Source: Oscillospiraceae bacterium (lineage in GTDB: Bacteria > Bacillota > Clostridia > Oscillospirales > Oscillospiraceae). Taken from it: a stretch of 64,000 bases of DNA. Below, one piece after another: positions 1 through 64,000 of this stretch. Position 1 is the stretch's first letter; each line of letters begins with the position of its first letter. Where the stretch lies: positions 1 to 64,000 of the forward strand of contig JAFYHU010000073.1 in the NCBI GenBank assembly GCA_017538965.1. The letters are read 5' to 3'. Made by a program: the position numbers and the translations under genes. The notes beneath the pieces are model-generated. The model did not search any database. It had not been told where the DNA came from and saw nothing but the letters and a program-made list of their open reading frames with translations.

Positions 1-13
1 AAAGCAAAAAAAT

Positions 14-138
14 AACCCCTTCAGGGGTGGCCTGAGAAAGATATGCGGTCGGCAAACCTTTCAGGCCCCTTTAGGGGTTGCAAGTATAATGCCCTTCTAG
101 GGCTACATCAAGCCTCCGGCTTAGCCGGAGGTCTTGAC
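14..138 (+). mobile_element. probable right end of an IS200/IS605 (TnpB) element with omegaRNA-like hairpins
   Basis: Five self-complementary segments lie in 125 bases: ACCCCT/AGGGGT (15-20, 23-28), a longer-range pair GGCCTGA/TCAGGCC (29-35, 61-67), CCCCT/AGGGG (66-70, 73-77), GCCCT/AGGGC (91-95, 99-103), and a perfect 8-bp hairpin CCTCCGGC/GCCGGAGG with a TTA loop (113-120, 124-131) followed by TCTTGACT. From memory of Clostridial IS605-family elements, this order (small CCCC/GGGG hairpins, a CGGTCGGCAAACC segment as at 46-58, then a GC-rich terminal hairpin before TTGAC) is the omegaRNA 3' part and right end behind tnpB. The tnpB gene would lie to the left, outside the window. No transposase is visible here, so the call rests on structure only. 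The alternative is a set of unrelated intergenic hairpins. Confidence 0.55.
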
Positions 139-159
139 TTTATAGTAAATATACAAAAA

Positions 160-957
160 TCAGTGTCTGCCCTGGTAGCTCCCGGAGCTCTCAGCCTTCT
201 TCTCTGAACTGTGGGAAGAACTGTGACGGGGTGCGACATGCGAGGAAGCGGCGCCGCGCTCCGTCTTCTTCACCGGCAGCTTCACGCTTTTCAGACTCTT
301 CGGATCGGGCAGCTTTTCGATGCCGGCATACAGCAGGAAATCGGCAATTTTGCTCTCGCCGCTGTACTTTTTCAGAATGCGGAAGATCAGGAGCGTGATC
401 CAGGCGGCGATGAAGCCCGAAAAGATACCGATCAGCAGACCGAACAGAACATCGGACGGATAATGGGCCATCAGATAGTTGCGCGAGAACATCATCAGCA
501 GCACCCAGATTGCGCCTGGCAGAATCCAGCGCCTGCTGTGCATCAGACTCAGGCCCGTGACGCCGGCGGCCGCGGCGGTGACATGGCCGGAGGGGAAGGA
601 GAAGCCGTCCTCGGCGGGGGAGCCGACGAACTGCCACCATTGCCGGTAGAGATCGGAGGCTTCAAAAGGACGCAGCCGGGCGACATGATCCTTCAGAATG
701 ATGTTCGTGATCAGCGCGCCGCAGCAGACGGCGCCGAAGATGCACACGCCGGTTTTGCGCCAGCGGGGGAAGAGCATCAGGATGATCGCCAGAAGGAAAA
801 AGAGAATGCCTTTTTCCCCGAGCAGGGTGATCAGCTTGCAGAGCGGAGTCAGAACAACGCCTGCGAGTTCCGCCATTTTGTGCGCGAATGCGAGAATCGC
901 GTTGTCATATCCTGCAAAGAAGGAATTCAGCCACAGGGCATCTGCCGTCATCGTCAT
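160..957 (-). CDS. PAP2-family membrane phosphatase
   Basis: A 265-residue membrane protein of the type 2 phosphatidic acid phosphatase family. Such enzymes hydrolyse lipid phosphates such as phosphatidate or undecaprenyl diphosphate at the membrane. All three catalytic motifs are present: K89-x6-R96-P97, PSGH (122-125) and S158-R159-x5-H165-x3-D169, where H165 is the expected phosphohistidine nucleophile. Hydrophobic segments lie around residues 31-64, 70-88, 128-138 and 146-205. A tail of about 60 residues rich in Lys, Ser and His is probably cytoplasmic. The ATG at 957 was chosen over one 45 bases upstream because AGAGGTGG sits 6 bases before it. The gene stands alone. Substrate cannot be told from sequence; an undecaprenyl-diphosphatase (BcrC-like) role is possible. 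Confidence 0.9.
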   Translation of the reverse strand: MTMTADALWLNSFFAGYDNAILAFAHKMAELAGVVLTPLCKLITLLGEKGILFFLLAIILMLFPRWRKTGVCIFGAVCCGALITNIILKDHVARLRPFEASDLYRQWWQFVGSPAEDGFSFPSGHVTAAAAGVTGLSLMHSRRWILPGAIWVLLMMFSRNYLMAHYPSDVLFGLLIGIFSGFIAAWITLLIFRILKKYSGESKIADFLLYAGIEKLPDPKSLKSVKLPVKKTERGAASSHVAPRHSSSHSSEKKAESSGSYQGRH

Positions 958-1020
958 GGGGTACCACCTCTGTTGTTCCCGATTGCACAAGATCTTGTGC
1001 AATGCGTTTTTGACTTATCT

Positions 1021-1049
1021 ATTATACAGTGTCTCCGCCCATAACGCAA
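1021..1049 (-). promoter_or_regulatory. promoter of the PAP2 gene
   Basis: On the minus strand TTGCGT (1044-1049) and TATAAT (1021-1026) are separated by 17 bases. They lie about 65 bases upstream of the PAP2 start at 957, which gives a short leader. Confidence 0.6.
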
Positions 1050-1183
1050 GTGATTTTTGGAGGACAAACAGTTTCTTCTCCGCCCGTTCTCGGCTTTCTG
1101 CAATTACGCGGAAGACTGCCCGGTTCCTCGCACGGACCTTTCCCCGCCGCGTTTTCTGTAGAGGTATTGTTCCGTTTACTGCC

Positions 1184-1210
1184 CGTAGGGAGCGATCCCT
1201 AGATCGCTCG
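1184..1210. repeat. dispersed palindrome A, copy 1
   Basis: GAGCGAT-CCCTAG-ATCGCTC hairpin preceded by CGTAGG. Other copies are at 10307, 16317, 18193, 40750 and 40791, with the loop CCCCAG in all the others. It is followed by a GCGCCC-GCAGGCGC hairpin at about 1219-1234, as several other copies are. Confidence 0.8.
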
Positions 1211-1232
1211 GCTCTCTCCGCGCCCGCAGGCG

Positions 1233-1302
1233 CCCTTCCCCTCATGGGGAAGGTGCTCCAGTGCGCACACTGGGGCGGATGAGGTGTTCCCGCCCGCAGG
1301 CG
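1233..1302. repeat. dispersed repeat B, copy 1
   Basis: CCTTCCCC-TCAT-GGGGAAGG hairpin, then CCAGTG-CGCA-CACTGG, GGATGAGG and a CGCCCGCAGGCG tail. Copies occur at 18104-18168 and 33835-33903. All three are intergenic. Similar CTTCCCC...GGATGAGG repeats are common in gut Clostridia from general knowledge. Confidence 0.8.
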
Positions 1303-1392
1303 AAAAAACCAGATCAAGCTGACTTGAAGCAATACCCCGGACGTGATTGTTATCATACGAAAAAAATATTGTGAAAAGCAACGCTTTTGTAT

Positions 1393-1421
1393 TTGACAAG
1401 AAAATAACAATAAGGTATAAT
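1393..1421 (+). promoter_or_regulatory. V-ATPase operon promoter P1
   Basis: Consensus TTGACA (1393-1398), 17-base spacer and consensus TATAAT (1416-1421). Transcription would start near 1428, about 165 bases before the first gene of the operon. Confidence 0.75.
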
Positions 1422-1475
1422 AATTCTGATCACGAACGATGTCTGTTTTTTGTCACTTCGAAAACCTTGTTTTGC

Positions 1476-1504
1476 TTGCATCACTGCCGAAAGCATAGTA
1501 TAAT
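1476..1504 (+). promoter_or_regulatory. V-ATPase operon promoter P2
   Basis: TTGCAT (1476-1481), 17-base spacer and TATAAT (1499-1504), 83 bases downstream of P1 in the same orientation. The rest of the 958-1592 gap holds the PAP2 promoter and dispersed repeats; no gene was seen in it. Confidence 0.6.
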
Positions 1505-1592
1505 GATTCATGCAAGTTGCACAGATTTTCGATCAAAAACAGATCGGAAAGATCGTGAAACCGGAAATAATGACAAAAAGGGAGGTGTGCCG

Positions 1593-1907
1593 ATGTCGTT
1601 TGAAGCTATCAAGGGTATCAGCGATGCGGAAGCTTTGGCAAAGGCGCGTGTCGCGGAAGCGGAAGCGCAGGCCAGACAGATGCTGACCGATGCGGAAGCT
1701 GCCGGAAAGGCAGCACTTGAGGCGGCGAGTACCAGAGCGGAGAACGAGCTGAAGGAACTGCGCAGAAAGGCGGGCGAACAGACTGCCGAAAAGACCGCGG
1801 CGCTGGATGCCGAGATCGTTTCGGAAGCAGATGCGCTTCGCAGGGCAGCAGAAGGAAAGCTCGAGAAAGCTGCTGCACTGGTCGTGGAAAGGATTACGGG
1901 CTTTTAA
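1593..1907 (+). CDS. V-type ATPase peripheral stalk subunit (G/H type, NtpF-like)
   Basis: A 104-residue, almost entirely alpha-helical protein, rich in Ala, Glu, Lys and Arg with heptad-like spacing from about residue 15 to 95. This is typical of the small peripheral stalk subunit that pairs with subunit E and binds subunit I. The ATG at 1593 follows AAAGGGAGGTG at a good distance; the open frame runs further upstream but has no ribosome site there. It is first in the operon and ends one base before the start of subunit I, which suggests translational coupling. Sequence conservation in this subunit is always low, so the assignment depends on coiled-coil character and gene order, which matches ntpF of Enterococcus hirae. 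Confidence 0.8.
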   Translation: MSFEAIKGISDAEALAKARVAEAEAQARQMLTDAEAAGKAALEAASTRAENELKELRRKAGEQTAEKTAALDAEIVSEADALRRAAEGKLEKAAALVVERITGF

Positions 1908-1908
1908 G

Positions 1909-4392
<2,484 letters not shown>

Positions 4393-4418
4393 ATTCCTGA
4401 GAAGAACGGAGTATTATC

Positions 4419-5000
4419 ATGAAGGGAACCGAAAAAATCATTGCCCATATCGAGGCCGATGCCCAGGCCCAGGCGGATGCCATTCTCGCCGCGGCGCGCG
4501 AAAAGTGCGATGCGGTCAAAGCGAAGTACGAGGAGCAGGCCTCCCGTCTGTACAGCGATAAAATCCGTGACGGTGTAAAAGCCTGCCAGGATCAGGAGGA
4601 CGGCGCCCTGCGCATTTCCCGGATGGAGGCGCGCAAAAGCGTGCTTGCCGTTAAGCAGGAGATGGTCGAAAAGAGCTTTGACCTCGCCACGCAGAAGATC
4701 GTCTCTCTTCCCGATGACCGCTACGTTGCCTTTCTTGCCGACCTGGTCAAAAAGGCTGGTCCCGTCGGCGACGAGGAGATCATTCTCAATCCCGCCGACC
4801 GCGCCCGCATCGGAGAGGCGCTCCTCAAGGCCGTCAATGCCGACGGTGCGAAGATAACGCTCTCGAAAGAGACCCGCGATCTGAAGGGCGGTCTGATCCT
4901 GCGCCGGGGCAGCATCGAGACCAACTGCAGCGTTGAGCTGCTGGTCGAGCTGTGCCGCGGCGACCTGTCCGCGAAACTCGCAGACGTTCTGTTTGACTGA
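4419..5000 (+). CDS. ntpE: V-type ATP synthase subunit E (peripheral stalk)
   Basis: A 193-residue stalk subunit. Residues 1 to about 90 are a long helix rich in Ala, Glu and Lys that would coil with the small G/H subunit. The rest is the globular head that docks on subunit B, ending with the family-typical stretch LKGGLILRRGSIETNCSVE near residue 150. ACGGAG lies before the ATG. It sits between the c-ring gene and subunit C, the standard order. The only odd point is the hairpin just upstream that separates it from ntpK. Confidence 0.92.
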   Translation: MKGTEKIIAHIEADAQAQADAILAAAREKCDAVKAKYEEQASRLYSDKIRDGVKACQDQEDGALRISRMEARKSVLAVKQEMVEKSFDLATQKIVSLPDDRYVAFLADLVKKAGPVGDEEIILNPADRARIGEALLKAVNADGAKITLSKETRDLKGGLILRRGSIETNCSVELLVELCRGDLSAKLADVLFD

Positions 5001-5025
5001 GCGTCCGACGAAAGGAGGACCTGTA

Positions 5026-6018
5026 TTGTCTGCCAAAAAAGAGGATTATCTGTACCTTTCCTCCCTTCTTCGCGCACGCGAGAACCGGATGCTCAGCCGC
5101 GAAAAGGCAGAGCGCATGCTGGACGCCCCGAGCTTTGAGGACTGCGCGAAGCTGCTGACGGACAGCGGCTACGAGGATATGTCACAGATGAACATCAAAC
5201 AGATCGAGGACGCCCTGTCCCAGAGACGCTCCGCGCTCTTCCGCGAGCTCGAAGGTCTCGTCCCGGACACCGCCGCGCTGGATCTGTTCCGGATGAAGTA
5301 TGACTATCACAACCTGAAGGTGCTCATCAAGTCCGAGACCATGGAACAGGACGACAGCGCGCTGCTCTCCGACTCCGGCCGCATTCCCCGCGACACCGTC
5401 GTGAAGTGCTTCCGCGAAGACCGGCTGCGGGATCTCCCGGGTACGATCGGCGCGGCCGCCGAGGAGGCGAAAAACCTCCTGAGCCGCTCCGCGAACCCCC
5501 AGCTTTCCGACTTCCTGCTGGACAAGGCCTATTTCGCCGAGCTGCAGGAGACGGCCGAAGCCCTGGATTCCGATTTTGCCCGCGGCTATGTCGAGCTGCT
5601 GGCCGACGCGACGAACCTGCGCAGCGCGGTCCGTATTCTCCGCATGGGGAAGGACATCGGCTACCTGCGTGAGGCGCTGGTCCCCGGCGGCAGCATCAGC
5701 GAGGAGCGTCTCATCACCGGCATCGCCGGAGAGGGGATTGCGACCGTCTTTGCCGGCACGCAGCTTGCCAAGGCTGCCCAGCTGGGCGCCGACGCGGTTT
5801 CGGGCGGCATGCTGACGAGCTTTGAGCTCGCCTGTGACAACGCCCTGAACGCCTATCTCGCGGATGCCAAGCGCGCGTCCTTCGGTGAAGAATGCGTCCT
5901 CGCCTACATCGCCGGACAGGAGAGCGAACTGACCGCGGTTCGGATGATTCTGACCGGACGCCTTGCCGGCGTCTCGCCCGACACCATCCGGGAAAGGCTG
6001 CGTGATCTGTATGAGTAA
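5026..6018 (+). CDS. ntpC: V-type ATP synthase subunit C (central stalk socket)
   Basis: A 330-residue helical protein that joins the central rotor axle (subunits D and F) to the c-ring. It is recognised by family length, composition and position. Motifs such as YLYLSSLLRARENRMLS at the N terminus and KYDYHNLKVLIK (DNA about 5296-5331) are typical of vacuolar/archaeal subunit C (AC39 family). The start is TTG at 5026, because AAAGGAGG ends 7 bases before it; the open frame continues upstream inside ntpE without a ribosome site. Its 3' end overlaps the next gene by 8 bases. Confidence 0.93.
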   Translation: MSAKKEDYLYLSSLLRARENRMLSREKAERMLDAPSFEDCAKLLTDSGYEDMSQMNIKQIEDALSQRRSALFRELEGLVPDTAALDLFRMKYDYHNLKVLIKSETMEQDDSALLSDSGRIPRDTVVKCFREDRLRDLPGTIGAAAEEAKNLLSRSANPQLSDFLLDKAYFAELQETAEALDSDFARGYVELLADATNLRSAVRILRMGKDIGYLREALVPGGSISEERLITGIAGEGIATVFAGTQLAKAAQLGADAVSGGMLTSFELACDNALNAYLADAKRASFGEECVLAYIAGQESELTAVRMILTGRLAGVSPDTIRERLRDLYE

Positions 6019-6337
6019 ACTGAAAATCGCCGTCATCGGCGGAAAAGACACCGTAATCGGATTCAAAGCCGTCGGTCTGGAAGCCTGCCCGGCCGCCAAC
6101 GCCGCCGAGGCGCACAAGGCCCTGCGCGAGCTCACCAGAGAGGGAAGCGACTACGCGATCATCTACATCGAGGAAAAGCTTGCCCAGCAGCTCCAGCACG
6201 ATATCGACCGCTTCAAGGACAGCCCGAGTCCCGCCATCATTCTGATTCCCGGCCGCGAAGGCTCCATGGGTCTCGGACAGACGGCGCTCCGCGCGGCTGT
6301 GGAACGTGCCGTCGGCACGAATATTTTGGGTGACTGA
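6011..6337 (+). CDS. ntpG: V-type ATP synthase subunit F (central rotor; NtpG equivalent)
   Basis: A 108-residue Rossmann-like small subunit that binds subunit D in the rotor axle. KIAVIGGKDTVIGFKAVGL at the N terminus and the later YAIIYIEEKLAQQL are family hallmarks. The ATG at 6011 lies inside the end of ntpC (ATG AGTAA overlap), implying coupled translation. It is followed by a hairpin over its own stop codon and a 67-base spacer, the longest gap in the operon. Confidence 0.93.
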   Translation: MSKLKIAVIGGKDTVIGFKAVGLEACPAANAAEAHKALRELTREGSDYAIIYIEEKLAQQLQHDIDRFKDSPSPAIILIPGREGSMGLGQTALRAAVERAVGTNILGD

Positions 6338-6385
6338 AGGCCTGCGCCTTCAGCCGACAGCCACCAATTACCACCTACCAATTAC
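6334..6385 (+). promoter_or_regulatory. intra-operon hairpin and spacer before ntpA
   Basis: CTGAAGGC-CTGC-GCCTTCAG (6334-6353) forms a perfect 8-bp stem that includes the stop codon of the upstream gene. A short direct repeat ACCAATTAC follows (6363-6371 and 6377-6385). There is no T-run. It could mark an mRNA processing or partial attenuation point between the stalk/rotor genes and the catalytic A-B-D genes. Confidence 0.5.
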
Positions 6386-6404
6386 TTGAGAGGAAGTTTG
6401 ATAA

Positions 6405-8174
6405 ATGAGCGGAAAAATTACCAAAGTATCCGGTCCGCTTGTCGTGGCGGAGGGTCTTGCGGACGCCAACGTATCGGACGTTGTGCGTGTGGGTGCCAGC
6501 CACCTGATCGGCGAGATCCTGAACATGACGGGGGATAAGGCTTCCATCCAGGTTTATGAAGAGACCTCCGGCCTTGGCCCCGGTGCCGACGTGGTGACCA
6601 CCGGCCTGCCGATGTCCGTGGAACTCGGACCCGGCATGCTCGACAACATCTACGACGGCATTCAGCGCCCCCTGCCCGAGATGCGTGCCCTGACCGGTGA
6701 CTCGATCACCCGCGGCACCGACGTCCCGGCCCTGAACCGCGAGAAGAAGTGGGACTTTGTCCCGGTCGCCGCGGTCGGTGACAAGCTCACCGCCGGCGAT
6801 GTGCTCGGCACCGTCCAGGAAACCAGCGCCATTCTGCACCGCATCATGGTCCCGCCCAAAATGGCCGGCACCCTGAAGTCCATCCAGGCCGGCAGCTTCA
6901 CGGTTACCGACATCGTGGCCGTTCTGACCGACGAGAAAGGCGTTGACCATGAGCTGAGCATGATGCAGCGCTGGCCCGTCCGTATTGCCCGTCCCTACCA
7001 GCACAAGTACGTCCCCGCCCGCCCGATGAACAGCGGCCAGCGCATCATTGATACGCTCTTCCCGATCGCCAAGGGCGGCACCGCGGCCGTCCCCGGCCCC
7101 TTCGGCTCGGGCAAGACCGTCGTCCAGCACCAGCTTGCCAAGTGGTCCGACGTGGACATCGTCATCTACATCGGCTGCGGCGAGCGCGGCAATGAGATGA
7201 CCGACGTTCTGATGGAGTTCCCCGAACTCAAGGACCCGCGCAACGGCGAGCCACTGATGAAGCGTACCGTCCTGATCGCCAACACCTCCGACATGCCGGT
7301 CGCGGCCCGCGAAGCCTCGATCTACACCGGCATCACCATCGCCGAGTACTTCCGTGACATGGGCTACGACGTCGCCGTTCTGGCCGACTCGACCTCCCGC
7401 TGGGCCGAAGCCCTGCGTGAAATGTCCGGCCGTCTGGAAGAGATGCCCGGTGAAGAAGGCTATCCCGCCTACTTGGCCTCCCGTCTGGCCCAGTTCTACG
7501 AGCGCGCCGGCGTGGTCGAGTGTCTCGGCTCCGACGAGCGCCAGGGCTCCGTCACCGCCATCGGCGCCGTGTCGCCTCCGGGCGGCGATATCTCCGAGCC
7601 GGTCTCCCAGGCCACCATGCGTATCGTCAAGGTCTTCTGGGCGCTTGACTCGTCCCTGGCCTACGCGCGTCACTTCCCGGCCATCAACTGGCTGACCTCC
7701 TACTCGCTCTATATCGATACCCTGCAGCCCTGGTACACCGAGCAGTTCGGCGAGACCTACATGCAGAACCGCGAGCGCGCCATGCACATCCTGCAGGAGG
7801 AAGCCGAACTCCAGGAGATCGTCCGTCTGGTCGGTCAGGATGCCCTGTCTCCGGAAGACCGTCTCACGATGGAAACTGCCAAGATGATCCGTGAGGACTT
7901 CCTGCAGCAGAACGCCTTCGTCGACGAAGACGCCTATTCCAGCTACCTCAAGCAGTTCCGCCTGCTGAACATGGTTCTGAAGTATGACGTGCTCTGCCGC
8001 GAGGCCCTCGCGAAAGGCGCCGATATGAACGCCCTCTTCGCCATTGACGTGCGCGAGAAGATCGGCCGTGCCAAGATGGCCGACCCGAACGCCTTCACGG
8101 AAGCCTACGATGCCATTGAGAAACAGATGAAAGCCGAAATTGACGAAGTCATTGCAGGGGGTGAGGAAGCATGA
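6405..8174 (+). CDS. ntpA: V-type ATP synthase subunit A (catalytic)
   Basis: A 589-residue catalytic subunit of the V1 headpiece, which binds and hydrolyses or makes ATP. The Walker A motif GPFGSGKT is at about residues 231-238, followed by [11 protein letters not shown] with the catalytic-site Glu, and by the conserved [19 protein letters not shown] around residue 380. The non-homologous insert of about 90 residues before the Walker motif that separates A from B subunits is present. GAGAGGAAG precedes the ATG. It overlaps ntpB by 4 bases (ATGA). Confidence 0.98.
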
Positions 8175-9544
8175 TTAAAGAGTATAAAACCATCAGAGAA
8201 ATCGCGAGCCCCCTGATGATCGTCGACCACGTCGAGGGCGTTACCTACGATGAACTGGGTGAGCTCGAGCTTCCCAACGGCGAAGTTCGCCGCTGCAAGG
8301 TCCTCGAGGTCGAAGGCGACCGCGCCGTTGTCCAGCTCTTTGAATCGGCGCAGGGCATCAACCTCGCCGAGACGAAGGTCCGCTTCCTCGGCCATCCGCA
8401 GCAGCTCGCTGTGTCCGAGGACATGCTGGGCCGTGTCTTCAACGGCATGGGCATGCCCATCGACGGCGGCCCCGATATCCTCGCGGAAGAGCATAAGGAC
8501 ATCAACGGCCTCCCGATGAACCCCGCCGCCCGCGCCTACCCGGCCGAGTTTATCCAGACCGGCGTCTCGACCATCGACGGTCTGAACACCCTGGTCCGCG
8601 GCCAGAAGCTCCCGATCTTCTCCGGTTCCGGTCTGCCGCACGCCGCCCTGGCTGCCCAGATCGCCCGTCAGGCCCGCGTTCTCGGCGACAACGAGACCTT
8701 CGCCGTCGTCTTCGCAGCCATCGGCATCACCTTTGAAGAGTCGGAGTACTTCATCAATGACTTCCGCCGCACCGGCGCCATCGACCGTACCGTCGTCTTC
8801 TCGAACCTCGCCAACGACCCCGCCGTCGAGCGTATCGCCACCCCGCGTATGGCTCTGACCGCTGCCGAGTACCTGGCCTTCGAGAAGGACATGCAGGTTC
8901 TGGTCATCCTGACCGACATCACAAACTACGCCGAAGCCCTGCGTGAAGTCTCCGCTGCCAAGAAGGAAGTCCCGGGCCGCCGCGGCTATCCTGGATACCT
9001 GTATACAGACTTGGCGACCATGTACGAACGCGCCGGCCGCCGCCAGGGCAAGAAGGGCTCAATCACCATGATCCCGATCCTGACCATGCCCGAAGACGAC
9101 AAGACCCACCCGATCCCCGACCTGACCGGCTACATCACCGAAGGCCAGATCATCCTCTCCCGTGAACTCCACCGCAAGGGCATCGTGCCGCCCGTCGACG
9201 TGCTGCCGAGCCTGAGCCGTCTGAAGGATAAGGGCATCGGCGTCGGCAAGACCCGTGAGGACCATGCCGGCACCATGAACCAGCTTTTTGCCGCCTATTC
9301 GCGCGGCAAGGACGCCAAGGAACTCATGACCATCCTCGGCGAAGCAGCCCTCTCCGAAGACGACAAGCTCTTTGCCAAGTTTGCCGAAGAGTTTGAAAAG
9401 GTCTATGTCAGCCAGGGCAACACCACCAACCGCAGCATCGAGGAAACCCTCAACATCGGCTGGGAGCTCCTCAAGATCCTGCCGCGCCGCGAGCTGAAAC
9501 GTATCAAACCCGAGTTCATCGACAAGTACCTCCCGCTGGAGTAA
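8171..9544 (+). CDS. ntpB: V-type ATP synthase subunit B (non-catalytic)
   Basis: A 457-residue partner of subunit A in the A3B3 hexamer. It lacks an intact Walker A ([12 protein letters not shown] at DNA about 8626-8660), as expected for the non-catalytic subunit, and keeps the conserved [18 protein letters not shown] and [14 protein letters not shown] segments. Length is normal. It starts in the ATGA overlap with ntpA, so the two are probably made in equal amounts. Confidence 0.98.
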
Positions 9545-9587
9545 GCTTCCTATGAACACAGATACTTTGATTGGGAGGTGATTCGTT

Positions 9588-10238
9588 TTGGCAGGTACTG
9601 CCGTAACACCCACCAGAATGGTGCTCAACCAGCTGAAAGGCAGGCTGAAAACGGCCCGACGCGGTCACAAGCTGCTGAAGGACAAACGCGATGAGCTCAT
9701 GCGCCAGTTCATGGACGTGGTGAGGGAGAACAAAGTCCTGCGTGAAAACGTGGAAGAAGGCCTCACGGCTGCCTTCTCGTCCCTGCAGGTGGCGAGCTCC
9801 ATCATGTCGCCCGAGATGCTTGAGCAGGCGCTGCTGTACCCGCGCCAGAGCGTCGAGCTGGACATGACCTTCAAGAACATCATGTCCGTCAACGTCCCGC
9901 GCTACAGCTTTACCACGCAGAACAATGACCCGTCCGAAATCTATCCCTACGGTTTCGCGCAGACTTCCGGTGAACTGGACGATGCGCTGGATCGCATGGC
10001 CCGCGTGTTCGAGGATATGCTGAAGCTGGCCGAGGTCGAAAAGACCATGCAGCTGCTGGCCGAAGAGATCGAAAAAACACGCCGCCGTGTCAACGCGCTG
10101 GAATATGTCATGATTCCCGAGCTCGAAGGCAACATCAAGTACATCACCATGAAGCTCGAGGAGAACGAAAATTCCACCAAAGTCCGGCTCCTGAAAGTCA
10201 AGGACATGGTCCTTCAGAAAGCTCACAACTACTCATAA
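9588..10238 (+). CDS. ntpD: V-type ATP synthase subunit D (rotor axle)
   Basis: A 216-residue rotor shaft subunit. It opens with the family signature VTPTRMVLNQLKGRLKTARRG followed by HKLLKDKRDELMRQF, and has two long helices that form the coiled-coil axle inside the A3B3 ring. The start is TTG at 9588, 7 bases after GGGAGGTG. It is the last gene of the operon. No ntpH/ntpJ (K+ transporter) genes follow, unlike E. hirae. Confidence 0.96.
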   Translation: MAGTAVTPTRMVLNQLKGRLKTARRGHKLLKDKRDELMRQFMDVVRENKVLRENVEEGLTAAFSSLQVASSIMSPEMLEQALLYPRQSVELDMTFKNIMSVNVPRYSFTTQNNDPSEIYPYGFAQTSGELDDALDRMARVFEDMLKLAEVEKTMQLLAEEIEKTRRRVNALEYVMIPELEGNIKYITMKLEENENSTKVRLLKVKDMVLQKAHNYS

Positions 10239-10241
10239 AAA

Positions 10242-10278
10242 GAATTGCTCCCCCGCCAATCCGGCAGGGGAGCAATTC
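10242..10278. terminator. bidirectional terminator between ntpD and cdsA
   Basis: GAATTGCTCCCC (10242-10253) pairs with GGGGAGCAATTC (10267-10278), a perfect 12-bp stem. On the minus strand it is followed by TTTTT, giving a textbook terminator for cdsA; on the plus strand the tail is only AATATATA. It lies between convergent units. Confidence 0.85.
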
Positions 10279-10306
10279 AATATATAAGCCTTCCTCTCTG
10301 GATAAT

Positions 10307-10382
10307 CCGTAGGGAGCGATCCCCAGATCGCTCCGCAATCCCTGCGCCCGCAGGCGCCCCTTTTGAACTTTGAACTTAAATC
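10307..10382. repeat. dispersed palindrome A copy 2, GCGCC hairpin tail and TTGAACTTT motif
   Basis: CCGTAGGGAGCGAT-CCCCAG-ATCGCTCC (10307-10336), then a CTGCGCCCGCAGGCGCC hairpin (10341-10357), then TTTTGAACTTTGAACTT (10362-10378). The last motif overlaps the cdsA stop codon. Confidence 0.75.
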
Positions 10383-11173
10383 CCAATCCCTGCTATATGC
10401 AGACAGATATATGCCGTAGGAATCGAGAACAGCAGGCTGTCCGCCCGGTCCAGCATCCCCCCGTGCCCGGGGATCAGATTGCTGAAGTCCTTCGTCCCGA
10501 TCATCCGCTTCAGCAGCGACTCCGCCAGATCGCCGATCTGTCCCAGCGACGACGCGACCAGCGCCGTCAGCACGCACACCGGCACCGAAATATGCGGAAA
10601 CAGCTTCAGCACCCCGATCAGAAATCCGATCACCGTCGCTGCCAGCGCCCCACAGACCGCACCCTCGATCGACTTGTTCGGGCTGACCAGCGGCGCGAGC
10701 TTGTGCTTTCCGAAGCGCATTCCGCCGATCAGCGCGGCCGAATCGCAGGCCCAGGTCGACAGCGCCCCGAGTGCCAGAGACTCCAGCCAGATATCGCTTA
10801 CGCTGATCATCATCAGTACGCCGAAGAGCACGCCGGGGTAGGCGAGACCCGCAACCGTGTAAATCGCCCCGTTTCCGGAGACCTTCTTGTGGACGATGCC
10901 CGAGAACATGGCCAGATAGATTCCGCCGGTAAAGCAGGCGATGTACCGTACCGCGCCTGCGTGAAACAGCGCCAGCACGGCCTGAACGGCGATGTATACA
11001 TACATGACCCACGCGCAGCAGTAGACGTTCATCTTCTCCATGGCGCGGCTGTACTCATAGGCACAGAGAATTCCCGCAACGCCGAAGAACAGCACCCGCG
11101 TGATATACGACACAAAGACACAGGTCAAAGTCAGCGTGATCAGCACCGCCGCCGAAATCAATCTCTGCTTCAA
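10376..11173 (-). CDS. cdsA: phosphatidate cytidylyltransferase
   Basis: A 265-residue integral membrane enzyme making CDP-diacylglycerol from CTP and phosphatidate, the entry to phosphatidylglycerol and phosphatidylethanolamine synthesis. The CDP-alcohol signature is complete near the C terminus: SLLKRMIGTKDFSNLIPGHGG followed by MLDRADS, containing the Lys-Asp and HGG-x-x-DR residues. Upstream CDSAALIGGMRFGKHKL is also typical. About seven to eight hydrophobic segments are visible. The start is TTG at 11173 with AGGAGG 9 bases upstream. It lies three bases behind the EFR1 gene, so the two are almost certainly cotranscribed, an unusual pairing. uppS/dxr, the common neighbours of cdsA, are not here. 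Confidence 0.95.
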   Translation of the reverse strand: MKQRLISAAVLITLTLTCVFVSYITRVLFFGVAGILCAYEYSRAMEKMNVYCCAWVMYVYIAVQAVLALFHAGAVRYIACFTGGIYLAMFSGIVHKKVSGNGAIYTVAGLAYPGVLFGVLMMISVSDIWLESLALGALSTWACDSAALIGGMRFGKHKLAPLVSPNKSIEGAVCGALAATVIGFLIGVLKLFPHISVPVCVLTALVASSLGQIGDLAESLLKRMIGTKDFSNLIPGHGGMLDRADSLLFSIPTAYICLHIAGIGI

Positions 11174-11176
11174 AAA

Positions 11177-12010
11177 TCACAGCCTCCTGACATGTCCGGA
11201 TTCCGATTTGCTTTCCGGTTCTTTTCTTTTTTCCGGCGGGAACTTCTGCCTCCCGTCGGCAAAGAGATAATAGCGCCGTTTTTTTCTCGTCCGGCCCCCA
11301 AATTCGATGGCGTCCGCCGGACAGACCCCGATGCACGACTGGCACTGCGTGCAGTGCCCCTGCCATTCAGGCTTCCCGCCCCGCATGCGGATGTTCACCG
11401 TCGGGCAAAGCTGCGCGCAGGCCGAGCACCCGATGCAGTTGTCCTTGACATAGAACTTGCGGTCGTGCACAAAGTGTTTGTAAAACGAATTTACGACGAA
11501 CGCGGGGACGTCCCGCCCGGAAAAGCTGTCCTTAATGTACCGGTTCGCGACGATCTGCATCCCGACGCTTTCGATCAGCGGCAGGGCGGAGCGGATGATG
11601 GCGACCGCTTCGTCCGGTTCCGGCGCCCGGAAGAGGGAAATATAGTTTTCCGGCATCCGGACCGATGCCTGCCCCCGGAAGTTCAGCAGAAGCGTATCGC
11701 AGATCTGCGCCGCACGCTTCCCGGCCTGCCCGGTGCTGCTGCCGCATGTGAGCAGAAAGTACATGTCGCGGCTGACCAGAAAACGGCTGTCCAGCAGGAA
11801 TTCTTCCACCACCCGCGGGATGTTCCAGCAATAGGTGGGGCAGACGATGACAAAGGGCTTTTCGGAGGTATAGGCATACCGCGCGTTGTACGGGTCCAGC
11901 TTCCTCTTCCGCATCTCGCGGTTCATCGAGACCAGCTCGTCCTTGCAGAAACGGTTCAGCTCCTGCGCCGCGAAACGGCTGTTGCCGGTCCCTGTAAAAT
12001 AAAGAATCAT
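11177..12010 (-). CDS. EFR1-family flavodoxin-ferredoxin fusion
   Basis: A 277-residue cytoplasmic redox protein. Residues 1 to about 160 are flavodoxin-like, with the FMN-phosphate loop YFTGTGNSRFAA at the N terminus. The C-terminal part is a two-cluster ferredoxin with C192-x2-C195-x2-C198-x3-C202-P and C220-x2-C223-x2-C226-x3-C230-P, each suited to one [4Fe-4S] cluster. EFR1-type proteins are common in Clostridia and their electron partner is generally unknown. GAGGGAGA precedes the ATG. It heads a two-gene unit with cdsA. Confidence 0.9.
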   Translation of the reverse strand: MILYFTGTGNSRFAAQELNRFCKDELVSMNREMRKRKLDPYNARYAYTSEKPFVIVCPTYCWNIPRVVEEFLLDSRFLVSRDMYFLLTCGSSTGQAGKRAAQICDTLLLNFRGQASVRMPENYISLFRAPEPDEAVAIIRSALPLIESVGMQIVANRYIKDSFSGRDVPAFVVNSFYKHFVHDRKFYVKDNCIGCSACAQLCPTVNIRMRGGKPEWQGHCTQCQSCIGVCPADAIEFGGRTRKKRRYYLFADGRQKFPPEKRKEPESKSESGHVRRL

Positions 12011-12042
12011 GATCTCCCTCGACTCCCGCCATTCTTTTCATT

Positions 12043-12071
12043 ATCATAGCATAGATTTTTTGCTTCGGCAA
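12043..12071 (-). promoter_or_regulatory. promoter of EFR1-cdsA
   Basis: On the minus strand TTGCCG (12066-12071), a 17-base spacer and TATGAT (12043-12048). It is divergent from the promoter of the HerA-like gene. Confidence 0.55.
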
Positions 12072-12093
12072 CCGCAGAAAAGCGTTTTTTTGG

Positions 12094-12122
12094 TTGTTTT
12101 ACCGGAAAAGCTGTGATATAGT
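12094..12122 (+). promoter_or_regulatory. promoter of the HerA-like ATPase gene
   Basis: TTGTTT (12094-12099), 17-base spacer and TATAGT (12117-12122), about 70 bases before the ATG. Confidence 0.55.
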
Positions 12123-12195
12123 GTATGCAGGATAATGGGGATGCAGCCGCGGCATACCCCAAGATACAGGTTGCGGCAGATGGGAGTTAACAAAA

Positions 12196-13917
12196 ATGTA
12201 CAGAGACGGCAAAATCTATCTTGCGAAATCCGGTGATCAGGAGCTTTACCTGCTGCCCGAAATGGCGAACCGCCACGGGCTGATTGCCGGCGCTACCGGT
12301 ACCGGCAAAACCGTTACCATGAAGGTCATGGCAGAGTCCTTCTCCGACATGGGCGTTCCCGTGTTCCTTGCCGACGTCAAGGGCGACCTTTCCGGCATGT
12401 GCATGCCCGGCCAGGATTCCGAAAACATGCGCGAGCGCATCACCCGCTTCGGTCTGGAAGAGGACTTTGTCTTCAAGTCCTTCCCGACGAGGTTCTGGGA
12501 TATCTTTGGCGAGTGCGGCCATCCCGTCCGCGTTACGGTCTCCGAGATGGGCCCGACCCTGTTTGCCCGCCTCCTCGGTCTGACGGAGATTCAGCAGGGC
12601 GTCCTGAATATCGTCTTCCGCGTGGCGGACGACCACGGCCTGCTCCTGCTTGACCTGAAGGACCTCCGCGCGATGCTGCAGTTCGTCGGCGACAACCGCG
12701 CCGAGTTCACCACCATGTACGGCAACGTTTCCGCCGCCTCCATCGGCGCCATCCAGCGCGCCCTGCTGGCCTTCGAGGAAGAGGGCGGCGAGTTGTTCTT
12801 TGGCGAACCCGAGCTGGACATTCGTGACTGGATGCGGACCGGTGCGGAGGGCAGAGGCTATATCAATATTCTCTCCTCCAGACGCCTGATTCAGAGCCCG
12901 ACCGTCTATGCGACCTTCCTGCTCTGGATGATGACCGAGCTCTTTGAGAAGCTGCCCGAGGTGGGCGACCTTGACAAGCCCCGCATGGTCTTCTTCTTCG
13001 ACGAGGCGCATCTCCTCTTTACCGACTGCCCGAAGGCCTTGGTCCAGAAAATCGTCCAGGTTGTCAAGCTGATCCGCTCCAAGGGCGTCGGCATCTACTT
13101 CGTCACCCAGAGTCCGACCGACATCCCCAACGATGTCCTGGCCCAGCTCTCCAACCGCGTGCAGCACGCCCTGCGTGCCTACACCCCGGCCGAGCAGAAG
13201 TCCGTCACCGCCGCGGCCAAGGGCTTCCGCGTGAACCCGGCCTTTGATACCAAGACGGCCCTGACCGAGCTCGGCGTCGGCGAAGCCCTGGTGAGCTTCC
13301 TGGACGAAGAAGGCATTCCCACGATCGTGGAGCGCGCCTTCATCCTCCCGCCGCAGAGCCTCATGGGCATTGCCGATGAAGAGACCGTCCGCCGCTTCAT
13401 CGATTCCGATGAGTTCGAGGTCAAGTATCGTGAGTCCTATGACCGCGAGTCGGCTTACGAGGTCATCAAAAAGGCGAATGAAGAGCTCGAAGCCCAGATG
13501 CTTCTCGCTGCGCAGGAGCTCGAGGCCGAAAAGCAGCGCCTGAAGGAAGAGGCCGAGGCCGAGAAGCAGCGCATCCGTGAAGAGATGCTTGCCCAGAAGG
13601 AAGCTGCCGCTGCCCAGAAGGCCGCAGAGAAGGAAGCGCTTGCTGCGCAGAAAGCGGCTGAGAAAGAAGCCGCCGCAGCTGAGAAGGCTGCCCGTCTCGA
13701 GGCGGAAAAGAAACGCAAAGCGGCGCAGAGTGCCGCCACCGCCGCCAGCTCCACCGTGATGCGCGCCGTGAGCACCAACATCGTCAACACGGTGCTCGGC
13801 GGAAAGAAGACCAGCGCCAAGACGATAGCCAAGCGCGCCGCGACCAACGCCCTGAGCTCCGTGATGCGCAACGGTTCCAGTTCCATCATCCGCGGCCTCT
13901 TCGGCAACATCAAGTAA
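12196..13917 (+). CDS. HerA-like ATPase (DUF853/YjgR type)
   Basis: A 573-residue P-loop ATPase of the HerA/FtsK superfamily, in the DUF853 branch that includes E. coli YjgR. Walker A is LIAGATGTGKTVTM at about residue 31-44, followed by FLADVKGDLSG. Walker B is MVFFFDEAHLLF at about residue 265, and a conserved IYFVTQSPTDIPNDVLAQL follows. Residues about 425-515 are a charged Ala/Glu/Lys coiled coil. The last 60 residues are Ser/Ala-rich. The cellular role of this branch is not established; DNA translocation or membrane-associated assembly are both possible. GGGAG lies before the ATG. It is a single-gene unit ending at a strong hairpin. Confidence 0.9.
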   Translation: MYRDGKIYLAKSGDQELYLLPEMANRHGLIAGATGTGKTVTMKVMAESFSDMGVPVFLADVKGDLSGMCMPGQDSENMRERITRFGLEEDFVFKSFPTRFWDIFGECGHPVRVTVSEMGPTLFARLLGLTEIQQGVLNIVFRVADDHGLLLLDLKDLRAMLQFVGDNRAEFTTMYGNVSAASIGAIQRALLAFEEEGGELFFGEPELDIRDWMRTGAEGRGYINILSSRRLIQSPTVYATFLLWMMTELFEKLPEVGDLDKPRMVFFFDEAHLLFTDCPKALVQKIVQVVKLIRSKGVGIYFVTQSPTDIPNDVLAQLSNRVQHALRAYTPAEQKSVTAAAKGFRVNPAFDTKTALTELGVGEALVSFLDEEGIPTIVERAFILPPQSLMGIADEETVRRFIDSDEFEVKYRESYDRESAYEVIKKANEELEAQMLLAAQELEAEKQRLKEEAEAEKQRIREEMLAQKEAAAAQKAAEKEALAAQKAAEKEAAAAEKAARLEAEKKRKAAQSAATAASSTVMRAVSTNIVNTVLGGKKTSAKTIAKRAATNALSSVMRNGSSSIIRGLFGNIK

Positions 13918-13922
13918 AACAC

Positions 13923-13951
13923 CAACGCCACCGGCTCCGCCGGTGGCGTTG
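13923..13951. terminator. bidirectional terminator
   Basis: CAACGCCACCGGC (13923-13935), TCC loop and GCCGGTGGCGTTG (13939-13951) form a perfect 13-bp stem between two convergent genes. On the minus strand it is followed by GTGTTTTAC. Confidence 0.8.
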
Positions 13952-13955
13952 AAGT

Positions 13956-14282
13956 TTATGCCGGTTCGTAACTCTTCCCGGTTTCGATCCCGTTCTCGTC
14001 ATAATCGATGTCTTCCATCAGCGCCGGGTCGACTCTGCTCCGCTTTTTGATCGTCATGCCCTTGCCCTGCAGATTGAAGACCCAGATCTTATACCCGGGA
14101 TAATCCGGGTCCGCCTTGCGGAACACGCCGGTCTCATTCAGCCGGCAGAACTTTGCGCGCCCCTCCGGGCTGTCCAGCAGGTCTCCGGGACCCTTGTAAT
14201 ACAGCGGGTCCTGTGTGGCCTGCTTTTTGAATTCCTCCCAGTTCTCGTCGGCGGCTTTCATCACGTCATTCGGCTGCAGCAT
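13956..14282 (-). CDS. hypothetical protein, small acidic and soluble
   Basis: I do not recognise the family. The protein is 108 residues, charged, with no membrane segment or signal peptide. It opens with MLQPNDVMKAADENWEEFKK and has a central GDLLDSPEGRAKFCRL and YPGYKIWVFNLQGKGM, suggesting a small alpha/beta fold. The ATG at 14282 was chosen because AAAGGAGC sits 9 bases upstream; the open frame extends 40 codons further without a ribosome site. It is alone, and its 3' end meets the bidirectional hairpin at 13923-13951. Confidence 0.7.
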   Translation of the reverse strand: MLQPNDVMKAADENWEEFKKQATQDPLYYKGPGDLLDSPEGRAKFCRLNETGVFRKADPDYPGYKIWVFNLQGKGMTIKKRSRVDPALMEDIDYDENGIETGKSYEPA

Positions 14283-14385
14283 TCTTCCCGTGCTCCTTTC
14301 CTGATCGTTCCTGCTGCCCCTTATTATCGGCGAATTCCTACAAAAAAGCAAGCCTTGTTTTTGACATATTATTATCATTTGCAAG

Positions 14386-14414
14386 TGGACAGAAACCTTC
14401 AAACATGCTATAAT
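14386..14414 (+). promoter_or_regulatory. promoter of the degV pair
   Basis: TGGACA (14386-14391), 17-base spacer and TATAAT (14409-14414), about 45 bases before the TTG start. Confidence 0.65.
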
Positions 14415-14457
14415 TCAGCTGTTTGACACCCACAACAGCCCGGAGGAGGAGACAATC

Positions 14458-15306
14458 TTGGCAAAGACTGTTGTCATTACATCTGACAGTACCTGCGATC
14501 TTTCGAAGGAACTTCTGGACCGTTACGACATTCATACCATTCCGCTGACCATTACCCTCGGCGATGAAAGCTTTCTCGACGGACAGGGCTTTACCCCGCT
14601 CGATATGTACGCCCGCTACCGTCAGGACGGGACCCTGCCGAAAACCTCGGCCCCCGGCGTGCAGGAATTTCTCGATTTCTTTTCTCAGTTTACCGAACAG
14701 GGATGCGAAGTCGTCCATCTCGATATCAGTTCCGAACTCTCCAACACCTATAACGCCGCCTGCCTGGCCGCCGAAGACCTCGGGAATGTCCACGTGGTGG
14801 ACTCCCGCATGCTCTCGACCGGTGTCGGCCTGCTCGCCATCGAAGGCGCCGAGTGCCGTGACCGCGGCATGGACGCCGCCGAGATCGCCGGGCACCTGCG
14901 CAGCCTGACCGGCAAGGTGCAGACCAGCTTTGTTCTGGACACGCTTCAGTTTATGTGGAAAGGCGGCCGCTGCTCGGCGGTTGCCGCCCTGGGCGCCAAC
15001 CTGCTCTCCCTGAAACCCGGCCTCGAGATGAAGGACGGCAAACTCGGCGTCTATAAAAAATATCGCGGCAGCATCAATCATGTCTATAAGCAGTATGTGA
15101 AGGAGCGCCTGGAAGGGCGCCAGGTCCGCCCCGGCCATGTCTTCATTACCGAATCCGGGGAAGTGGACGATGCCGTTCTGGAAGAAATCTACGCCATTGT
15201 GCGCGAGACCATTCCCGTCAAGGAGATTCACCATACCCTGGCCGGCTGCACGGTTTCCACCCACTGCGGCCCGAAGACGCTCGGTATTCTTTTCATTGAG
15301 GAATAA
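14458..15306 (+). CDS. DegV family protein 1 (fatty-acid-binding, FakB-like)
   Basis: A 282-residue two-domain protein. DegV/FakB proteins hold a fatty acid and present it to the kinase FakA for phosphorylation. The opening VVITSDSTCDLSKELLDRYD, the SAPGVQEFLDFF segment and the HLDISSELSNTYNAA loop carry the conserved Ser/Thr residues that contact the carboxylate. The C-terminal KDGKLGVYKKYRG and TVSTHCGPKTLGILF segments are also typical. The start is TTG at 14458 after GGAGGAGGAG. A second degV follows 20 bases later; no fakA is in the window. The protein could supply exogenous fatty acids to the phospholipid pathway that includes cdsA, but the link is only proximity. Confidence 0.92.
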   Translation: MAKTVVITSDSTCDLSKELLDRYDIHTIPLTITLGDESFLDGQGFTPLDMYARYRQDGTLPKTSAPGVQEFLDFFSQFTEQGCEVVHLDISSELSNTYNAACLAAEDLGNVHVVDSRMLSTGVGLLAIEGAECRDRGMDAAEIAGHLRSLTGKVQTSFVLDTLQFMWKGGRCSAVAALGANLLSLKPGLEMKDGKLGVYKKYRGSINHVYKQYVKERLEGRQVRPGHVFITESGEVDDAVLEEIYAIVRETIPVKEIHHTLAGCTVSTHCGPKTLGILFIEE

Positions 15307-15326
15307 GACGAAAGGACATACAAACC

Positions 15327-16211
15327 ATGAGCTATGTTCTCAGCTGCTGCTCAACCGCTGACCTCAGTAAGGAGCATTTTGATTTTCGGGATATTCACTA
15401 TATCTGCTTCCATTATCAGATCGACGGGGAAGACTACCCGGACGATCTTGGTCAGAGTATGCCCTTTGACGAGTTTTACGAGCGTATGAAAAACGGCGCG
15501 GACACCAAGACCGCCCAGGTCAGCGTAGGGGAGTATGTTGACTATTTTACCTCCTTCCTCGAGCAGGGGAAGGATATCATCCACGTCAGCCTTTCCTCCG
15601 GCATCTCCGGCTCGATCAATGCCGCGCGCAACGCCGCCGAGATTCTGCGCGAGCGTTATCCCGCCCGCCGGATCTATATCATCGATTCCCTCGGCGCTTC
15701 CTCCGGCTACGGTTTGCTCATGGACACCGCCGCCGCGAAGCGGGATGAGGGCATGTCCGTGGACGAACTGGCAAAGTGGATCGAAGACAACCGTCTGAAG
15801 CTGCATCACTGGTTCTTCTCCACCGACTTGACCTTCTTCGTCCGCGGCGGGCGCATTTCAAAGACGGCGGCCGTCTTCGGCGGCCTTCTGGAAATCTGCC
15901 CCCTCATGAACATGGACAACCTCGGCCATCTGGTTCCGCGCTTCAAGGTCCGGACAAAAAAGAAAGTCATCCGCGAAATCGAGCGGATGATGGAACTGAA
16001 CGCCCGGGGCGGCCGGAATTATAACGGCAAGTGCTACATCTCCATGTCCGCCTGCTATGACGACGCGCGTGCCGTTGCCGACCTGGTGGAAGAAAACTTC
16101 CCGAACCTGAACAGCAAGGTGCTCATCAACAACATCGGCACGACCATCGGCTCCCACACCGGCCCGGGCACCGTCGCCCTCTTCTTCTGGGGCTCCGAAC
16201 GCATCGACTGA
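15327..16211 (+). CDS. DegV family protein 2
   Basis: A 294-residue DegV paralog of the preceding gene. It keeps HVSLSSGISGSINAARNAA, the YIIDSLGASSGYGLL segment and a C-terminal GTTIGSHTGPGTVALFFWG. The first domain begins MSYVLSCCSTADLSKEHF, where the usual SDST loop is replaced by CCSTAD. The ligand preference may therefore differ from that of DegV 1. ACGAAAGGAC precedes the ATG. Two FakB-type carriers with different fatty-acid preference are usual in Bacillota. Confidence 0.9.
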   Translation: MSYVLSCCSTADLSKEHFDFRDIHYICFHYQIDGEDYPDDLGQSMPFDEFYERMKNGADTKTAQVSVGEYVDYFTSFLEQGKDIIHVSLSSGISGSINAARNAAEILRERYPARRIYIIDSLGASSGYGLLMDTAAAKRDEGMSVDELAKWIEDNRLKLHHWFFSTDLTFFVRGGRISKTAAVFGGLLEICPLMNMDNLGHLVPRFKVRTKKKVIREIERMMELNARGGRNYNGKCYISMSACYDDARAVADLVEENFPNLNSKVLINNIGTTIGSHTGPGTVALFFWGSERID

Positions 16212-16219
16212 ATAAAAAC

Positions 16220-16247
16220 ATCCCGCCTCCTTTCCCGGAAGCGGGAT
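16220..16247 (+). terminator. terminator after the degV pair
   Basis: ATCCCGC (16220-16226) pairs with GCGGGAT (16241-16247), followed by TTTAACTT. Confidence 0.65.
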
Positions 16248-16255
16248 TTAACTTG

Positions 16256-16346
16256 CCTTCCCCTATGGGGCGCGACGCGTTAAGCAAACGTGCCGGTGGC
16301 ACGTTTGTAGCAATACCCGTAGGGAGCGATCCCCAGATCGCTCCGC
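16256..16346. repeat. intergenic hairpin cluster with palindrome A copy 3
   Basis: CTTCCCCTATGGGGCG at about 16257-16272 resembles the ACCCCTTATGGGGCGATG at the window's right edge. CAAACGTGCC-GGT-GGCACGTTTG is a perfect 10-bp hairpin (16285-16307). Palindrome A follows at 16317-16346. No gene is present. Confidence 0.75.
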
Positions 16347-16350
16347 GAAA

Positions 16351-17079
16351 CTACTTCAACGACGAAAACGGATCTCTCTGATCCCCCGACAGGCTCGTAA
16401 AGTTCAGACTCGCCGCAATGTGCTGCGCCATGGCCTGCCTGGCCATCTCCGGCAGCCGCATCCGGATCGCCGATACCACGGCCGTGTGGTTGTACCGCAC
16501 GCTCGCCAGCCACGGGTTGTTGTCATTGCTGACCCTTGCGATAAACTCCAGCATCGACGCCTGATACCGCGTCAGATAGGGAACCAGCTGATCATAGGTC
16601 TTCTTCAGATAGGGATTCCCGCACGAATCGATGATCATCCGGTGGAAGGGCATGTCCGTGTCCTTCATCCCGCGGATGTCGTGCATGATCACGCTGTCGC
16701 GGAATGCATCGGCCAGCCGGGTCAGCTCCCGGATGGTCTCGTCTTCCGCATTATGCGCGCACAGAAACGCGGCCTCGCTTTCGATGGCATCCCGAACCTG
16801 GTAAAGGCTGATCATATCCGGCAGGCTCAGCTCCAGCACGAAGCTGCCCTGCTGGTCCGACGGATTGACCACAAATCCCATTTCTTCAAGACTGCTCACC
16901 GCCTCGGCGACCGGCGTGCGCGATATGCCCAGCGTAGCGGCAAGCTGGTTGACGTTCAGCCTGGTTCCGGGCGGAATCTTCAGGCTGATAATTTCATCAT
17001 AAAGCATCTGCACAACCAGATCCTTCAGCTTGGCATCCGGATGCTCCTCAATCTGCCGATTCAAATAATACCGATCCAC
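16351..17079 (-). CDS. GntR-family transcriptional regulator (FCD type)
   Basis: A 242-residue DNA-binding repressor/activator. The winged helix-turn-helix is at about residues 20-85, with NVNQLAATLGISRTPVAEAV as recognition region. The C-terminal all-helical FCD ligand domain shows the family's acidic/His pattern (DTDMPFHRMI, YNHTAVVSAI, AQHIAASL), suited to a metal plus carboxylate effector. FCD regulators usually sense sugar acids, lactate or similar acids. No obvious target operon adjoins it: the divergent neighbour is a DUF975 membrane protein. The start is GTG at 17079 after GGAGGAAA. Confidence 0.92.
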   Translation of the reverse strand: MDRYYLNRQIEEHPDAKLKDLVVQMLYDEIISLKIPPGTRLNVNQLAATLGISRTPVAEAVSSLEEMGFVVNPSDQQGSFVLELSLPDMISLYQVRDAIESEAAFLCAHNAEDETIRELTRLADAFRDSVIMHDIRGMKDTDMPFHRMIIDSCGNPYLKKTYDQLVPYLTRYQASMLEFIARVSNDNNPWLASVRYNHTAVVSAIRMRLPEMARQAMAQHIAASLNFTSLSGDQRDPFSSLK

Positions 17080-17140
17080 TCAACTTTCCTCCATTCAACC
17101 CATGCTCTCCCGCGCCCATTAGCGGCTTCCCCGTAGCGGA

Positions 17141-17215
17141 GGCACCGGGGACTGTCCTCTGTGTCGGTTCCCCCGTGAGAACCGACACTGTGGGACTGTC
17201 CCCTGTGCTGAAGCG
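17141..17215. repeat. dispersed palindrome C, copy 1 (covarying stem)
   Basis: A 75-base element with a nearly identical partner at 40841-40915. The core is a 10-bp stem GTGTCGGTTC (17161-17170) / GAACCGACAC (17179-17188). An outer imperfect pair GGGGACTGTCC / GGACTGTCCCC flanks it. The two copies differ at two stem positions on each side and pairing is kept. A TTTAAACTTTGGACTTT motif follows at about 17239-17255. Otherwise the 17080-17379 gap holds only a weak TATAAT at 17333. Confidence 0.85.
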
Positions 17216-17379
17216 TCCCCGCCGCAGCGGCATTTGCACTTTAAACTTTGGACTTTATTTTATCTCAAAATCAAGCTCCTTTGCAACCCGGAATTTTTAC
17301 AATTCCTTCTTTTTCTTTTTCTCCCTCTGCGGTATAATCATAATAATATCCCACATCAAACAACAGGAGTGTATTTTCC

Positions 17380-18102
17380 ATGACCATCGACAGAACCGCT
17401 GCCAAACTCCGCGCAAAGCAGCTGATTCGCGAGTCTCAGCCGAGTATGCTGACCGCTGCCATCATCTATATCCTGCTTTCTGCTCTGATCGGCTTCCTTT
17501 CCCTTCGCCTGACCGGAGTTGATACCGCCACCATGAACGAGATGCTTCAATATGCCTCCAACGGCAACTCGGAAGCCGCTATGAGTCTCATGACCCAAAC
17601 GACGCCCAGCGCCGGTGCCAGCCTGATCGACACGCTGCTCCACCTTGCGATCAGCATCGTCAGCGTCGGCTTCTCTCTCTTCGTCATGAATTCGGTCCGC
17701 CGGACGGAGCCAGCCCTCGGCAATCTTCTGGACGGCTTCGGCATGTTCCCGCGGGTGCTGTTTCTGATTATCCTTCAGACGCTCTTTATCTTTCTCTGGT
17801 CCCTGCTCTTCATCATTCCCGGAATCATCGCCGCTTATCGCTACAGCTTTGCGGTCTATATCATGATCGATCATCCCGAAATGAGTGCCATGGACTGTCT
17901 GAAAGAATCCAAACGCCTGACCAACGGTTATAAGAGCCAGTTGTTTACGCTGGACCTCTCCTTTATCCTCTGGCTGCTCCTGACCGCGATCCCTGTTGTC
18001 GGCTATATCGTCCAGGTGTATGTTACGCCCTACAGGGAAAGCGCCAGAGTCCTCTATTACGACCAAATCCGCACCCTTCAACCCGACTACGTAATCCAAT
18101 AA
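17380..18102 (+). CDS. DUF975 family membrane protein
   Basis: A 240-residue integral membrane protein with about five to six hydrophobic segments. It opens with TIDRTAAKLRAKQLIRE, typical of the DUF975 family, and has a conserved IIPGIIAAYRYSFAVYIMID near residue 145 and an amphipathic region around DCLKESKRLTNGYK. The function of the family is unknown. Acidic PEMSAMDCLKESK is the usual conserved cytoplasmic loop. ACAGGAGTG precedes the ATG. It is a single-gene unit. Confidence 0.85.
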   Translation: MTIDRTAAKLRAKQLIRESQPSMLTAAIIYILLSALIGFLSLRLTGVDTATMNEMLQYASNGNSEAAMSLMTQTTPSAGASLIDTLLHLAISIVSVGFSLFVMNSVRRTEPALGNLLDGFGMFPRVLFLIILQTLFIFLWSLLFIIPGIIAAYRYSFAVYIMIDHPEMSAMDCLKESKRLTNGYKSQLFTLDLSFILWLLLTAIPVVGYIVQVYVTPYRESARVLYYDQIRTLQPDYVIQ

Positions 18103-18103
18103 G

Positions 18104-18168
18104 CCTTCCCCCTTGGGGAAGGTGGCCGAGCATAGCGAGGTCGGATGAGGTCCCCGCGCCCGCAGGCG
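18104..18168. repeat. dispersed repeat B, copy 2
   Basis: CCTTCCCC-CTT-GGGGAAGG hairpin, then CCGAGCATAGCGAGGTCGG, GATGAGG and a CGCGCCCGCAGGCG tail. It starts two bases after the stop of the DUF975 gene and probably also acts as its terminator. Confidence 0.8.
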
Positions 18169-18192
18169 TCGTTTCCTTCTCTTCTCCCTCTT

Positions 18193-18301
18193 CCGTAGGG
18201 AGCGATCCCCAGATCGCTCCGCAATCCCCGCGCCCAGAGGCGCAGATGAGCTCCCCGCCGTAGCGGCATTTGAACTTTAAACTTTAAACTCTGAACTTTA
18301 A
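18193..18301. repeat. palindrome A copy 4 plus TTTGAACTTTAAAC motif
   Basis: CCGTAGGGAGCGAT-CCCCAG-ATCGCTCC at 18193-18222, a GCGCCCAGAGGCGC variant tail, then a run of ACTTTAAACTTTAAACTC units at about 18270-18300. Confidence 0.75.
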
Positions 18302-18350
18302 CAAGCAAAGGGACGTAGCTTAAAACGCAAAAATCAAGCAAAAAGACACC

Positions 18351-18405
18351 AGGGACGGTAATGGCAGCCATCACAAGAATCGGCTGCCGAACACCGTCCC
18401 TTTTT
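18351..18405 (+). repeat. dispersed palindrome D, copy 1 (terminator-like)
   Basis: Outer stem AGGGACGGT (18351-18359) / ACCGTCCCT (18393-18401), inner stem GGCAGCC (18363-18369) / GGCTGCC (18382-18388), then TTTTT. Other copies at 30766 and 42227 keep the outer stem but have different inner stems. Apart from this, the 18103-18782 gap holds repeats and the promoter of the next gene. Confidence 0.8.
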
Positions 18406-18667
18406 CGCATTTTCGCCTCCTTGCGTTCCAAACTCATGTCAAGCCCTTTGACCATCTTTCCAGCAACTCCGTCCCGGTGACTTATAATTTCAAAACAAAC
18501 CCTTTTTCTTACGATCTCGAAAAAAAGCATCACAATTTTCGCAAAATTTTCCGATTATTGATGCTTTTATTGACGGTGCATATGTTATAGTTGATTTATC
18601 CTGAGCGAACTATGCCGTTTTTTAGGTATTATTTGATGAAATTTAACAGTTTTATCCCCGCAAATAG

Positions 18668-18696
18668 TTGAAAAATCAGGCTGTTCATGCTAAAAT
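18668..18696 (+). promoter_or_regulatory. promoter of the LPXTG giant gene
   Basis: TTGAAA (18668-18673), 17-base spacer and TAAAAT (18691-18696), preceded by TGC (extended -10). The predicted leader is about 80 bases and contains a CGGTTT-TC-AAACCG hairpin (18728-18741). Confidence 0.65.
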
Positions 18697-18782
18697 AATA
18701 TGATTTTTCTACAATTCGATTTCTTTCCGGTTTTCAAACCGATTCTTCTTACCAAATCTTCGGGAAAGGGCAGGATTTGATT

Positions 18783-21700
18783 ATGAATGAGTCTACTCTG
18801 AACAGAATGATAAGGGAGCACAAGGAGCACGTGATCTGGGTTGCAGTGTTCCTGATTCTTGCTGTCTTTGTGACGGCTTTGACCTTTGGCACCCTGAAGA
18901 AGAGTGTCCAGGCCAAGACGTATACAAAGCGGGAATTCCAGTGCCCCTATGCCCAGGAAGGCGCCGAGCCCGTTGCCCATAAGCACAATGATGACTGCTA
19001 TGAGAACGGCGTCCTGATCTGCACGCTGCCCGAGCGTGAGCTCCACACCCACACCGATGAGTGCTACAGGGAAGAAAAGGTTCTGGTCTGCGGTCAGGAG
19101 GAGGGCGAAGGCCACGTCCACGACGAGTCCTGCTATACCGAAGAAACGGTGAACGTCTGCGGCCTCGAGGAGAGCGAGGGCCACTACCACGATGAAAGCT
19201 GCTATGATGAAGAAGGCAATCTGATCTGCACGCGCCCCGAAGGCGAAGGTCATACCCATACCGATGAATGCTTTGAAACCCGCCGCGTTCTGTCCTGCGG
19301 CAAGGAAGAGGGCGAAGGCGCCCACACCCATACCGATGCCTGCTATGAAATCCAGAAGGTTCTGATCTGCGACAAAGAAGAAGTAACGACCGAGCACGTT
19401 CATACCGCTGACTGCTTCAAAGTGGTCGATATGTCTCCGGAAGAGATCCGAGCCAAGACCATGAGCGAGCTTCCCGAGAGTGATATGACCGCCGATGTCG
19501 AATCTGCTGCCGATTGGGAGAGCAGATTCAGCAGCGTCACTCTGTCTGGTGATTGGGACAAGGATCTTCTGAAAATTGCCGAGACTCAGCTTGGCTACAC
19601 CGAGAGCCAGCGCAACTTCGATGTTGTTCCGGATGAAGAGGGCGAAGGATATACCATAAAAGGTTACACGCGCTATGGTGACTGGTACGGCATCCCGTAC
19701 GGCGACTGGTGCGCCATGTTCATTTCCTTCTGCCTGAATTATGCCGACATTCCCGAGACGGCCATTCCCTATGACTGCGCGACCACGACCTGGATCAAGA
19801 GTCTTTCCGAGCGCGGCATGTACGCCGACGCTTCCGATTACACGCCGAAGCCCGGCGACCTGATCTTCTTCGATTGGGAAGGAGACAAACTGTCCGACCA
19901 TGTCGGCATCGTTTGGGCGGTCAATCCGAACAGCATTACCACCATTGAAGGCAACCACACCGCTTCGGTCGAGTTCTTCGATTACGACCGCGATGACGGC
20001 CACATCCAGGGCTACGGCATCCTGCCCAAGAACCCGGATGCTCCGGCAGCTGACGAGGATGCTGAACCTTCCGACGAAATCACAGCCGGAAATACTATTA
20101 TTAATATCGACGAAACAGCGGCATCTGCTGCAGATTCGGGAGAGACTGCGGTATCTAATGCCGATGGTGCCGGTGCGGAAAGCAGCGTCCCCGCTGAGGC
20201 GGAGACGGGCGTCAGCATGCCGGAGTTCCATTACTCCGAGCGTGTCGCCGGCATGCGCGTCACGATCGACGCGGATGAAGGCGCCTTCCCGGAGGGCACG
20301 ACGGTTCAGATCACGGCCATCCAGGACGACAGCCTTGCAGAGCAGGTCGCCCCGGCTGTTACAACCGGGCACGTTGTGGAAGTCCAGGCGGTCGACATTA
20401 CCTTCTATGATGCAGAGGGCAACGAGATTGAGCCTCACATTCCGATTCGTGTGACCATGCGTCCCTTTACTGAGACGGCCGATGCTGATAACGTCGAGGT
20501 TGTCCATATGGATAACGACGGCACCGTTAGCGCGGTAAAGACCGATGAAAGCATCAAGCAGCCCGACAAAGGCGCCGCCTTTGACGCGGACAGCTTCTCA
20601 AAGTATATCCTTGTTTATACCGCGGACTTTGAATATAAAGTAAACGGGAAGGTTTACACCTTCTCCGTTCCCGGCGCACAGGACACCGCACTCTCTGCGA
20701 TTCTCACCGGCCTGAACATTGTTGATCAGACAGAAATCTCAGAATTCATGGGCAAGATCAAAGACGTCACCGTTTCGAATCCCGAGGTGCTGAAGCTTAC
20801 TGCTGCGGAAGGCGACTGGATGATATGCCCGGTCAAGGATTCCGAGCGGCAGGAATTCCTGACGATCTCCATGAAGGACGGCGCGGTCTTCGCCGTCAGC
20901 TTTGAAGCACACGGCATCACTGAGATCAGCACGGAAGACGAAACCGCCGTCATCTCCACGGTGAACGATTTCTATCTGCCTGATGATGCTTCAGCCTATG
21001 TTGAAGCTCTGCCCAAGCAGGAGAGTGAGGCTTCCATTGCTGCGGTGAAAGAGACTTCAGCAGCAAAACCGCTGTTCATTATTGATGAAGCGACGAACGA
21101 GAAAACAGCCTATCAGGTCTTCAACATTGGTCTGGAAAACGTTGAAGCAGGGGATTATCAGGACGGCTTTAAAGTAGAAGTCAAGATTGACGAGGATATG
21201 AACCTCGAAGGAAAAGATTTCCATATTTATCAGGTTCAGGATGGCAATACAACGGATCTGACGGAAACACTTGAGTTAAACGGTGATCAGAACGAATCTG
21301 GACTCCAGAATCTCCAGAGCTTCAGTTTCACGACGAACGAATTCGCGAATTTTGTCTTGAGCTATACCATGGAGACTCAGTACACGACCTTTGACGGCGT
21401 GACCTACAAGGTTACGATGAACTATGGCTCCGACGCCGGACTCCCCGAGGGTTCGGAACTGAAGGTCAGAGAGATCCTGCCTGAAGAGGAAGAATTTGCG
21501 CAGTATTATGCCGAAGCCACGAAAGCTGTCAGCGGTGAAGAGTCTTCCGAAGAGCTGACAGGGGCCGAGTATGCCCGTTTCTTCGATATCGAGATTTGGG
21601 TTGACGATCAGAAGGTCGAGCCGAAGGCTGCTGTCTCCGTGAGGATCGAACTGGAAGATGCGCCCAATTCGGAACTGAAGGTTGTTCACTTTGACGAGGA

Positions 21701-24700
21701 CGGCCCGGTTGTGCTGAATACGGAAAAGCAGACATCGACAGATATCAGCTTCGAAACCGATTCCTTCTCGATCTACGCTGTTCTTGCCAACTCTGGCAAT
21801 CCGACAGACTTGACGAATCTTGATGGCCGCACCTTTACGCTCAGTAGAGATAATGGATATTATGTGACTGCTGATGTAATAGGCAGACAGTATAATAAGT
21901 CAAATAACCAGGCTGACGTTGCTACATGGGTATTCGAAACTGCAGGGGCAGCATATTCCGGCTGGGGTGTATACAATATTTATACGTATGTAGATGGCGC
22001 AAAGAAATACATGAATCTCGTAAGCGATAATAGTGGTGATTCTCAGGCGTGGGCAGTTCTCAGCGATGATCCTCAGGCGTTTACGGTTCAAAAGGACGGG
22101 AACAGCAATAAGTATTATTTCGAAACCGAGAGTAATGGAAAGAAATACTATCTGAATGAGTTTGGCGGCAGCGGAACCGGATTCGCCGGTTGGCAAAGTC
22201 GTAATTCTGGAGATGATCTGTTTAATATCAATCTCTTCACCCCAGCGTCAGTCCAGCGTGAAACCGAAACCTATGCGGTGATCATCAAGAATCCGGCCAA
22301 TGACAAGTATTATGCGGTTCAGCACGATGGCAGCCTCCTTGAGGTGAGTTATTCTGTTGAGAATAATACTGCGGGAGTTCTTCTTGAAAACCCGCTCCTG
22401 TGGACATATACCAGCGTCCATGATGGCCTTGAAGATGCCGTTGAGGATGGTAAACATGTTTTAAATAATAATGGAGTCGCACACAGTGATTGGGAACCGT
22501 TTAACCTCCGTGCTGCGGCGGATGCAAGGAATTTTGACTGGAATCAATTGCCGAAGAGCTATTATTATCGTTATATTTCACCCCAAAAAGAAAATGGTAT
22601 TGATGAAGAAAATTCTGATAATGATAATTGGAACCATAACGACTCGAAGTGGTATAATGCTCTGAAATATGAAAACAATACGATATATAGTACTACGTGG
22701 AATGGCACGCAAAACGTATGCAATGGGCATTATATCGGCGCGGATTTCGAGAATCTCCATATAACCGGTAATCAAGATTCCGAGCATGCGGCAACGGTAT
22801 ATCTCGCGAAGCTTGAGAACCCACGGACTGTCGGATCGCGAAATGAAACTGTTTCGCACATCGATATTGGAATTATTGGGGATGCTGAACTGGAAATCCC
22901 TCTCGCCTATGGAGTGTATTATTACGATAACAATGGTACTTGGGAGACTCTTGATACCAGCGATGGTACGAATGTAACCCTTGATCTAAAGCAGGAAGTT
23001 CGTATCACAAAAAAAGACATGATGGATGCCACGATTACTGCGAGAGATAAGAATGGCAACCTGCTTGATGATGCCTTCTATATTACCGGTTATTCTGCAA
23101 ATGAGCATACTTCAACAAGTGCTGTACAGGTTCGCATGGAGGGTTCGTTTAAAGTAACGACACTTGATCCATATACTGGGAGGGATGATCCCAACAAAAA
23201 TCCTGATTGGCGAACAGCCCGCTTGAATAATCAAGTATATTATCAGGTTACAACAACAAAGGATATCACTTTTGATTGGAAGTATAACGGGCATCAGCTT
23301 TGTGATGAAGATGAAAATCCTTTGTCAATTACGGTTCCGATGAGTTTTTCAGTTAACTTTAGCTATTGGGATTCGGCTAACGAGTGTCCTCCGATTCTGC
23401 CTTACCCACACTATTTTGAAACTGATTATTTTGGCGGAGATAATGCTGGGCATAATTATGATTGTTGGATAAGGGGAGAGATTATTGACGGTCAGACGGA
23501 ATATCACTGGGCTGACAGTGGTATGGACTTTGTCATTGGAGCCAAAGAAGCGCGGGTAGACAATAGTGTTGCAGTAGAAATCATAAAAATACTTGAAGAT
23601 GAAGATGGAAATGTTATTCATCCGGCCAGTACTGTTACAAATTCCTTTGCTATCTATGGTAAAAGCGGAAACATTGAGGGTGATCTGAATAGCGTCCATA
23701 ACCTTGCCGTAACTCGGGCTAACGCTGTTTCTTCCGATTCGCTGATTTCACTTTATTCAGGTTATGATCTTGTAGATAATAAAACAATCGCTGTTGGCGA
23801 GTCAGGTTACGGTGTTACCTATGACTATATCGATCCGGGAATGTACTATATCACGGAAGACAGCAGCCCGATGGAAACTTCGGGAGCAAACAGAGTTATT
23901 ATGGACAAAGAGGGAAAAGACTGGAGCTATGTCAACACTAGAGTTGAGACAGAGTACGTTTGGAGAGATAACGGGTATAACAATCAGCGCCATGTAGCTA
24001 ATGGATATTCAGGCGTTCCTGAAGTGTTGGGTGCTTATAAGGATGATAAACAAATTGACCAAAACAACAAATTCCTGCAATTCTACGTTTATAATGTTTA
24101 TAAACAAGTAGGAGCTTTGAAGCTGCGAAAGCTTGTTGAGGTTGCGGGTCAAACGCCAACAGAAGATAATAAAGATCTTGTTGATGGCGCATACGATTTT
24201 TCCGTCACCGGGCCGGCAGGCTCTGACAGTCCCATTACGAAGTATGTCCGAATCGTTATTAAGAACGGACAAATGGACAACTACGATATCGTAGATGATG
24301 CTATTGATCTCTTCGGTAAGGATGGTTGGAGTAGTTTTGAGCCAGGAGAAGAAGACCGTTGGGTACTGATTGATGATCTTGCAGCCGGCGACTATGTGAT
24401 TCGGGAATTGGGTGCATATAAATGTGTGTATGACGATCCTGAATGCGGCATAAGAGCGACAGAGCCTCTTGAAGGGGTATCGTTGCTCAGTATCTCTGGC
24501 GGGAAAGATGATGCGAATCTGACAGAGCGAACGATAACAGTAACAGTTGCTAATGGTGATGAATGGGGGGATAGCGCCTCTGCTAAGGCAACATTTGTCA
24601 ACGGTACTACCTATACTTCGGTTCCGTTCAAAGCAAAAAAGACTTTCGAACAGCAGCAGCTGACGGAGAATCAATTCCAGTTCAGCCTGGTTGAATATCA

Positions 24701-27700
24701 GAATGCCTCATTTGACAGCGTAAAGGCAAATGGGGTAAATCAGGTAGTATCTAATTCTGCCCCTGCCGCAGGAAACAACTATGCTGATGTTGAATTTGAA
24801 GATCTAAAGATTACGAAACCCGGGACATACTATTTTCTCATTTCCGAAGTGGTCTCAGGCAATACCAACATTGTTTATGATACCCATCAGCAGAAAGTTA
24901 TTGTTACGGTAACGGCGGGCAGCAATGGTGCCCTGTCCTACACGAAATCTTATGATCCTGAGTTTACCGAAGAAGGCTATGATGCCTCCTTTGTGAACAA
25001 GATTGTCTCGCTTTCTCTGAAAAAGATCACGGAAGCGAGCGCGAACAATCCAGTAAATGGCGATATCACATTTACGGACGGGTCTTATACATTCAAGTTA
25101 ACCGGGCCTGCGCCGAGTGAGAATTCTCGTACTGTCGTTATTGCTGTGAAGGACGGTGAGATGACCGGGGCCACGATCGGTGGAACTGAAATCAACGCAG
25201 AGGGTACGGAAGTAATCTTTGATTCTGTTAACGGTGTAAGGTTTTATAACCTGGCTCCCGGTGAATACACCTTAACTGAGGAGAGGTGGAGCCTTTCGAA
25301 AACCTTGCCTGCGAATTCCGACATGTATCTGAAAAACATCGTGGTCACGCCCGCTGAAGGAAACAGTGTTAATACGACTGATAAATCGGCGACATTTACG
25401 ATCTCCGGTGGCACAGGAACAGGTTCGACTTCCGTTGCCGTTGATTACACTAACATTGTTGAGCCCAATAATCCGGTTCTGGAGAAACAGGTAAGCAATC
25501 TGAATGACTCTGTTGAAGTACCTGCTGAGACATTCAGAAGTGAAAGCCCGTGGAACAAGAGCGCGGACTATGACATCGGCGATGAGGTGCCCTATCGGAT
25601 TACAACAAATTTGCCCAGCGGCTATTATCGCTCATTGGAATCCTATACGTATATCATCTCCGACGAGATGAATCATCTGCAATATGTCGGAGGTAGTGGA
25701 AAAATGTACGCTTACGTCAAGAGCGACAGTGACAGCGACACCGGAGCATGGTATGACGTGAGCGATTGGTTCTCGGTGACTGAGGGAACATATGCGGAAG
25801 GAAAGCAGATCATAAGCGTTTCTCCGACCGATAGCAATGACCTGAAGAAAATTGTTACAGGAAAACTGGTCACAAACTGGGAAGGCGCCGATACCCATGG
25901 GGACGACTATCCGTACAAGGTTCCTTCACTTGCGGATGCGACGCCCATCACCAATGATGACATTCGCTATCTGCAGTTCCGTTATAAGGCAGTGCTTCAG
26001 GCAGACGCCAATATCGGCCCTGCTGTTGGCAACACGAACACGGCAGTTTTGACGTACTCGAATGGACCGTCTACCGCGACGTCGAATGAAGATACCAACG
26101 TTGTTTATACCTATAAACTTATCGTAAACAAAACGGACGGAACAAATCCTCTGTCCGGTGCGGAATTCCAGTTGTTCAAGAAGTATAAGACCGACGGTGA
26201 CAGTGATACTATCAACCTCCAGGGGTTAAAGGATGGCGTCACGGTTGATACTTCAAGAATCATTGCGAGTAATTCCGGCATGCGTGGTAATTACCGTCTC
26301 GTCAATGCAATTTCGGCAAGTGCAGATGATGCGACACAGTTCGCTTGGAATGGCCTTGATGACGGCAATTATATCCTTGTCGAAACCAAAGCACCTGATA
26401 GATATAATCCGCTTCCAGAACCGGTTGCATTTACGATCAGTACGGGCCTTAAAACGGATGAACCTGGATTCATAACATCCCAGGCAATTGTGAATGTGTT
26501 CCCAGAGGGCGCGCTGACATTTGATAAAGATTTAGCTGGAAGCGGCACGATAACCACAGCCGTCCCCAACCGGCTCACACAGGTCGTGGACGTTCCGGTC
26601 GAGAAGACCTGGGCGAATAATGATTATGACGACGCCAATAATGACTATACTTGGACGGCGACCTTTATCCTGACACAAAAAGAGGAACTTGTGCCTGGCA
26701 GCACCGCTGTGACAAATTATATCAAGGATTGGACGCCGGTATCGCCTGAAAAGAAATTGACGGTGACAAAGGGTGCAACTGAGGATGCCGTCAAATTCAA
26801 AAACCTGCCTCAATTCCACGAGTATGGGGCTAACAGTATTTACAAGGTGCTGTATTCCGTGAAGGAAGTCGCATATGAGGTAAAGCAGGGAGAAACTGTT
26901 ATCGCAAAATGGGATGAGCGCAATGGCCTGACCGTTGGAGACCATCGCTACGTGCCTCAGGTCACTCATGCCGCTGGAGAACCGATCGAAACGCAGTCAG
27001 GAGAAAGCCAGCCGACTGATACCCAGATCTACACCATCACCCTGCAAAACAAGGTTGAAAACTTCACTCCTTCTGGAGAAAACATCGATGTCACCCTGAA
27101 AAAGAATTGGGATAGCGCGGAGTTTCCCAATGGCAGTCTCCCCAATGACGCAAGCGCCACTTTCAGCCTGAAGCGCTATTACCAAGAAGGCTACAGGGAA
27201 TACACAGATAATTATGATTCGTCAGTAGACTATACGGTTAGAGTTGGCAACTATAATACCGGTAGTTATACCGTCACAGATAGTTTGATCGTTAAGAAAG
27301 GGACGAATATACATTTCACTGCGACCTTTGAAACAGAGGACACGGGAAAAGGCACCGTGATTTTCAAGACAGGAAATGGTGGAGACGAAAAAAAGTTTTC
27401 GAAGCAAAACGATGAGAGACTGGCAACACCAAAAACGGTAGTCTTCGGAACCTATGAAGTGTTGGCTGATGTTGATTTTGTCGTTGAAGGGTTGAACTGC
27501 GTACGTGATTGTGGCATTATTGACTTTACAACAAATGGCGAATGGATACCTGATACAGCGTTCCATCGGGATATTACGGTGAGCAACAATAACAATTGGC
27601 AGGAAACCATCAGCAACCTGCCCTCAAAGGCGACCGACAATTCAGGAACAGAGCGCATTTACTCCTATTACTTTGAAGAAATTGAATCCAATCCTGCCGG

Positions 27701-29921
27701 TTGCTATTCGACCTATGTACAGGATGGTACAAACGACCCGCTGGGTGATGTGAGCCACCGCATCACCAATGAAGCCATAATTAAAGCCACCAACAAGCAT
27801 CGCACGACTTTCAAGGTTACGAAAGAATGGCTGGATCTGCTGGGCACGGATCTTCCTTCTTACCCAGAAGTTTACTTTACTCTTTATTGGATGCGCGAAG
27901 GCGAGACGAGCACCAATAACATGTATGTATACCGTCCCGGCGGTCCCAACGACAATACCTTCGTGGATATCCCGTTGAACAAGGATAACGACTGGACTTG
28001 GGTATGCCCGGTGCAGCTTCCTGAGAAATACGACGATAGTCACGATGCTGTATTCTTCGCTGTGGAAACCCCGAAGGTCGCGCAAAGTCCCGGAAATTAC
28101 AGTAATGTGATCAAGACTGACCCGGATTATGATACGATCGGTTCTAATATTGTTATTACGTTGGACGGCTACAGAAGCAAGGATAAAGCTGGCGAAGGAC
28201 CATGGAAGCAAGAGGCGGAGAATACTACTGGGAGTAATGGCATTGTGACAGAAGCCAGAGTTCTGCCTACTCAGCCGTATTACGCTGCCGTTGGTAACTC
28301 GGGTGAAATCCAGATTCGTAATAAAACTCTCAAGTATATGCAGATGGACCTCAAGAAGAAGTTTTTGGTGTATGCAAGAAACGCGACCGATAATGGTTTT
28401 GACCTGCTGACTCTGACCTCCGATAGTACCGCAAAGCATGATCTGGTGATAGAGATTCGGATTATGCGACGGACTCTCGAATACAATGCTCCTTCTGATA
28501 TACCTAGTAGTGACAGCCGTGTGCTTGTGGATTGGACTCAGTATGGGAAGAATATACTGATTGGTTATAACCATGAGGGCACTGCGGTTTTCAAGAATGG
28601 AGACGAAAACGGAGATAATCCGTTCCAGATCCGTTATGCGGGCGATTGGCACTGGACCATTGATGACAGTAACCAGAATCAGGGACTGCCTGCCTACGGT
28701 ATCCACGATGGACAGCGTGTTCGTTATCAGTATTTTCTGGAAGAACTCAATGCATATCAAGATCTCCAGAAAAACCCGCTTGAACCGACACATCCGTTCT
28801 ATGGCTTTGAGTGGTCGAACATTCTGCCCGCAGCCTGGGATGGCAACGGAACTCAGGTAGAGATGTTCCCAAAGATTGTTGCTCAGGATCAGGACCGCCT
28901 GGTTAACCTGCAGACCACCGACCTTACGATTACAAAGACTTGGAACGGTACCAAACCGAGTGATGTGCAGGAAGTTTACGTCAAGGTTCTTCGTCGCACA
29001 GGTAGAGAAGGCGTAGCAGGGGATCCGGAAGACTTTACAAACAAGCTGCAGATTTCAGAAGAGCATGCTTTGGGACAGATCGTTGACGGCTATGTTTCAG
29101 CGAGTCAGATCCGCACAGTGAATGGCGAGAAGTATCTTGTCATTCCTGCAAATGGCGGCTCAGTGACGATCAATCATGTGCTGACAGTGAATCCGTTCTA
29201 TGATGGAGGTCAGGACCGCGTCTATTACTTCAGCGTTCAGGAATGCGGCTATAAGGATGCATCTGGCGAACATTGGAGTACCAGTGATGTCGAACAGTTT
29301 AATCCGCAGTACTCATTCTCCGATTCGCTGGGACAGACTGCCGGCTCGACAATGTTTGTTCTCGGAAAGACAGGCACTAACACATTCACGATTACCAACT
29401 CACCGCCGGCAACTATCGATATCAACATTGTCAAAGTTGAGAAAGACACAAATATAGAACTAAGTGGAGCGGTATTCTCCATTGCTAAGAAGAATACGCA
29501 GAGCGGCAGTTATGAGACCATGACAAACCTCATATTCGAGCCGAATAACGTGTTTGACAGCACTGAACACACCTTTACGGTTCCAAAAGATGGAGTAAAA
29601 CTGAAAGGGCTTGACGCAGGTTCCTATAAGCTTACAGAGATTGCTTCACCGGCGGGTTATCTGATTACTTCGAATAATTCACCGCTGTTTTTCGATGTGG
29701 ATAACCGTGGAAATGTTACAATCTCAAGTGAGAGTACAGAGAAAGGAACAACGATCGTATACGATGCCACAACTCAGACATTCACAGTTCCGAATACTCC
29801 AGGTCAGGAGCTGCCGGAGACCGGTGGGGCCGGAATAGGCCTGTTCGCCCTGATCGGCGGGCTGATGGTCGGGACGGCCGGAGCGGCGCTGCTGCTGAGA
29901 AAGAAAAAGAACAAAGCATAA
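18783..29921 (+). CDS. giant LPXTG-anchored surface protein with His/Cys repeats, CHAP domain and Cna-B/SpaA domains
   Basis: A 3712-residue protein expected to be covalently attached to the cell wall by sortase. Residues 17-38 are a membrane/signal segment. Residues 67-211 hold seven His-x-His-x3-Cys modules spaced 22-24 residues apart. A CHAP-type peptidoglycan hydrolase domain follows (about 255-415) with Cys310 in GDWCAMF and His373 in DHVGIV. Next come a spacer and a module of about 130 residues (21370-21790) also found in the other giant protein. The rest is Ig-like: FctA-type pilin isopeptide domain near 1946, SpaA domains near 2446 and 3548, and Cna-B domains near 2603, 2770, 3010 and 3380. 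It ends with LPETG (3677-3681), a hydrophobic stretch and RKKKNKA. No sortase is in the window. The ATG at 18783 follows GGGCAGG. DNA between about 21790 and 24600 is AT-richer than its flanks. Confidence 0.9.
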   Translation: MNESTLNRMIREHKEHVIWVAVFLILAVFVTALTFGTLKKSVQAKTYTKREFQCPYAQEGAEPVAHKHNDDCYENGVLICTLPERELHTHTDECYREEKVLVCGQEEGEGHVHDESCYTEETVNVCGLEESEGHYHDESCYDEEGNLICTRPEGEGHTHTDECFETRRVLSCGKEEGEGAHTHTDACYEIQKVLICDKEEVTTEHVHTADCFKVVDMSPEEIRAKTMSELPESDMTADVESAADWESRFSSVTLSGDWDKDLLKIAETQLGYTESQRNFDVVPDEEGEGYTIKGYTRYGDWYGIPYGDWCAMFISFCLNYADIPETAIPYDCATTTWIKSLSERGMYADASDYTPKPGDLIFFDWEGDKLSDHVGIVWAVNPNSITTIEGNHTASVEFFDYDRDDGHIQGYGILPKNPDAPAADEDAEPSDEITAGNTIINIDETAASAADSGETAVSNADGAGAESSVPAEAETGVSMPEFHYSERVAGMRVTIDADEGAFPEGTTVQITAIQDDSLAEQVAPAVTTGHVVEVQAVDITFYDAEGNEIEPHIPIRVTMRPFTETADADNVEVVHMDNDGTVSAVKTDESIKQPDKGAAFDADSFSKYILVYTADFEYKVNGKVYTFSVPGAQDTALSAILTGLNIVDQTEISEFMGKIKDVTVSNPEVLKLTAAEGDWMICPVKDSERQEFLTISMKDGAVFAVSFEAHGITEISTEDETAVISTVNDFYLPDDASAYVEALPKQESEASIAAVKETSAAKPLFIIDEATNEKTAYQVFNIGLENVEAGDYQDGFKVEVKIDEDMNLEGKDFHIYQVQDGNTTDLTETLELNGDQNESGLQNLQSFSFTTNEFANFVLSYTMETQYTTFDGVTYKVTMNYGSDAGLPEGSELKVREILPEEEEFAQYYAEATKAVSGEESSEELTGAEYARFFDIEIWVDDQKVEPKAAVSVRIELEDAPNSELKVVHFDEDGPVVLNTEKQTSTDISFETDSFSIYAVLANSGNPTDLTNLDGRTFTLSRDNGYYVTADVIGRQYNKSNNQADVATWVFETAGAAYSGWGVYNIYTYVDGAKKYMNLVSDNSGDSQAWAVLSDDPQAFTVQKDGNSNKYYFETESNGKKYYLNEFGGSGTGFAGWQSRNSGDDLFNINLFTPASVQRETETYAVIIKNPANDKYYAVQHDGSLLEVSYSVENNTAGVLLENPLLWTYTSVHDGLEDAVEDGKHVLNNNGVAHSDWEPFNLRAAADARNFDWNQLPKSYYYRYISPQKENGIDEENSDNDNWNHNDSKWYNALKYENNTIYSTTWNGTQNVCNGHYIGADFENLHITGNQDSEHAATVYLAKLENPRTVGSRNETVSHIDIGIIGDAELEIPLAYGVYYYDNNGTWETLDTSDGTNVTLDLKQEVRITKKDMMDATITARDKNGNLLDDAFYITGYSANEHTSTSAVQVRMEGSFKVTTLDPYTGRDDPNKNPDWRTARLNNQVYYQVTTTKDITFDWKYNGHQLCDEDENPLSITVPMSFSVNFSYWDSANECPPILPYPHYFETDYFGGDNAGHNYDCWIRGEIIDGQTEYHWADSGMDFVIGAKEARVDNSVAVEIIKILEDEDGNVIHPASTVTNSFAIYGKSGNIEGDLNSVHNLAVTRANAVSSDSLISLYSGYDLVDNKTIAVGESGYGVTYDYIDPGMYYITEDSSPMETSGANRVIMDKEGKDWSYVNTRVETEYVWRDNGYNNQRHVANGYSGVPEVLGAYKDDKQIDQNNKFLQFYVYNVYKQVGALKLRKLVEVAGQTPTEDNKDLVDGAYDFSVTGPAGSDSPITKYVRIVIKNGQMDNYDIVDDAIDLFGKDGWSSFEPGEEDRWVLIDDLAAGDYVIRELGAYKCVYDDPECGIRATEPLEGVSLLSISGGKDDANLTERTITVTVANGDEWGDSASAKATFVNGTTYTSVPFKAKKTFEQQQLTENQFQFSLVEYQNASFDSVKANGVNQVVSNSAPAAGNNYADVEFEDLKITKPGTYYFLISEVVSGNTNIVYDTHQQKVIVTVTAGSNGALSYTKSYDPEFTEEGYDASFVNKIVSLSLKKITEASANNPVNGDITFTDGSYTFKLTGPAPSENSRTVVIAVKDGEMTGATIGGTEINAEGTEVIFDSVNGVRFYNLAPGEYTLTEERWSLSKTLPANSDMYLKNIVVTPAEGNSVNTTDKSATFTISGGTGTGSTSVAVDYTNIVEPNNPVLEKQVSNLNDSVEVPAETFRSESPWNKSADYDIGDEVPYRITTNLPSGYYRSLESYTYIISDEMNHLQYVGGSGKMYAYVKSDSDSDTGAWYDVSDWFSVTEGTYAEGKQIISVSPTDSNDLKKIVTGKLVTNWEGADTHGDDYPYKVPSLADATPITNDDIRYLQFRYKAVLQADANIGPAVGNTNTAVLTYSNGPSTATSNEDTNVVYTYKLIVNKTDGTNPLSGAEFQLFKKYKTDGDSDTINLQGLKDGVTVDTSRIIASNSGMRGNYRLVNAISASADDATQFAWNGLDDGNYILVETKAPDRYNPLPEPVAFTISTGLKTDEPGFITSQAIVNVFPEGALTFDKDLAGSGTITTAVPNRLTQVVDVPVEKTWANNDYDDANNDYTWTATFILTQKEELVPGSTAVTNYIKDWTPVSPEKKLTVTKGATEDAVKFKNLPQFHEYGANSIYKVLYSVKEVAYEVKQGETVIAKWDERNGLTVGDHRYVPQVTHAAGEPIETQSGESQPTDTQIYTITLQNKVENFTPSGENIDVTLKKNWDSAEFPNGSLPNDASATFSLKRYYQEGYREYTDNYDSSVDYTVRVGNYNTGSYTVTDSLIVKKGTNIHFTATFETEDTGKGTVIFKTGNGGDEKKFSKQNDERLATPKTVVFGTYEVLADVDFVVEGLNCVRDCGIIDFTTNGEWIPDTAFHRDITVSNNNNWQETISNLPSKATDNSGTERIYSYYFEEIESNPAGCYSTYVQDGTNDPLGDVSHRITNEAIIKATNKHRTTFKVTKEWLDLLGTDLPSYPEVYFTLYWMREGETSTNNMYVYRPGGPNDNTFVDIPLNKDNDWTWVCPVQLPEKYDDSHDAVFFAVETPKVAQSPGNYSNVIKTDPDYDTIGSNIVITLDGYRSKDKAGEGPWKQEAENTTGSNGIVTEARVLPTQPYYAAVGNSGEIQIRNKTLKYMQMDLKKKFLVYARNATDNGFDLLTLTSDSTAKHDLVIEIRIMRRTLEYNAPSDIPSSDSRVLVDWTQYGKNILIGYNHEGTAVFKNGDENGDNPFQIRYAGDWHWTIDDSNQNQGLPAYGIHDGQRVRYQYFLEELNAYQDLQKNPLEPTHPFYGFEWSNILPAAWDGNGTQVEMFPKIVAQDQDRLVNLQTTDLTITKTWNGTKPSDVQEVYVKVLRRTGREGVAGDPEDFTNKLQISEEHALGQIVDGYVSASQIRTVNGEKYLVIPANGGSVTINHVLTVNPFYDGGQDRVYYFSVQECGYKDASGEHWSTSDVEQFNPQYSFSDSLGQTAGSTMFVLGKTGTNTFTITNSPPATIDINIVKVEKDTNIELSGAVFSIAKKNTQSGSYETMTNLIFEPNNVFDSTEHTFTVPKDGVKLKGLDAGSYKLTEIASPAGYLITSNNSPLFFDVDNRGNVTISSESTEKGTTIVYDATTQTFTVPNTPGQELPETGGAGIGLFALIGGLMVGTAGAALLLRKKKNKA

Positions 29922-29931
29922 ACCAAACAGG

Positions 29932-29961
29932 AAGAGCTGACCGGCAACGGTCAGCTCTTTT
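29932..29961 (+). terminator. terminator of the LPXTG giant gene
   Basis: AAGAGCTGACCG, a GCAA tetraloop and CGGTCAGCTCTT form a 12-bp stem followed by TT. It is a strong intrinsic terminator. Confidence 0.9.
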
Positions 29962-29973
29962 ATGAGAAAATGC

Positions 29974-30013
29974 TTGCTTTTTAGCTGATTTGGTATATAA
30001 TAAAATCAGCTAA
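29974..30013 (+). promoter_or_regulatory. promoter and operator of the Phd/PIN module
   Basis: TTGCTT (29974-29979), 16-base spacer and TATAAT (29996-30001). A perfect 11-bp inverted repeat TTAGCTGATTT (29981-29991) / AAATCAGCTAA (30003-30013) brackets the -10 box with an 11-base centre. This is the expected layout for autorepression by an antitoxin dimer. Confidence 0.75.
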
Positions 30014-30030
30014 TATAAGGAGGGGTATGT

Positions 30031-30267
30031 ATGATTGGTGCCACGGCCACGGAAATGAAGAATAACTTTGGGAAGTATCTCAACATTGTCATGAACGGCG
30101 AAGAAGTGATCGTCACAAAAAACGGACGAGAAGTTGGCCGTTTCATACCTCGCGATGCTGCAGTCAGTTATCTTACCGATTCGCTGACAGGGATTCTGAA
30201 AAGCGGAAATGAGATTGAACCAGAGAAAACGCGGAGGCTGAAAGAGAAATATGCGGTTGCTGATTGA
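30031..30267 (+). CDS. Phd/YefM-family antitoxin
   Basis: A 78-residue antitoxin. The N-terminal DNA-binding fold is recognised from ATEMKNNFGKYLNIVMNGEEV followed by IVTKNGREVGRFIP, the standard Phd/YefM pattern. The C-terminal 25 residues are charged and would wrap the toxin. AAGGAGGGG precedes the ATG. It overlaps the PIN toxin gene by 17 bases. It probably represses its own operon through the inverted repeat at 29981-30013. Confidence 0.9.
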   Translation: MIGATATEMKNNFGKYLNIVMNGEEVIVTKNGREVGRFIPRDAAVSYLTDSLTGILKSGNEIEPEKTRRLKEKYAVAD

Positions 30268-30658
30268 TGGGAATATCATCTTGGATGTACTTCAGAACCG
30301 CGAGCCTCATGTGAAAGAATCTGCAATAATATGGAAATTGTGCGAGACAGATCAGGCGGAAGGTTATATTTCCGTACTGACATTTGCAAATCTTGTCTAT
30401 ATCATGAGGAAAGACCTCAATGCGGAAGCAATTGAGCAGGTGCTAAGGATTCTTATGCTGATCTTCCGTTTTGCAGATTTAAATGAATCAGATCTTCTGG
30501 AAGCGGCAGAAGCCAGATGGGATGATTATGAGGATGCGCTGCAGGCTGTGGCAGCCGCCAGAATACATGCAGATTATCTGATAACAAGAAACGGAAAAGA
30601 TTTTCAGGATAGTGATATACCGGCACTCTCGCCGGCGGAATTCCTCGGCATATGCTGA
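30251..30658 (+). CDS. PIN-domain toxin (VapC-like ribonuclease)
   Basis: A 135-residue PIN nuclease that would cleave RNA with Mg2+/Mn2+. The acidic residues visible are Asp6 in LLIDGNIILD, Glu94-Asp95 in DYEDALQ and Asp117 in TRNGKDF. The second position of the PIN quartet, usually Glu, appears to be within VLTFANLVY, where no acidic residue is present, as in some PIN_3 proteins. It is translationally coupled to the antitoxin. A PIN toxin with a Phd-type antitoxin is a known combination. Confidence 0.88.
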   Translation: MRLLIDGNIILDVLQNREPHVKESAIIWKLCETDQAEGYISVLTFANLVYIMRKDLNAEAIEQVLRILMLIFRFADLNESDLLEAAEARWDDYEDALQAVAAARIHADYLITRNGKDFQDSDIPALSPAEFLGIC

Positions 30659-30663
30659 TCTCC

Positions 30664-30749
30664 TTTGCGGCGGGGCGGTCCTGACGCTGAGAAAGAAAAA
30701 GAACAAAGCATAAACCAAACAAGAAGAGCTGACCGGCAGAGGCCAGCTC
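30664..30749 (+). pseudogene. decayed 3' end of a second LPXTG-type gene
   Basis: The segment 30687-30749 matches 29895-29957 at 59 of 63 positions. It covers the last codons of the giant gene (LRKKKNKA stop), the bases after the stop and most of the terminator stem. Upstream, 30664-30686 reads in frame as CGGAVLT before LRKKKNKA, resembling an LPXTG-protein membrane tail. The terminator stem here has a mismatch and no T-run. No start, LPXTG motif or body remains. Confidence 0.75.
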
Positions 30750-30765
30750 CTCAATCAAAGACATA

Positions 30766-30813
30766 AGGGACGGTCCAAATCTCTGCGGGATGCAGATTAT
30801 AAGGACCGTCCCT
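30766..30813. repeat. dispersed palindrome D, copy 2
   Basis: AGGGACGGTCC (30766-30776) / GGACCGTCCCT (30803-30813), an 11-bp outer stem with a different interior from copies 1 and 3. It lies just upstream of the higBA promoter. Confidence 0.75.
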
Positions 30814-30836
30814 CTGACGTTACGAACTATATCCTC

Positions 30837-30865
30837 TTGACATGTACACGAAGAACGGGTATAAT
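30837..30865 (+). promoter_or_regulatory. consensus promoter of higBA
   Basis: TTGACA (30837-30842), 17-base spacer and TATAAT (30860-30865), both perfect. The higB ATG is only 7 bases after the -10 box, so the transcript would begin at or next to the start codon. Confidence 0.8.
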
Positions 30866-30872
30866 ATCGAAT

Positions 30873-31154
30873 ATGATAAAGAGCTTTGCTGACAAAGAAA
30901 CGGAAAAAGTCTACTATCAGACCTTTTCCAGGAAGCTTCCTCAGTCCATTCAAAGGGTTGCGTTAAGAAAACTGATCATGATTGACAATGCAGGATGCCT
31001 GGAGGATCTGCGTGTCCCGCCGGCGAACCGTCTGGAAGTACTCCACGGCGATCGAGAGGGACAATACAGCATTCGAATCAATGATCAGGTTCGCATCTGC
31101 TTTGTGGTTGACGGAAACAGCTTTTATGATGTCGAAATTGTAGATTATCACTGA
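30873..31154 (+). CDS. higB: HigB-type toxin (RelE/ParE superfamily)
   Basis: A 93-residue ribosome-dependent mRNA interferase-type toxin. The opening [16 protein letters not shown] and the later [24 protein letters not shown] are characteristic of HigB (plasmid killer family). The family start matches the ATG at 30873. There is no ribosome binding site: the -10 box ends 7 bases before the ATG, which suggests a leaderless mRNA. The antitoxin gene follows 24 bases later with its own good ribosome site. This toxin-first order is normal for higBA. Confidence 0.92.
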
Positions 31155-31178
31155 AGTTTATGAGAGAGGAGTGATGAT

Positions 31179-31481
31179 ATGATGGATTATATTCCCATTC
31201 CTAAAATGAGCGAGATTCTGCAGGAAGAGTTTATGGAACCGATGGGAATCTCTGCCTATAAACTGGCCAATGCTATTCATGTTCCCGTATCGCGGATTCA
31301 GGACATCCTCCACGACAGAAGGAAGATCACGGCGGACACTTCTCTGCGGCTCGGCAAGTTTTTCGGCGTTTCTGATCGATATTTCCTGGATATGCAGAAC
31401 GATATCGATGTCCGGGAGCTCCGGGGCACCATGGCCGTTGAGATTGATGCGATCCGCCCGTACCAGGCGGTGTCCATGTGA
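31179..31481 (+). CDS. higA: HigA-type antitoxin
   Basis: A 100-residue helix-turn-helix antitoxin of the HigA/XRE family. The HTH is about residues 22-62 (GISAYKLANAIHVPVSRIQDIL, DTSLRLGKFFGVSDRYFLDMQ). It would neutralise HigB and repress the promoter at 30837-30865. AGAGAGGAG lies before two consecutive ATGs (31179, 31182). It ends at a hairpin shared with the convergent CofE-like gene. Confidence 0.92.
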   Translation: MMDYIPIPKMSEILQEEFMEPMGISAYKLANAIHVPVSRIQDILHDRRKITADTSLRLGKFFGVSDRYFLDMQNDIDVRELRGTMAVEIDAIRPYQAVSM

Positions 31482-31512
31482 AAACCGCTCCGGTGAGAGA
31501 TCACCGAAGCGG
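31481..31512 (-). terminator. terminator of the CofE-like gene (shared with higA)
   Basis: On the minus strand CCGCTTCGGTGA, loop TCTC and TCACCGGAGCGG form a 12-bp stem with one G-T pair, followed by TTTT. Confidence 0.8.
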
Positions 31513-31535
31513 CTGAACAGCAGGTTCGCAGAACT

Positions 31536-32729
31536 TTATTCGTTGGTGTAATTGTCGAAGTAGCCCTGGATGTAAACGATGGGGGTGCCCTTGTCGCCGG
31601 AGCCGGAGGTCAGGTCGCAGAGCGAGCCGATCAGGTCGGTCAGACGGCGGGGCGTCGTGCCCTCCGAGACCATGTTGCCGACCAGGCTGTCGCCGGTCTT
31701 GGCACGGATCTTCTTCTCAATGGCGGCGCGCAGCTCGTCGCCGGAAAGGGCGGCAAACTCATTGTCCGCCAGATACTTGAGCTTCAGCTCGTTCGGCGTC
31801 CCGATCAGGCCCGAGGTATAACCGGGCGAGACGACCGGGTCTGCCAGCTCCCAGATCTTGCCGACCGGATCCTTGAAGGCGCCGTCGCCGTAAACCATGG
31901 CCTCGATGCGCTTGCCCGATGCTTCCGAGAGCAGGCGGCTGATCTCTTCGGCCACGGCGGTGCAGTCGCGCGGGAAGAGCTTGACGGTCTCTTCGGTGGC
32001 CTTGTTCGAGCCGAGCAGGCCGTACTCCTCGTTATAGCCGCTGCCGTTCACCGGAGCGTTCAGAATGTCGTCCAGACCGAGCGCGACCTTCGCGCCGGCT
32101 TCCTTCAGGAGGCGCTTCGAGCGCGCGCGGGTGTGAATGTCGCAGGTGATGACGGTGTCGGTGTAATCCAGAAGCGTCGTTACGCGGTTGCCGAGCAGGA
32201 CCTCAACCTCGCAGCCTTCCCCGCGGATCAGATCCGTGTAGAAGTCGATGTAGTCGACCCCGGTAAAGGGATGCAGAATGTGTCCGAAGTGCTCGCGGAA
32301 CTGCGCCACCGTCAGGACATCGCGGTAGGGGTCGATACCGGCCTTGTCAAGAAGGTCCCAGTCCACCAGATGGTTGCCGACCTCGTCCGAGGGATAGGAG
32401 AGCAGCAGGACGATCTTGCTGCAGCCGCCGGCCATGCCGCGCAGCAGGATCGAAAAGCGGTTGCGGCTCAGAATGGGGAAGGCGACGCCGACGGTGCCGC
32501 CGCCGGTTTTCCGGCGCACGTCCTCGGCAATCTGCCCGATATCGGCGTAGTTGCCCTGGGCTCTCGCGACGACCGATTCGGTAACAGCGACGACATCGCG
32601 GTTGCAGGGCTGAATCCCGGCCTCTTTCCAGGCCGCTTTCACGGCGTCTACGGTGATCTGAGCGATGTTGTCTCCCTGACGGATAATGGGTGCGCGCACG
32701 CCGCGCACGACGGTTCCGATGGTTCTCAT
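31536..32729 (-). CDS. CofE-like protein (coenzyme F420-0:L-glutamate ligase family)
   Basis: A 397-residue protein matching a Clostridial family that is annotated as coenzyme F420-0:L-glutamate ligase. Diagnostic stretches are RDVVAVTESVVARAQGNYAD, GVAFPILSRNRFSILLRG, LLLSYPSDEVGNHL, GSGYNEEYGLLGSNKATE and GTTPRRLTDLIGSLCDLTSG. No other F420 biosynthesis gene is here and Clostridia of this kind generally lack F420, so the real substrate is unclear; a glutamyl-type ligation on another acid is possible. AAAGGAG precedes the ATG. It is divergent from psuG. Confidence 0.85.
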   Translation of the reverse strand: MRTIGTVVRGVRAPIIRQGDNIAQITVDAVKAAWKEAGIQPCNRDVVAVTESVVARAQGNYADIGQIAEDVRRKTGGGTVGVAFPILSRNRFSILLRGMAGGCSKIVLLLSYPSDEVGNHLVDWDLLDKAGIDPYRDVLTVAQFREHFGHILHPFTGVDYIDFYTDLIRGEGCEVEVLLGNRVTTLLDYTDTVITCDIHTRARSKRLLKEAGAKVALGLDDILNAPVNGSGYNEEYGLLGSNKATEETVKLFPRDCTAVAEEISRLLSEASGKRIEAMVYGDGAFKDPVGKIWELADPVVSPGYTSGLIGTPNELKLKYLADNEFAALSGDELRAAIEKKIRAKTGDSLVGNMVSEGTTPRRLTDLIGSLCDLTSGSGDKGTPIVYIQGYFDNYTNE

Positions 32730-32772
32730 ATTCGAAAAACTCCTTTGCCCTTATGGCTTTTTTAACGCAGGT

Positions 32773-32801
32773 ATTATACATTTCCTGTATGCATCTGTAA
32801 A
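32773..32801 (-). promoter_or_regulatory. promoter of the CofE-like gene
   Basis: On the minus strand TTTACA (32796-32801), 17-base spacer and TATAAT (32773-32778), about 45 bases before the ATG. Confidence 0.65.
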
Positions 32802-32830
32802 GTATTTTTCAAAAAAGGAAGGAAACACTT

Positions 32831-33745
32831 ATGAATCGCTATCTGGATGTTGCGGAGGAAGTCCGCCTGGCTTTGGAAGAGGGGAAACCCGTTGTGGCGC
32901 TGGAGAGCACGATCATCTCCCACGGCATGCCCTATCCCAGGAACGTGGAGACCGCGCTCCTGGTCGAACAGACCATTCGCAATAACGGCGCCGTGCCCGC
33001 TACGATTGCTGTGATCGGCGGCCGTCTCAAGGCAGGCCTCAGCCGGGAGGAGATCGAATATCTCGGGAAGACCGGCCGCGGCGTCGCGAAGGCCAGCCGG
33101 CGCGATCTGCCCGCGCTGGTGGCCCGCAAGGCGGACGGCGCCACGACCGTGGCGACCACGATGATCATCGCGCATCTGGCCGGCATCCGCATCTTTGCCA
33201 CCGGCGGCATCGGCGGCGTTCACCGTGGCGCCGAGACGACCATGGATATCTCTGCCGATCTCGAAGAACTGGCGCATACGCCGGTGATGGTGGTCTGTGC
33301 CGGGGCCAAGTCAATCCTCGACCTCGGTCTGACGCTGGAGTATCTCGAAACCAAGGGCGTGCCGGTCATCGGCTTCGGCACCGACGAGCTGCCTGCCTTC
33401 TATACCCGCCGCAGCGGCTTCGGCGTGGATTACCGTGTGGACAGCCCCGAAGAGCTGGCCGCCATGTTCGCCGCCCAGCGCGGCCTCGGCTATCCCGGCG
33501 GCATGCTGGTCACGAATCCCATCCCGTCCGAATATGCCATGGATAAGGACACCATTGACGCCGCCATTGACGAGGCGCTGAACGCGGCCCGGGCGGAAGG
33601 CATCCACGGGAAGGAGACAACGCCCTATCTGCTGGCCAAGGTGGTCGAGCTGACCGGCGGTGAAAGCCTCGAGAGCAACATCCGGCTCGTGCTGAACAAC
33701 GCGGCCGTCGCCGCCCGCACAGCTGTGTGTCTGGCCAGACAATAA
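32831..33745 (+). CDS. psuG: pseudouridine-5'-phosphate glycosidase
   Basis: A 304-residue enzyme that splits pseudouridine 5'-phosphate into uracil and ribose 5-phosphate. Family stretches are present from end to end: VALESTIISHGMPYPRNVET, PATIAVIGGRLKAGL, SRRDLPALVARKADGATTVA, IFATGGIGGVHRGAETTMDIS (with the metal/phosphate-binding residues) and LVTNPIPSEYAMD. Length is normal. AAGGAAGGAA precedes the ATG. The kinase gene psuK and a transporter are not adjacent; the flanking genes are unrelated. Confidence 0.96.
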   Translation: MNRYLDVAEEVRLALEEGKPVVALESTIISHGMPYPRNVETALLVEQTIRNNGAVPATIAVIGGRLKAGLSREEIEYLGKTGRGVAKASRRDLPALVARKADGATTVATTMIIAHLAGIRIFATGGIGGVHRGAETTMDISADLEELAHTPVMVVCAGAKSILDLGLTLEYLETKGVPVIGFGTDELPAFYTRRSGFGVDYRVDSPEELAAMFAAQRGLGYPGGMLVTNPIPSEYAMDKDTIDAAIDEALNAARAEGIHGKETTPYLLAKVVELTGGESLESNIRLVLNNAAVAARTAVCLARQ

Positions 33746-33834
33746 AGAAGCTCCCAATCAGCTTGTACCGTTTCGCGGCATTGGAAACATGTGCCCCTTA
33801 ATCAGCTTCTGCTGCCGCGATTTATTGTAGTAAA

Positions 33835-33903
33835 GCCTTCCCCTCTGGGGAAGGTGGCCCAGTGCGCACACTGGGACGGATGAGGTCCCCGCGCCCGCAG
33901 GCG
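33835..33903. repeat. dispersed repeat B, copy 3
   Basis: CCTTCCCC-TCT-GGGGAAGG hairpin, CCAGTG-CGCA-CACTGG, GGATGAGG and CGCGCCCGCAGGCG, close to copy 1. It lies in the psuG-addB gap. A TATAAT at 33921-33926 follows but has no matching -35 box. Confidence 0.8.
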
Positions 33904-33960
33904 CATTGCAACGAAGAGCATATAATCCGGAGCTTGAGAGAAGCAAAATCAGGAGAAGGT

Positions 33961-36900
33961 ATGAGATTCCTCATCGGAAAAGTGCGAAGCGGGAAGACCG
34001 CTTTGATCATCAGGGAAATCCGGGAAGCGGTCGAAAAGGGCAGCGGCAGATCCCTGCTGCTGGTTCCCGAGCAGTACAGCCACGAAGCCGAGCGCGAGCT
34101 TTGTGCCGTCTGCGGCGACCGCCTGTCCCGTTATGCCGAGGTCATGAGCTTCTCGGGCCTTGCCCGCTTCAGCATGTCCGTACACGGCGGCCTCGCCCGC
34201 CGGCGGATGGATGAGGCGGGCAGACTGCTTTGCATGGCGGTCGCGCTGCAGGAAATCCGCCCTGTTCTCCATGTCTACGAGAGCGCGGCCGAGAACATCG
34301 ACCTGCAGGCGGTCCTCCTGAAGGAGCTCGACAACCTGAACACCGCGGCCGCGAATTCCGACGCGCTTCGCAGAACGGCCTCCGAACTGGAAGGGGATCT
34401 GGGCGAAAAGCTGAAGGAGCTGGCCCTGATCCGCGATGCCTGGGAAGCCGTCGTGACCCGCTCCGGCGCCTCGGCCGAGGACCCGCTGCAGATTCTGGCC
34501 TCCCAGATCCGCGATTTCGGTCTGAGCGGCTTTGACCGCATTTACGTGGACGGATTTATCGACTTTACGGGCCTCGAGCACGCCGTCCTGAAGGCCATGC
34601 TCGCGCGCGGCCTTTCTCTCACGGTCTGTCTGCCGGGAACGGAGAACATGCGCGGGGAGGAATTCCTTCTGCCCTCCCACCTGGCGCGCACCCGCCTTAC
34701 CGAAGATGCCGAGGACTTCGGCGTCCCGGTCGAGGTGCTGACCGTGGAGGACAAAAAGGATGCCGGCAGCCTGCGCCGCTTTGCTGATGCCATGTTTGAC
34801 TATGCGGCCGAAGCGGCCGAGGCCGGGGATCGGGCGATCTGCCTGCTGCGCCCCGAAAACCCTCGCGCCGAATGCGAGCTGGCCGCCGCCGCGATTCTGG
34901 ATGCCGTCCGCCTGGACGGCTGCCGCTGGCGCGATATCGCCGTGGCGGTCCGCGGCTTTGAGGACTACCGCGGCATGCTGGAAAGCTGCTTCCGCCGCTA
35001 CGGCATTCCGCTCTTCCTGTCCCGGCGCGAACCCGTCAATGAAAAACCGCTGCCGTTCTGGATCGACTGCCTGTATGACGTCGTTCTCGGCGGCTTTGAT
35101 ACCGAGGACATGACCGCCTTCCTGCGCTGCGGACTCTCCGGCCTTTCGGAAGAAGACTGTGACCTGCTCTGCGACTATCTGTTCCGCTGGCAGCTGCGCG
35201 CCCCCGCCTGGATGAACCCCGACCCCTGGCAGCAGCATCCGGACGGCTATTCCCGGCCATGGACCGACGAAGTGCGCGAGAAGCTGCGCGCGGTCGAAAA
35301 GGCCCGAAGAAGAATCTCCGGCTCGCTTCTGCGCTTCCGGGAACGCGCGCTGCAGGCCGATTCCTGCGTTGCGCAGGCGGAAGCCCTCGCGGACTATATG
35401 AAGGAGAGCGGCCTGCAGGAACAGCTGAAAAAGCGCGTCGAGCGCCTGGGGACGGAAGGCAGGCTTGAGCTGCGCGCCCAGTATCTCCAGCTCTGGGACA
35501 TCTGCTGCGACGCCGTCCGCCAGTCGGCGCAGATTCCGGGGGACATGCCCATGGACGCCCGCAGCTACCAGAAGCTGCTGCGGACGATGTTCTCGCGCTA
35601 TGACGTCGGCGTCATCCCCGTGGCGCTGGACCGCGTTTCGGCCGGCGATTTCGACCGCATGCGCCGCCGCAACATCCGGCGGCTCTTCGTGCTGGGTTGC
35701 TCCGACGGCCGCCTGCCCGCCGATCATGCTCCCGTCGGCCTCTTTACCGATGACGAGCGCGACCTGCTCGCGGAGCATGACATTCTGATCGGCGGCGGGG
35801 AAGCGGAGCTCTGGCGGGAATATGCCATGATCCATCATACCCTGTCCCTGCCCTCCGAGCAGCTGATTCTTTCCGCTCCCGCGACCGATCTCAACGGCAG
35901 TCTCAGCGAGCCTGCCGGCGTGTGGAAGCAGGCGAAGCGCATCTTCTGCCTGACGGAAGAGAAGGGCTCCCCGGATGCCGCCAGGCTCCGCGCTCCCTTG
36001 CCGGCTCTGGCGCTTGCCGCGCGTTCCGGACAGGCGAATGCCGGCGCGGAAGCGGATGCCGCCGCGCGCTGGTTCCGCGAGCAGAACCCCGGCCGTCTGG
36101 AGGCCCTGCAGGAGAAAACCTGCCGCGATCGGGGAAGCCTTTCGAAAACGGCAGTTGAGGCCCTTTACGGCCGTCATCTGCGCATCAGCCCCTCCCGGCT
36201 CGAAAAGTTTTCCGACTGCCGTTTCGCCTATTTCTGCAGCTACGGCCTGAAGGCCGAGCCCTACGAACCGGCCGGCTTCCGCCCGCCCGAGATCGGTACC
36301 TTCATGCATGCCGTTCTGGAGAACACCGCGCGAGAAGTCGCCGCCCGCGGCGGCTTTCGCAAAGTGTCGGACGACGAGCTGGACGAAATCACCCGGGATG
36401 TCATCGATGCCTATGCTGCCGACCAGCTGGGCGGCCTGCGCGAAAAGAGTCCCCGCTTCGCCCATCTGTTCCGGCGCCTTTGCGACGATGCCCGCCGCGT
36501 CGTCCGCGACACGGCGGAAGAGCTGCGCCGCTCGGACTTTGTGCCGCTCCGCTTTGAGCTGGACATCTCTTCGCTTGGCATCCGTCTCGGCGATGAGGAA
36601 AACGCCGTGAATCTGACCGGCATTGCCGACCGCGTGGACGGCTGGACGGATCGGGACGGACAGCTCTGGCTGCGTATCGTGGACTATAAGACCGGGAAAA
36701 AGCAGTTCTGCCTCTCCGACCTGATCTACGGCAAGAACATGCAGATGCTGCTCTACCTCTTCGCTCTCTGCGACCGTGCCGGGGAGCTTTTCGGGAGAAA
36801 GGCGCAGCCGGCCGGCGTGCTGTATCTGCCGGCGCACGAGGACCTGCTGCAGTTTGACCGACGGCCGGAAGCCGACGATGAGGATAAGGAGCGAAAGAAG

Positions 36901-37314
36901 GGGAAACGCCGCAGCGGTATCCTGACCGACAGCGGGGAAGTTCTCCTCGCCTGGGAAAAGGTCGCCGAAGGCGAGAAACCGATTTACCGGCCGGTGAAGA
37001 CGACCAGATCGAACCCTGAAATTTCGAAAAAGGATTTTGATCTGCTGCACAGCTTTCTGGACAACAGCCTGCGCCGCATGGGCGAAGACATCCACGGCGG
37101 CAGCATCGAGGCCGCTCCGGCCTGGGTCTCGGAGACGGAGAACGCCTGCAGCCATTGCGACTTTCTCAGTATCTGCGGCTTTTCCGAGGGCGAAGGGGGA
37201 GATCGCTGCGTCCTGACGCCCCGCCTGGACGATCAGCAGGCCTGGGAGGCCATCCGGAGCGCGGAGGCTGCCTCCGCGCAGGACGGACAGGCTGAGGAAG
37301 GAGGCCGCGCATGA
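33961..37314 (+). CDS. addB: ATP-dependent helicase/nuclease subunit B
   Basis: A 1117-residue partner of AddA in double-strand break resection for recombination. The N-terminal Walker A is GKVRSGKT (residues 6-13). The C-terminal nuclease has IVDYKTGKKQF at about residue 905. Cysteines for the [4Fe-4S] latch are at about 753 (DCRFAYF) and in CSHCDFLSIC near 1061-1070, matching the C-...-CxxCxxxxxC pattern of Bacillus AddB. The ATG at 33961 follows AGGAGAAGG; the frame is open about 100 bases further up, through repeat B, but has no support there. It overlaps addA by 4 bases. Confidence 0.96.
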   Translation: MRFLIGKVRSGKTALIIREIREAVEKGSGRSLLLVPEQYSHEAERELCAVCGDRLSRYAEVMSFSGLARFSMSVHGGLARRRMDEAGRLLCMAVALQEIRPVLHVYESAAENIDLQAVLLKELDNLNTAAANSDALRRTASELEGDLGEKLKELALIRDAWEAVVTRSGASAEDPLQILASQIRDFGLSGFDRIYVDGFIDFTGLEHAVLKAMLARGLSLTVCLPGTENMRGEEFLLPSHLARTRLTEDAEDFGVPVEVLTVEDKKDAGSLRRFADAMFDYAAEAAEAGDRAICLLRPENPRAECELAAAAILDAVRLDGCRWRDIAVAVRGFEDYRGMLESCFRRYGIPLFLSRREPVNEKPLPFWIDCLYDVVLGGFDTEDMTAFLRCGLSGLSEEDCDLLCDYLFRWQLRAPAWMNPDPWQQHPDGYSRPWTDEVREKLRAVEKARRRISGSLLRFRERALQADSCVAQAEALADYMKESGLQEQLKKRVERLGTEGRLELRAQYLQLWDICCDAVRQSAQIPGDMPMDARSYQKLLRTMFSRYDVGVIPVALDRVSAGDFDRMRRRNIRRLFVLGCSDGRLPADHAPVGLFTDDERDLLAEHDILIGGGEAELWREYAMIHHTLSLPSEQLILSAPATDLNGSLSEPAGVWKQAKRIFCLTEEKGSPDAARLRAPLPALALAARSGQANAGAEADAAARWFREQNPGRLEALQEKTCRDRGSLSKTAVEALYGRHLRISPSRLEKFSDCRFAYFCSYGLKAEPYEPAGFRPPEIGTFMHAVLENTAREVAARGGFRKVSDDELDEITRDVIDAYAADQLGGLREKSPRFAHLFRRLCDDARRVVRDTAEELRRSDFVPLRFELDISSLGIRLGDEENAVNLTGIADRVDGWTDRDGQLWLRIVDYKTGKKQFCLSDLIYGKNMQMLLYLFALCDRAGELFGRKAQPAGVLYLPAHEDLLQFDRRPEADDEDKERKKGKRRSGILTDSGEVLLAWEKVAEGEKPIYRPVKTTRSNPEISKKDFDLLHSFLDNSLRRMGEDIHGGSIEAAPAWVSETENACSHCDFLSICGFSEGEGGDRCVLTPRLDDQQAWEAIRSAEAASAQDGQAEEGGRA

Positions 37315-40300
37315 GCTTTACGTCTTCACAGCGGGAGGCGATTACCTGCCGGGACGGCAGCGTTCTCGTCTCGGCCGGCGCGGGAAGCGGAAAGACCCGC
37401 GTCCTGACCGAACGCCTGATGGAATACATCGATCCGAAGCTCTCCGACCGTCCGCCCGAGGACCTGGACCGCTTCCTGATCATCACCTTTACGCGTGCGG
37501 CCGCGGGCGAACTCAAAGCGCGCATCGCCGGCGCCATCGCCGCGCGCCTGCAGGAAGATCCGCAGAACGCCCATCTGCGCCTGCAGATGCTGAAGTGCCG
37601 CAGCACCGAAATCGGCACGATTCACTCCTTCTGTGCCAATCTCCTGCGCCGTTATGCCGACCTTGCCGGCATTTCGCCGGGCTTTCGCATTCTCGAGGAC
37701 GAGCGCAGCGAGCGCATGCGTCAGCAGGCGCTTGAGCGGGTGCTGGAAGCGAGCTACGAGGAAGCCGAAGAAGATTTTCTCCTCCTGGCGGACAGCGTCG
37801 GCATCGGCCGCGACGACCGCCGCCTGGCCGATCTGGTGCTGAAGCTGCACGGCGAGATGCAGAGCCATGCCCGGCCGGAGCTCTGGGCGCAGGCGCTAAT
37901 CCGGGAGGGCGAAGTCCGCCCCGCTTCGGCGCTCGAAACCCGCTGGGGAAGGGAACTGCTTCAGCAGGCGCAGGAGGAAACGGACTTCCATCTCTCACGG
38001 ATGATCGATTCCCTTGTCGACATGTCCTCCGTGGAGGCGATCTCCCGTGCCTATGCGGACAGCTTTTCCGAGACCCGGCGCGCGCTGCAGAGACTGTCGG
38101 AAGCCCTGGATCAGGGCTGGGATGCGGCAGCTGCCTGCCTCCCGATCCCGTTCCCGAGAATCAACAAGGTTGCGAACAATCCCGACCCGGCGCTGAGCGA
38201 GGAGCTCAAGGCTCGGCGGGAGGACTGCAAGAAGGCGATGGGGAAGCTGGCGAATGTCTTCAGTCAGGACGAGCAGAGCATGCTGGACGACTGGCAGCAG
38301 ACAGCCCCCGCCATGGCCACCCTGCTGCGTCTGGCGCTGAAGCTGGAGGACGAATTCAGCCGGATGAAGCACCGTCAGGATCTGCTGGACTTCAACGATC
38401 TCGAGCATCTGGCCCTGCGTGTGCTGCTCGATGACGAGGGGAACGAGACGGACGCCGCCCGCGAGATTGCCGCGAAGTACCGCGAGGTCATGGTGGACGA
38501 ATATCAGGATGTCAGCCGTGTGCAGGACCGGATTTTCCATGCCGTGAGCCGGGAAGGGAAGAACCTCTTCTTCGTCGGCGACGTGAAGCAGTCGATCTAT
38601 CGCTTCCGCCTGGCCGATCCCGGCATCTTTACCGAAAAAAGCCGCCGCTTCGGCGAGGAGGAAAACAGCCGCGGCGAACGTCTGATCCATCTGCAGGAGA
38701 ACTTCCGCTCGCACCCGACGGTGATTGACGCCGTCAACGCGGTTTTCCGCCGCTGCATGACCGAGCGCCTCGGCGATATCGACTATTGCGGAGCGGAAGA
38801 GCTGATTGCCGGTCGGCCGGACGAGACACCGGGCGAAAAGCCGGAGCTCCTCCTGATTGACCGCGGAGAATCCGAAGCCGCAGCCCTCGAGCTCGAAGCC
38901 AGGCAGGTGGCGGCCGAAATCCGCTGTCTCCTGCGAACCTGCCGCGTCCCCGCGGAAGGCGGAGACCGGCCGCTGCGCTGCGGCGATATTGCGATTCTGC
39001 TGCGCGCCGCCAATACGGTCGGCGGGCAGTTCCGGCGTGTGCTGCTCGACGAGGGCATCCCCGTTGCCGCCGGCTTCGGCGGAGACTTTTACAGCAGTAC
39101 CGAGGTGACGGCGGTCTATTCGATGCTCTGCCTGCTGGATCAGCCGCATCAGGACATCCCGCTGCTCTCTCTCCTGCGCTCTCCCTGCTTCTCCTTCAGC
39201 GCCGACCGACTCAGCCTGATCCGCGCTAAAACCCCCGACACGGACTTCTATACCGCGCTCTGTGCGTCGGAAGACCCCGAAAGCCGGCAGTTTCTTGCGC
39301 TCTACCGGAAGCTGCGTTCCGATGCGCCCGACTGCAGCCCGAAGGAACTCATCGAGCGGATCATCGAGGAACTGGACCTCTATACGCTCTGCAGCGCCAT
39401 GCCCGACGGCGAGCGCCGTCTCGGGCGCCTGGACGATCTGCGCCGCCTCGCCGAGAACTTTTCCCGGGGCGGGGAGATCGGCCTGCACCGCTTCGTGAGC
39501 TTCCTGAAGTCCGTGCAGGAGAAGGAGCGCGAGCCGCAGGGCTGCGCCATCGATGCCGACGCGGTACAGCTGCTGTCCATCCACCGCTCCAAGGGCCTGG
39601 AGTACCCGGTCGTGTTCTGCTGCGGCCTGGGGCGCCTCTTCAACCGCCAGGATCTGACGGGTGCCGTCCTGATCCATCCCGAGCTGGGCCTCGGCCCGAA
39701 GGTCACCGACAGCCGGCGCAAACTGGAGTACCCGACTGCGGCGCGGCATGCCGTGGAAAGGAGACTGAAGCGCGAAAGCCTTTCCGAAGAGCTGCGCCTT
39801 CTGTATGTCGCCATGACCCGCGCCCGCGAGCGTCTGATTCTGACCGCTTGCGTCAAAAACCCGGAAAAACTGCTCGAAGAAACCGCGCGGCTGCAGGGCT
39901 TTTCGGTGATCCCGGCGCCCTTGCTGCAGAGCGCCTCCGCGCCGCTGCCCTGGCTGCTCCCGGCAGCGCTGGACGGCTCGGCGCTCCGCCTCCGCCGCGT
40001 CGGACCTGATTTGGAAAGCATCCCGGCCTCAGCAAATACAGAAAACGATGAAAAGACGCAGCAGTGTGAAGCACTCGATCGCCTTGTCTCCGAAACCCTT
40101 CTCTGGTCCTATCCCTGGCCCGATGCTGTCTTTCAGCCTTCCAAGATCACCGCGACCGAGCTCAAGGCCGCGCAGGAACCCGACCCCGAAGCCGCCTCTG
40201 TCTTTCCGCAGCGGGCCTTCCGTCCCGGGAGCCCTCTGGACGAGAAGCTATCTGCCGCCGAGCGCGGCACGGCCATGCACCTGGTCCTGCAGCAGATCGA

Positions 40301-40742
40301 TTTCCGGAAAACCGGCAGCCTCGAAGCCATCCGGGAAGAGCTATGCCGCCTGACCGCGCAGGAGTTCCTGACCCCCGAAGAGGCCGCGACCGTGGACACG
40401 GAGCGCATCCTCCTCTTTTTCGCTTCCCCGCTGGGAACGAGAATGCGCCGGGCCGAACACTGCGAGCGCGAATTCCGCTTCTCCCTTCTCCGGACAGGGG
40501 ACGGTTCTCTGTCTGCTCTTCTGCAGGGCAGTGTCGACTGCTTCTTTGAAGAGGACGGCGGCCTCGTCGTGGTCGATTACAAGACCGACCGCGTGGAAAC
40601 GGAGGAAGAGCTCCGCAGCAGGGCGGAGTATTACCGCATCCAGCTCGATACCTATGCCCTCGCCCTCGAGCGCATTTTCTCCCTGCCCGTCCGTGAAAAA
40701 ATCCTCTGCTTCCTCCGCCCCGGTAAAACGATAACCCTATAA
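37311..40742 (+). CDS. addA: ATP-dependent helicase/nuclease subunit A
   Basis: A 1143-residue UvrD-like 3'-5' helicase with a C-terminal nuclease. It shows Walker A SAGAGSGKT (residues 21-29), FTRAAAGELKARI (motif Ia), motif II VDEYQDVSRVQ near 395, motif III FVGDVKQSIYRFRLADP, motif V/VI LSIHRSKGLEYPVVF and LYVAMTRARERL, and the nuclease motif VVDYKTDRV near 1087. With AddB it processes DNA ends to Chi-like sites. It starts in the ATGA overlap with addB. Dispersed repeats follow immediately; no clear terminator other than those hairpins. Confidence 0.97.
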   Translation: MSFTSSQREAITCRDGSVLVSAGAGSGKTRVLTERLMEYIDPKLSDRPPEDLDRFLIITFTRAAAGELKARIAGAIAARLQEDPQNAHLRLQMLKCRSTEIGTIHSFCANLLRRYADLAGISPGFRILEDERSERMRQQALERVLEASYEEAEEDFLLLADSVGIGRDDRRLADLVLKLHGEMQSHARPELWAQALIREGEVRPASALETRWGRELLQQAQEETDFHLSRMIDSLVDMSSVEAISRAYADSFSETRRALQRLSEALDQGWDAAAACLPIPFPRINKVANNPDPALSEELKARREDCKKAMGKLANVFSQDEQSMLDDWQQTAPAMATLLRLALKLEDEFSRMKHRQDLLDFNDLEHLALRVLLDDEGNETDAAREIAAKYREVMVDEYQDVSRVQDRIFHAVSREGKNLFFVGDVKQSIYRFRLADPGIFTEKSRRFGEEENSRGERLIHLQENFRSHPTVIDAVNAVFRRCMTERLGDIDYCGAEELIAGRPDETPGEKPELLLIDRGESEAAALELEARQVAAEIRCLLRTCRVPAEGGDRPLRCGDIAILLRAANTVGGQFRRVLLDEGIPVAAGFGGDFYSSTEVTAVYSMLCLLDQPHQDIPLLSLLRSPCFSFSADRLSLIRAKTPDTDFYTALCASEDPESRQFLALYRKLRSDAPDCSPKELIERIIEELDLYTLCSAMPDGERRLGRLDDLRRLAENFSRGGEIGLHRFVSFLKSVQEKEREPQGCAIDADAVQLLSIHRSKGLEYPVVFCCGLGRLFNRQDLTGAVLIHPELGLGPKVTDSRRKLEYPTAARHAVERRLKRESLSEELRLLYVAMTRARERLILTACVKNPEKLLEETARLQGFSVIPAPLLQSASAPLPWLLPAALDGSALRLRRVGPDLESIPASANTENDEKTQQCEALDRLVSETLLWSYPWPDAVFQPSKITATELKAAQEPDPEAASVFPQRAFRPGSPLDEKLSAAERGTAMHLVLQQIDFRKTGSLEAIREELCRLTAQEFLTPEEAATVDTERILLFFASPLGTRMRRAEHCEREFRFSLLRTGDGSLSALLQGSVDCFFEEDGGLVVVDYKTDRVETEEELRSRAEYYRIQLDTYALALERIFSLPVREKILCFLRPGKTITL

Positions 40743-40749
40743 ACCTTTA

Positions 40750-40820
40750 CCGTAGGGAGCGATCCCCAGATCGCTCCGCAAATAAATCCCCCGTAGGAAA
40801 CGATCCCCAGATCGCTCCGC
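40750..40820. repeat. palindrome A, copies 5 and 6 in tandem
   Basis: CCGTAGGGAGCGAT-CCCCAG-ATCGCTCCGC at 40750-40779, then CCGTAGGAAACGAT-CCCCAG-ATCGCTCCGC at 40791-40820. The second copy has two changes in the left arm that break two stem pairs. Confidence 0.8.
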
Positions 40821-40840
40821 AATCCCGCGCCCCCAGCGAA

Positions 40841-40915
40841 GGCACCGGGGACTGTCCTCTGTGTCAGCTCCCCGGTGAGAGCTGACACTGTGGGACTGTC
40901 CCCTGTGCTGAAGCG
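40841..40915. repeat. dispersed palindrome C, copy 2 (covarying stem)
   Basis: It matches 17141-17215 at 70 of 75 positions. The 10-bp core stem is GTGTCAGCTC (40861-40870) / GAGCTGACAC (40879-40888). Four of the five differences are paired changes within this stem; the fifth is in the loop. Confidence 0.85.
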
Positions 40916-40955
40916 GTCACAGAGGCAACCCCGCGCCCGCAGGCGCCCTTCCTCA

Positions 40956-40996
40956 ACGATTTTCCTGTTGAAATAGACCGGAAAATCGTCTATAAT
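40956..40996 (+). promoter_or_regulatory. promoter and putative operator of the DHH phosphoesterase gene
   Basis: TTGAAA (40968-40973), 17-base spacer and TATAAT (40991-40996). A perfect 10-bp inverted repeat ACGATTTTCC (40956-40965) / GGAAAATCGT (40980-40989) encloses the -35 box with a 14-base centre, which looks like a repressor operator. Confidence 0.7.
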
Positions 40997-41051
40997 AATT
41001 TATCCTATGAAGAAGAGAAATAAACTGACCATACAGGAGGAAACAAGCAAC

Positions 41052-41981
41052 ATGGAAGGCAAAATGAGACTCGTTACCCGCAGCGACTTTGACGGTCTGG
41101 CCTGTGCGATGATGCTCCGCGAGCTGGGTATCATCGACGACATCAAGTTCGTCCACCCCAAGGACGTGCAGGACGGCAAGGTCGAGCTGAGCCAGAACGA
41201 CATTACCACCAACCTGCCTTACGATCCGCGCGTCGCGCTGGCTTTTGATCACCATGAATCCGAAGTCGACCGTCTGAAGGCGCTCGAGACCGGCGGCAAG
41301 CTGATCATCGATCCCAATGCCCGCAGCGCTGCCCGTGTCGTCTATGACTATTACGGCGGAAAGAAGACCTTCCCCCGCGTAAGCGATGAGCTGATGGAGG
41401 CCGTCGACAAGGGCGACTCCGCTGATTTTACCCTCGACGAGATTCTGCATCCGACCGGCTGGGTCCTCCTGCATTATCTGATGGACCCGCGCACCGGCCT
41501 CGGCCGTTTCCGCAACTTCCGGATTTCAAACTACGATCTCATGATGGAGCTGATCAGCTACTGCATGGATCATAGCATCGACGAGATCCTTGAACTGCCT
41601 GATGTTAAAGAGCGCGTTGACCTCTACTTTGAGCAGAGCGACCTCTTCGAGGCCCAGCTCAGACGCATCGCGAAGGTCTATGACAAGGTCGTCGTTCTTG
41701 ACCTGCGCGAGGAAGAGATCATCCATGCCGGCAACCGCTTCATGATCTACGCCCTCTATCCCGAAACCCAGATCTCTGTCCATGTGGCCTGGGGCTTCCG
41801 GAAACAGAACACCGCCGTCATGATCGGCAAGTCCATCGTCAACAAAGGCTCCGAGGTCGATATCGGCGAGCTCTGCCTGCAGTACGGCGGCGGCGGCCAC
41901 CGCAACGCCGGCACCTGCCAGCTCGAAAACGACGAAGTCGACGCCAAACTCCCCGACATCATCCGCGCCCTCAACGCCTGA
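41052..41981 (+). CDS. DHH-family phosphoesterase (exopolyphosphatase/nanoRNase-like)
   Basis: A 309-residue protein of the DHH/DHHA1 phosphoesterase superfamily. Metal-binding residues are seen in RSDFDGLAC (Asp12, Asp14) and FDHHE (Asp66, His67, His68). The DHHA1 substrate-binding motif GGGGHRNAGTC is near residue 285. Relatives hydrolyse short RNA, cyclic dinucleotide products or inorganic polyphosphate; the exact substrate cannot be told. The ATG at 41052 follows CAGGAGGAAA by 11-12 bases. An alternative ATG at 41007 in the same frame has no ribosome site and lies only 10 bases after the -10 box. Confidence 0.88.
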   Translation: MEGKMRLVTRSDFDGLACAMMLRELGIIDDIKFVHPKDVQDGKVELSQNDITTNLPYDPRVALAFDHHESEVDRLKALETGGKLIIDPNARSAARVVYDYYGGKKTFPRVSDELMEAVDKGDSADFTLDEILHPTGWVLLHYLMDPRTGLGRFRNFRISNYDLMMELISYCMDHSIDEILELPDVKERVDLYFEQSDLFEAQLRRIAKVYDKVVVLDLREEEIIHAGNRFMIYALYPETQISVHVAWGFRKQNTAVMIGKSIVNKGSEVDIGELCLQYGGGGHRNAGTCQLENDEVDAKLPDIIRALNA

Positions 41982-41982
41982 T

Positions 41983-42016
41983 CTTCCCATCCTTTCGCTC
42001 TACCCCCGATGGGAAG
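41983..42016 (+). terminator. possible terminator after the DHH gene
   Basis: CTTCCCATC (41983-41991) pairs with GATGGGAAG (42008-42016) over a 16-base loop. No T-run follows, so termination is uncertain. Confidence 0.4.
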
Positions 42017-42057
42017 CCCGACCAACTATAACCCGTTAACGCTGCTGTTCCCCAACT

Positions 42058-42102
42058 GTCATTGCGAACCAGTGCGCACACTGGTGTGGCAATCCGTTCT
42101 CC
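42058..42102. repeat. dispersed palindrome E, copy 1 (GTCATTGCGA type)
   Basis: ATTGC-GAA-CCAGTG-CGCA-CACTGG-TGTG-GCAAT, framed by GTC and CCGTTCTCC. A partner is at 47198-47246 with a different inner stem. Elements of the type GTCATTGCGA...TGGCAATCC are known dispersed repeats in many bacterial genomes. Confidence 0.8.
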
Positions 42103-42226
42103 TTGATAGAGCAATTCGTTATCGAGTAAAAACGCGGCGCAGTAACTTTCGTGCGAGGGACTACTTTCTCTGCCGCGTAATTGCACTAATCTCCGAACGG
42201 GCTTTCAAAAGCCAAATAAAGACAAC

Positions 42227-42273
42227 AGGGACGGTTCAACTCTTGAATCAGAAAAGAGTTCAGAACCGTCCCT
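42227..42273. repeat. dispersed palindrome D, copy 3
   Basis: Outer stem AGGGACGGTTC (42227-42237) / GAACCGTCCCT (42263-42273), inner stem AACTCTT (42238-42244) / AAGAGTT (42254-42260). It is followed by TTTGTCTTGACA, whose end is the -35 box of the RAYT promoter. Confidence 0.8.
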
Positions 42274-42278
42274 TTGTC

Positions 42279-42307
42279 TTGACAACTGTTCGTCCTTGCT
42301 GTATAAT
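42279..42307 (+). promoter_or_regulatory. consensus promoter of the RAYT gene
   Basis: TTGACA (42279-42284), 17-base spacer and TATAAT (42302-42307), all consensus. It starts 6 bases after palindrome D. Confidence 0.8.
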
Positions 42308-42338
42308 GCCTGTAAACAGAGAAAAGGGAGGAATCGCC

Positions 42339-43082
42339 ATGCCCCGTACTGCCCGTGAAAAATCATCCGTCGGCCTCTATCATGTCCTCCTCCGCGGCTC
42401 GGAGGGCAGGATCATCTTCGCCGACGACGAGGACTGCTCAAGCTTTCTGGACTGCCTGCGCCGCGCCGGAGAGGGGAACAGCTTCCTCCTCTATGCCTAT
42501 TGTCTGATGGGCAGTCACGCCCACCTCCTGATAAGAGAAAATGCGGTCCCGCTCAACCAGGCCTTCAAGCGGATCGGTGCCTCCTATGCCCACTATTTCA
42601 ACGCTAAATATCACCTCAGCGGCAAACTGTTTCAGGACCGTTTCCAGAGCGAGGCCATCAACGACAATGCCCATTTTCTCGATACCATGCGCTTCATCTG
42701 CCAGAATCCGGTTCAGGCCGGCCTCAGCAAAACCATGTTCAGCTATCCCTGGCTCGGCTGCAGCGGCGTCACCGAGAGCAAGAAACTCCTGTACAGCCCG
42801 GAGGGCATGAAGGAGGAAAAACGCCGCGAACTCGTGACCTTCCTGCGCAATCCCTGCGAGTTTGAGCATCTCGAGGTTCACGGCCCCGGCCGCCTCTCGG
42901 ACGAGAGGGCCGCCAACCAGCTTCTCCGGATTGCCAACTGCCCGATCACGGAAATCTCCGCAATGGAAAAGCCGCGCCGGGATTCGATCCTCCGTACGGC
43001 GCACGATTCCGGCCTTTCCATCCGCCAGCTTTCCCGCCTGACTGGCCTCGGCAAAACCGTCGTCGAACACGCCCTAAAGTAA
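42339..43082 (+). CDS. REP-associated (RAYT/IS200-like Y1) transposase, Tyr replaced by Phe
   Basis: A 247-residue HUH single-strand transposase-like protein. The family's YHVLLRG opening, LYAYCLMGSHAHLLI with the metal-binding His60-x-His62, and HLSGKLFQDRFQSE are clear. Family members then carry RYIHxNPVKAGL, where the Tyr is the expected nucleophile; here residues 118-128 are RFICQNPVQAG, so Phe119 replaces it. The C terminus (about 215-247) is a helix-turn-helix, also usual in this group. Such proteins act on genomic palindromes rather than moving themselves. AAAGGGAGG precedes the ATG at 42339. It has its own promoter and terminator and no paired IS ends, fitting a RAYT rather than an IS. 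Confidence 0.88.
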   Translation: MPRTAREKSSVGLYHVLLRGSEGRIIFADDEDCSSFLDCLRRAGEGNSFLLYAYCLMGSHAHLLIRENAVPLNQAFKRIGASYAHYFNAKYHLSGKLFQDRFQSEAINDNAHFLDTMRFICQNPVQAGLSKTMFSYPWLGCSGVTESKKLLYSPEGMKEEKRRELVTFLRNPCEFEHLEVHGPGRLSDERAANQLLRIANCPITEISAMEKPRRDSILRTAHDSGLSIRQLSRLTGLGKTVVEHALK

Positions 43083-43107
43083 CAGCCTTCTCCCCATACT
43101 CTCTCTT

Positions 43108-43133
43108 CCTCCGCCTCCGGCGGGGGATTTTTT
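43108..43133 (+). terminator. terminator of the RAYT gene
   Basis: CCTCCGCC-TCC-GGCGGGGG forms an 8-bp stem with one G-T pair (43108-43126), followed by ATTTTTT. Confidence 0.85.
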
Positions 43134-43196
43134 CTTACTATACCTTGAAATTAAGAAAAAACTAAGAGGAATTGCCCGGCGCCAATTGAAAATCTC

Positions 43197-43225
43197 TTGA
43201 ACTCAAAAGCCAAAAGTGGTAAAAT
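43197..43225 (+). promoter_or_regulatory. promoter of the pilus gene cluster
   Basis: TTGAAC (43197-43202), 17-base spacer and TAAAAT (43220-43225), about 45 bases before the pilin-like start. Confidence 0.6.
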
Positions 43226-43268
43226 AGCATGAATAATTGTGGGGTAGTCTGCCCTTTTGGGGGTTCTG

Positions 43269-43991
43269 ATGCGTCTGAGAACAGCTGCAAAACTTCATAG
43301 CCGCTCCGGCGTCGCATGGCTGATCGGCATCGCGGTGCTGGCGGTGCTGGCGCTTTTGTTCGTGATTCTGCTCCCGACGATCCGCCATTATCAGTACGAA
43401 GCCGGAGAGGCCGGCTGCATCGCCTCGCTGGACACCGCGCGGCGGCAGCTTGCCAATGAGAGCATGCTGATCGGCCAGGTAAGCAAGGCCTCTGAAGCGC
43501 GCGACTATGTTGCCTCGGTCATGCCCGGATGGAGCGACCTCTGCCCCGGTGGCGGGACGACCTATATCGTCCCGACGGATGAGGACAATCCCCGCTGGAC
43601 CGTGATCTGCGGCATGCACGGCACCGACCGCAAACAGTGCACCCGCCTGAATGCCGACTATGTTCTCCGCCAGCTGCGCGAGAACCTGAAGAAAGCCCAG
43701 GATAATGGCGAACAGTTCCCCCAGACCCTGACTTACTTCCTGAACGGCAAAACCCGGAAGGCGACTCTTGTAACCACCGATCCGGGTGTCCGCCGCGGTA
43801 CAAACGCAACCGTCGGCATGGAAGGAACCGTCGCCTTTTACACGATCAAAGGAAGCGGCGAATCCGACTCTCTCGTCGTCAGCTCGTCGTTGAAAGTGGG
43901 AGAAATCAGCAATTTCTGGTTCGCCGATGAAGATTACTGCGCCGTCTGGTGCGCTTCCGCCGGCTGGTCCGGCGACAGCTGGTCCAAGTAA
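43269..43991 (+). CDS. type IV pilin-like protein with atypical N terminus
   Basis: A 240-residue protein with a short basic leader (MRLRTAAKLHSRSG), a single hydrophobic helix (about 15-36: VAWLIGIAVLAVLALLFVILLP) and a soluble domain with several Cys. This is the plan of a type IV (pseudo)pilin, where prepilin peptidase would cut after Gly14. Position +5 of the mature chain is Ile instead of the near-invariant Glu. The next gene is the prepilin peptidase, then pilM-N-O, which supports a pilus role. The ATG at 43269 is chosen; GGGGG lies just upstream, and a TTG at 43257 in the same frame is an alternative. Confidence 0.75.
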   Translation: MRLRTAAKLHSRSGVAWLIGIAVLAVLALLFVILLPTIRHYQYEAGEAGCIASLDTARRQLANESMLIGQVSKASEARDYVASVMPGWSDLCPGGGTTYIVPTDEDNPRWTVICGMHGTDRKQCTRLNADYVLRQLRENLKKAQDNGEQFPQTLTYFLNGKTRKATLVTTDPGVRRGTNATVGMEGTVAFYTIKGSGESDSLVVSSSLKVGEISNFWFADEDYCAVWCASAGWSGDSWSK

Positions 43992-44003
43992 GGAGGAAAC
44001 AAC

Positions 44004-44798
44004 TTGTCCATCTGGCAAAGCAGGGGAATGCTTGTTTACTTCGGCTGTGTTGCCTTCGCCCTCGGCGCAGTCTTCGGCTCCTTCCTGAATTGTGCCGCCT
44101 GGCGTATCACCCACGGCGAAAGCGTCATGAAAGGCCGCAGCCACTGTCCCCAATGCGGGCATGTTCTGAGCCCGCGGGAACTGATCCCGATTTTCAGCTG
44201 GCTCTTTCAGCGCGGCCGCTGCCGCAGCTGCGGCGGGAAAATCCCGGCCCGCTACCCGCTGACCGAACTGATTTTCGGACTGCTGACGCTCCTGTGCCTC
44301 CTGCGTTTTGACCTCACCTGGCTCTGCCTGCGCAACTGGGTCTTTCTCTGCTGCCTCTTCGTCCTAACTCTGACCGATCTGGACGATTATCTGATCCCGG
44401 ACAGCTGTCTCATTATCGCGGCAGTCGCCTGGCTGATCGGAGCCCTCCTGATGCGGACGCCCTGGCAGGAGATGCTGAAAAGCCTGCTCGCCGGTCTTCT
44501 GTTCGGCGGCGGCATCCTCGGCGTTTCGCTCCTGATGGATCGCCTCCTTCAGCGTGATAGCCTCGGCGGCGGTGACATCAAGCTCTTTGCGGTCTGCGGC
44601 CTTTACCTCGGCTTTATCGGCACTCTGTTTACCGTTATGCTTTCCTGCATTCTCGGCCTTGCCTTTGCCGCCCTGCGAAAGCGGATGAACCCGGACGGAA
44701 AAAAAGAATTTCCCTTCGGCCCGTCCATCGCCGCTGCCGCCGCCCTGATGCTCCTCTACGGAGAACCCCTTGTAACCTGGTACACATCCCTCTTCTGA
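44004..44798 (+). CDS. pilD: prepilin peptidase (A24 family)
   Basis: A 264-residue membrane aspartyl protease that removes the leader of prepilins, and in many members also N-methylates the new end. The N-terminal zinc motif C48-x2-C51 ... C73-x2-C76 is intact, indicating the bifunctional form. Catalytic Asp residues lie in LTDLDDYLIPD (about 125) and GGGDIKL (191). About eight membrane segments. The start is TTG at 44004 after AAGGAGGAAA, 12 bases behind the pilin-like gene. Confidence 0.95.
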   Translation: MSIWQSRGMLVYFGCVAFALGAVFGSFLNCAAWRITHGESVMKGRSHCPQCGHVLSPRELIPIFSWLFQRGRCRSCGGKIPARYPLTELIFGLLTLLCLLRFDLTWLCLRNWVFLCCLFVLTLTDLDDYLIPDSCLIIAAVAWLIGALLMRTPWQEMLKSLLAGLLFGGGILGVSLLMDRLLQRDSLGGGDIKLFAVCGLYLGFIGTLFTVMLSCILGLAFAALRKRMNPDGKKEFPFGPSIAAAAALMLLYGEPLVTWYTSLF

Positions 44799-44811
44799 TC
44801 CTCTCCCGTCT

Positions 44812-44897
44812 TTGAACTTTAAACTCCGATCTTTAATCCGAAATCTCCCGTCTCTCCACTCTCCACTCTCCACTCTCAACTCTCAACTCTAAAAAGG
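44812..44897. repeat. TTTGAACTTTAAAC motif and short tandem repeat
   Basis: TTTGAACTTTAAACTCCGATC at 44812-44832 resembles motifs at 10362, 17239 and 18270. At about 44853-44891 there are five to six units of a 7-base repeat, CTCTCCA turning into CTCTCAA. Both are between pilD and pilM. Confidence 0.65.
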
Positions 44898-44906
44898 GGT
44901 TTTCAT

Positions 44907-45929
44907 ATGGCTAAAACAATTCTTGGTATCGATGTCGGCTATGACAGCATGAAGCTGGCCATGGTAAAAAAGGGCGTTCTGAAAAAGTACGCCATCATTC
45001 CCATGCCCGAAAACATGGTTCGCGAGGGTCATGTCGTCTCGCCCGAGAGCATGGGCGAACTGATTCGCAAAACCATGAAGGAAAAGGGGATCCACTGCAA
45101 TGATGCGGCGATCGTCCTGCCCAATGAAACGGTGTTTATCCGTAACGTGATCATGCCGCAGATGTCGGCCGAACAGCTGCAGGTGAACCTGCCCTATGAG
45201 TTCCGGGATTATATCAACAGCGAAATGAGAACCTATTATTACGACTACGCCATGATCCGTACCGAGATCGAGCCCCCGGCGAGCGAAGGCGAGAACAGCG
45301 AACCGCAGAATGCCGGCAGGAGCATGGAACTCATGGCCGCCGCGGTACCGGTTTCGATGATCGAAGAGATTCGCAGTTACCTCCGCAAGGCCGGTCTGAA
45401 GCTCAAGCGCGCCGCCCCGACGGTGTCCTCCTGGCAGGGGCTCATCCGCTGGTGCGGCAATCCGGAGAACGAGTACTGCATCCTGGATCTGGGTCATCAG
45501 GCCATTCGCATGTACATGTTCAACGGGGACAAGCATATTGTCACGCGAGAACTTGAAGTCGGTATCAGCCGTCTGATTCAGCTGATTGCCGATACGGCTT
45601 CGGTTGACGAACATCTGGCGGAGATTTATCTGACCGAGAACCATGAAGGCTGGCAGACCCGCGAGGAATGCCGCTCCGCTTATGAGAACATTGCCGTCGA
45701 GCTGATGCGCGCTCTGAACTTCTACCGTTTCAGCACGCCCGAGACGAAATTGAACGATATCTACCTCTGTGGCGGCGGCGCGTCCATCCAGCCTCTGTGC
45801 GATGTCATCGCCGAGACCATCGGCATGAATATTCACCGCATTGACGAACTGGTGCCCGGTGGAGAGCGGATCGAAAACTGCGCCATACTGGCTCAGGCTA
45901 TCGGCATTACGCTGGAAGAGGGAAGGTGA
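44907..45929 (+). CDS. pilM: type IV pilus assembly protein PilM
   Basis: A 340-residue cytoplasmic actin-like ATPase that binds the N-terminal tail of PilN and helps build the pilus alignment complex. The phosphate-1 loop ILGIDVGYDSMKLAMV opens the protein, CILDLGHQAIRMYMF is phosphate-2 and IYLCGGGASIQPLCDVIAE is the adenosine motif, all as in FtsA/PilM. AAAAGGGG precedes the ATG. Its stop overlaps the start of the PilN-like gene. Confidence 0.93.
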   Translation: MAKTILGIDVGYDSMKLAMVKKGVLKKYAIIPMPENMVREGHVVSPESMGELIRKTMKEKGIHCNDAAIVLPNETVFIRNVIMPQMSAEQLQVNLPYEFRDYINSEMRTYYYDYAMIRTEIEPPASEGENSEPQNAGRSMELMAAAVPVSMIEEIRSYLRKAGLKLKRAAPTVSSWQGLIRWCGNPENEYCILDLGHQAIRMYMFNGDKHIVTRELEVGISRLIQLIADTASVDEHLAEIYLTENHEGWQTREECRSAYENIAVELMRALNFYRFSTPETKLNDIYLCGGGASIQPLCDVIAETIGMNIHRIDELVPGGERIENCAILAQAIGITLEEGR

Positions 45930-46564
45930 GCGTCTTGACATTTGGAAAGAAATCCGAAAATAAAACAGGTGGAAAGGGCGTGAAACGCGGAAACCTTCCT
46001 GTCAAACGCAGCATCAACCTTGCCGCGACCGAAGAAAAGGCTGTTAACTTCAAGGTCGGCATTCCTGCTATCATCTTGATTATTCTTGCTGCCTTCGCCT
46101 TTGGGAAGTTTGCCGTGGCCGATCGTCTCGTTGCGGTCAGCCGTGCCGAAGCCCAGGCTGCTGCTCTGCAGACGGAATTGAATGCCGCCTATGACAAGCT
46201 GAACAGCTTCGGCGAACTGACCGAAATCTACGCCCATTATACCTATTCCGGCATGACCAAGGATGAAATTTCCCGTGCTGACCGCGGCAGTGCCATCGAG
46301 TTGCTCCGTCGTATTGTCTTACCAAGCGGGCAAGTCTCCAGCTGGACGCTTTCCGGTAACGTCCTGACGGTGAACATCTACTGTGACGATCTGCGCGTCG
46401 TCAACCGCACCGTCCAGAATATCGAGGCGGATGATCATGTCAATTTCTGCACTGTGAACACCGCTGCGACCACCGACAGAAACAACTATGGCTATACCGA
46501 CGGCGGTGTGACCGCCCGCATCACGATTTACCTCAACCCCAATGAGGAGGTGACCAGACCGTGA
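45926..46564 (+). CDS. pilN: PilN-like pilus assembly protein
   Basis: A 212-residue bitopic membrane protein. A cytoplasmic tail of about 45 residues (which in PilN binds PilM, here including KRSINLA) precedes one membrane segment (about 46-65, VGIPAIILIILAAFAFGKFAV), a short coiled coil and a periplasmic-type alpha/beta domain. Sequence identity to PilN is low; the call rests on topology and order behind pilM. The start is GTG at 45926 in a GTGA overlap with pilM. It overlaps the PilO-like gene by 4 bases. Confidence 0.8.
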   Translation: MSVLTFGKKSENKTGGKGVKRGNLPVKRSINLAATEEKAVNFKVGIPAIILIILAAFAFGKFAVADRLVAVSRAEAQAAALQTELNAAYDKLNSFGELTEIYAHYTYSGMTKDEISRADRGSAIELLRRIVLPSGQVSSWTLSGNVLTVNIYCDDLRVVNRTVQNIEADDHVNFCTVNTAATTDRNNYGYTDGGVTARITIYLNPNEEVTRP

Positions 46565-47190
46565 AAATTCTGAGCCGAGATTTCAGCCGCGGAGAAAAGC
46601 TCCTCCTGGTGTTTCTGGCCCTGGTCCTGGTTGGCCTGGCTTACTATCAGTTTGTCGATAAAGCGGTCCGTCAGAGCATTGAGAAGGCGAATGCGGAGGC
46701 CGAGTCCATCAAACTCGAGCTGACCGCCGTGAACGCCAAGATCCAGCGCATGGAAGAGATGCAGGCCGAGCTGGAATCAATCCAGTCGGATCCCAATGCC
46801 AGCTATATGGGCAGCTATAATAACAGCAAGGAAGAACTGGCTTTCCTGAATGATGTTCTCAAAGCGGCTGATCAGTATTCCATCAGCTTCTCTAATGTTA
46901 CCCGAGATGGAGATCAGATCCGCCGGAATTTCAGCCTCCAGTTCACAACTACTGACTTTGCCGGTATGGAGCGCATTATCAAGCAGCTTTGCGACGGCAA
47001 GATGCGCTGCCTGATTAACGACATCAGCTACAACACCACCCGCTATAACTACAGCGCTGCCGAGCGTGAGCTTTACGGTTACGACTATTACGAGCGAGTC
47101 AATGTCAATTGCACCGCCACCTTCTTTGAAACCATGGTCGGCGGCGTCGAAGATGCCGGTCTCCCCGCCGCCTCCTCCTCTGTCTCATAA
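46561..47190 (+). CDS. pilO: PilO-like pilus assembly protein
   Basis: A 209-residue bitopic protein: basic N terminus, one membrane helix (about 12-32, LLLVFLALVLVGLAYYQFV), a coiled coil (about 38-75) and a C-terminal ferredoxin-like domain. This is the PilO plan; PilN and PilO form heterodimers in the membrane. The start is GTG at 46561 in a GTGA overlap. It is the last gene of the cluster; PilB, PilC, PilT and secretin-type partners must be elsewhere (a secretin is not needed in a monoderm). Confidence 0.8.
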   Translation: MKILSRDFSRGEKLLLVFLALVLVGLAYYQFVDKAVRQSIEKANAEAESIKLELTAVNAKIQRMEEMQAELESIQSDPNASYMGSYNNSKEELAFLNDVLKAADQYSISFSNVTRDGDQIRRNFSLQFTTTDFAGMERIIKQLCDGKMRCLINDISYNTTRYNYSAAERELYGYDYYERVNVNCTATFFETMVGGVEDAGLPAASSSVS

Positions 47191-47197
47191 CAACGCT

Positions 47198-47246
47198 GTC
47201 ATTGCGAAACAGTGACTGGTGCCGCTGTTGTGGCAATCCGTTCTCC
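47198..47246. repeat. dispersed palindrome E, copy 2
   Basis: ATTGCGAAACAG ... CTGTTGTGGCAAT framed by GTC and CCGTTCTCC as in copy 1 (42058-42102). The inner stem is ACAG/CTGT instead of CCAGTG/CACTGG. Confidence 0.75.
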
Positions 47247-47268
47247 AAAACTCCGCAGGGACGCTGCT

Positions 47269-47298
47269 TTGACATCCCCAAATCAACTGCCATAACAT
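47269..47298 (+). promoter_or_regulatory. promoter of the beta-helix giant gene
   Basis: TTGACA (47269-47274), 18-base spacer and TAACAT (47293-47298), about 55 bases before the ATG. The -10 box is weak. Confidence 0.45.
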
Positions 47299-47351
47299 TA
47301 AATCTGAATGAAATCATACCTTCTTTTATCTGATGGTATAGGAGAGAGCCT

Positions 47352-50300
47352 ATGAAAACAAAACTGACGAATCGAATTCTGAGCATGCTGATGGCCATCA
47401 TCATGATGCTCTCTTTAACTACGTCTGTTTTTGCCGCGACTCCGGCAGAACCACAGGATTCTACTCAGGAGACTACCGCCGAGGACACCCTTACCACCGG
47501 AGATACTGCCGATTCCGCCGACGATACCAATACGAACGCCAATAATAACAACGAATCCGATAATACAGCGGGACAGGAGGACCTCGCTGACGGAATTGAA
47601 GAAACCATTCCGCGCCTGACCGATCTTTATGAAGGCCACCGCATCCATCTTGTTGAGTCTGAGAACCAGCCGCTTCCCGAGGATGCCGAACTCTATATGG
47701 GCAATATCCGGAATGAGGAGATCCCATACTATCTGCAGCGTGCTGCCCACGCCCTCGGACTCAAAACCTGTGACATGTATCTTTATTTCATTGCCAAACC
47801 TATGGTTTTGGATGCATTCACGGGTGATCCTCTGTTCTTTGATGGAAATGACGACGATAAGATGACCGTCGAGGTCACTCTCTTTGATGATGAAGATATG
47901 GACGAGGCTGAAAAAGCCGAGCGCCTGGAGTATCTGCAGGAGATCAATATCGAAGACCTGGAAGTCATTGTCCTGGGTAGTTACGGAGATGAGGATGTTG
48001 TCGTTCCTTACGATTATGATGAAGAAACCGGCGTCATCAGTTTCGACATGGAAAAAATCTATGAATTCGTTCTTATCATTCCTGACTGGGATTCTGCCGT
48101 CTATCTGGAAGAAGAAAAACCGACTGACACAGATAACACAGAACCGACAAATACGGACGTAGGGACAGAGGAACCTGCCGTCAACACAGAAGACGACGGG
48201 ACGGAGGATGGCCATAACGATACTTCTTCCGATTCCGGTGAAGTGACCGTGACGGCCGACGGAACCGATTATTCTGTTTCTCTGACTTACACAGCCGACG
48301 CCAACATTCCCGAGGGCTCAGTCTTTGAAATCTATGAGGTTCCCGAGTCCGGCATTCTCTATGAAAGTCTGACGGATGCCGCGGCTGCTGCTCTGAATAC
48401 GGACAGCGAGAACATTGTTTCCGCTACCTTCGTTGATGTCGATATCAAGAATGACGGGAATAGCATTACTCCCGATTCTGATATCAATCTTAATATTGCA
48501 GTAGCCGATTCTTCTGAAAACAGCGATGCTGTGGTACAGGTTGTCGCCCTTGGCCGGCAGAATGAAATTCTGGCGCAGGAGGACGAATCCTCTTACGCGA
48601 CTGTCACCGATAACCTAAACAGCACCTATGCCATTGTTTGGGTCACAAAACAGGCCAAGCTGACTACTTCAGACAATCAGACCTATCTGATAACGGTTTC
48701 CTACGACCGCAACGATCCTGGCATTCCCGTAGCCGCCGAACTTGTCGTCTCTGAGCTCAAGGAAGGCGACCCGGGCTATGAGGAATACATTGCCCAGAGC
48801 GCCGCTCTGGCCGAAGCCGACCCTGATGCCCTCGCTTTCGCTAAAGCCTTTGACATTTCTCTGATCGATCCCGAGACCGGTGCAGAGTGCCAGCCTGCCG
48901 GTGAGGTTACCGTCAGCATCCAGCTTCTTGAGGAAGAAGTCAATAATGATCTGCAGATCGACCTTGTCCACTTCGGTGATGAGCCGGAGCAGCTCGACTG
49001 CGCCTTGAATAATGATAACGCCATTGAATTTTCCACCCCCGGCTTCTCTGTTTTCGTGGTGATGGGTACCGTTCTTGAGAAAAAGCTGACCGCCTCCGAT
49101 GGCAATACCTATCAGATTACCGTAACCTATGACAGCAAATCCGGCATCCCCTCGAACGCCGAACTCTACGTGACAGAGATAAAAGAAGGTGACATTGGCT
49201 ATGAGGAATATGTAGCCCAGTCTGCTGTTGCATTGGGTGAAAAGCCTGAAAATCTGGCGCTTGCGAGAGCTTTTGACATCACTCTGAAGAATCCTCAGAC
49301 AAGTGAAGAATACCAGCCGAATAAGAACGTTACGGTCACGATCGAGCTATTGAAGGATGACCTGAATAGTTATGCGTCGGTGGATGTCGTCCATATTCCT
49401 GATGAGGCAGGAGAAGAAGCTGAAGTTATGGATAGTACTGTACACGGAGAATCCGTTAAGTTCAAAACGGATGGATTCTCAGTGTATGTTTTGATTGGTA
49501 GTGGGGGAGAAACCGTTACGCCGCAGTGTACTTATACCTTCTGGATCCCAAATGCAGATGCGCCTGGAACCTACAAAGAGTATTCCTTTATGGATTCTCA
49601 AGGCCACACAATCTTCAACCAGACGGTCACCAGTGGAGATGAACTGATTGTACCTCAGGCTATTTCTAATGATGAAAAGACTTTCGCAGGCTGGTATAGA
49701 GGTGACAATACCGGTGGTAAGCTGACACTAGAAGCAGAGCCATACGACTTCGACAACATCACGATCACCGAAAACAGTGCAATCGATCTGTATGCGGTTT
49801 ATAAAAACTATGCCACCGTCATTTTCCACGATAAGTATGACAGTGATTCTGAATCATTCCCGGTAGCCTATACCAGAAGGGCGGAGCTCATAACGACCGG
49901 TGATGGAACCGGAGCAGTTACGAATGCCACAGTCAGAATCAATGATTTGAGTGTCGCTAACACCAGCGTTAACGGCAAGGAAATGGCTTTCTTCGGATGG
50001 TCGGAGACGCCGATCACCACGCCCGGCGCGGCGAAGGATGATAAAGGCTATGATGTTGAGGCGGTAACTACAGATGCAGAAGGCTGCATCACGGTTAATA
50101 AAGAGAAACACCTTTATCCGATCTTTATAGAAACCTGTTTGCTGACCTTCTATGCGGCGAAGGCGGGATCTGGAGCGGCATACAACGGCCCGCGGTATTT
50201 GAATAAAGATGAGTATCTTACCAGCCTGCCGACTACTTCCTGGAGCGGGAAAACCTTTACCGGATGGTTTACCGGTACTTTAAGCGGGAGTAATATTGAA

Positions 50301-53300
50301 TATGGTATGCAAATCTCCAATCCGGACGGTACATTGATCTTCGGTGCCGACGATGCGGGTGTCTATGTTTCTGACGGCAAGCTCTACATGCGCGCGGATA
50401 CGACACTGTATGCGGGATGGGAGAACAATATCTCTGCTGAATACAGGATTCTTTACTGGCAGCAGAATGGGAATAGGGCCGATTATACCTATGTACAGAG
50501 CGTGTCACATACTGGAACGGTTGGCGAAACGGTATCGGTTGCCGATGAAGATAAGAAGAATGATCGTTTTACTGGTTTCCATCTGAAGGAGGAACCTGCG
50601 TCCGCAGAGATTAAAGCCGACGGCAGTACGGTGCTGCATGTATACTATGATCACAATGAAGGCTATGAACCGACACAGGAGGCATTTACTCTGACGTTTG
50701 CCGATTCCGTCACGGAGGAAGGGAAGATCAGTCCAAACCTGGTTCAAACGAAATCTGTTGAGACGGGAACTGGCCTTGCTGGACAGGCGATCGAGAACCC
50801 AACCTCCGGCCGTAAGGGCTATAAATTCTCCAGATGGTATCTGGATCCTTATTGCAATAAAGGGGCGGACCTCCAGACGTTAAAAATGCCGGATCATGAT
50901 CTGACGCTCTATGCTGGATGGGAACTGGAGTATTATTTTGTTACCATTGACCCAAACTATGGCGAGCTGAGACCATTGGTGAACGGGAAACCCACAGGGA
51001 CTGGTTCTACCTGGTTCATTCAATCCATTGAAAGAGAGCCCATTGCGGAATACTCGTATGTGGAACGCAATTATGTTGAATCAAGCTCTGGCACCTTTTA
51101 CTATGTTTATCATCCAGGTAACTTAAACTTGCCGCCGGACTACACTGAATGGCCGGATCGTTATACATATTATACAACTGATCCCAGCAAAGCCACGGAG
51201 GACACCACCTTTGAATATTCCCCCGGCACCTATACATATGCGGGGTGGTATGAGATCTTGGATGACGGAACGGAAGTCCCGTACGTCTTCGGTGAGCGTA
51301 CAGATCACAATACGAACTTGAAGCTCCATTGGAAAAAGAACGGCATATATTATATCGCTTATGACGCAGGGAACGGAACACTTGAGAACGGTTCTAAGAC
51401 TGCGGTATTGACTGATGGATATGCTGATTATGCCGGGATTACTCTGACCTGTTCAGCCACTCCACTGGCTGGCTACACCTTTGTCGGCTGGCAGGTGCGA
51501 GGCAGCGACAGCAATATGATCTACACACCGGGTCAGGTTTTTACCCTCCACGCAGATGACGCGAAGCGCGTAAGCGGCAAGGATATTGTCTATCTGGATG
51601 CTGTTTATGCGAGAATAGGAACTGCATCCATCACTTATAATGCCAATGGTGGTACGGTTGCGGAAAACAATGTGGACTTTGGCAAGGTTCCGGGAAGCAC
51701 CGAGGACCCGTGGAAAGCCGCGACCGGCACGGTTGATACCGGCGAAGGAACCGCAACGGTTTCCGGTCTGACCAACAATTCCAGATTCAAGCTGAGCGTC
51801 GGCACGGGCTTTACCGCGCCAGCGGGCTCCGGAGCTACGTTCCTGGGGTGGAGAGATGACGCCGGGACCTTCTACGCGAAGAACAGCGCGGTCATCTATG
51901 GCGTTTCCGCATCCACGACCCTCTATGCGGTATGGGGCGCACAGGTGACCTATAATCTCAACAGCACGGATGCCGGTTGGGGTAACGAAGCTTGGAATCC
52001 GGCGATCTATACACTGAATGCTGAGACCAAAACCTACTCTCAAACCGCGAATCTTGGAACCGTTGTATCCGAACCGGCCAATGTCCCGATCTACACAGGC
52101 GAGGACGGCAAACTGTTCCGGTACTGGGCAACACGAAGCGGATCGGGAACGGAATCGAGTCCCTATGTTTATGCAGAGTATGATTTTTCGCAGCCGATCA
52201 CGGGTGCGCTGGATTTGTATGCCTATTGGGACGCGGCAAACACTGTAAATGTCCATGCGATTGATGCGTCCAATGCAGATTTGACAGAGAAATTCAAAGC
52301 GGACGGTTGGACGGTCACGAACGTTACAGTATCGACCAATGTAACAGATTTGACTGCTACGAGCAATGTGACGCCGCCTGACAATTATGAGTTTGCTTTT
52401 GCTGCGGTGGCGACTGACCCGAATTCCGTTTCCGAGAGTAACGCGGTAACGGCAATCAAATATGAGAACAAAAAGGTACTCGTGAAATATAAGGACGAAT
52501 CGTCGTTCAAAGTCCTCGACGAGGGTAAAGAACTATACTTCGTCTATTATCAGAAAAAGGCGCTGGATATCGGCTACAAGAGTATGGATGCAAGCGGCGT
52601 GCTTGATAACGTGACAACATCCGGCGCACCTGCAAATACGGATTCACTTCTTGGCGAGTATAGCATGTCGGAACAACTGACTGCTTCGCTGAACCTTGTG
52701 ACCGGGTTTACAAACTACGCCTTTGCTGTTGGCAGCACCGATCCAGGCGGCGGAACGCAGATGAATGCCTCCGCCCTGAGCATGATTACGAATGCTGTTG
52801 GCGCAGGCGATCCTGTCCCAACGTTGCAAGTCAGGAATACCTGGCGTGGATTTGAATACAAATACACCACAGAGACCGAGAAAAACGCGGTCTGGACGAG
52901 TTGCGGTTACGCGCCTCAGCTCTATGTGATCTATTATACCCAGCAGCCCACGGTGATCATGTTCAACGAGAAGACCGTGGGAACCAGCGCTGTCACAAAT
53001 ACGGAGTTTACTTATAATTTGCTTGTGACGGCGACTACTACAACCACGGTGTCTGTGCAGACGCAGACGAAGGATGGCGATAATTGGGTTGATTCCGGCG
53101 CACCTGCTGTGACGACAACAACCGGAGAGCCTACAACCATCTTCGATACTACTGCTTCTGGTAACCAGCCCTATATTCTCAAAAACGGCGAGGCGAATTC
53201 TTCGATCCTGTTCTACAGCGAAAGCTCCAACAAGACGCAAGGAGATGATGATGGGACCGGGACCCGCGAAGTGACCACTACCACGACAGTGACCGCCCAG

Positions 53301-56300
53301 ACTGCTGTAATCACGCAGACGCTGCAGGATGCGTTTACAAGTTCCATCAATGTGAACGGGAGTGCGTATACGGAAAGCCAGAATGTGTTCACATTTACTG
53401 CAACCGGCTCTCGCGATACTCAGAACGTCACCTTTACCAACACTCACAAATCGCTCTCCGTAGAGGTCCATGTGGCCATGCTGGAAAGTAATGGCACTGG
53501 CAGCGATATCGTCCAGCGGGACAGCACATTCAGAAACACAACGGAAACGACCTATAAGTTTGATCTGGCGCTGGGAGAAAGTGAAACGCTCCTGACAAAA
53601 CTGCCATCAGCTGCACTTTTCACAGGAGATACAGACACTTATGCCTACGGAACTACTATGTCCGGTACCGGAACTGAAGGTGCTGCCATCACAGTCGGAA
53701 GTATGGCTGTCGCCTCCATTGCCTATGAGAGAATCGAGGACGAAGGCGATGACTATGAGAGAATCGAGGACGAAGGCGATGTCTATGAGCTGGTGCTGAA
53801 GGACGGCAACGGGAATACGATCAGCGAGTTGGGTAGTAACCAGCTTTACTACCTCTATTATCCCATGCCCAAAATCCGTTATGTAAAAGAAGCGATAGAT
53901 GGGACGCTGACAGATATCTCGGGCTGCCTTGAGAACCCGCAGACGGGCATTATTGAAGCAAGCGAATCCGTAACATACGGACATCAAATACTTACAATGA
54001 ACGGGAAAACCGTTGTACAGAACGAGAGCTTTGTAATCCCGATGTCTGGTTTTGTCATCAGCCAGAGTGGGAACAACTTCCGTATGCCTCCCGTGCTGGA
54101 CGACGGCCTCTATGAGCGGTATCTGGGTTATGTGAAGATCGGTGCCGGCAGCGGAACAGCGACGAACACTGCTGACTTGGACGTCAGCACCGGCCTCACC
54201 ATGCATCTAAAGGTGCAGAACAATACCCTGCAGTATAGCTTTGACGGAGCGATTTGGAAAAACCTTCCGCTGTCTGGAACACCTACTGTTTATGCGATCT
54301 ATTCCGAGCGTGGCTATGACCTCCAGATCAGCAAGACAGTGGATATGTCTCAAAGCGGAAATGATCCGCTTTTCAGCGGTGCCAGCTTTACCGTGACCAT
54401 CAGTTCAACGGGAATCACGAAGAATAGTTATGACGCGGAAGGCGCTGATAGCTCAACGATTGCTGCTACACCGGCAACGGAAACCACACGGGGCACAATA
54501 ACGCTGACTGTTGTGGACGGTACGAAGGTGCGGATCAAGGGCTTGGGCCGAGGTGAATACACCATCACGGAGAGCGGAAATGAGAACTATACGCTCACAG
54601 CGAGAACCGGTTCGATCGTTGGAAGCTCGACATCCCCGATGACGGTGACTGACAATACAACTGTCTCCTTTGCTCTTGATGCGGAAAAGAAAATAGATCT
54701 GATCAACAGCCCCAAGGCAATCTGCAAGATCGACGACCATTATTTCTATACCCTGCGAAGCATGGTCAACTACGTGGATGAGAACATTGCCACGAAGACG
54801 GCGACCGCAGAAATGCTGACGGATTATCTCATGCCGGCTGCGGATACCGTGGAGATCCCGAGTGATTTCAACCTAACCTTGACTACCGCGGAAAGCGTCG
54901 GCCATGTGGCTGTGATTACCAGAACGGCTGATCTGGCGGGAGTACCGCTGTTTACCAGCAACGGTGCGCTGACGCTCATGAACCTGACTCTGGAGGGCAG
55001 CTCTATCGAAGCCACAGCCCCGATGATTCGGAGCGCCGGTAACCTGGTGATAGGCTCCGGCGCGATGATCCAGAACTGTGTGGGTGGTGGCGCGATCAAC
55101 GCTACTGCTGGAAACATTACCGTCAACGGAATCATCAAAAAATGCAGCGCGGCTGCGGGCGGCGCGATTTATCATTCCGGAAACGGCACCATCACCTTAA
55201 ACGGAACGGGTGAGATTCGGAACAACTATGCGACTTCCGGCAGCGGCGGCGCGATTTGGCTATCAGGCGGTAAGGTCAAGGTTTCCGGAACATCCAAAAT
55301 CACCGGCAACAAGGCGGAATCGGGCAACGGCGGCGCTGTTTATGCCAACAGCATCGTCGAGATCGAGGTCGACCAGGGCGGCGCTATTACGGCCAACACT
55401 GCGAAGGAAGGCGGAGCGATCTACGCCAATGCGAGCGCCACGATCAGGATTTCTGAAACGGAGAATGTTACGGCAAAACCCGCCGTGACCGGCAATACGG
55501 CGACTACCGGCAACGGTGGTACGATTTATGTGAAGGGAGGCGGCTCTGTCAACGTTTCCGGCGGTAGCGTTTCGGGTAATACAGCGCTAAACGGTCATGG
55601 CGGTACAGTCTATTCAAATAACGCTTCCGTAACGGTTTCCGGTACGGCGGAAGTCAATAATAATACAGCAAAAGAGGGCGGCGCGGTCTATGCTGTCTCC
55701 GGACCGGTTACGGTCTCCGGAGGCTCGGTCGATAACAATACAGCTTCCACTGGCAGTGGCGGTGCGGTATATGCGGGCAGCGGCAATGTGACGGTGTCCG
55801 GCGGCAGCTTGGCCGGAAATAAGTCTGCGGCTGGCAGCGGCGGCGCGGTATATGCGGGCAGCGGCAATGTGTCGGTGTCCGGCGGCAGCTTGTCCAATAA
55901 TACAGCGAATACAGACGGTGGAGCGGTGTTTGCCGGGAGCGGCAACATTTCCGTGTCTGTTCCCAGTGGCGGTGTGGCTCAGGCAATCTATAATAATACA
56001 GCGACTACCGGAAAGGGTGGTGCACTGTATGCCAATACCGGAGCGGTCTCGATCACGGGAATGACACTGAGCAAAAACACTGCCGGCAGTGACGGCGGTG
56101 CGGTGTATGCTGGCTCTGGTGCTGTGACTCTTACAAACAGCACGTTTGGTGGTGATGATGCGACGAATGGCAACACCGCAGGCGGCAGCGGCGGTGCGCT
56201 CTATGCGGGTAGCGGCAATGTGACGGTGTCCGGCGGCAGCATGAAGAATAACAAATCCACCGGCGGCAACGGCGGTGCGTTCTATGCTGGCAGTGGTACA

Positions 56301-59300
56301 GTGAACGTTTCCGGGTACACAGCAAACGAGGTCACTTCATATACTCAATTTGTGGGCAACAGTGCGGCGGCAGGCAATGGTGGCGCGGTCTATCTGGACA
56401 GCGGCTCTCTTACCCTCACGTCTGTCACCGCCACCGGCAACAGCGCACAAAATGGCGCGGCAATCTTTACGAACACCGGCAGAGCGACGTTCGATGCAGG
56501 ATCCTATACGGGTAACATTGCCTCCAATGGCGGCGCTGTGGGCGTGAGCAGCACCGATGCGCGACTGGTCTTTAACGGTAATGTTCAGATCAGAGAGAAT
56601 AAAATTGGAATTGGAGACAATGCGCCGAAGAGCAACGTCTATCTTGACAAGGATGACGATGCAGTTATTAATATCGGCACCCTCGGAAGCGAAGCGGCCA
56701 TCGGTATCTATGTTGCAGATAGCGTTGAAAATACCCGCGGCGTCCCTGGCGGGAGATTTGCCATTTACACCAGCAACAACAATGCTGCCAAGATCACAAA
56801 CGACAGGTACACGTCCCTGACGGTCCAGAGTGACACGGCGGCGAAAAAGCTCTACTGGGGCAACTCGATCAAGGTGAGTGTTCATAAGCTGGATTCTTAC
56901 GGTAGTGGATTTACGCAGCCGGCGTCTTCCGGCGCTGGCACGCAGCTTGGGAAATACGACACCTATTATCCGGAGTTCAGTGACGCGGCGCTTTCTGAAC
57001 TTGCTTCGGAGTTGGTGGTTAAAAATAGCCTCAACATCGGCACGAAGGTTTACGCCGCCGCATATCTGGACGGTGTACGAAGCTTTGGGGATTACATCAC
57101 CAAGCTTACTTGGGACAAGGAAGCTTCGGATTGGTATGTCACGACGCGAAGCGGAGATAAGGTTTACCTGAAGAAGACGGATGGAACGGGCTACCACAGA
57201 ATTTACATCTATTATGCTGAGCCGGCCTACCTCTCCATAGAGAATAACACTGACATGGCCCTGACCATCAGCGGCATGATGGTAGACGGCATCAGCGTGA
57301 TTAACAGCAACACAGTGGCGGGCTACGGTATGGTCTTCGCCAAGAACGGTGCAATTCGCTCGGCGCTGCTTCCGGTGACTGCAGAGGATTTCCAGCTTTC
57401 CGCAGGGCAGTCCATCAATCTCCTGATTCCAGGAGGACAGAACAAAGCCTATACCCTGGACGGCAGCTTTGAGACAACGACGGGCGGCAGCGTCCGACTC
57501 CGCAGGGGTGCAGAGAACAACCTTAGCGAGGAGACAGTGACGGTCTCTGCCACTGACGGAACATTCGGACAGCTTTACGGCACGACGCTGAACACCTCGG
57601 GGACATATAACATCATTTTCGGTGACAACAAGATCATTTGCAAGGTCGTGGATGCGGGCGGAGTAGAGCACCCCTACAGTAAGATCAGCGACGCCATCGC
57701 GGACATCGTAGCCACCACAGGGACAAATCCGCCCTATATATTGTCGACGGCAAAGACGGCCACCATTGAGATGGTAACGGATTATCTGTTACCAGCGTCC
57801 GACGCGGTTGTGATTCCGAAGGGCTACAGCATTACGATCACCACGGCAGCGAAGTCGGGCAGCATCTATAATTATACCGGTGAAGCTCAAGATGGTCGTG
57901 CTACCATCAGCCGTGATTCGTTGAACACTAGTTCGATGATCGCATCCAAAATTGGTGACGTCAACAGTAAGCTGACGCTTAACAATCTGATCATCGATGG
58001 CAAGAGTGTTCGTGGTACCAGCGCGGGTGGTGCCGTGAGTATGATGTTCTTTGAGGTGGAGCTAGACCATGTTGATTTTGTAAATGTTTATGCTTCTCAG
58101 GGCGGCGGATTATATATTGATGACTGGAATAATAATGCAAGAGGAGCCGCGAATTCGAGATTGACGGCAAAAAATTGTTCGTTTGAAAACTGCAATTGTT
58201 TAAACAGTGGAAACCGCTTTGGTGGCGGTGCAATACATTTCTTTGGGGATACTGTTTACCTGGAAAAATGCCAGTTTAGTAATTGCTATGGCCTGGACCA
58301 AGCGGGCGCAATGTTCCATCGTGTTGACGAAGAGAAAACCAACAGAAAGCCGTCTTATACCACGATGAAGGATTGTATATTTACAAATTGTACAGCAAAA
58401 GCGGCAGGCGGTTTGGAGCTTGACTCAATGTTTATTACGGTTGAGGACTGCACATTTGAGCATTGTTCAGCAACTGAGCGAAACGGCGGCGGATTTAACA
58501 TTTATGTTACAAATGTTAAAGATCCCTCATTTAATTGCACAACTACTGTGAGTGGGTGTACATTTATTGATTGTCATGTTACCGGCAAAATAAACAATAA
58601 CGCCGGACACGGTGGTGGCTTCCGTAGCAATTCAAAAGAAACAACGGTCTCGAACTGTACATTTAGTAATACGAGTACAACCATGTATGGTGGAGGTGTT
58701 TGCTTCTCAAACACAAATGCCACGAAAGCTGAGGTTCAAGGTTGTACATTTGACAAATGTACTGCATCCATGCAAGACCAATCCAGCCAGGGAGGCGGAA
58801 TTTACAGCAGGTCTCTCGCGTTTATGATAGGGGATTACATGTATGCAGAGGGTGAAACACCAAAAGATTTGACGGTAGGTAGTTATATTAAGGATAACGA
58901 AGGAAATATTATCGGCCGTCATACCGAGGTAAACGGTTGCGTCTCTAGGAACGAGGGCGGAGGCATCTATCACAATAGGGATGCTAATAATTCAACTCTT
59001 ACAATTACCAATGCCATTGTAAGCGGAAATCAGATCCAAAACTCCGGGAAAAACGGCGGTGGTGTGTATACAAATGCGCGAACCGTAGAAATCTCGGGCG
59101 CCACCATCACCGATAATACTTGCACAAGTTTGGGGGGCGGCGTGTATGCAAATACCTATACGTCTTTGAGTATTACGGATTCCAATATTTCCCATAATAA
59201 TGCCTCCAGCAACGGCGGCGGCGTATGGTTCTACTATAAAGATCAGAACAATACGCTGACCATCAAAGGCAGCACCATTGATAACAATACCTCCAATAAC

Positions 59301-62300
59301 GGTAGCGGCGGTGGTATCTATACGGAAGCCAAGACCGTGACCGTCAGCGCCAGCGAGACGAGAACCGACAGCGAAGAAAAGGCCATCCGCTCGTCCATCT
59401 CCAACAACAGGTCCAAGTCCAGCGGCGGCGGCCTCTATCAGAGCCGAAATGTGGACGGCGCCAAGCTGGAGATCAGCGGCGCCAATGTGAACGGGAATAC
59501 TGTTACCGGCGGAGCGGGCGGTGGAATTTATGCGAAAGTGCGAACATTGAAAGCTGTATCCTCCGAGTTTTCCAGAAATTCATCGAGTGGTGACGGCGCC
59601 GGTATCTGGTTCGTTACCGATGATAATAACAGAACCAACATGACATTGACTGCCGAAGGCTGCACACTGGATACAAATATCTCTGGCGGCAACGGCGGCG
59701 GCATATACACGACGGCAAAGACAGTTGAAGTCAAAGCGTATACGGAAGGCACGGGCGAGGAGACTATAACCACTGGTTCGAAGATCTCCAACAGTACAGC
59801 GGCGAAAAACGGCGGCGGTATCTACCAGAACAGCGATATTGACGATTCTTCCCTTACGATTTCTTCTACTGTCATTAGGAGTAATACCGCCAATGGCACC
59901 GGGAACAGCGAGCTTGGCGGCGGCGGCGTATACGCCAATGTCAGGAACATGACCCTCACCGATTCGGAAGTCAGCGGAAATACTGCGGCAAAATACGGCG
60001 GCGGCATTTACAAGAATAGTGAAGGCAATGACCGCTATCTGATCGTTGACAATACCAAGGTGCAAAACAATACCGCCGGGAACCAGGGTGGCGGCATCTA
60101 TGACAAATCCCAGCTGACTCTGCGCAAGGGCACCGAGATCACCGGAAACCGCTTGACCACGAATACCGCGGCAAACTGTGCAGGAGTGTACTTGGTCGAT
60201 GGCAGAACGCTGTATGTCGGTCCTGAGAATGCTGCGGAAGAGGACAGCGATACTATCATTGTTAGAAACAATACCACGTCTAACAATGCGCTCTCTGATC
60301 TGCGCCTGTGGTGGAACAGTGGCACATCGGAAAACAATGTTGCTAGTGTCTATGTCTATTGCAACCTGACAAATGATAGCGAAATCCGTGTTGTAAACGC
60401 AGCGAAGGCGGGCACGATATTCGGAAGTTCAAAATATGCTTTAACGAATGGTTTTTCCGATGATAACTATGTCTTTATTGCGGACAACAGCACGCTCCAC
60501 GGTATCACGGATCGGTCAGATTCTACAAATAAAACGATTATTTGGGCTGGACCACCGATCGCAAAACTCACGGATGGAAATGGAAGACTCCTTTATTTAA
60601 AGTATTATGAAGGTACCGCCACCTACCCGGCCATTTTCGACCGTCTGGATACCGGTGACGGCGCGGCGAGCACAGTCAGTCCGTTCAGTATGCTCCGTAC
60701 GGATCCTCTGACGCTGTACTACAGGGATGGAACGGTGTACCAGGGTACGGATTTCTGCATCAAAATGCTGGTGGAGCACTACGAGACGTCCGCTGATATG
60801 ACGCTTCCGTATGTGGAGGGAAGAACGGTAACTTTCACCACGGCAGAAAAGAGCTTCCCAAGCGATTGGCCCTACGATGATATGGATACTTATCACTTTG
60901 AGGGCAAAGCTGGTGGACGCGCAACGGTGATTCGCGGGCGTTCGGTTGCAAGTGGCAGGACGTTGCTGAACGTGAAAGGCACGCTGAAACTCGAGAATAT
61001 CGTCATTGACGGTGGAACAGAGAACGGAGTTGCCGTATCGAACTCTACCCGTTGCATGTATATCGATCATGCTTCTTGTATTGTTACGCTTGGAGAGAAT
61101 GCTGTGCTGCAAAATGGTAAAGTCAATGGCTATGGCGGCGGCGTTAATCTCAACAATGGCACATTGAATATTGAGGGCGGTGTCATCAGAAACTGCACAG
61201 CCAATAATAGTGATGGCGGCGGCGTATATTTAGCAAATGATAGTAGTATTCTGACACTTGCGGCTGGAAGCATCTACCAGTGCTCGGCCGCCACCGGCGG
61301 CGGCGTGCGCATCAAAAACGGCAGCTTTACGATGTCTGGCGGTACGATACAAGAATGCTCGTCGACGGGGGCAACTACCGGCGGCGGTGGTGTATGTATA
61401 GCCAGCGGTAAAACCATGTATATGACCGGCGGTTCCATCATCAATAACAAGGCCCAGAATACTGGTGGCGGTATTATGGTTTATAGCAAAGATTCCCGCC
61501 TCTACTTCTCCGGCAAGGTCAACATTTCCGGCAACACATCCGTTGCCAGCGTCGCCACAAACAAAGCCTGTAATGTCGAGCTGAATCAGGATTCTAACGG
61601 GGTGATCAATACTTATAACGACGGCCTGTATCCGGGCGCCTATATCGGCGTGTATGTAAATGGAGAGGAGGGAACCAATTCCAACTATGATAAACACGGC
61701 ATGGAGCGCAAGCCGTTCGGCAACTTTAAAAATCAAAACAGCCAAACTAAAACCTCCAATTTCTACAGCTTCGTGAATGATCGCAACGGTCTGAAGGGCG
61801 GCATCATCGAAAAAAATGATTCCAACTATGTAAGGACAGGGGAGTATGCGGACCGGTGTATCTATTGGATCCAGATTTTCTCGCTCGACGTTACCAAGAA
61901 AGTTGTGTCTGGTGCGTCTACCACGATAGACCAAGAGGAATTGTTCCTCTTCAAGGTTAATATCCGCGGACATGCGACAGTGAATGGACAGTTAGATGCT
62001 GGACAAATCGACAGCGCCAACGGAGATTTCGGAGAGATGCAGTTCACCAGCAATGGATCGGAAACCACAACTGCGATATTTGGGCTGACTGATGGTCAGA
62101 CTATTTCAGGAATGAATCTGTCGGAAGGGTTGACCTATGAGGTGATCGAATATCTGACAGAAGATCAAGCCAAACGTTACGCTGCGATGCCGATGTATGG
62201 GGCAGGTTCGACAACTGAATCCTTGGAGTACGAAGGTGTAACATATCAGGTCATCAGAGTCAATACATACTCCAGCAAGATCGGCGAAAATAAGGAAAGG

Positions 62301-63806
62301 ACAGATGTGGATCCGTACACTTCGTCGTTGACGTTCAGCAACTTGATGCCGGTCTGCAAGATCACAGATATGAATGGAAACATTTTGTATCGGAGGTATG
62401 ACTGGGATAAGGTAACGAATAAAGAAGGAGAAGGGCAAGACGGTGGCAGCAGTACAAATCAGCCGTATTACTACGCCCCTGCGGTCTACACGGAGCTGAC
62501 TGGCGACGATGGCGCGTTCAGGGCGTTGGAGGGAACTCTGTACAGTTCGAATGCCACCAATCCTACAAGTTATTCTGTCAGCAACGGCGTTCAGATTCAG
62601 ATGTTGATTGGTGATTACAAACTGAACAATAAGGTCACAGCCGATAAAAGCAAGGTTGTGCTGACCACGGCATCCTCCTCTGACAAGCTGTTCCCCAAGC
62701 AGGATCCAGGAACTACATCGACTATACGCCGTGCATTTGCGGGTATCTCTATGTTCAACGTGAGCGGTGATTTGACCTTTGCGACCATTATCCTTGACGG
62801 CGCGAAAGGTTCGTACACGGTCGGGACGAATGGTGGCATTGCTGATGTCGAGAACGGCGCCAAGCTGACCATTCAAAGCGGCGCCACGCTGCAAAACTCC
62901 AAAACCGCTGCAAACTATTGTGGCGGCGCAGTATATGTCGCGGAGGGTGGCTCTGTCACTATGACCGGCGGCGCTGTGAACCACAATGAGTCTGTTGGCG
63001 ACGGTGCAGGTATCTATCTGGCGGAAGGCAGCACACTCAACCTCTCAGGCGCTCCCAACTTTGGCGGCGCAGGTACTGATGTCAGCGGAAACATCACCAC
63101 TGCTACCGGCAACTTCAAAACCGGAGAACTGATAGCAAAATTGAACGGCGGAAAGACCTATACGAAGGCACGTCAAGATATCTACATAGCCGGGTTCGCC
63201 GGTGAGGATGGAGACACTTCGGCTGATTCGCTGGTGGTTTCCGGTAATATTAGTACAGGAGATGGGACCATTTGGGTATGGGCGGCTGAAGAGCCTCGCT
63301 ATAAATCCCTGCAGCAGTTTGCAAAGATTGAGAATGGCAAAACAGTTTCTTCCGCTTCTTTGAAAGCATTTAGAAATGCCAGACCGGATCAGGATGAAAC
63401 AGGTGCAACGGAGCTCGGAGAATATCTGTATGGTATAACAAAGGGCGATGACACAACCGGCCATAATATCTATTGGTATGGTATCACTGGTAGCCGAAAG
63501 GTGATTCTTAGGAAAATTTCAGAAAAAGAAGGAATTATTGTCAATCCGGCAGTTTCTGGTGTTTCCTTTGATATTTTAACGAGCAAAGACGGACAATCTG
63601 CCAGAGACAAAAACGGTAATGTAATTGAGACCTGTACATCTGGCGCTAACGGCGCATTCTACGTCGGCGAACTGAATTATGGGACATATTATATTCATGA
63701 ATTGAACCCCCAAAAGTATTTCGTTCTGAAGATTGATGAAACCGGATACTATATGTGCGATGAGAACGGCAATATACTTAATGGGCCAACGCAGGAACTG
63801 AGATAG
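47352..63806 (+). CDS. giant secreted protein with InlB-type repeats and right-handed beta-helix, no anchor seen
   Basis: A 5484-residue exported protein. It has a typical signal peptide (residues 1-28, cut expected after VFA). An acidic spacer follows, then three related modules of about 130 residues at 48250-48650, 48660-49060 and 49085-49500. Residues about 780-1600 hold InlB B-repeat-like units (such as FAGWYRGDNTGG, KFSRWYLDPYC, LYAGWE). From about 2530 to 4400 and again near 4550-4730 and 5140-5250 it is built of Gly-rich GGAVYAGSG / VSGGS beta-helix coils, including a Cys-rich stretch (about 3600-3820). A SpaA-like domain closes the protein (VSFDILTSKDGQ to YIHELNPQKYF). It ends at LNGPTQELR with no LPXTG, membrane segment or other anchor in any frame downstream. 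GGAGAG precedes the ATG. Adhesion is inferred. Confidence 0.85.
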   Translation: MKTKLTNRILSMLMAIIMMLSLTTSVFAATPAEPQDSTQETTAEDTLTTGDTADSADDTNTNANNNNESDNTAGQEDLADGIEETIPRLTDLYEGHRIHLVESENQPLPEDAELYMGNIRNEEIPYYLQRAAHALGLKTCDMYLYFIAKPMVLDAFTGDPLFFDGNDDDKMTVEVTLFDDEDMDEAEKAERLEYLQEINIEDLEVIVLGSYGDEDVVVPYDYDEETGVISFDMEKIYEFVLIIPDWDSAVYLEEEKPTDTDNTEPTNTDVGTEEPAVNTEDDGTEDGHNDTSSDSGEVTVTADGTDYSVSLTYTADANIPEGSVFEIYEVPESGILYESLTDAAAAALNTDSENIVSATFVDVDIKNDGNSITPDSDINLNIAVADSSENSDAVVQVVALGRQNEILAQEDESSYATVTDNLNSTYAIVWVTKQAKLTTSDNQTYLITVSYDRNDPGIPVAAELVVSELKEGDPGYEEYIAQSAALAEADPDALAFAKAFDISLIDPETGAECQPAGEVTVSIQLLEEEVNNDLQIDLVHFGDEPEQLDCALNNDNAIEFSTPGFSVFVVMGTVLEKKLTASDGNTYQITVTYDSKSGIPSNAELYVTEIKEGDIGYEEYVAQSAVALGEKPENLALARAFDITLKNPQTSEEYQPNKNVTVTIELLKDDLNSYASVDVVHIPDEAGEEAEVMDSTVHGESVKFKTDGFSVYVLIGSGGETVTPQCTYTFWIPNADAPGTYKEYSFMDSQGHTIFNQTVTSGDELIVPQAISNDEKTFAGWYRGDNTGGKLTLEAEPYDFDNITITENSAIDLYAVYKNYATVIFHDKYDSDSESFPVAYTRRAELITTGDGTGAVTNATVRINDLSVANTSVNGKEMAFFGWSETPITTPGAAKDDKGYDVEAVTTDAEGCITVNKEKHLYPIFIETCLLTFYAAKAGSGAAYNGPRYLNKDEYLTSLPTTSWSGKTFTGWFTGTLSGSNIEYGMQISNPDGTLIFGADDAGVYVSDGKLYMRADTTLYAGWENNISAEYRILYWQQNGNRADYTYVQSVSHTGTVGETVSVADEDKKNDRFTGFHLKEEPASAEIKADGSTVLHVYYDHNEGYEPTQEAFTLTFADSVTEEGKISPNLVQTKSVETGTGLAGQAIENPTSGRKGYKFSRWYLDPYCNKGADLQTLKMPDHDLTLYAGWELEYYFVTIDPNYGELRPLVNGKPTGTGSTWFIQSIEREPIAEYSYVERNYVESSSGTFYYVYHPGNLNLPPDYTEWPDRYTYYTTDPSKATEDTTFEYSPGTYTYAGWYEILDDGTEVPYVFGERTDHNTNLKLHWKKNGIYYIAYDAGNGTLENGSKTAVLTDGYADYAGITLTCSATPLAGYTFVGWQVRGSDSNMIYTPGQVFTLHADDAKRVSGKDIVYLDAVYARIGTASITYNANGGTVAENNVDFGKVPGSTEDPWKAATGTVDTGEGTATVSGLTNNSRFKLSVGTGFTAPAGSGATFLGWRDDAGTFYAKNSAVIYGVSASTTLYAVWGAQVTYNLNSTDAGWGNEAWNPAIYTLNAETKTYSQTANLGTVVSEPANVPIYTGEDGKLFRYWATRSGSGTESSPYVYAEYDFSQPITGALDLYAYWDAANTVNVHAIDASNADLTEKFKADGWTVTNVTVSTNVTDLTATSNVTPPDNYEFAFAAVATDPNSVSESNAVTAIKYENKKVLVKYKDESSFKVLDEGKELYFVYYQKKALDIGYKSMDASGVLDNVTTSGAPANTDSLLGEYSMSEQLTASLNLVTGFTNYAFAVGSTDPGGGTQMNASALSMITNAVGAGDPVPTLQVRNTWRGFEYKYTTETEKNAVWTSCGYAPQLYVIYYTQQPTVIMFNEKTVGTSAVTNTEFTYNLLVTATTTTTVSVQTQTKDGDNWVDSGAPAVTTTTGEPTTIFDTTASGNQPYILKNGEANSSILFYSESSNKTQGDDDGTGTREVTTTTTVTAQTAVITQTLQDAFTSSINVNGSAYTESQNVFTFTATGSRDTQNVTFTNTHKSLSVEVHVAMLESNGTGSDIVQRDSTFRNTTETTYKFDLALGESETLLTKLPSAALFTGDTDTYAYGTTMSGTGTEGAAITVGSMAVASIAYERIEDEGDDYERIEDEGDVYELVLKDGNGNTISELGSNQLYYLYYPMPKIRYVKEAIDGTLTDISGCLENPQTGIIEASESVTYGHQILTMNGKTVVQNESFVIPMSGFVISQSGNNFRMPPVLDDGLYERYLGYVKIGAGSGTATNTADLDVSTGLTMHLKVQNNTLQYSFDGAIWKNLPLSGTPTVYAIYSERGYDLQISKTVDMSQSGNDPLFSGASFTVTISSTGITKNSYDAEGADSSTIAATPATETTRGTITLTVVDGTKVRIKGLGRGEYTITESGNENYTLTARTGSIVGSSTSPMTVTDNTTVSFALDAEKKIDLINSPKAICKIDDHYFYTLRSMVNYVDENIATKTATAEMLTDYLMPAADTVEIPSDFNLTLTTAESVGHVAVITRTADLAGVPLFTSNGALTLMNLTLEGSSIEATAPMIRSAGNLVIGSGAMIQNCVGGGAINATAGNITVNGIIKKCSAAAGGAIYHSGNGTITLNGTGEIRNNYATSGSGGAIWLSGGKVKVSGTSKITGNKAESGNGGAVYANSIVEIEVDQGGAITANTAKEGGAIYANASATIRISETENVTAKPAVTGNTATTGNGGTIYVKGGGSVNVSGGSVSGNTALNGHGGTVYSNNASVTVSGTAEVNNNTAKEGGAVYAVSGPVTVSGGSVDNNTASTGSGGAVYAGSGNVTVSGGSLAGNKSAAGSGGAVYAGSGNVSVSGGSLSNNTANTDGGAVFAGSGNISVSVPSGGVAQAIYNNTATTGKGGALYANTGAVSITGMTLSKNTAGSDGGAVYAGSGAVTLTNSTFGGDDATNGNTAGGSGGALYAGSGNVTVSGGSMKNNKSTGGNGGAFYAGSGTVNVSGYTANEVTSYTQFVGNSAAAGNGGAVYLDSGSLTLTSVTATGNSAQNGAAIFTNTGRATFDAGSYTGNIASNGGAVGVSSTDARLVFNGNVQIRENKIGIGDNAPKSNVYLDKDDDAVINIGTLGSEAAIGIYVADSVENTRGVPGGRFAIYTSNNNAAKITNDRYTSLTVQSDTAAKKLYWGNSIKVSVHKLDSYGSGFTQPASSGAGTQLGKYDTYYPEFSDAALSELASELVVKNSLNIGTKVYAAAYLDGVRSFGDYITKLTWDKEASDWYVTTRSGDKVYLKKTDGTGYHRIYIYYAEPAYLSIENNTDMALTISGMMVDGISVINSNTVAGYGMVFAKNGAIRSALLPVTAEDFQLSAGQSINLLIPGGQNKAYTLDGSFETTTGGSVRLRRGAENNLSEETVTVSATDGTFGQLYGTTLNTSGTYNIIFGDNKIICKVVDAGGVEHPYSKISDAIADIVATTGTNPPYILSTAKTATIEMVTDYLLPASDAVVIPKGYSITITTAAKSGSIYNYTGEAQDGRATISRDSLNTSSMIASKIGDVNSKLTLNNLIIDGKSVRGTSAGGAVSMMFFEVELDHVDFVNVYASQGGGLYIDDWNNNARGAANSRLTAKNCSFENCNCLNSGNRFGGGAIHFFGDTVYLEKCQFSNCYGLDQAGAMFHRVDEEKTNRKPSYTTMKDCIFTNCTAKAAGGLELDSMFITVEDCTFEHCSATERNGGGFNIYVTNVKDPSFNCTTTVSGCTFIDCHVTGKINNNAGHGGGFRSNSKETTVSNCTFSNTSTTMYGGGVCFSNTNATKAEVQGCTFDKCTASMQDQSSQGGGIYSRSLAFMIGDYMYAEGETPKDLTVGSYIKDNEGNIIGRHTEVNGCVSRNEGGGIYHNRDANNSTLTITNAIVSGNQIQNSGKNGGGVYTNARTVEISGATITDNTCTSLGGGVYANTYTSLSITDSNISHNNASSNGGGVWFYYKDQNNTLTIKGSTIDNNTSNNGSGGGIYTEAKTVTVSASETRTDSEEKAIRSSISNNRSKSSGGGLYQSRNVDGAKLEISGANVNGNTVTGGAGGGIYAKVRTLKAVSSEFSRNSSSGDGAGIWFVTDDNNRTNMTLTAEGCTLDTNISGGNGGGIYTTAKTVEVKAYTEGTGEETITTGSKISNSTAAKNGGGIYQNSDIDDSSLTISSTVIRSNTANGTGNSELGGGGVYANVRNMTLTDSEVSGNTAAKYGGGIYKNSEGNDRYLIVDNTKVQNNTAGNQGGGIYDKSQLTLRKGTEITGNRLTTNTAANCAGVYLVDGRTLYVGPENAAEEDSDTIIVRNNTTSNNALSDLRLWWNSGTSENNVASVYVYCNLTNDSEIRVVNAAKAGTIFGSSKYALTNGFSDDNYVFIADNSTLHGITDRSDSTNKTIIWAGPPIAKLTDGNGRLLYLKYYEGTATYPAIFDRLDTGDGAASTVSPFSMLRTDPLTLYYRDGTVYQGTDFCIKMLVEHYETSADMTLPYVEGRTVTFTTAEKSFPSDWPYDDMDTYHFEGKAGGRATVIRGRSVASGRTLLNVKGTLKLENIVIDGGTENGVAVSNSTRCMYIDHASCIVTLGENAVLQNGKVNGYGGGVNLNNGTLNIEGGVIRNCTANNSDGGGVYLANDSSILTLAAGSIYQCSAATGGGVRIKNGSFTMSGGTIQECSSTGATTGGGGVCIASGKTMYMTGGSIINNKAQNTGGGIMVYSKDSRLYFSGKVNISGNTSVASVATNKACNVELNQDSNGVINTYNDGLYPGAYIGVYVNGEEGTNSNYDKHGMERKPFGNFKNQNSQTKTSNFYSFVNDRNGLKGGIIEKNDSNYVRTGEYADRCIYWIQIFSLDVTKKVVSGASTTIDQEELFLFKVNIRGHATVNGQLDAGQIDSANGDFGEMQFTSNGSETTTAIFGLTDGQTISGMNLSEGLTYEVIEYLTEDQAKRYAAMPMYGAGSTTESLEYEGVTYQVIRVNTYSSKIGENKERTDVDPYTSSLTFSNLMPVCKITDMNGNILYRRYDWDKVTNKEGEGQDGGSSTNQPYYYAPAVYTELTGDDGAFRALEGTLYSSNATNPTSYSVSNGVQIQMLIGDYKLNNKVTADKSKVVLTTASSSDKLFPKQDPGTTSTIRRAFAGISMFNVSGDLTFATIILDGAKGSYTVGTNGGIADVENGAKLTIQSGATLQNSKTAANYCGGAVYVAEGGSVTMTGGAVNHNESVGDGAGIYLAEGSTLNLSGAPNFGGAGTDVSGNITTATGNFKTGELIAKLNGGKTYTKARQDIYIAGFAGEDGDTSADSLVVSGNISTGDGTIWVWAAEEPRYKSLQQFAKIENGKTVSSASLKAFRNARPDQDETGATELGEYLYGITKGDDTTGHNIYWYGITGSRKVILRKISEKEGIIVNPAVSGVSFDILTSKDGQSARDKNGNVIETCTSGANGAFYVGELNYGTYYIHELNPQKYFVLKIDETGYYMCDENGNILNGPTQELR
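53724..53783 (+). repeat. 30-bp tandem duplication inside the beta-helix giant gene
   Basis: Two copies of a 30-base unit (encoding YERIEDEGDD, then YERIEDEGDV) differ only near the end of the second. It is in frame and looks recent. Confidence 0.9.
55740..56300 (+). repeat. 81-bp coding repeats of the beta-helix
   Basis: An 81-base unit starting at 55750 (27 residues, GSGGAVYAGSGNVTVSGGS plus spacer) repeats at 55831 with few changes, and in weaker form around 56180-56290. It represents single beta-helix turns duplicated at DNA level. Confidence 0.8.
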
Positions 63807-63824
63807 GGGATAGAGTGCAAAGGG

Positions 63825-63899
63825 AAGGCTCAGGAAAACAAAGCCGGAGTCGTCCCGGAGAAAAGAAAAACAGCGTGACATAGAGATAGTCTGAGCCTT
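63825..63899 (+). terminator. possible terminator structure after the beta-helix giant gene
   Basis: AAGGCTCAG (63825-63833) pairs with CTGAGCCTT (63891-63899) over a 57-base interior that contains a smaller CCGG/CCGG pairing. No T-run follows directly. Weak. Confidence 0.35.
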
Positions 63900-63918
63900 G
63901 GAAGCATTTTAGCCAGAC

Positions 63919-63994
63919 AGAGGGACGGTTCTTTTGCCTTGATGGACAGAGGTGGGCTGTGAATAGAGAGATGGTTCTTTACCCCTTATGGGGC
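63919..63994. repeat. half copy of palindrome D and CCCCTTATGGGG motif
   Basis: AGAGGGACGGTTCTTTTGCC at 63919-63938 matches the left arm of palindrome D; no right arm is found before the window ends. ACCCCTTATGGGGCGATG at 63981-63998 resembles the motif near 16257. No gene is seen in 63807-64000. Confidence 0.55.
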
Positions 63995-64000
63995 GATGAA

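Follow-up and report, generated by a model that had tools for sequence, protein, structure and literature searches.

The stretch of DNA analysed here (the window, 64,000 nucleotides of a contig from an Oscillospiraceae bacterium) carries two copies of a 75-bp palindromic dimer and a RAYT-like gene preceded by a palindrome of its own. The following features were noted.

17141-17215, no strand assigned: copy 1 of the palindromic dimer (arms 17141-17170 and 17179-17209)
17161-17170, plus strand: 5' arm of the copy 1 core stem, GTGTCGGTTC, pairing with 17179-17188
17179-17188, plus strand: 3' arm of the copy 1 core stem, GAACCGACAC
40841-40915, no strand assigned: copy 2 of the palindromic dimer
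40861-40870, plus strand: 5' arm of the copy 2 core stem, GTGTCAGCTC, pairing with 40879-40888
40879-40888, plus strand: 3' arm of the copy 2 core stem, GAGCTGACAC
42219-42280, no strand assigned: imperfect dimeric palindrome upstream of the RAYT-like gene, with arms GGGACGGTTC...GAACCGTCCC; fails the simple-hairpin test
42279-42307, plus strand: promoter-like TTGACA (42279-42284) and TATAAT (42302-42307), spaced by 17 bp at the palindrome edge, noted by eye
42339-43082, plus strand: RAYT-like gene of the same kind of system, reading RFICQNP with Phe for the usual catalytic Tyr; a link to the 75-bp copies is not implied

Both copies were placed between genes on reading of the annotation, in agreement with the first-pass annotation, which had described them as non-coding. 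Copy 1 lies between divergent genes of the GntR/FCD type (16351-17079, minus strand) and the DUF975 type (17380-18102, plus strand), while copy 2 has addA on one side and, on the other, a gene with no Pfam or NCBIfam match. Part of copy 1 is covered by a mechanically called 115-codon frame (17175-17522), which overlaps the DUF975 gene and was taken as spurious. Alignment of 17141-17215 with 40841-40915 confirmed the reported identity at 70 of 75 positions, the mismatched columns being 26, 28, 34, 41 and 43. As originally described, four of the five differences constitute two full pair swaps in the 10-bp core stem (G-C to A-T at columns 26/43 and T-A to C-G at columns 28/41) and the fifth, at column 34, is in the loop. 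The palindrome exceeds the core stem, with 27 pairs in all, and folding z-scores of the window copies against shuffled sequences were -6.5 to -7.6, with 0/200 shuffles equal, whether folded as DNA or RNA and on either strand. When five substitutions were placed at random on this structure, with equal base rates and no phylogenetic model, a fraction of 0.00015 of 2,000,000 draws gave at least two complete swaps and a fraction of 0.032 gave one or more; a chance origin of the paired differences was rejected on these draws (about 1.5e-4).

Five dispersed copies of the element, 89-100% identical to copy 1, were found on four contigs of the same genome. All five are intergenic by reading (mechanical frames cover copy 1, C52 and C9), and the adjoining genes differ from copy to copy. 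The core in this family is GGGACWGTCC, a variant of the near-constant GGGGACGGTTC of related palindromes. Three pairs were fully swapped among the five copies, one of these swaps being private to copy 1; two pairs had a broken cell and two a one-sided state, one of the one-sided pairs being also a swapped pair. Thus, unpaired changes occur too. The first-pass annotation had held that its reading would fall if unpaired stem changes were as frequent as paired ones across the genome, and with wobble counted this balance was nearly reached (three full swaps against two broken and two one-sided pairs). Its claim that paired changes go beyond drift alone was nevertheless supported, the covariation score of the five copies being equalled by 7/500 shuffles and that of 12 elements from the genus by 0/500, while other measures for the five copies gave 7 to 324 of 500.

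In a sister genome (G045), where the flanking genes are collinear, the syntenic sites lack both window copies. The blocks missing there exceed the 75-bp element and contain other repeats, so that an exact insertion of the element is not isolated.

Related palindromes were noted elsewhere in the genus. A covariance model built from the five copies (R1) had matches at E<=0.01 in 17 of 102 same-genus genomes, own genome included, and a further search of the same 102 found related palindromes in 21; a second model, R2, was built from genomes on which it was then run. Matches fall on both strands and are doubled in tables, so genomes were counted instead. Most R1 matches share the dimer plan of an inverted hairpin pair with near-constant core and changing stems, the exceptions being a single hairpin (L071) and spaced hairpins (L069, L072 and L077). 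Among 12 genus dimers, double changes were present in 15 of 28 pairs. These 12 were chosen from 14, two of the less well-paired (G008, arm identity 82%, and G064, 71%) being dropped, and L055, L060, L063, L069, L072, L077 and L081 were never in the underlying alignment; the count therefore leans to regular elements. Pair counts did not draw on a joint alignment of the five own elements with 14 from the genus, since a one-base shift there put the inner 3' arms of the own family out of register. Over 22 elements, arm identity within an element was 71-100% (mean 84%) and agreement of 5' arms between genomes 58-92% (mean 73%). Thus, arms match better within than between elements, imperfectly.

The product of the window RAYT-like gene contains the HUH motif as HAH (within YCLMGSHAH) but reads RFICQNP where the catalytic tyrosine of Y--NP is expected. 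At this position 77 of 80 relatives from named genomes have Tyr, one (from the sister genome) has Phe and two were not read. The protein scored 23.9 bits with PF01797 (cut-off 23) and 57.1 bits with NCBIfam REP_Tyr_transpos (cut-off 80). A SIRQLSRLTG-like tail was noted by eye as an HTH-like C-terminus; weak matches to HTH_23 were obtained for five of ten members of this RAYT type (best E 0.0019), the window member having none at E<=1.

The association of core-bearing hairpins with RAYT-like genes that have such a tail was evident from both ends of these genes. In a first set of 44 loci, a hairpin was present upstream (plus sense) at 31/40, downstream (minus sense) at 26/42 and at both ends of 23/38, compared with 10/448 control windows at a distance of 450 bp or more. 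Corresponding values for the best 80 loci from named genomes were 38/76, 30/79 and 22/75, with 15/850 for the control. Neither end had a hairpin at 10/44 and 34/80 loci, flanks cut by contig ends included. The two ends of one RAYT share a stem, 5.79 of 7 arm bases matching as opposed to 3.36 with loci shuffled (72 loci given, 34 of which carry a motif at both ends). The core variant of the 75-bp family flanks two RAYTs outside the own genome (L136 and L314) on both sides, with different stems. The own genome (94% complete) yielded no RAYT with stem and core matching the 75-bp family; its two RAYTs of the same type have other stems. Among the 102 genus genomes, seven had both RAYT and R1 matches, seven RAYT only, ten dimer only and 78 neither (p=0.0018; p=0.0055 when the own genome is left out; genome kinship uncorrected); a RAYT of the same type was thus not found at E<=1e-15 in 10 of the 17 genomes with R1 matches. 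In three of the seven genomes with both, the dimers mostly differ in stem from the RAYT ends by reading. Other Y1 genes were rejected as hosts of the system: among 11 loci of the IS200-like or another Y1 kind, two had the bare motif GGGGACNG, at distances of 711 and 289 bp from the frame.

These findings suggest, with a probability of roughly three in four, that the 75-bp copies are REPIN-like miniature non-coding elements belonging to a TIRYT/RAYT system that has the fold as its substrate. Each copy would consist of two inverted terminal hairpins of the kind belonging to such a RAYT, here a putative HUH tyrosine transposase with an HTH-like C-terminal tail, and each hairpin would hold the near-constant core inside a stem that varies between transposases. 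Exposed as single-stranded DNA, the element would fold and then be cut and re-joined by a RAYT acting in trans. Mobilisation of this kind, the RAYT that would serve it and selection on folding at transposition are inferred. If stem pairing outweighs stem sequence, the copies that spread would be those with compensated stems and settled copies would decay through unpaired changes, a pattern that rests on few changes because there are only five copies.

Palindromes in one relative, G025, point to another possible, though rather doubtful, course of events. In hosts of this kind the palindromes, core included, would have drifted far apart yet stayed largely self-complementary. Repair templated by the hairpin, or a use of the fold by the host, would keep the two arms matched in place, and the palindromes would evolve as folded units without a transposase. 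Ten G025 copies show a mean difference of 34% from one another (range 11-61%), yet mismatches between a copy's own arms were noted at 35/277 sites; in columns 4-27, 33 departures were paired (12 of them transversions) as opposed to 17 unpaired, where chance alone would give about 2.5 paired ones. A RAYT of the same type was not found in G025 at E<=1e-15, the one PF01797 match being of another kind by reading.

The same G025 data speak for a rival cause, hairpin-templated correction, in which a mutation in one arm is copied to the other during replication (quasipalindrome template switching, studied in E. coli; PMC7202029) and arms stay complementary without selection. This is unlikely for the family in the window. 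Whole-arm correction fits it badly because 5/5 copies retain a C-T mismatch, two T-T mismatches and a bulge of one base, while nearby pairs swap. In addition, arms inside one copy are 77-81% identical whereas identity between the 5' arms of separate copies is 91-97%, C22 and C9 bear uncorrected changes, and three of five copies in G048 have one asymmetric mismatch in common. Of the two causes offered by the first-pass annotation, a selected hairpin fits best, as a RAYT-type mobile-element fold and not as an RNA gene; templated correction may still act on the core stem or in genome G025.

Independent arrival of the copies by horizontal transfer from different source families, with old pair differences, is improbable. 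The outer arms do split the own copies into two sub-groups (GCAC/GTGC and GAAC/GTTC), and blastn at E<=0.01 found no copy of the 75-bp element in 101 other genus genomes. However, C52 has a core stem exactly intermediate between those of the window copies, and at one pair C22 has gone half the way, which is what stepwise change within a single lineage would produce. Pattern matches to the family numbered 0 in collections of genome contigs and viral contigs, from which the own or near genomes are possibly absent, and carriage as phage or plasmid cargo was rejected, blastn giving no match at E<=0.01 in either collection.

Least probable of these is selection of the hairpins site by site as host RNA structures such as transcription terminators or mRNA 3' ends. 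Coarse gene calls for 23 copies (20 from relatives, three own) put 6 between convergent and 13 between tandem genes, many near a stop codon, and short A and T runs end some G025 copies, but the longest T run in the 26 bases after the stem was 1-3 in all five own copies, two of these (copy 1 and C22) lie between divergent genes by reading (the mechanical call has C22 tandem), neighbours vary among copies and the sister genome lacks the element at both window sites. An RNA gene or riboswitch was not supported, no Rfam family reaching its gathering score in the window and neighbours changing between copies.

The REPIN-like reading may be compared with known systems. REPINs of Pseudomonas fluorescens SBW25, as described in PMC3116915, are likewise inverted REP doublets that form one hairpin, lie between genes and are tied to a RAYT, and compensatory changes in REPINs were in print there in 2011. 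In agreement with this plan, the 75-bp copies fold as two inverted REP-like units in one hairpin, half-hairpin architecture being seen in genus copies, and are dispersed and intergenic (five copies, four contigs). In contrast, the conserved part of the SBW25 element (71 bp between invariant 16-mers) is a 16-mer overlapping the REP, whereas here it is the core between the arms of each half-hairpin; copy number also differs, being low (five) here (PMC3116915). The GTAG/GTGG foot, as defined in PMC6006769, was absent from 5/5 copies.

Likeness was also noted to TIRtrons/TIRYTs (Di Nocera 2013, PMC3733652), in which inverted repeats with no relation to GTAG REPs flank RAYT-like genes. Some of these repeats share GGGGWSAS; some are self-complementary, and many occur in dimers or clusters and form moderately abundant families in some genomes (PMC3733652). 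Both window copies contain GGGGWSAS on the minus strand as GGGGACAG, and at their other end GGGGACTG, one base off this motif (motif from PMC3733652). Compared with the TIRYTs described there, stems that change with the transposase around a constant core and are alike at both ends were worked out here. The words 'Firmicutes' and 'Clostridi' are absent from the main text of PMC3733652; dimeric TIRYT repeats have been known since that paper, and what appears new is the rule of constant core and changing stem in Bacillota.

TnpA-Y1 subclass 2.1 is characterised in PMC6006769 by a median length of 238 aa, an HTH-like C-terminal extension and NHVH and Y--NP motifs; that account assigns to it 20 of 26 described TIRYTs and notes GGGG[AT][CG]A[CG] in flanking inverted repeats. 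The present RAYT-like proteins, with their putative HTH-like tail, resemble this subclass and may belong to it. The account of the subclass in PMC6006769 gives no REP-like sequences near its genes, whereas a hairpin was present here at one end at least of 34/44 loci in the first set and 46/80 of the best loci from named genomes. RAYTs like those of subclass 2.1, described there without REP-like sequences but with inverted repeats in other phyla (PMC3733652), have terminal hairpins in many Bacillota.

In TnpA-REP systems, according to PMC8266576, a stem swap has little or moderate effect and an added mismatch cuts cleavage, and the E. coli TnpA-REP needs a fixed mismatch or bulge in the REP; these systems differ from the present one in their GTAG foot and group 2/3 transposases. 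Among the matches listed for core-motif words in the literature, all were unrelated by title. Dispersed dimers matching the RAYT end hairpins occur in one genus. Stems that vary with pairing kept constitute a natural experiment on possible fold recognition by RAYTs, and copies lacking a transposase are a test of palindrome self-correction. RAYTs have been discussed as domesticated transposases, and their repeats form populations inside genomes. The RAYT family with end hairpins was found in gut as well as soil Firmicutes.

The two palindromes at 17141-17215 (copy 1) and 40841-40915 (copy 2) had been described in the first-pass annotation as differing at 5 of 75 positions, with four of these forming two pair swaps, and this description was confirmed. 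The swaps were at positions 26/43 and 28/41 and the fifth difference was in the loop; two full swaps from five randomly placed substitutions have a probability of about 0.00015. Both copies fold strongly as DNA and RNA on both strands (z -6.5 to -7.6). A blastn search for the 75-bp element (E<=10) in this genome's 3.39-Mb assembly of 91 contigs, with the window on C69, returned eight rows, comprising five good copies, one short piece (C36:16452) and two matches at E 1.46.

Good 75-bp copies (blastn), with the five innermost core-stem bases in one orientation
C69:17140 (copy 1), GGTTC/GAACC
C52:11085, AGTTC/GAACT
C69:40840 (copy 2), AGCTC/GAGCT
C22:18027, AGTTC/GAGCT
C9:13812, AGCTC/GAGAT

From these inner-base states, the C52 core stem is the exact intermediate of the window copies; that of C22 is half-way between them with a T-G wobble and that of C9 has one broken pair. 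Among 27 pairs surveyed in the five copies, 21 were invariant, three showed full swaps (one of these, in the outer arm, from C-G to A-T), one had changed in a single partner (G-U to G-C) and two departed solely through unpaired cells. Paired cells amounted to 98.5%, and the covariation score was equalled in 7 of 500 shuffles. Thus, the earlier argument against drift alone held insofar as full swaps were far above chance, but unpaired changes were not rare among these copies. All five copies share one C-T mismatch, two T-T mismatches and one bulged base, so that arm agreement was 77-81% within a copy as opposed to 91-97% between 5' arms of different copies. Such a pattern is expected from maintenance of a fold whose irregularities are fixed; templated correction, also proposed earlier, would not be expected to produce it by whole-arm copying.

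The sister genome G045 is collinear with the window around both copies, yet lacks the element at both sites, where gaps between aligned blocks are 47 bp in G045 compared with 204 bp in the window (copy 1) and 133 bp compared with 309 bp (copy 2). Neither blastn nor R1, a covariance model built from the five copies, matched the element anywhere in G045. Because the window's extra blocks also contain other repeats beside copies 1 and 2, gain in the window rather than loss in G045 is the likelier, unproven direction.

In same-genus genomes, blastn with the 75-bp element matched this genome only. R1 matched 17 of 102 such genomes, including this one, at E<=0.01, and R2, a model built on 12 chosen genus dimers, matched 21 of 102 at E<=1e-5. 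Most R1 matches (about 55-80 bp) consist of an outer arm, GGGGACGGTTC(T), an inner arm, a loop and the reverse complement; in several dimers both halves form hairpins of their own (arm-core-arm'), and a few matches are single or spaced hairpins. Across 22 elements, mean agreement was 84% (71-100%) between arms of one element and 73% (58-92%) between 5' arms from different genomes. In the 12 chosen dimers, double changes were noted in 15 of 28 pairs, the share of paired cells was 89.6% (shuffled, 78.1%) and the covariation score 0.364 (shuffled, 0.155; reached by 0 of 500 shuffles); pairing fell to 35-50% when the alignment was slid by 1-3 columns.

RAYT-like genes (HUH tyrosine transposase type) of this genome
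Window 42339-43082, PF01797 23.9 bits (cut-off 23), NCBIfam REP_Tyr_transpos 57.1 bits (under cut-off 80)
C26, second gene, upstream AAGTTGTCAAG-gggacggttct-CTTGACAACTT

Profile searches placed RAYT-like proteins in 14 of 102 genus genomes (E<=1e-15) and 24 of 400 family genomes (E<=1e-20), this genome included in both. Their C-terminal tail appeared HTH-like by eye; five of ten members matched Pfam HTH_23 weakly (best E 0.0019), the window protein not being among them. Downstream of the C26 gene lies a close copy of its upstream sequence, in the same sense. Among usable loci of the 44 given, hairpins were found upstream in + sense at 31/40, downstream in - sense at 26/42 and at both ends at 23/38, compared with 10/448 distant control windows; the window gene failed this test. 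Corresponding counts for the best 80 named-genome loci among the matches listed, mostly from Clostridia and Bacillus relatives, were 38/76, 30/79 and 22/75 (control, 15/850), the two sets overlapping in that L238 is G045:C88. The core is nearly constant across loci and the stem differs from locus to locus, being common to both ends of one locus (5.79 of 7 bases matching versus 3.36 shuffled; 34 loci with the motif at both ends, out of 72 given). Of the 14 genus loci whose upstream flank is present, 13 have a TTGACA box at or just past the hairpin, as counted by eye. Core order is the same at the two gene ends and inside dimers, from which we infer that a dimer resembles a RAYT element with its gene removed.

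The core variant of the 75-bp copies, GGGACWGTCC, flanks a RAYT on both sides, with other stems, at two of 317 loci (L136, same family; L314, Lachnospiraceae MAG). Within the genus, RAYT and R1 matches occurred together in 7 genomes, RAYT only in 7, dimer only in 10 and neither in 78 (p=0.0018, kinship uncorrected); for R2 the counts were 9/5/12/76 (p=0.00014, kinship uncorrected). Read by eye, dimers and RAYT ends have a common stem in G017, G021, G046 and G091, differ in G000 and G090, and are alike for one of five dimers in G052. In this genome no RAYT was found that would be cognate to the 75-bp copies.

The 75-bp feature is real and probably behaves as do the RAYT-linked palindromic repeats, which are a known kind. 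The copies fail the GTAG test and are thus not strict REPINs; TIRYT terminal repeats are the family closest to them. According to PMC8266576, replacing parts of the stem by their complement has little or moderate effect, introducing a mismatch into a perfect stem lowers cleavage, and E. coli REPs require their bulge. A transposase that reads the fold would tolerate pair swaps and keep irregular sites, matching the five copies. Compensatory changes are common in REPINs according to PMC3116915, and sub-families with alternative complementary stem residues are described in PMC3733652. Relative to the subclass 2.1 (PMC6006769) and TIRYT (PMC3733652) reports, the present results add constant-core, exchangeable-stem hairpins at both gene ends, together with dispersed dimers, in Bacillota.

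Genome G025 does not fit. Its ten copies differ from one another by 34% on average, core included, with arm mismatches at 35 of 277 sites and, in columns 4-27, 33 paired versus 17 unpaired departures (chance expectation about 2.5 paired). A profile search (E<=1e-15) found no RAYT of this type in G025, which is 86% complete. The transposase may have been lost or overlooked in G025; alternatively, pairing was kept in place without one; the latter agrees with copies that are far diverged, core included, yet mostly self-matched, but is considered rather unlikely.

The window RAYT-like gene has Phe in place of the catalytic Tyr (RFICQNP), as do those of G045 (syntenic on both sides) and G058 (syntenic downstream, its contig ending inside the gene), with dN/dS against the window gene of 0.15 and 0.18, respectively. 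Inspection of its downstream flank revealed no remaining hairpin. Judged from sequence, it is possibly a domesticated, cleavage-deficient RAYT.

Other repeats and frames of the window
1183-1215, 10307-10339, 16317-16349, 18193-18225, 40750-40782 and 40791-40823, another intergenic palindrome, six copies, GTAG-tagged, CCGTAGGGAGCGATCCCCAGATCGCTCC
18777-29921, very long open frame, 3714 codons, internal repeats
47352-63806, very long open frame, 5484 codons, internal repeats

The GTAG-tagged palindrome, whose GTAGGGAGCGATC part also flanks another Y1 transposase gene at both ends (L012, on C64), looks like an ordinary GTAG REPtron, and the two long frames look like giant surface proteins. Among related elements, a 59-bp palindrome of the dimer family (L075, G021:C13:25053-25111; arms 27/27) is read in frame inside a 377-codon open frame, carA-like by reading, and a GACAGGGGACGGTTCTCTGTC hairpin (L153, about 5560-5600, G045:C88) lies, in the sister genome, within the frame that aligns collinearly with addA. 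Many related palindromes (L218-L237) were at most about 25 bp from a stop codon or between convergent genes, as judged from coarse gene calls.
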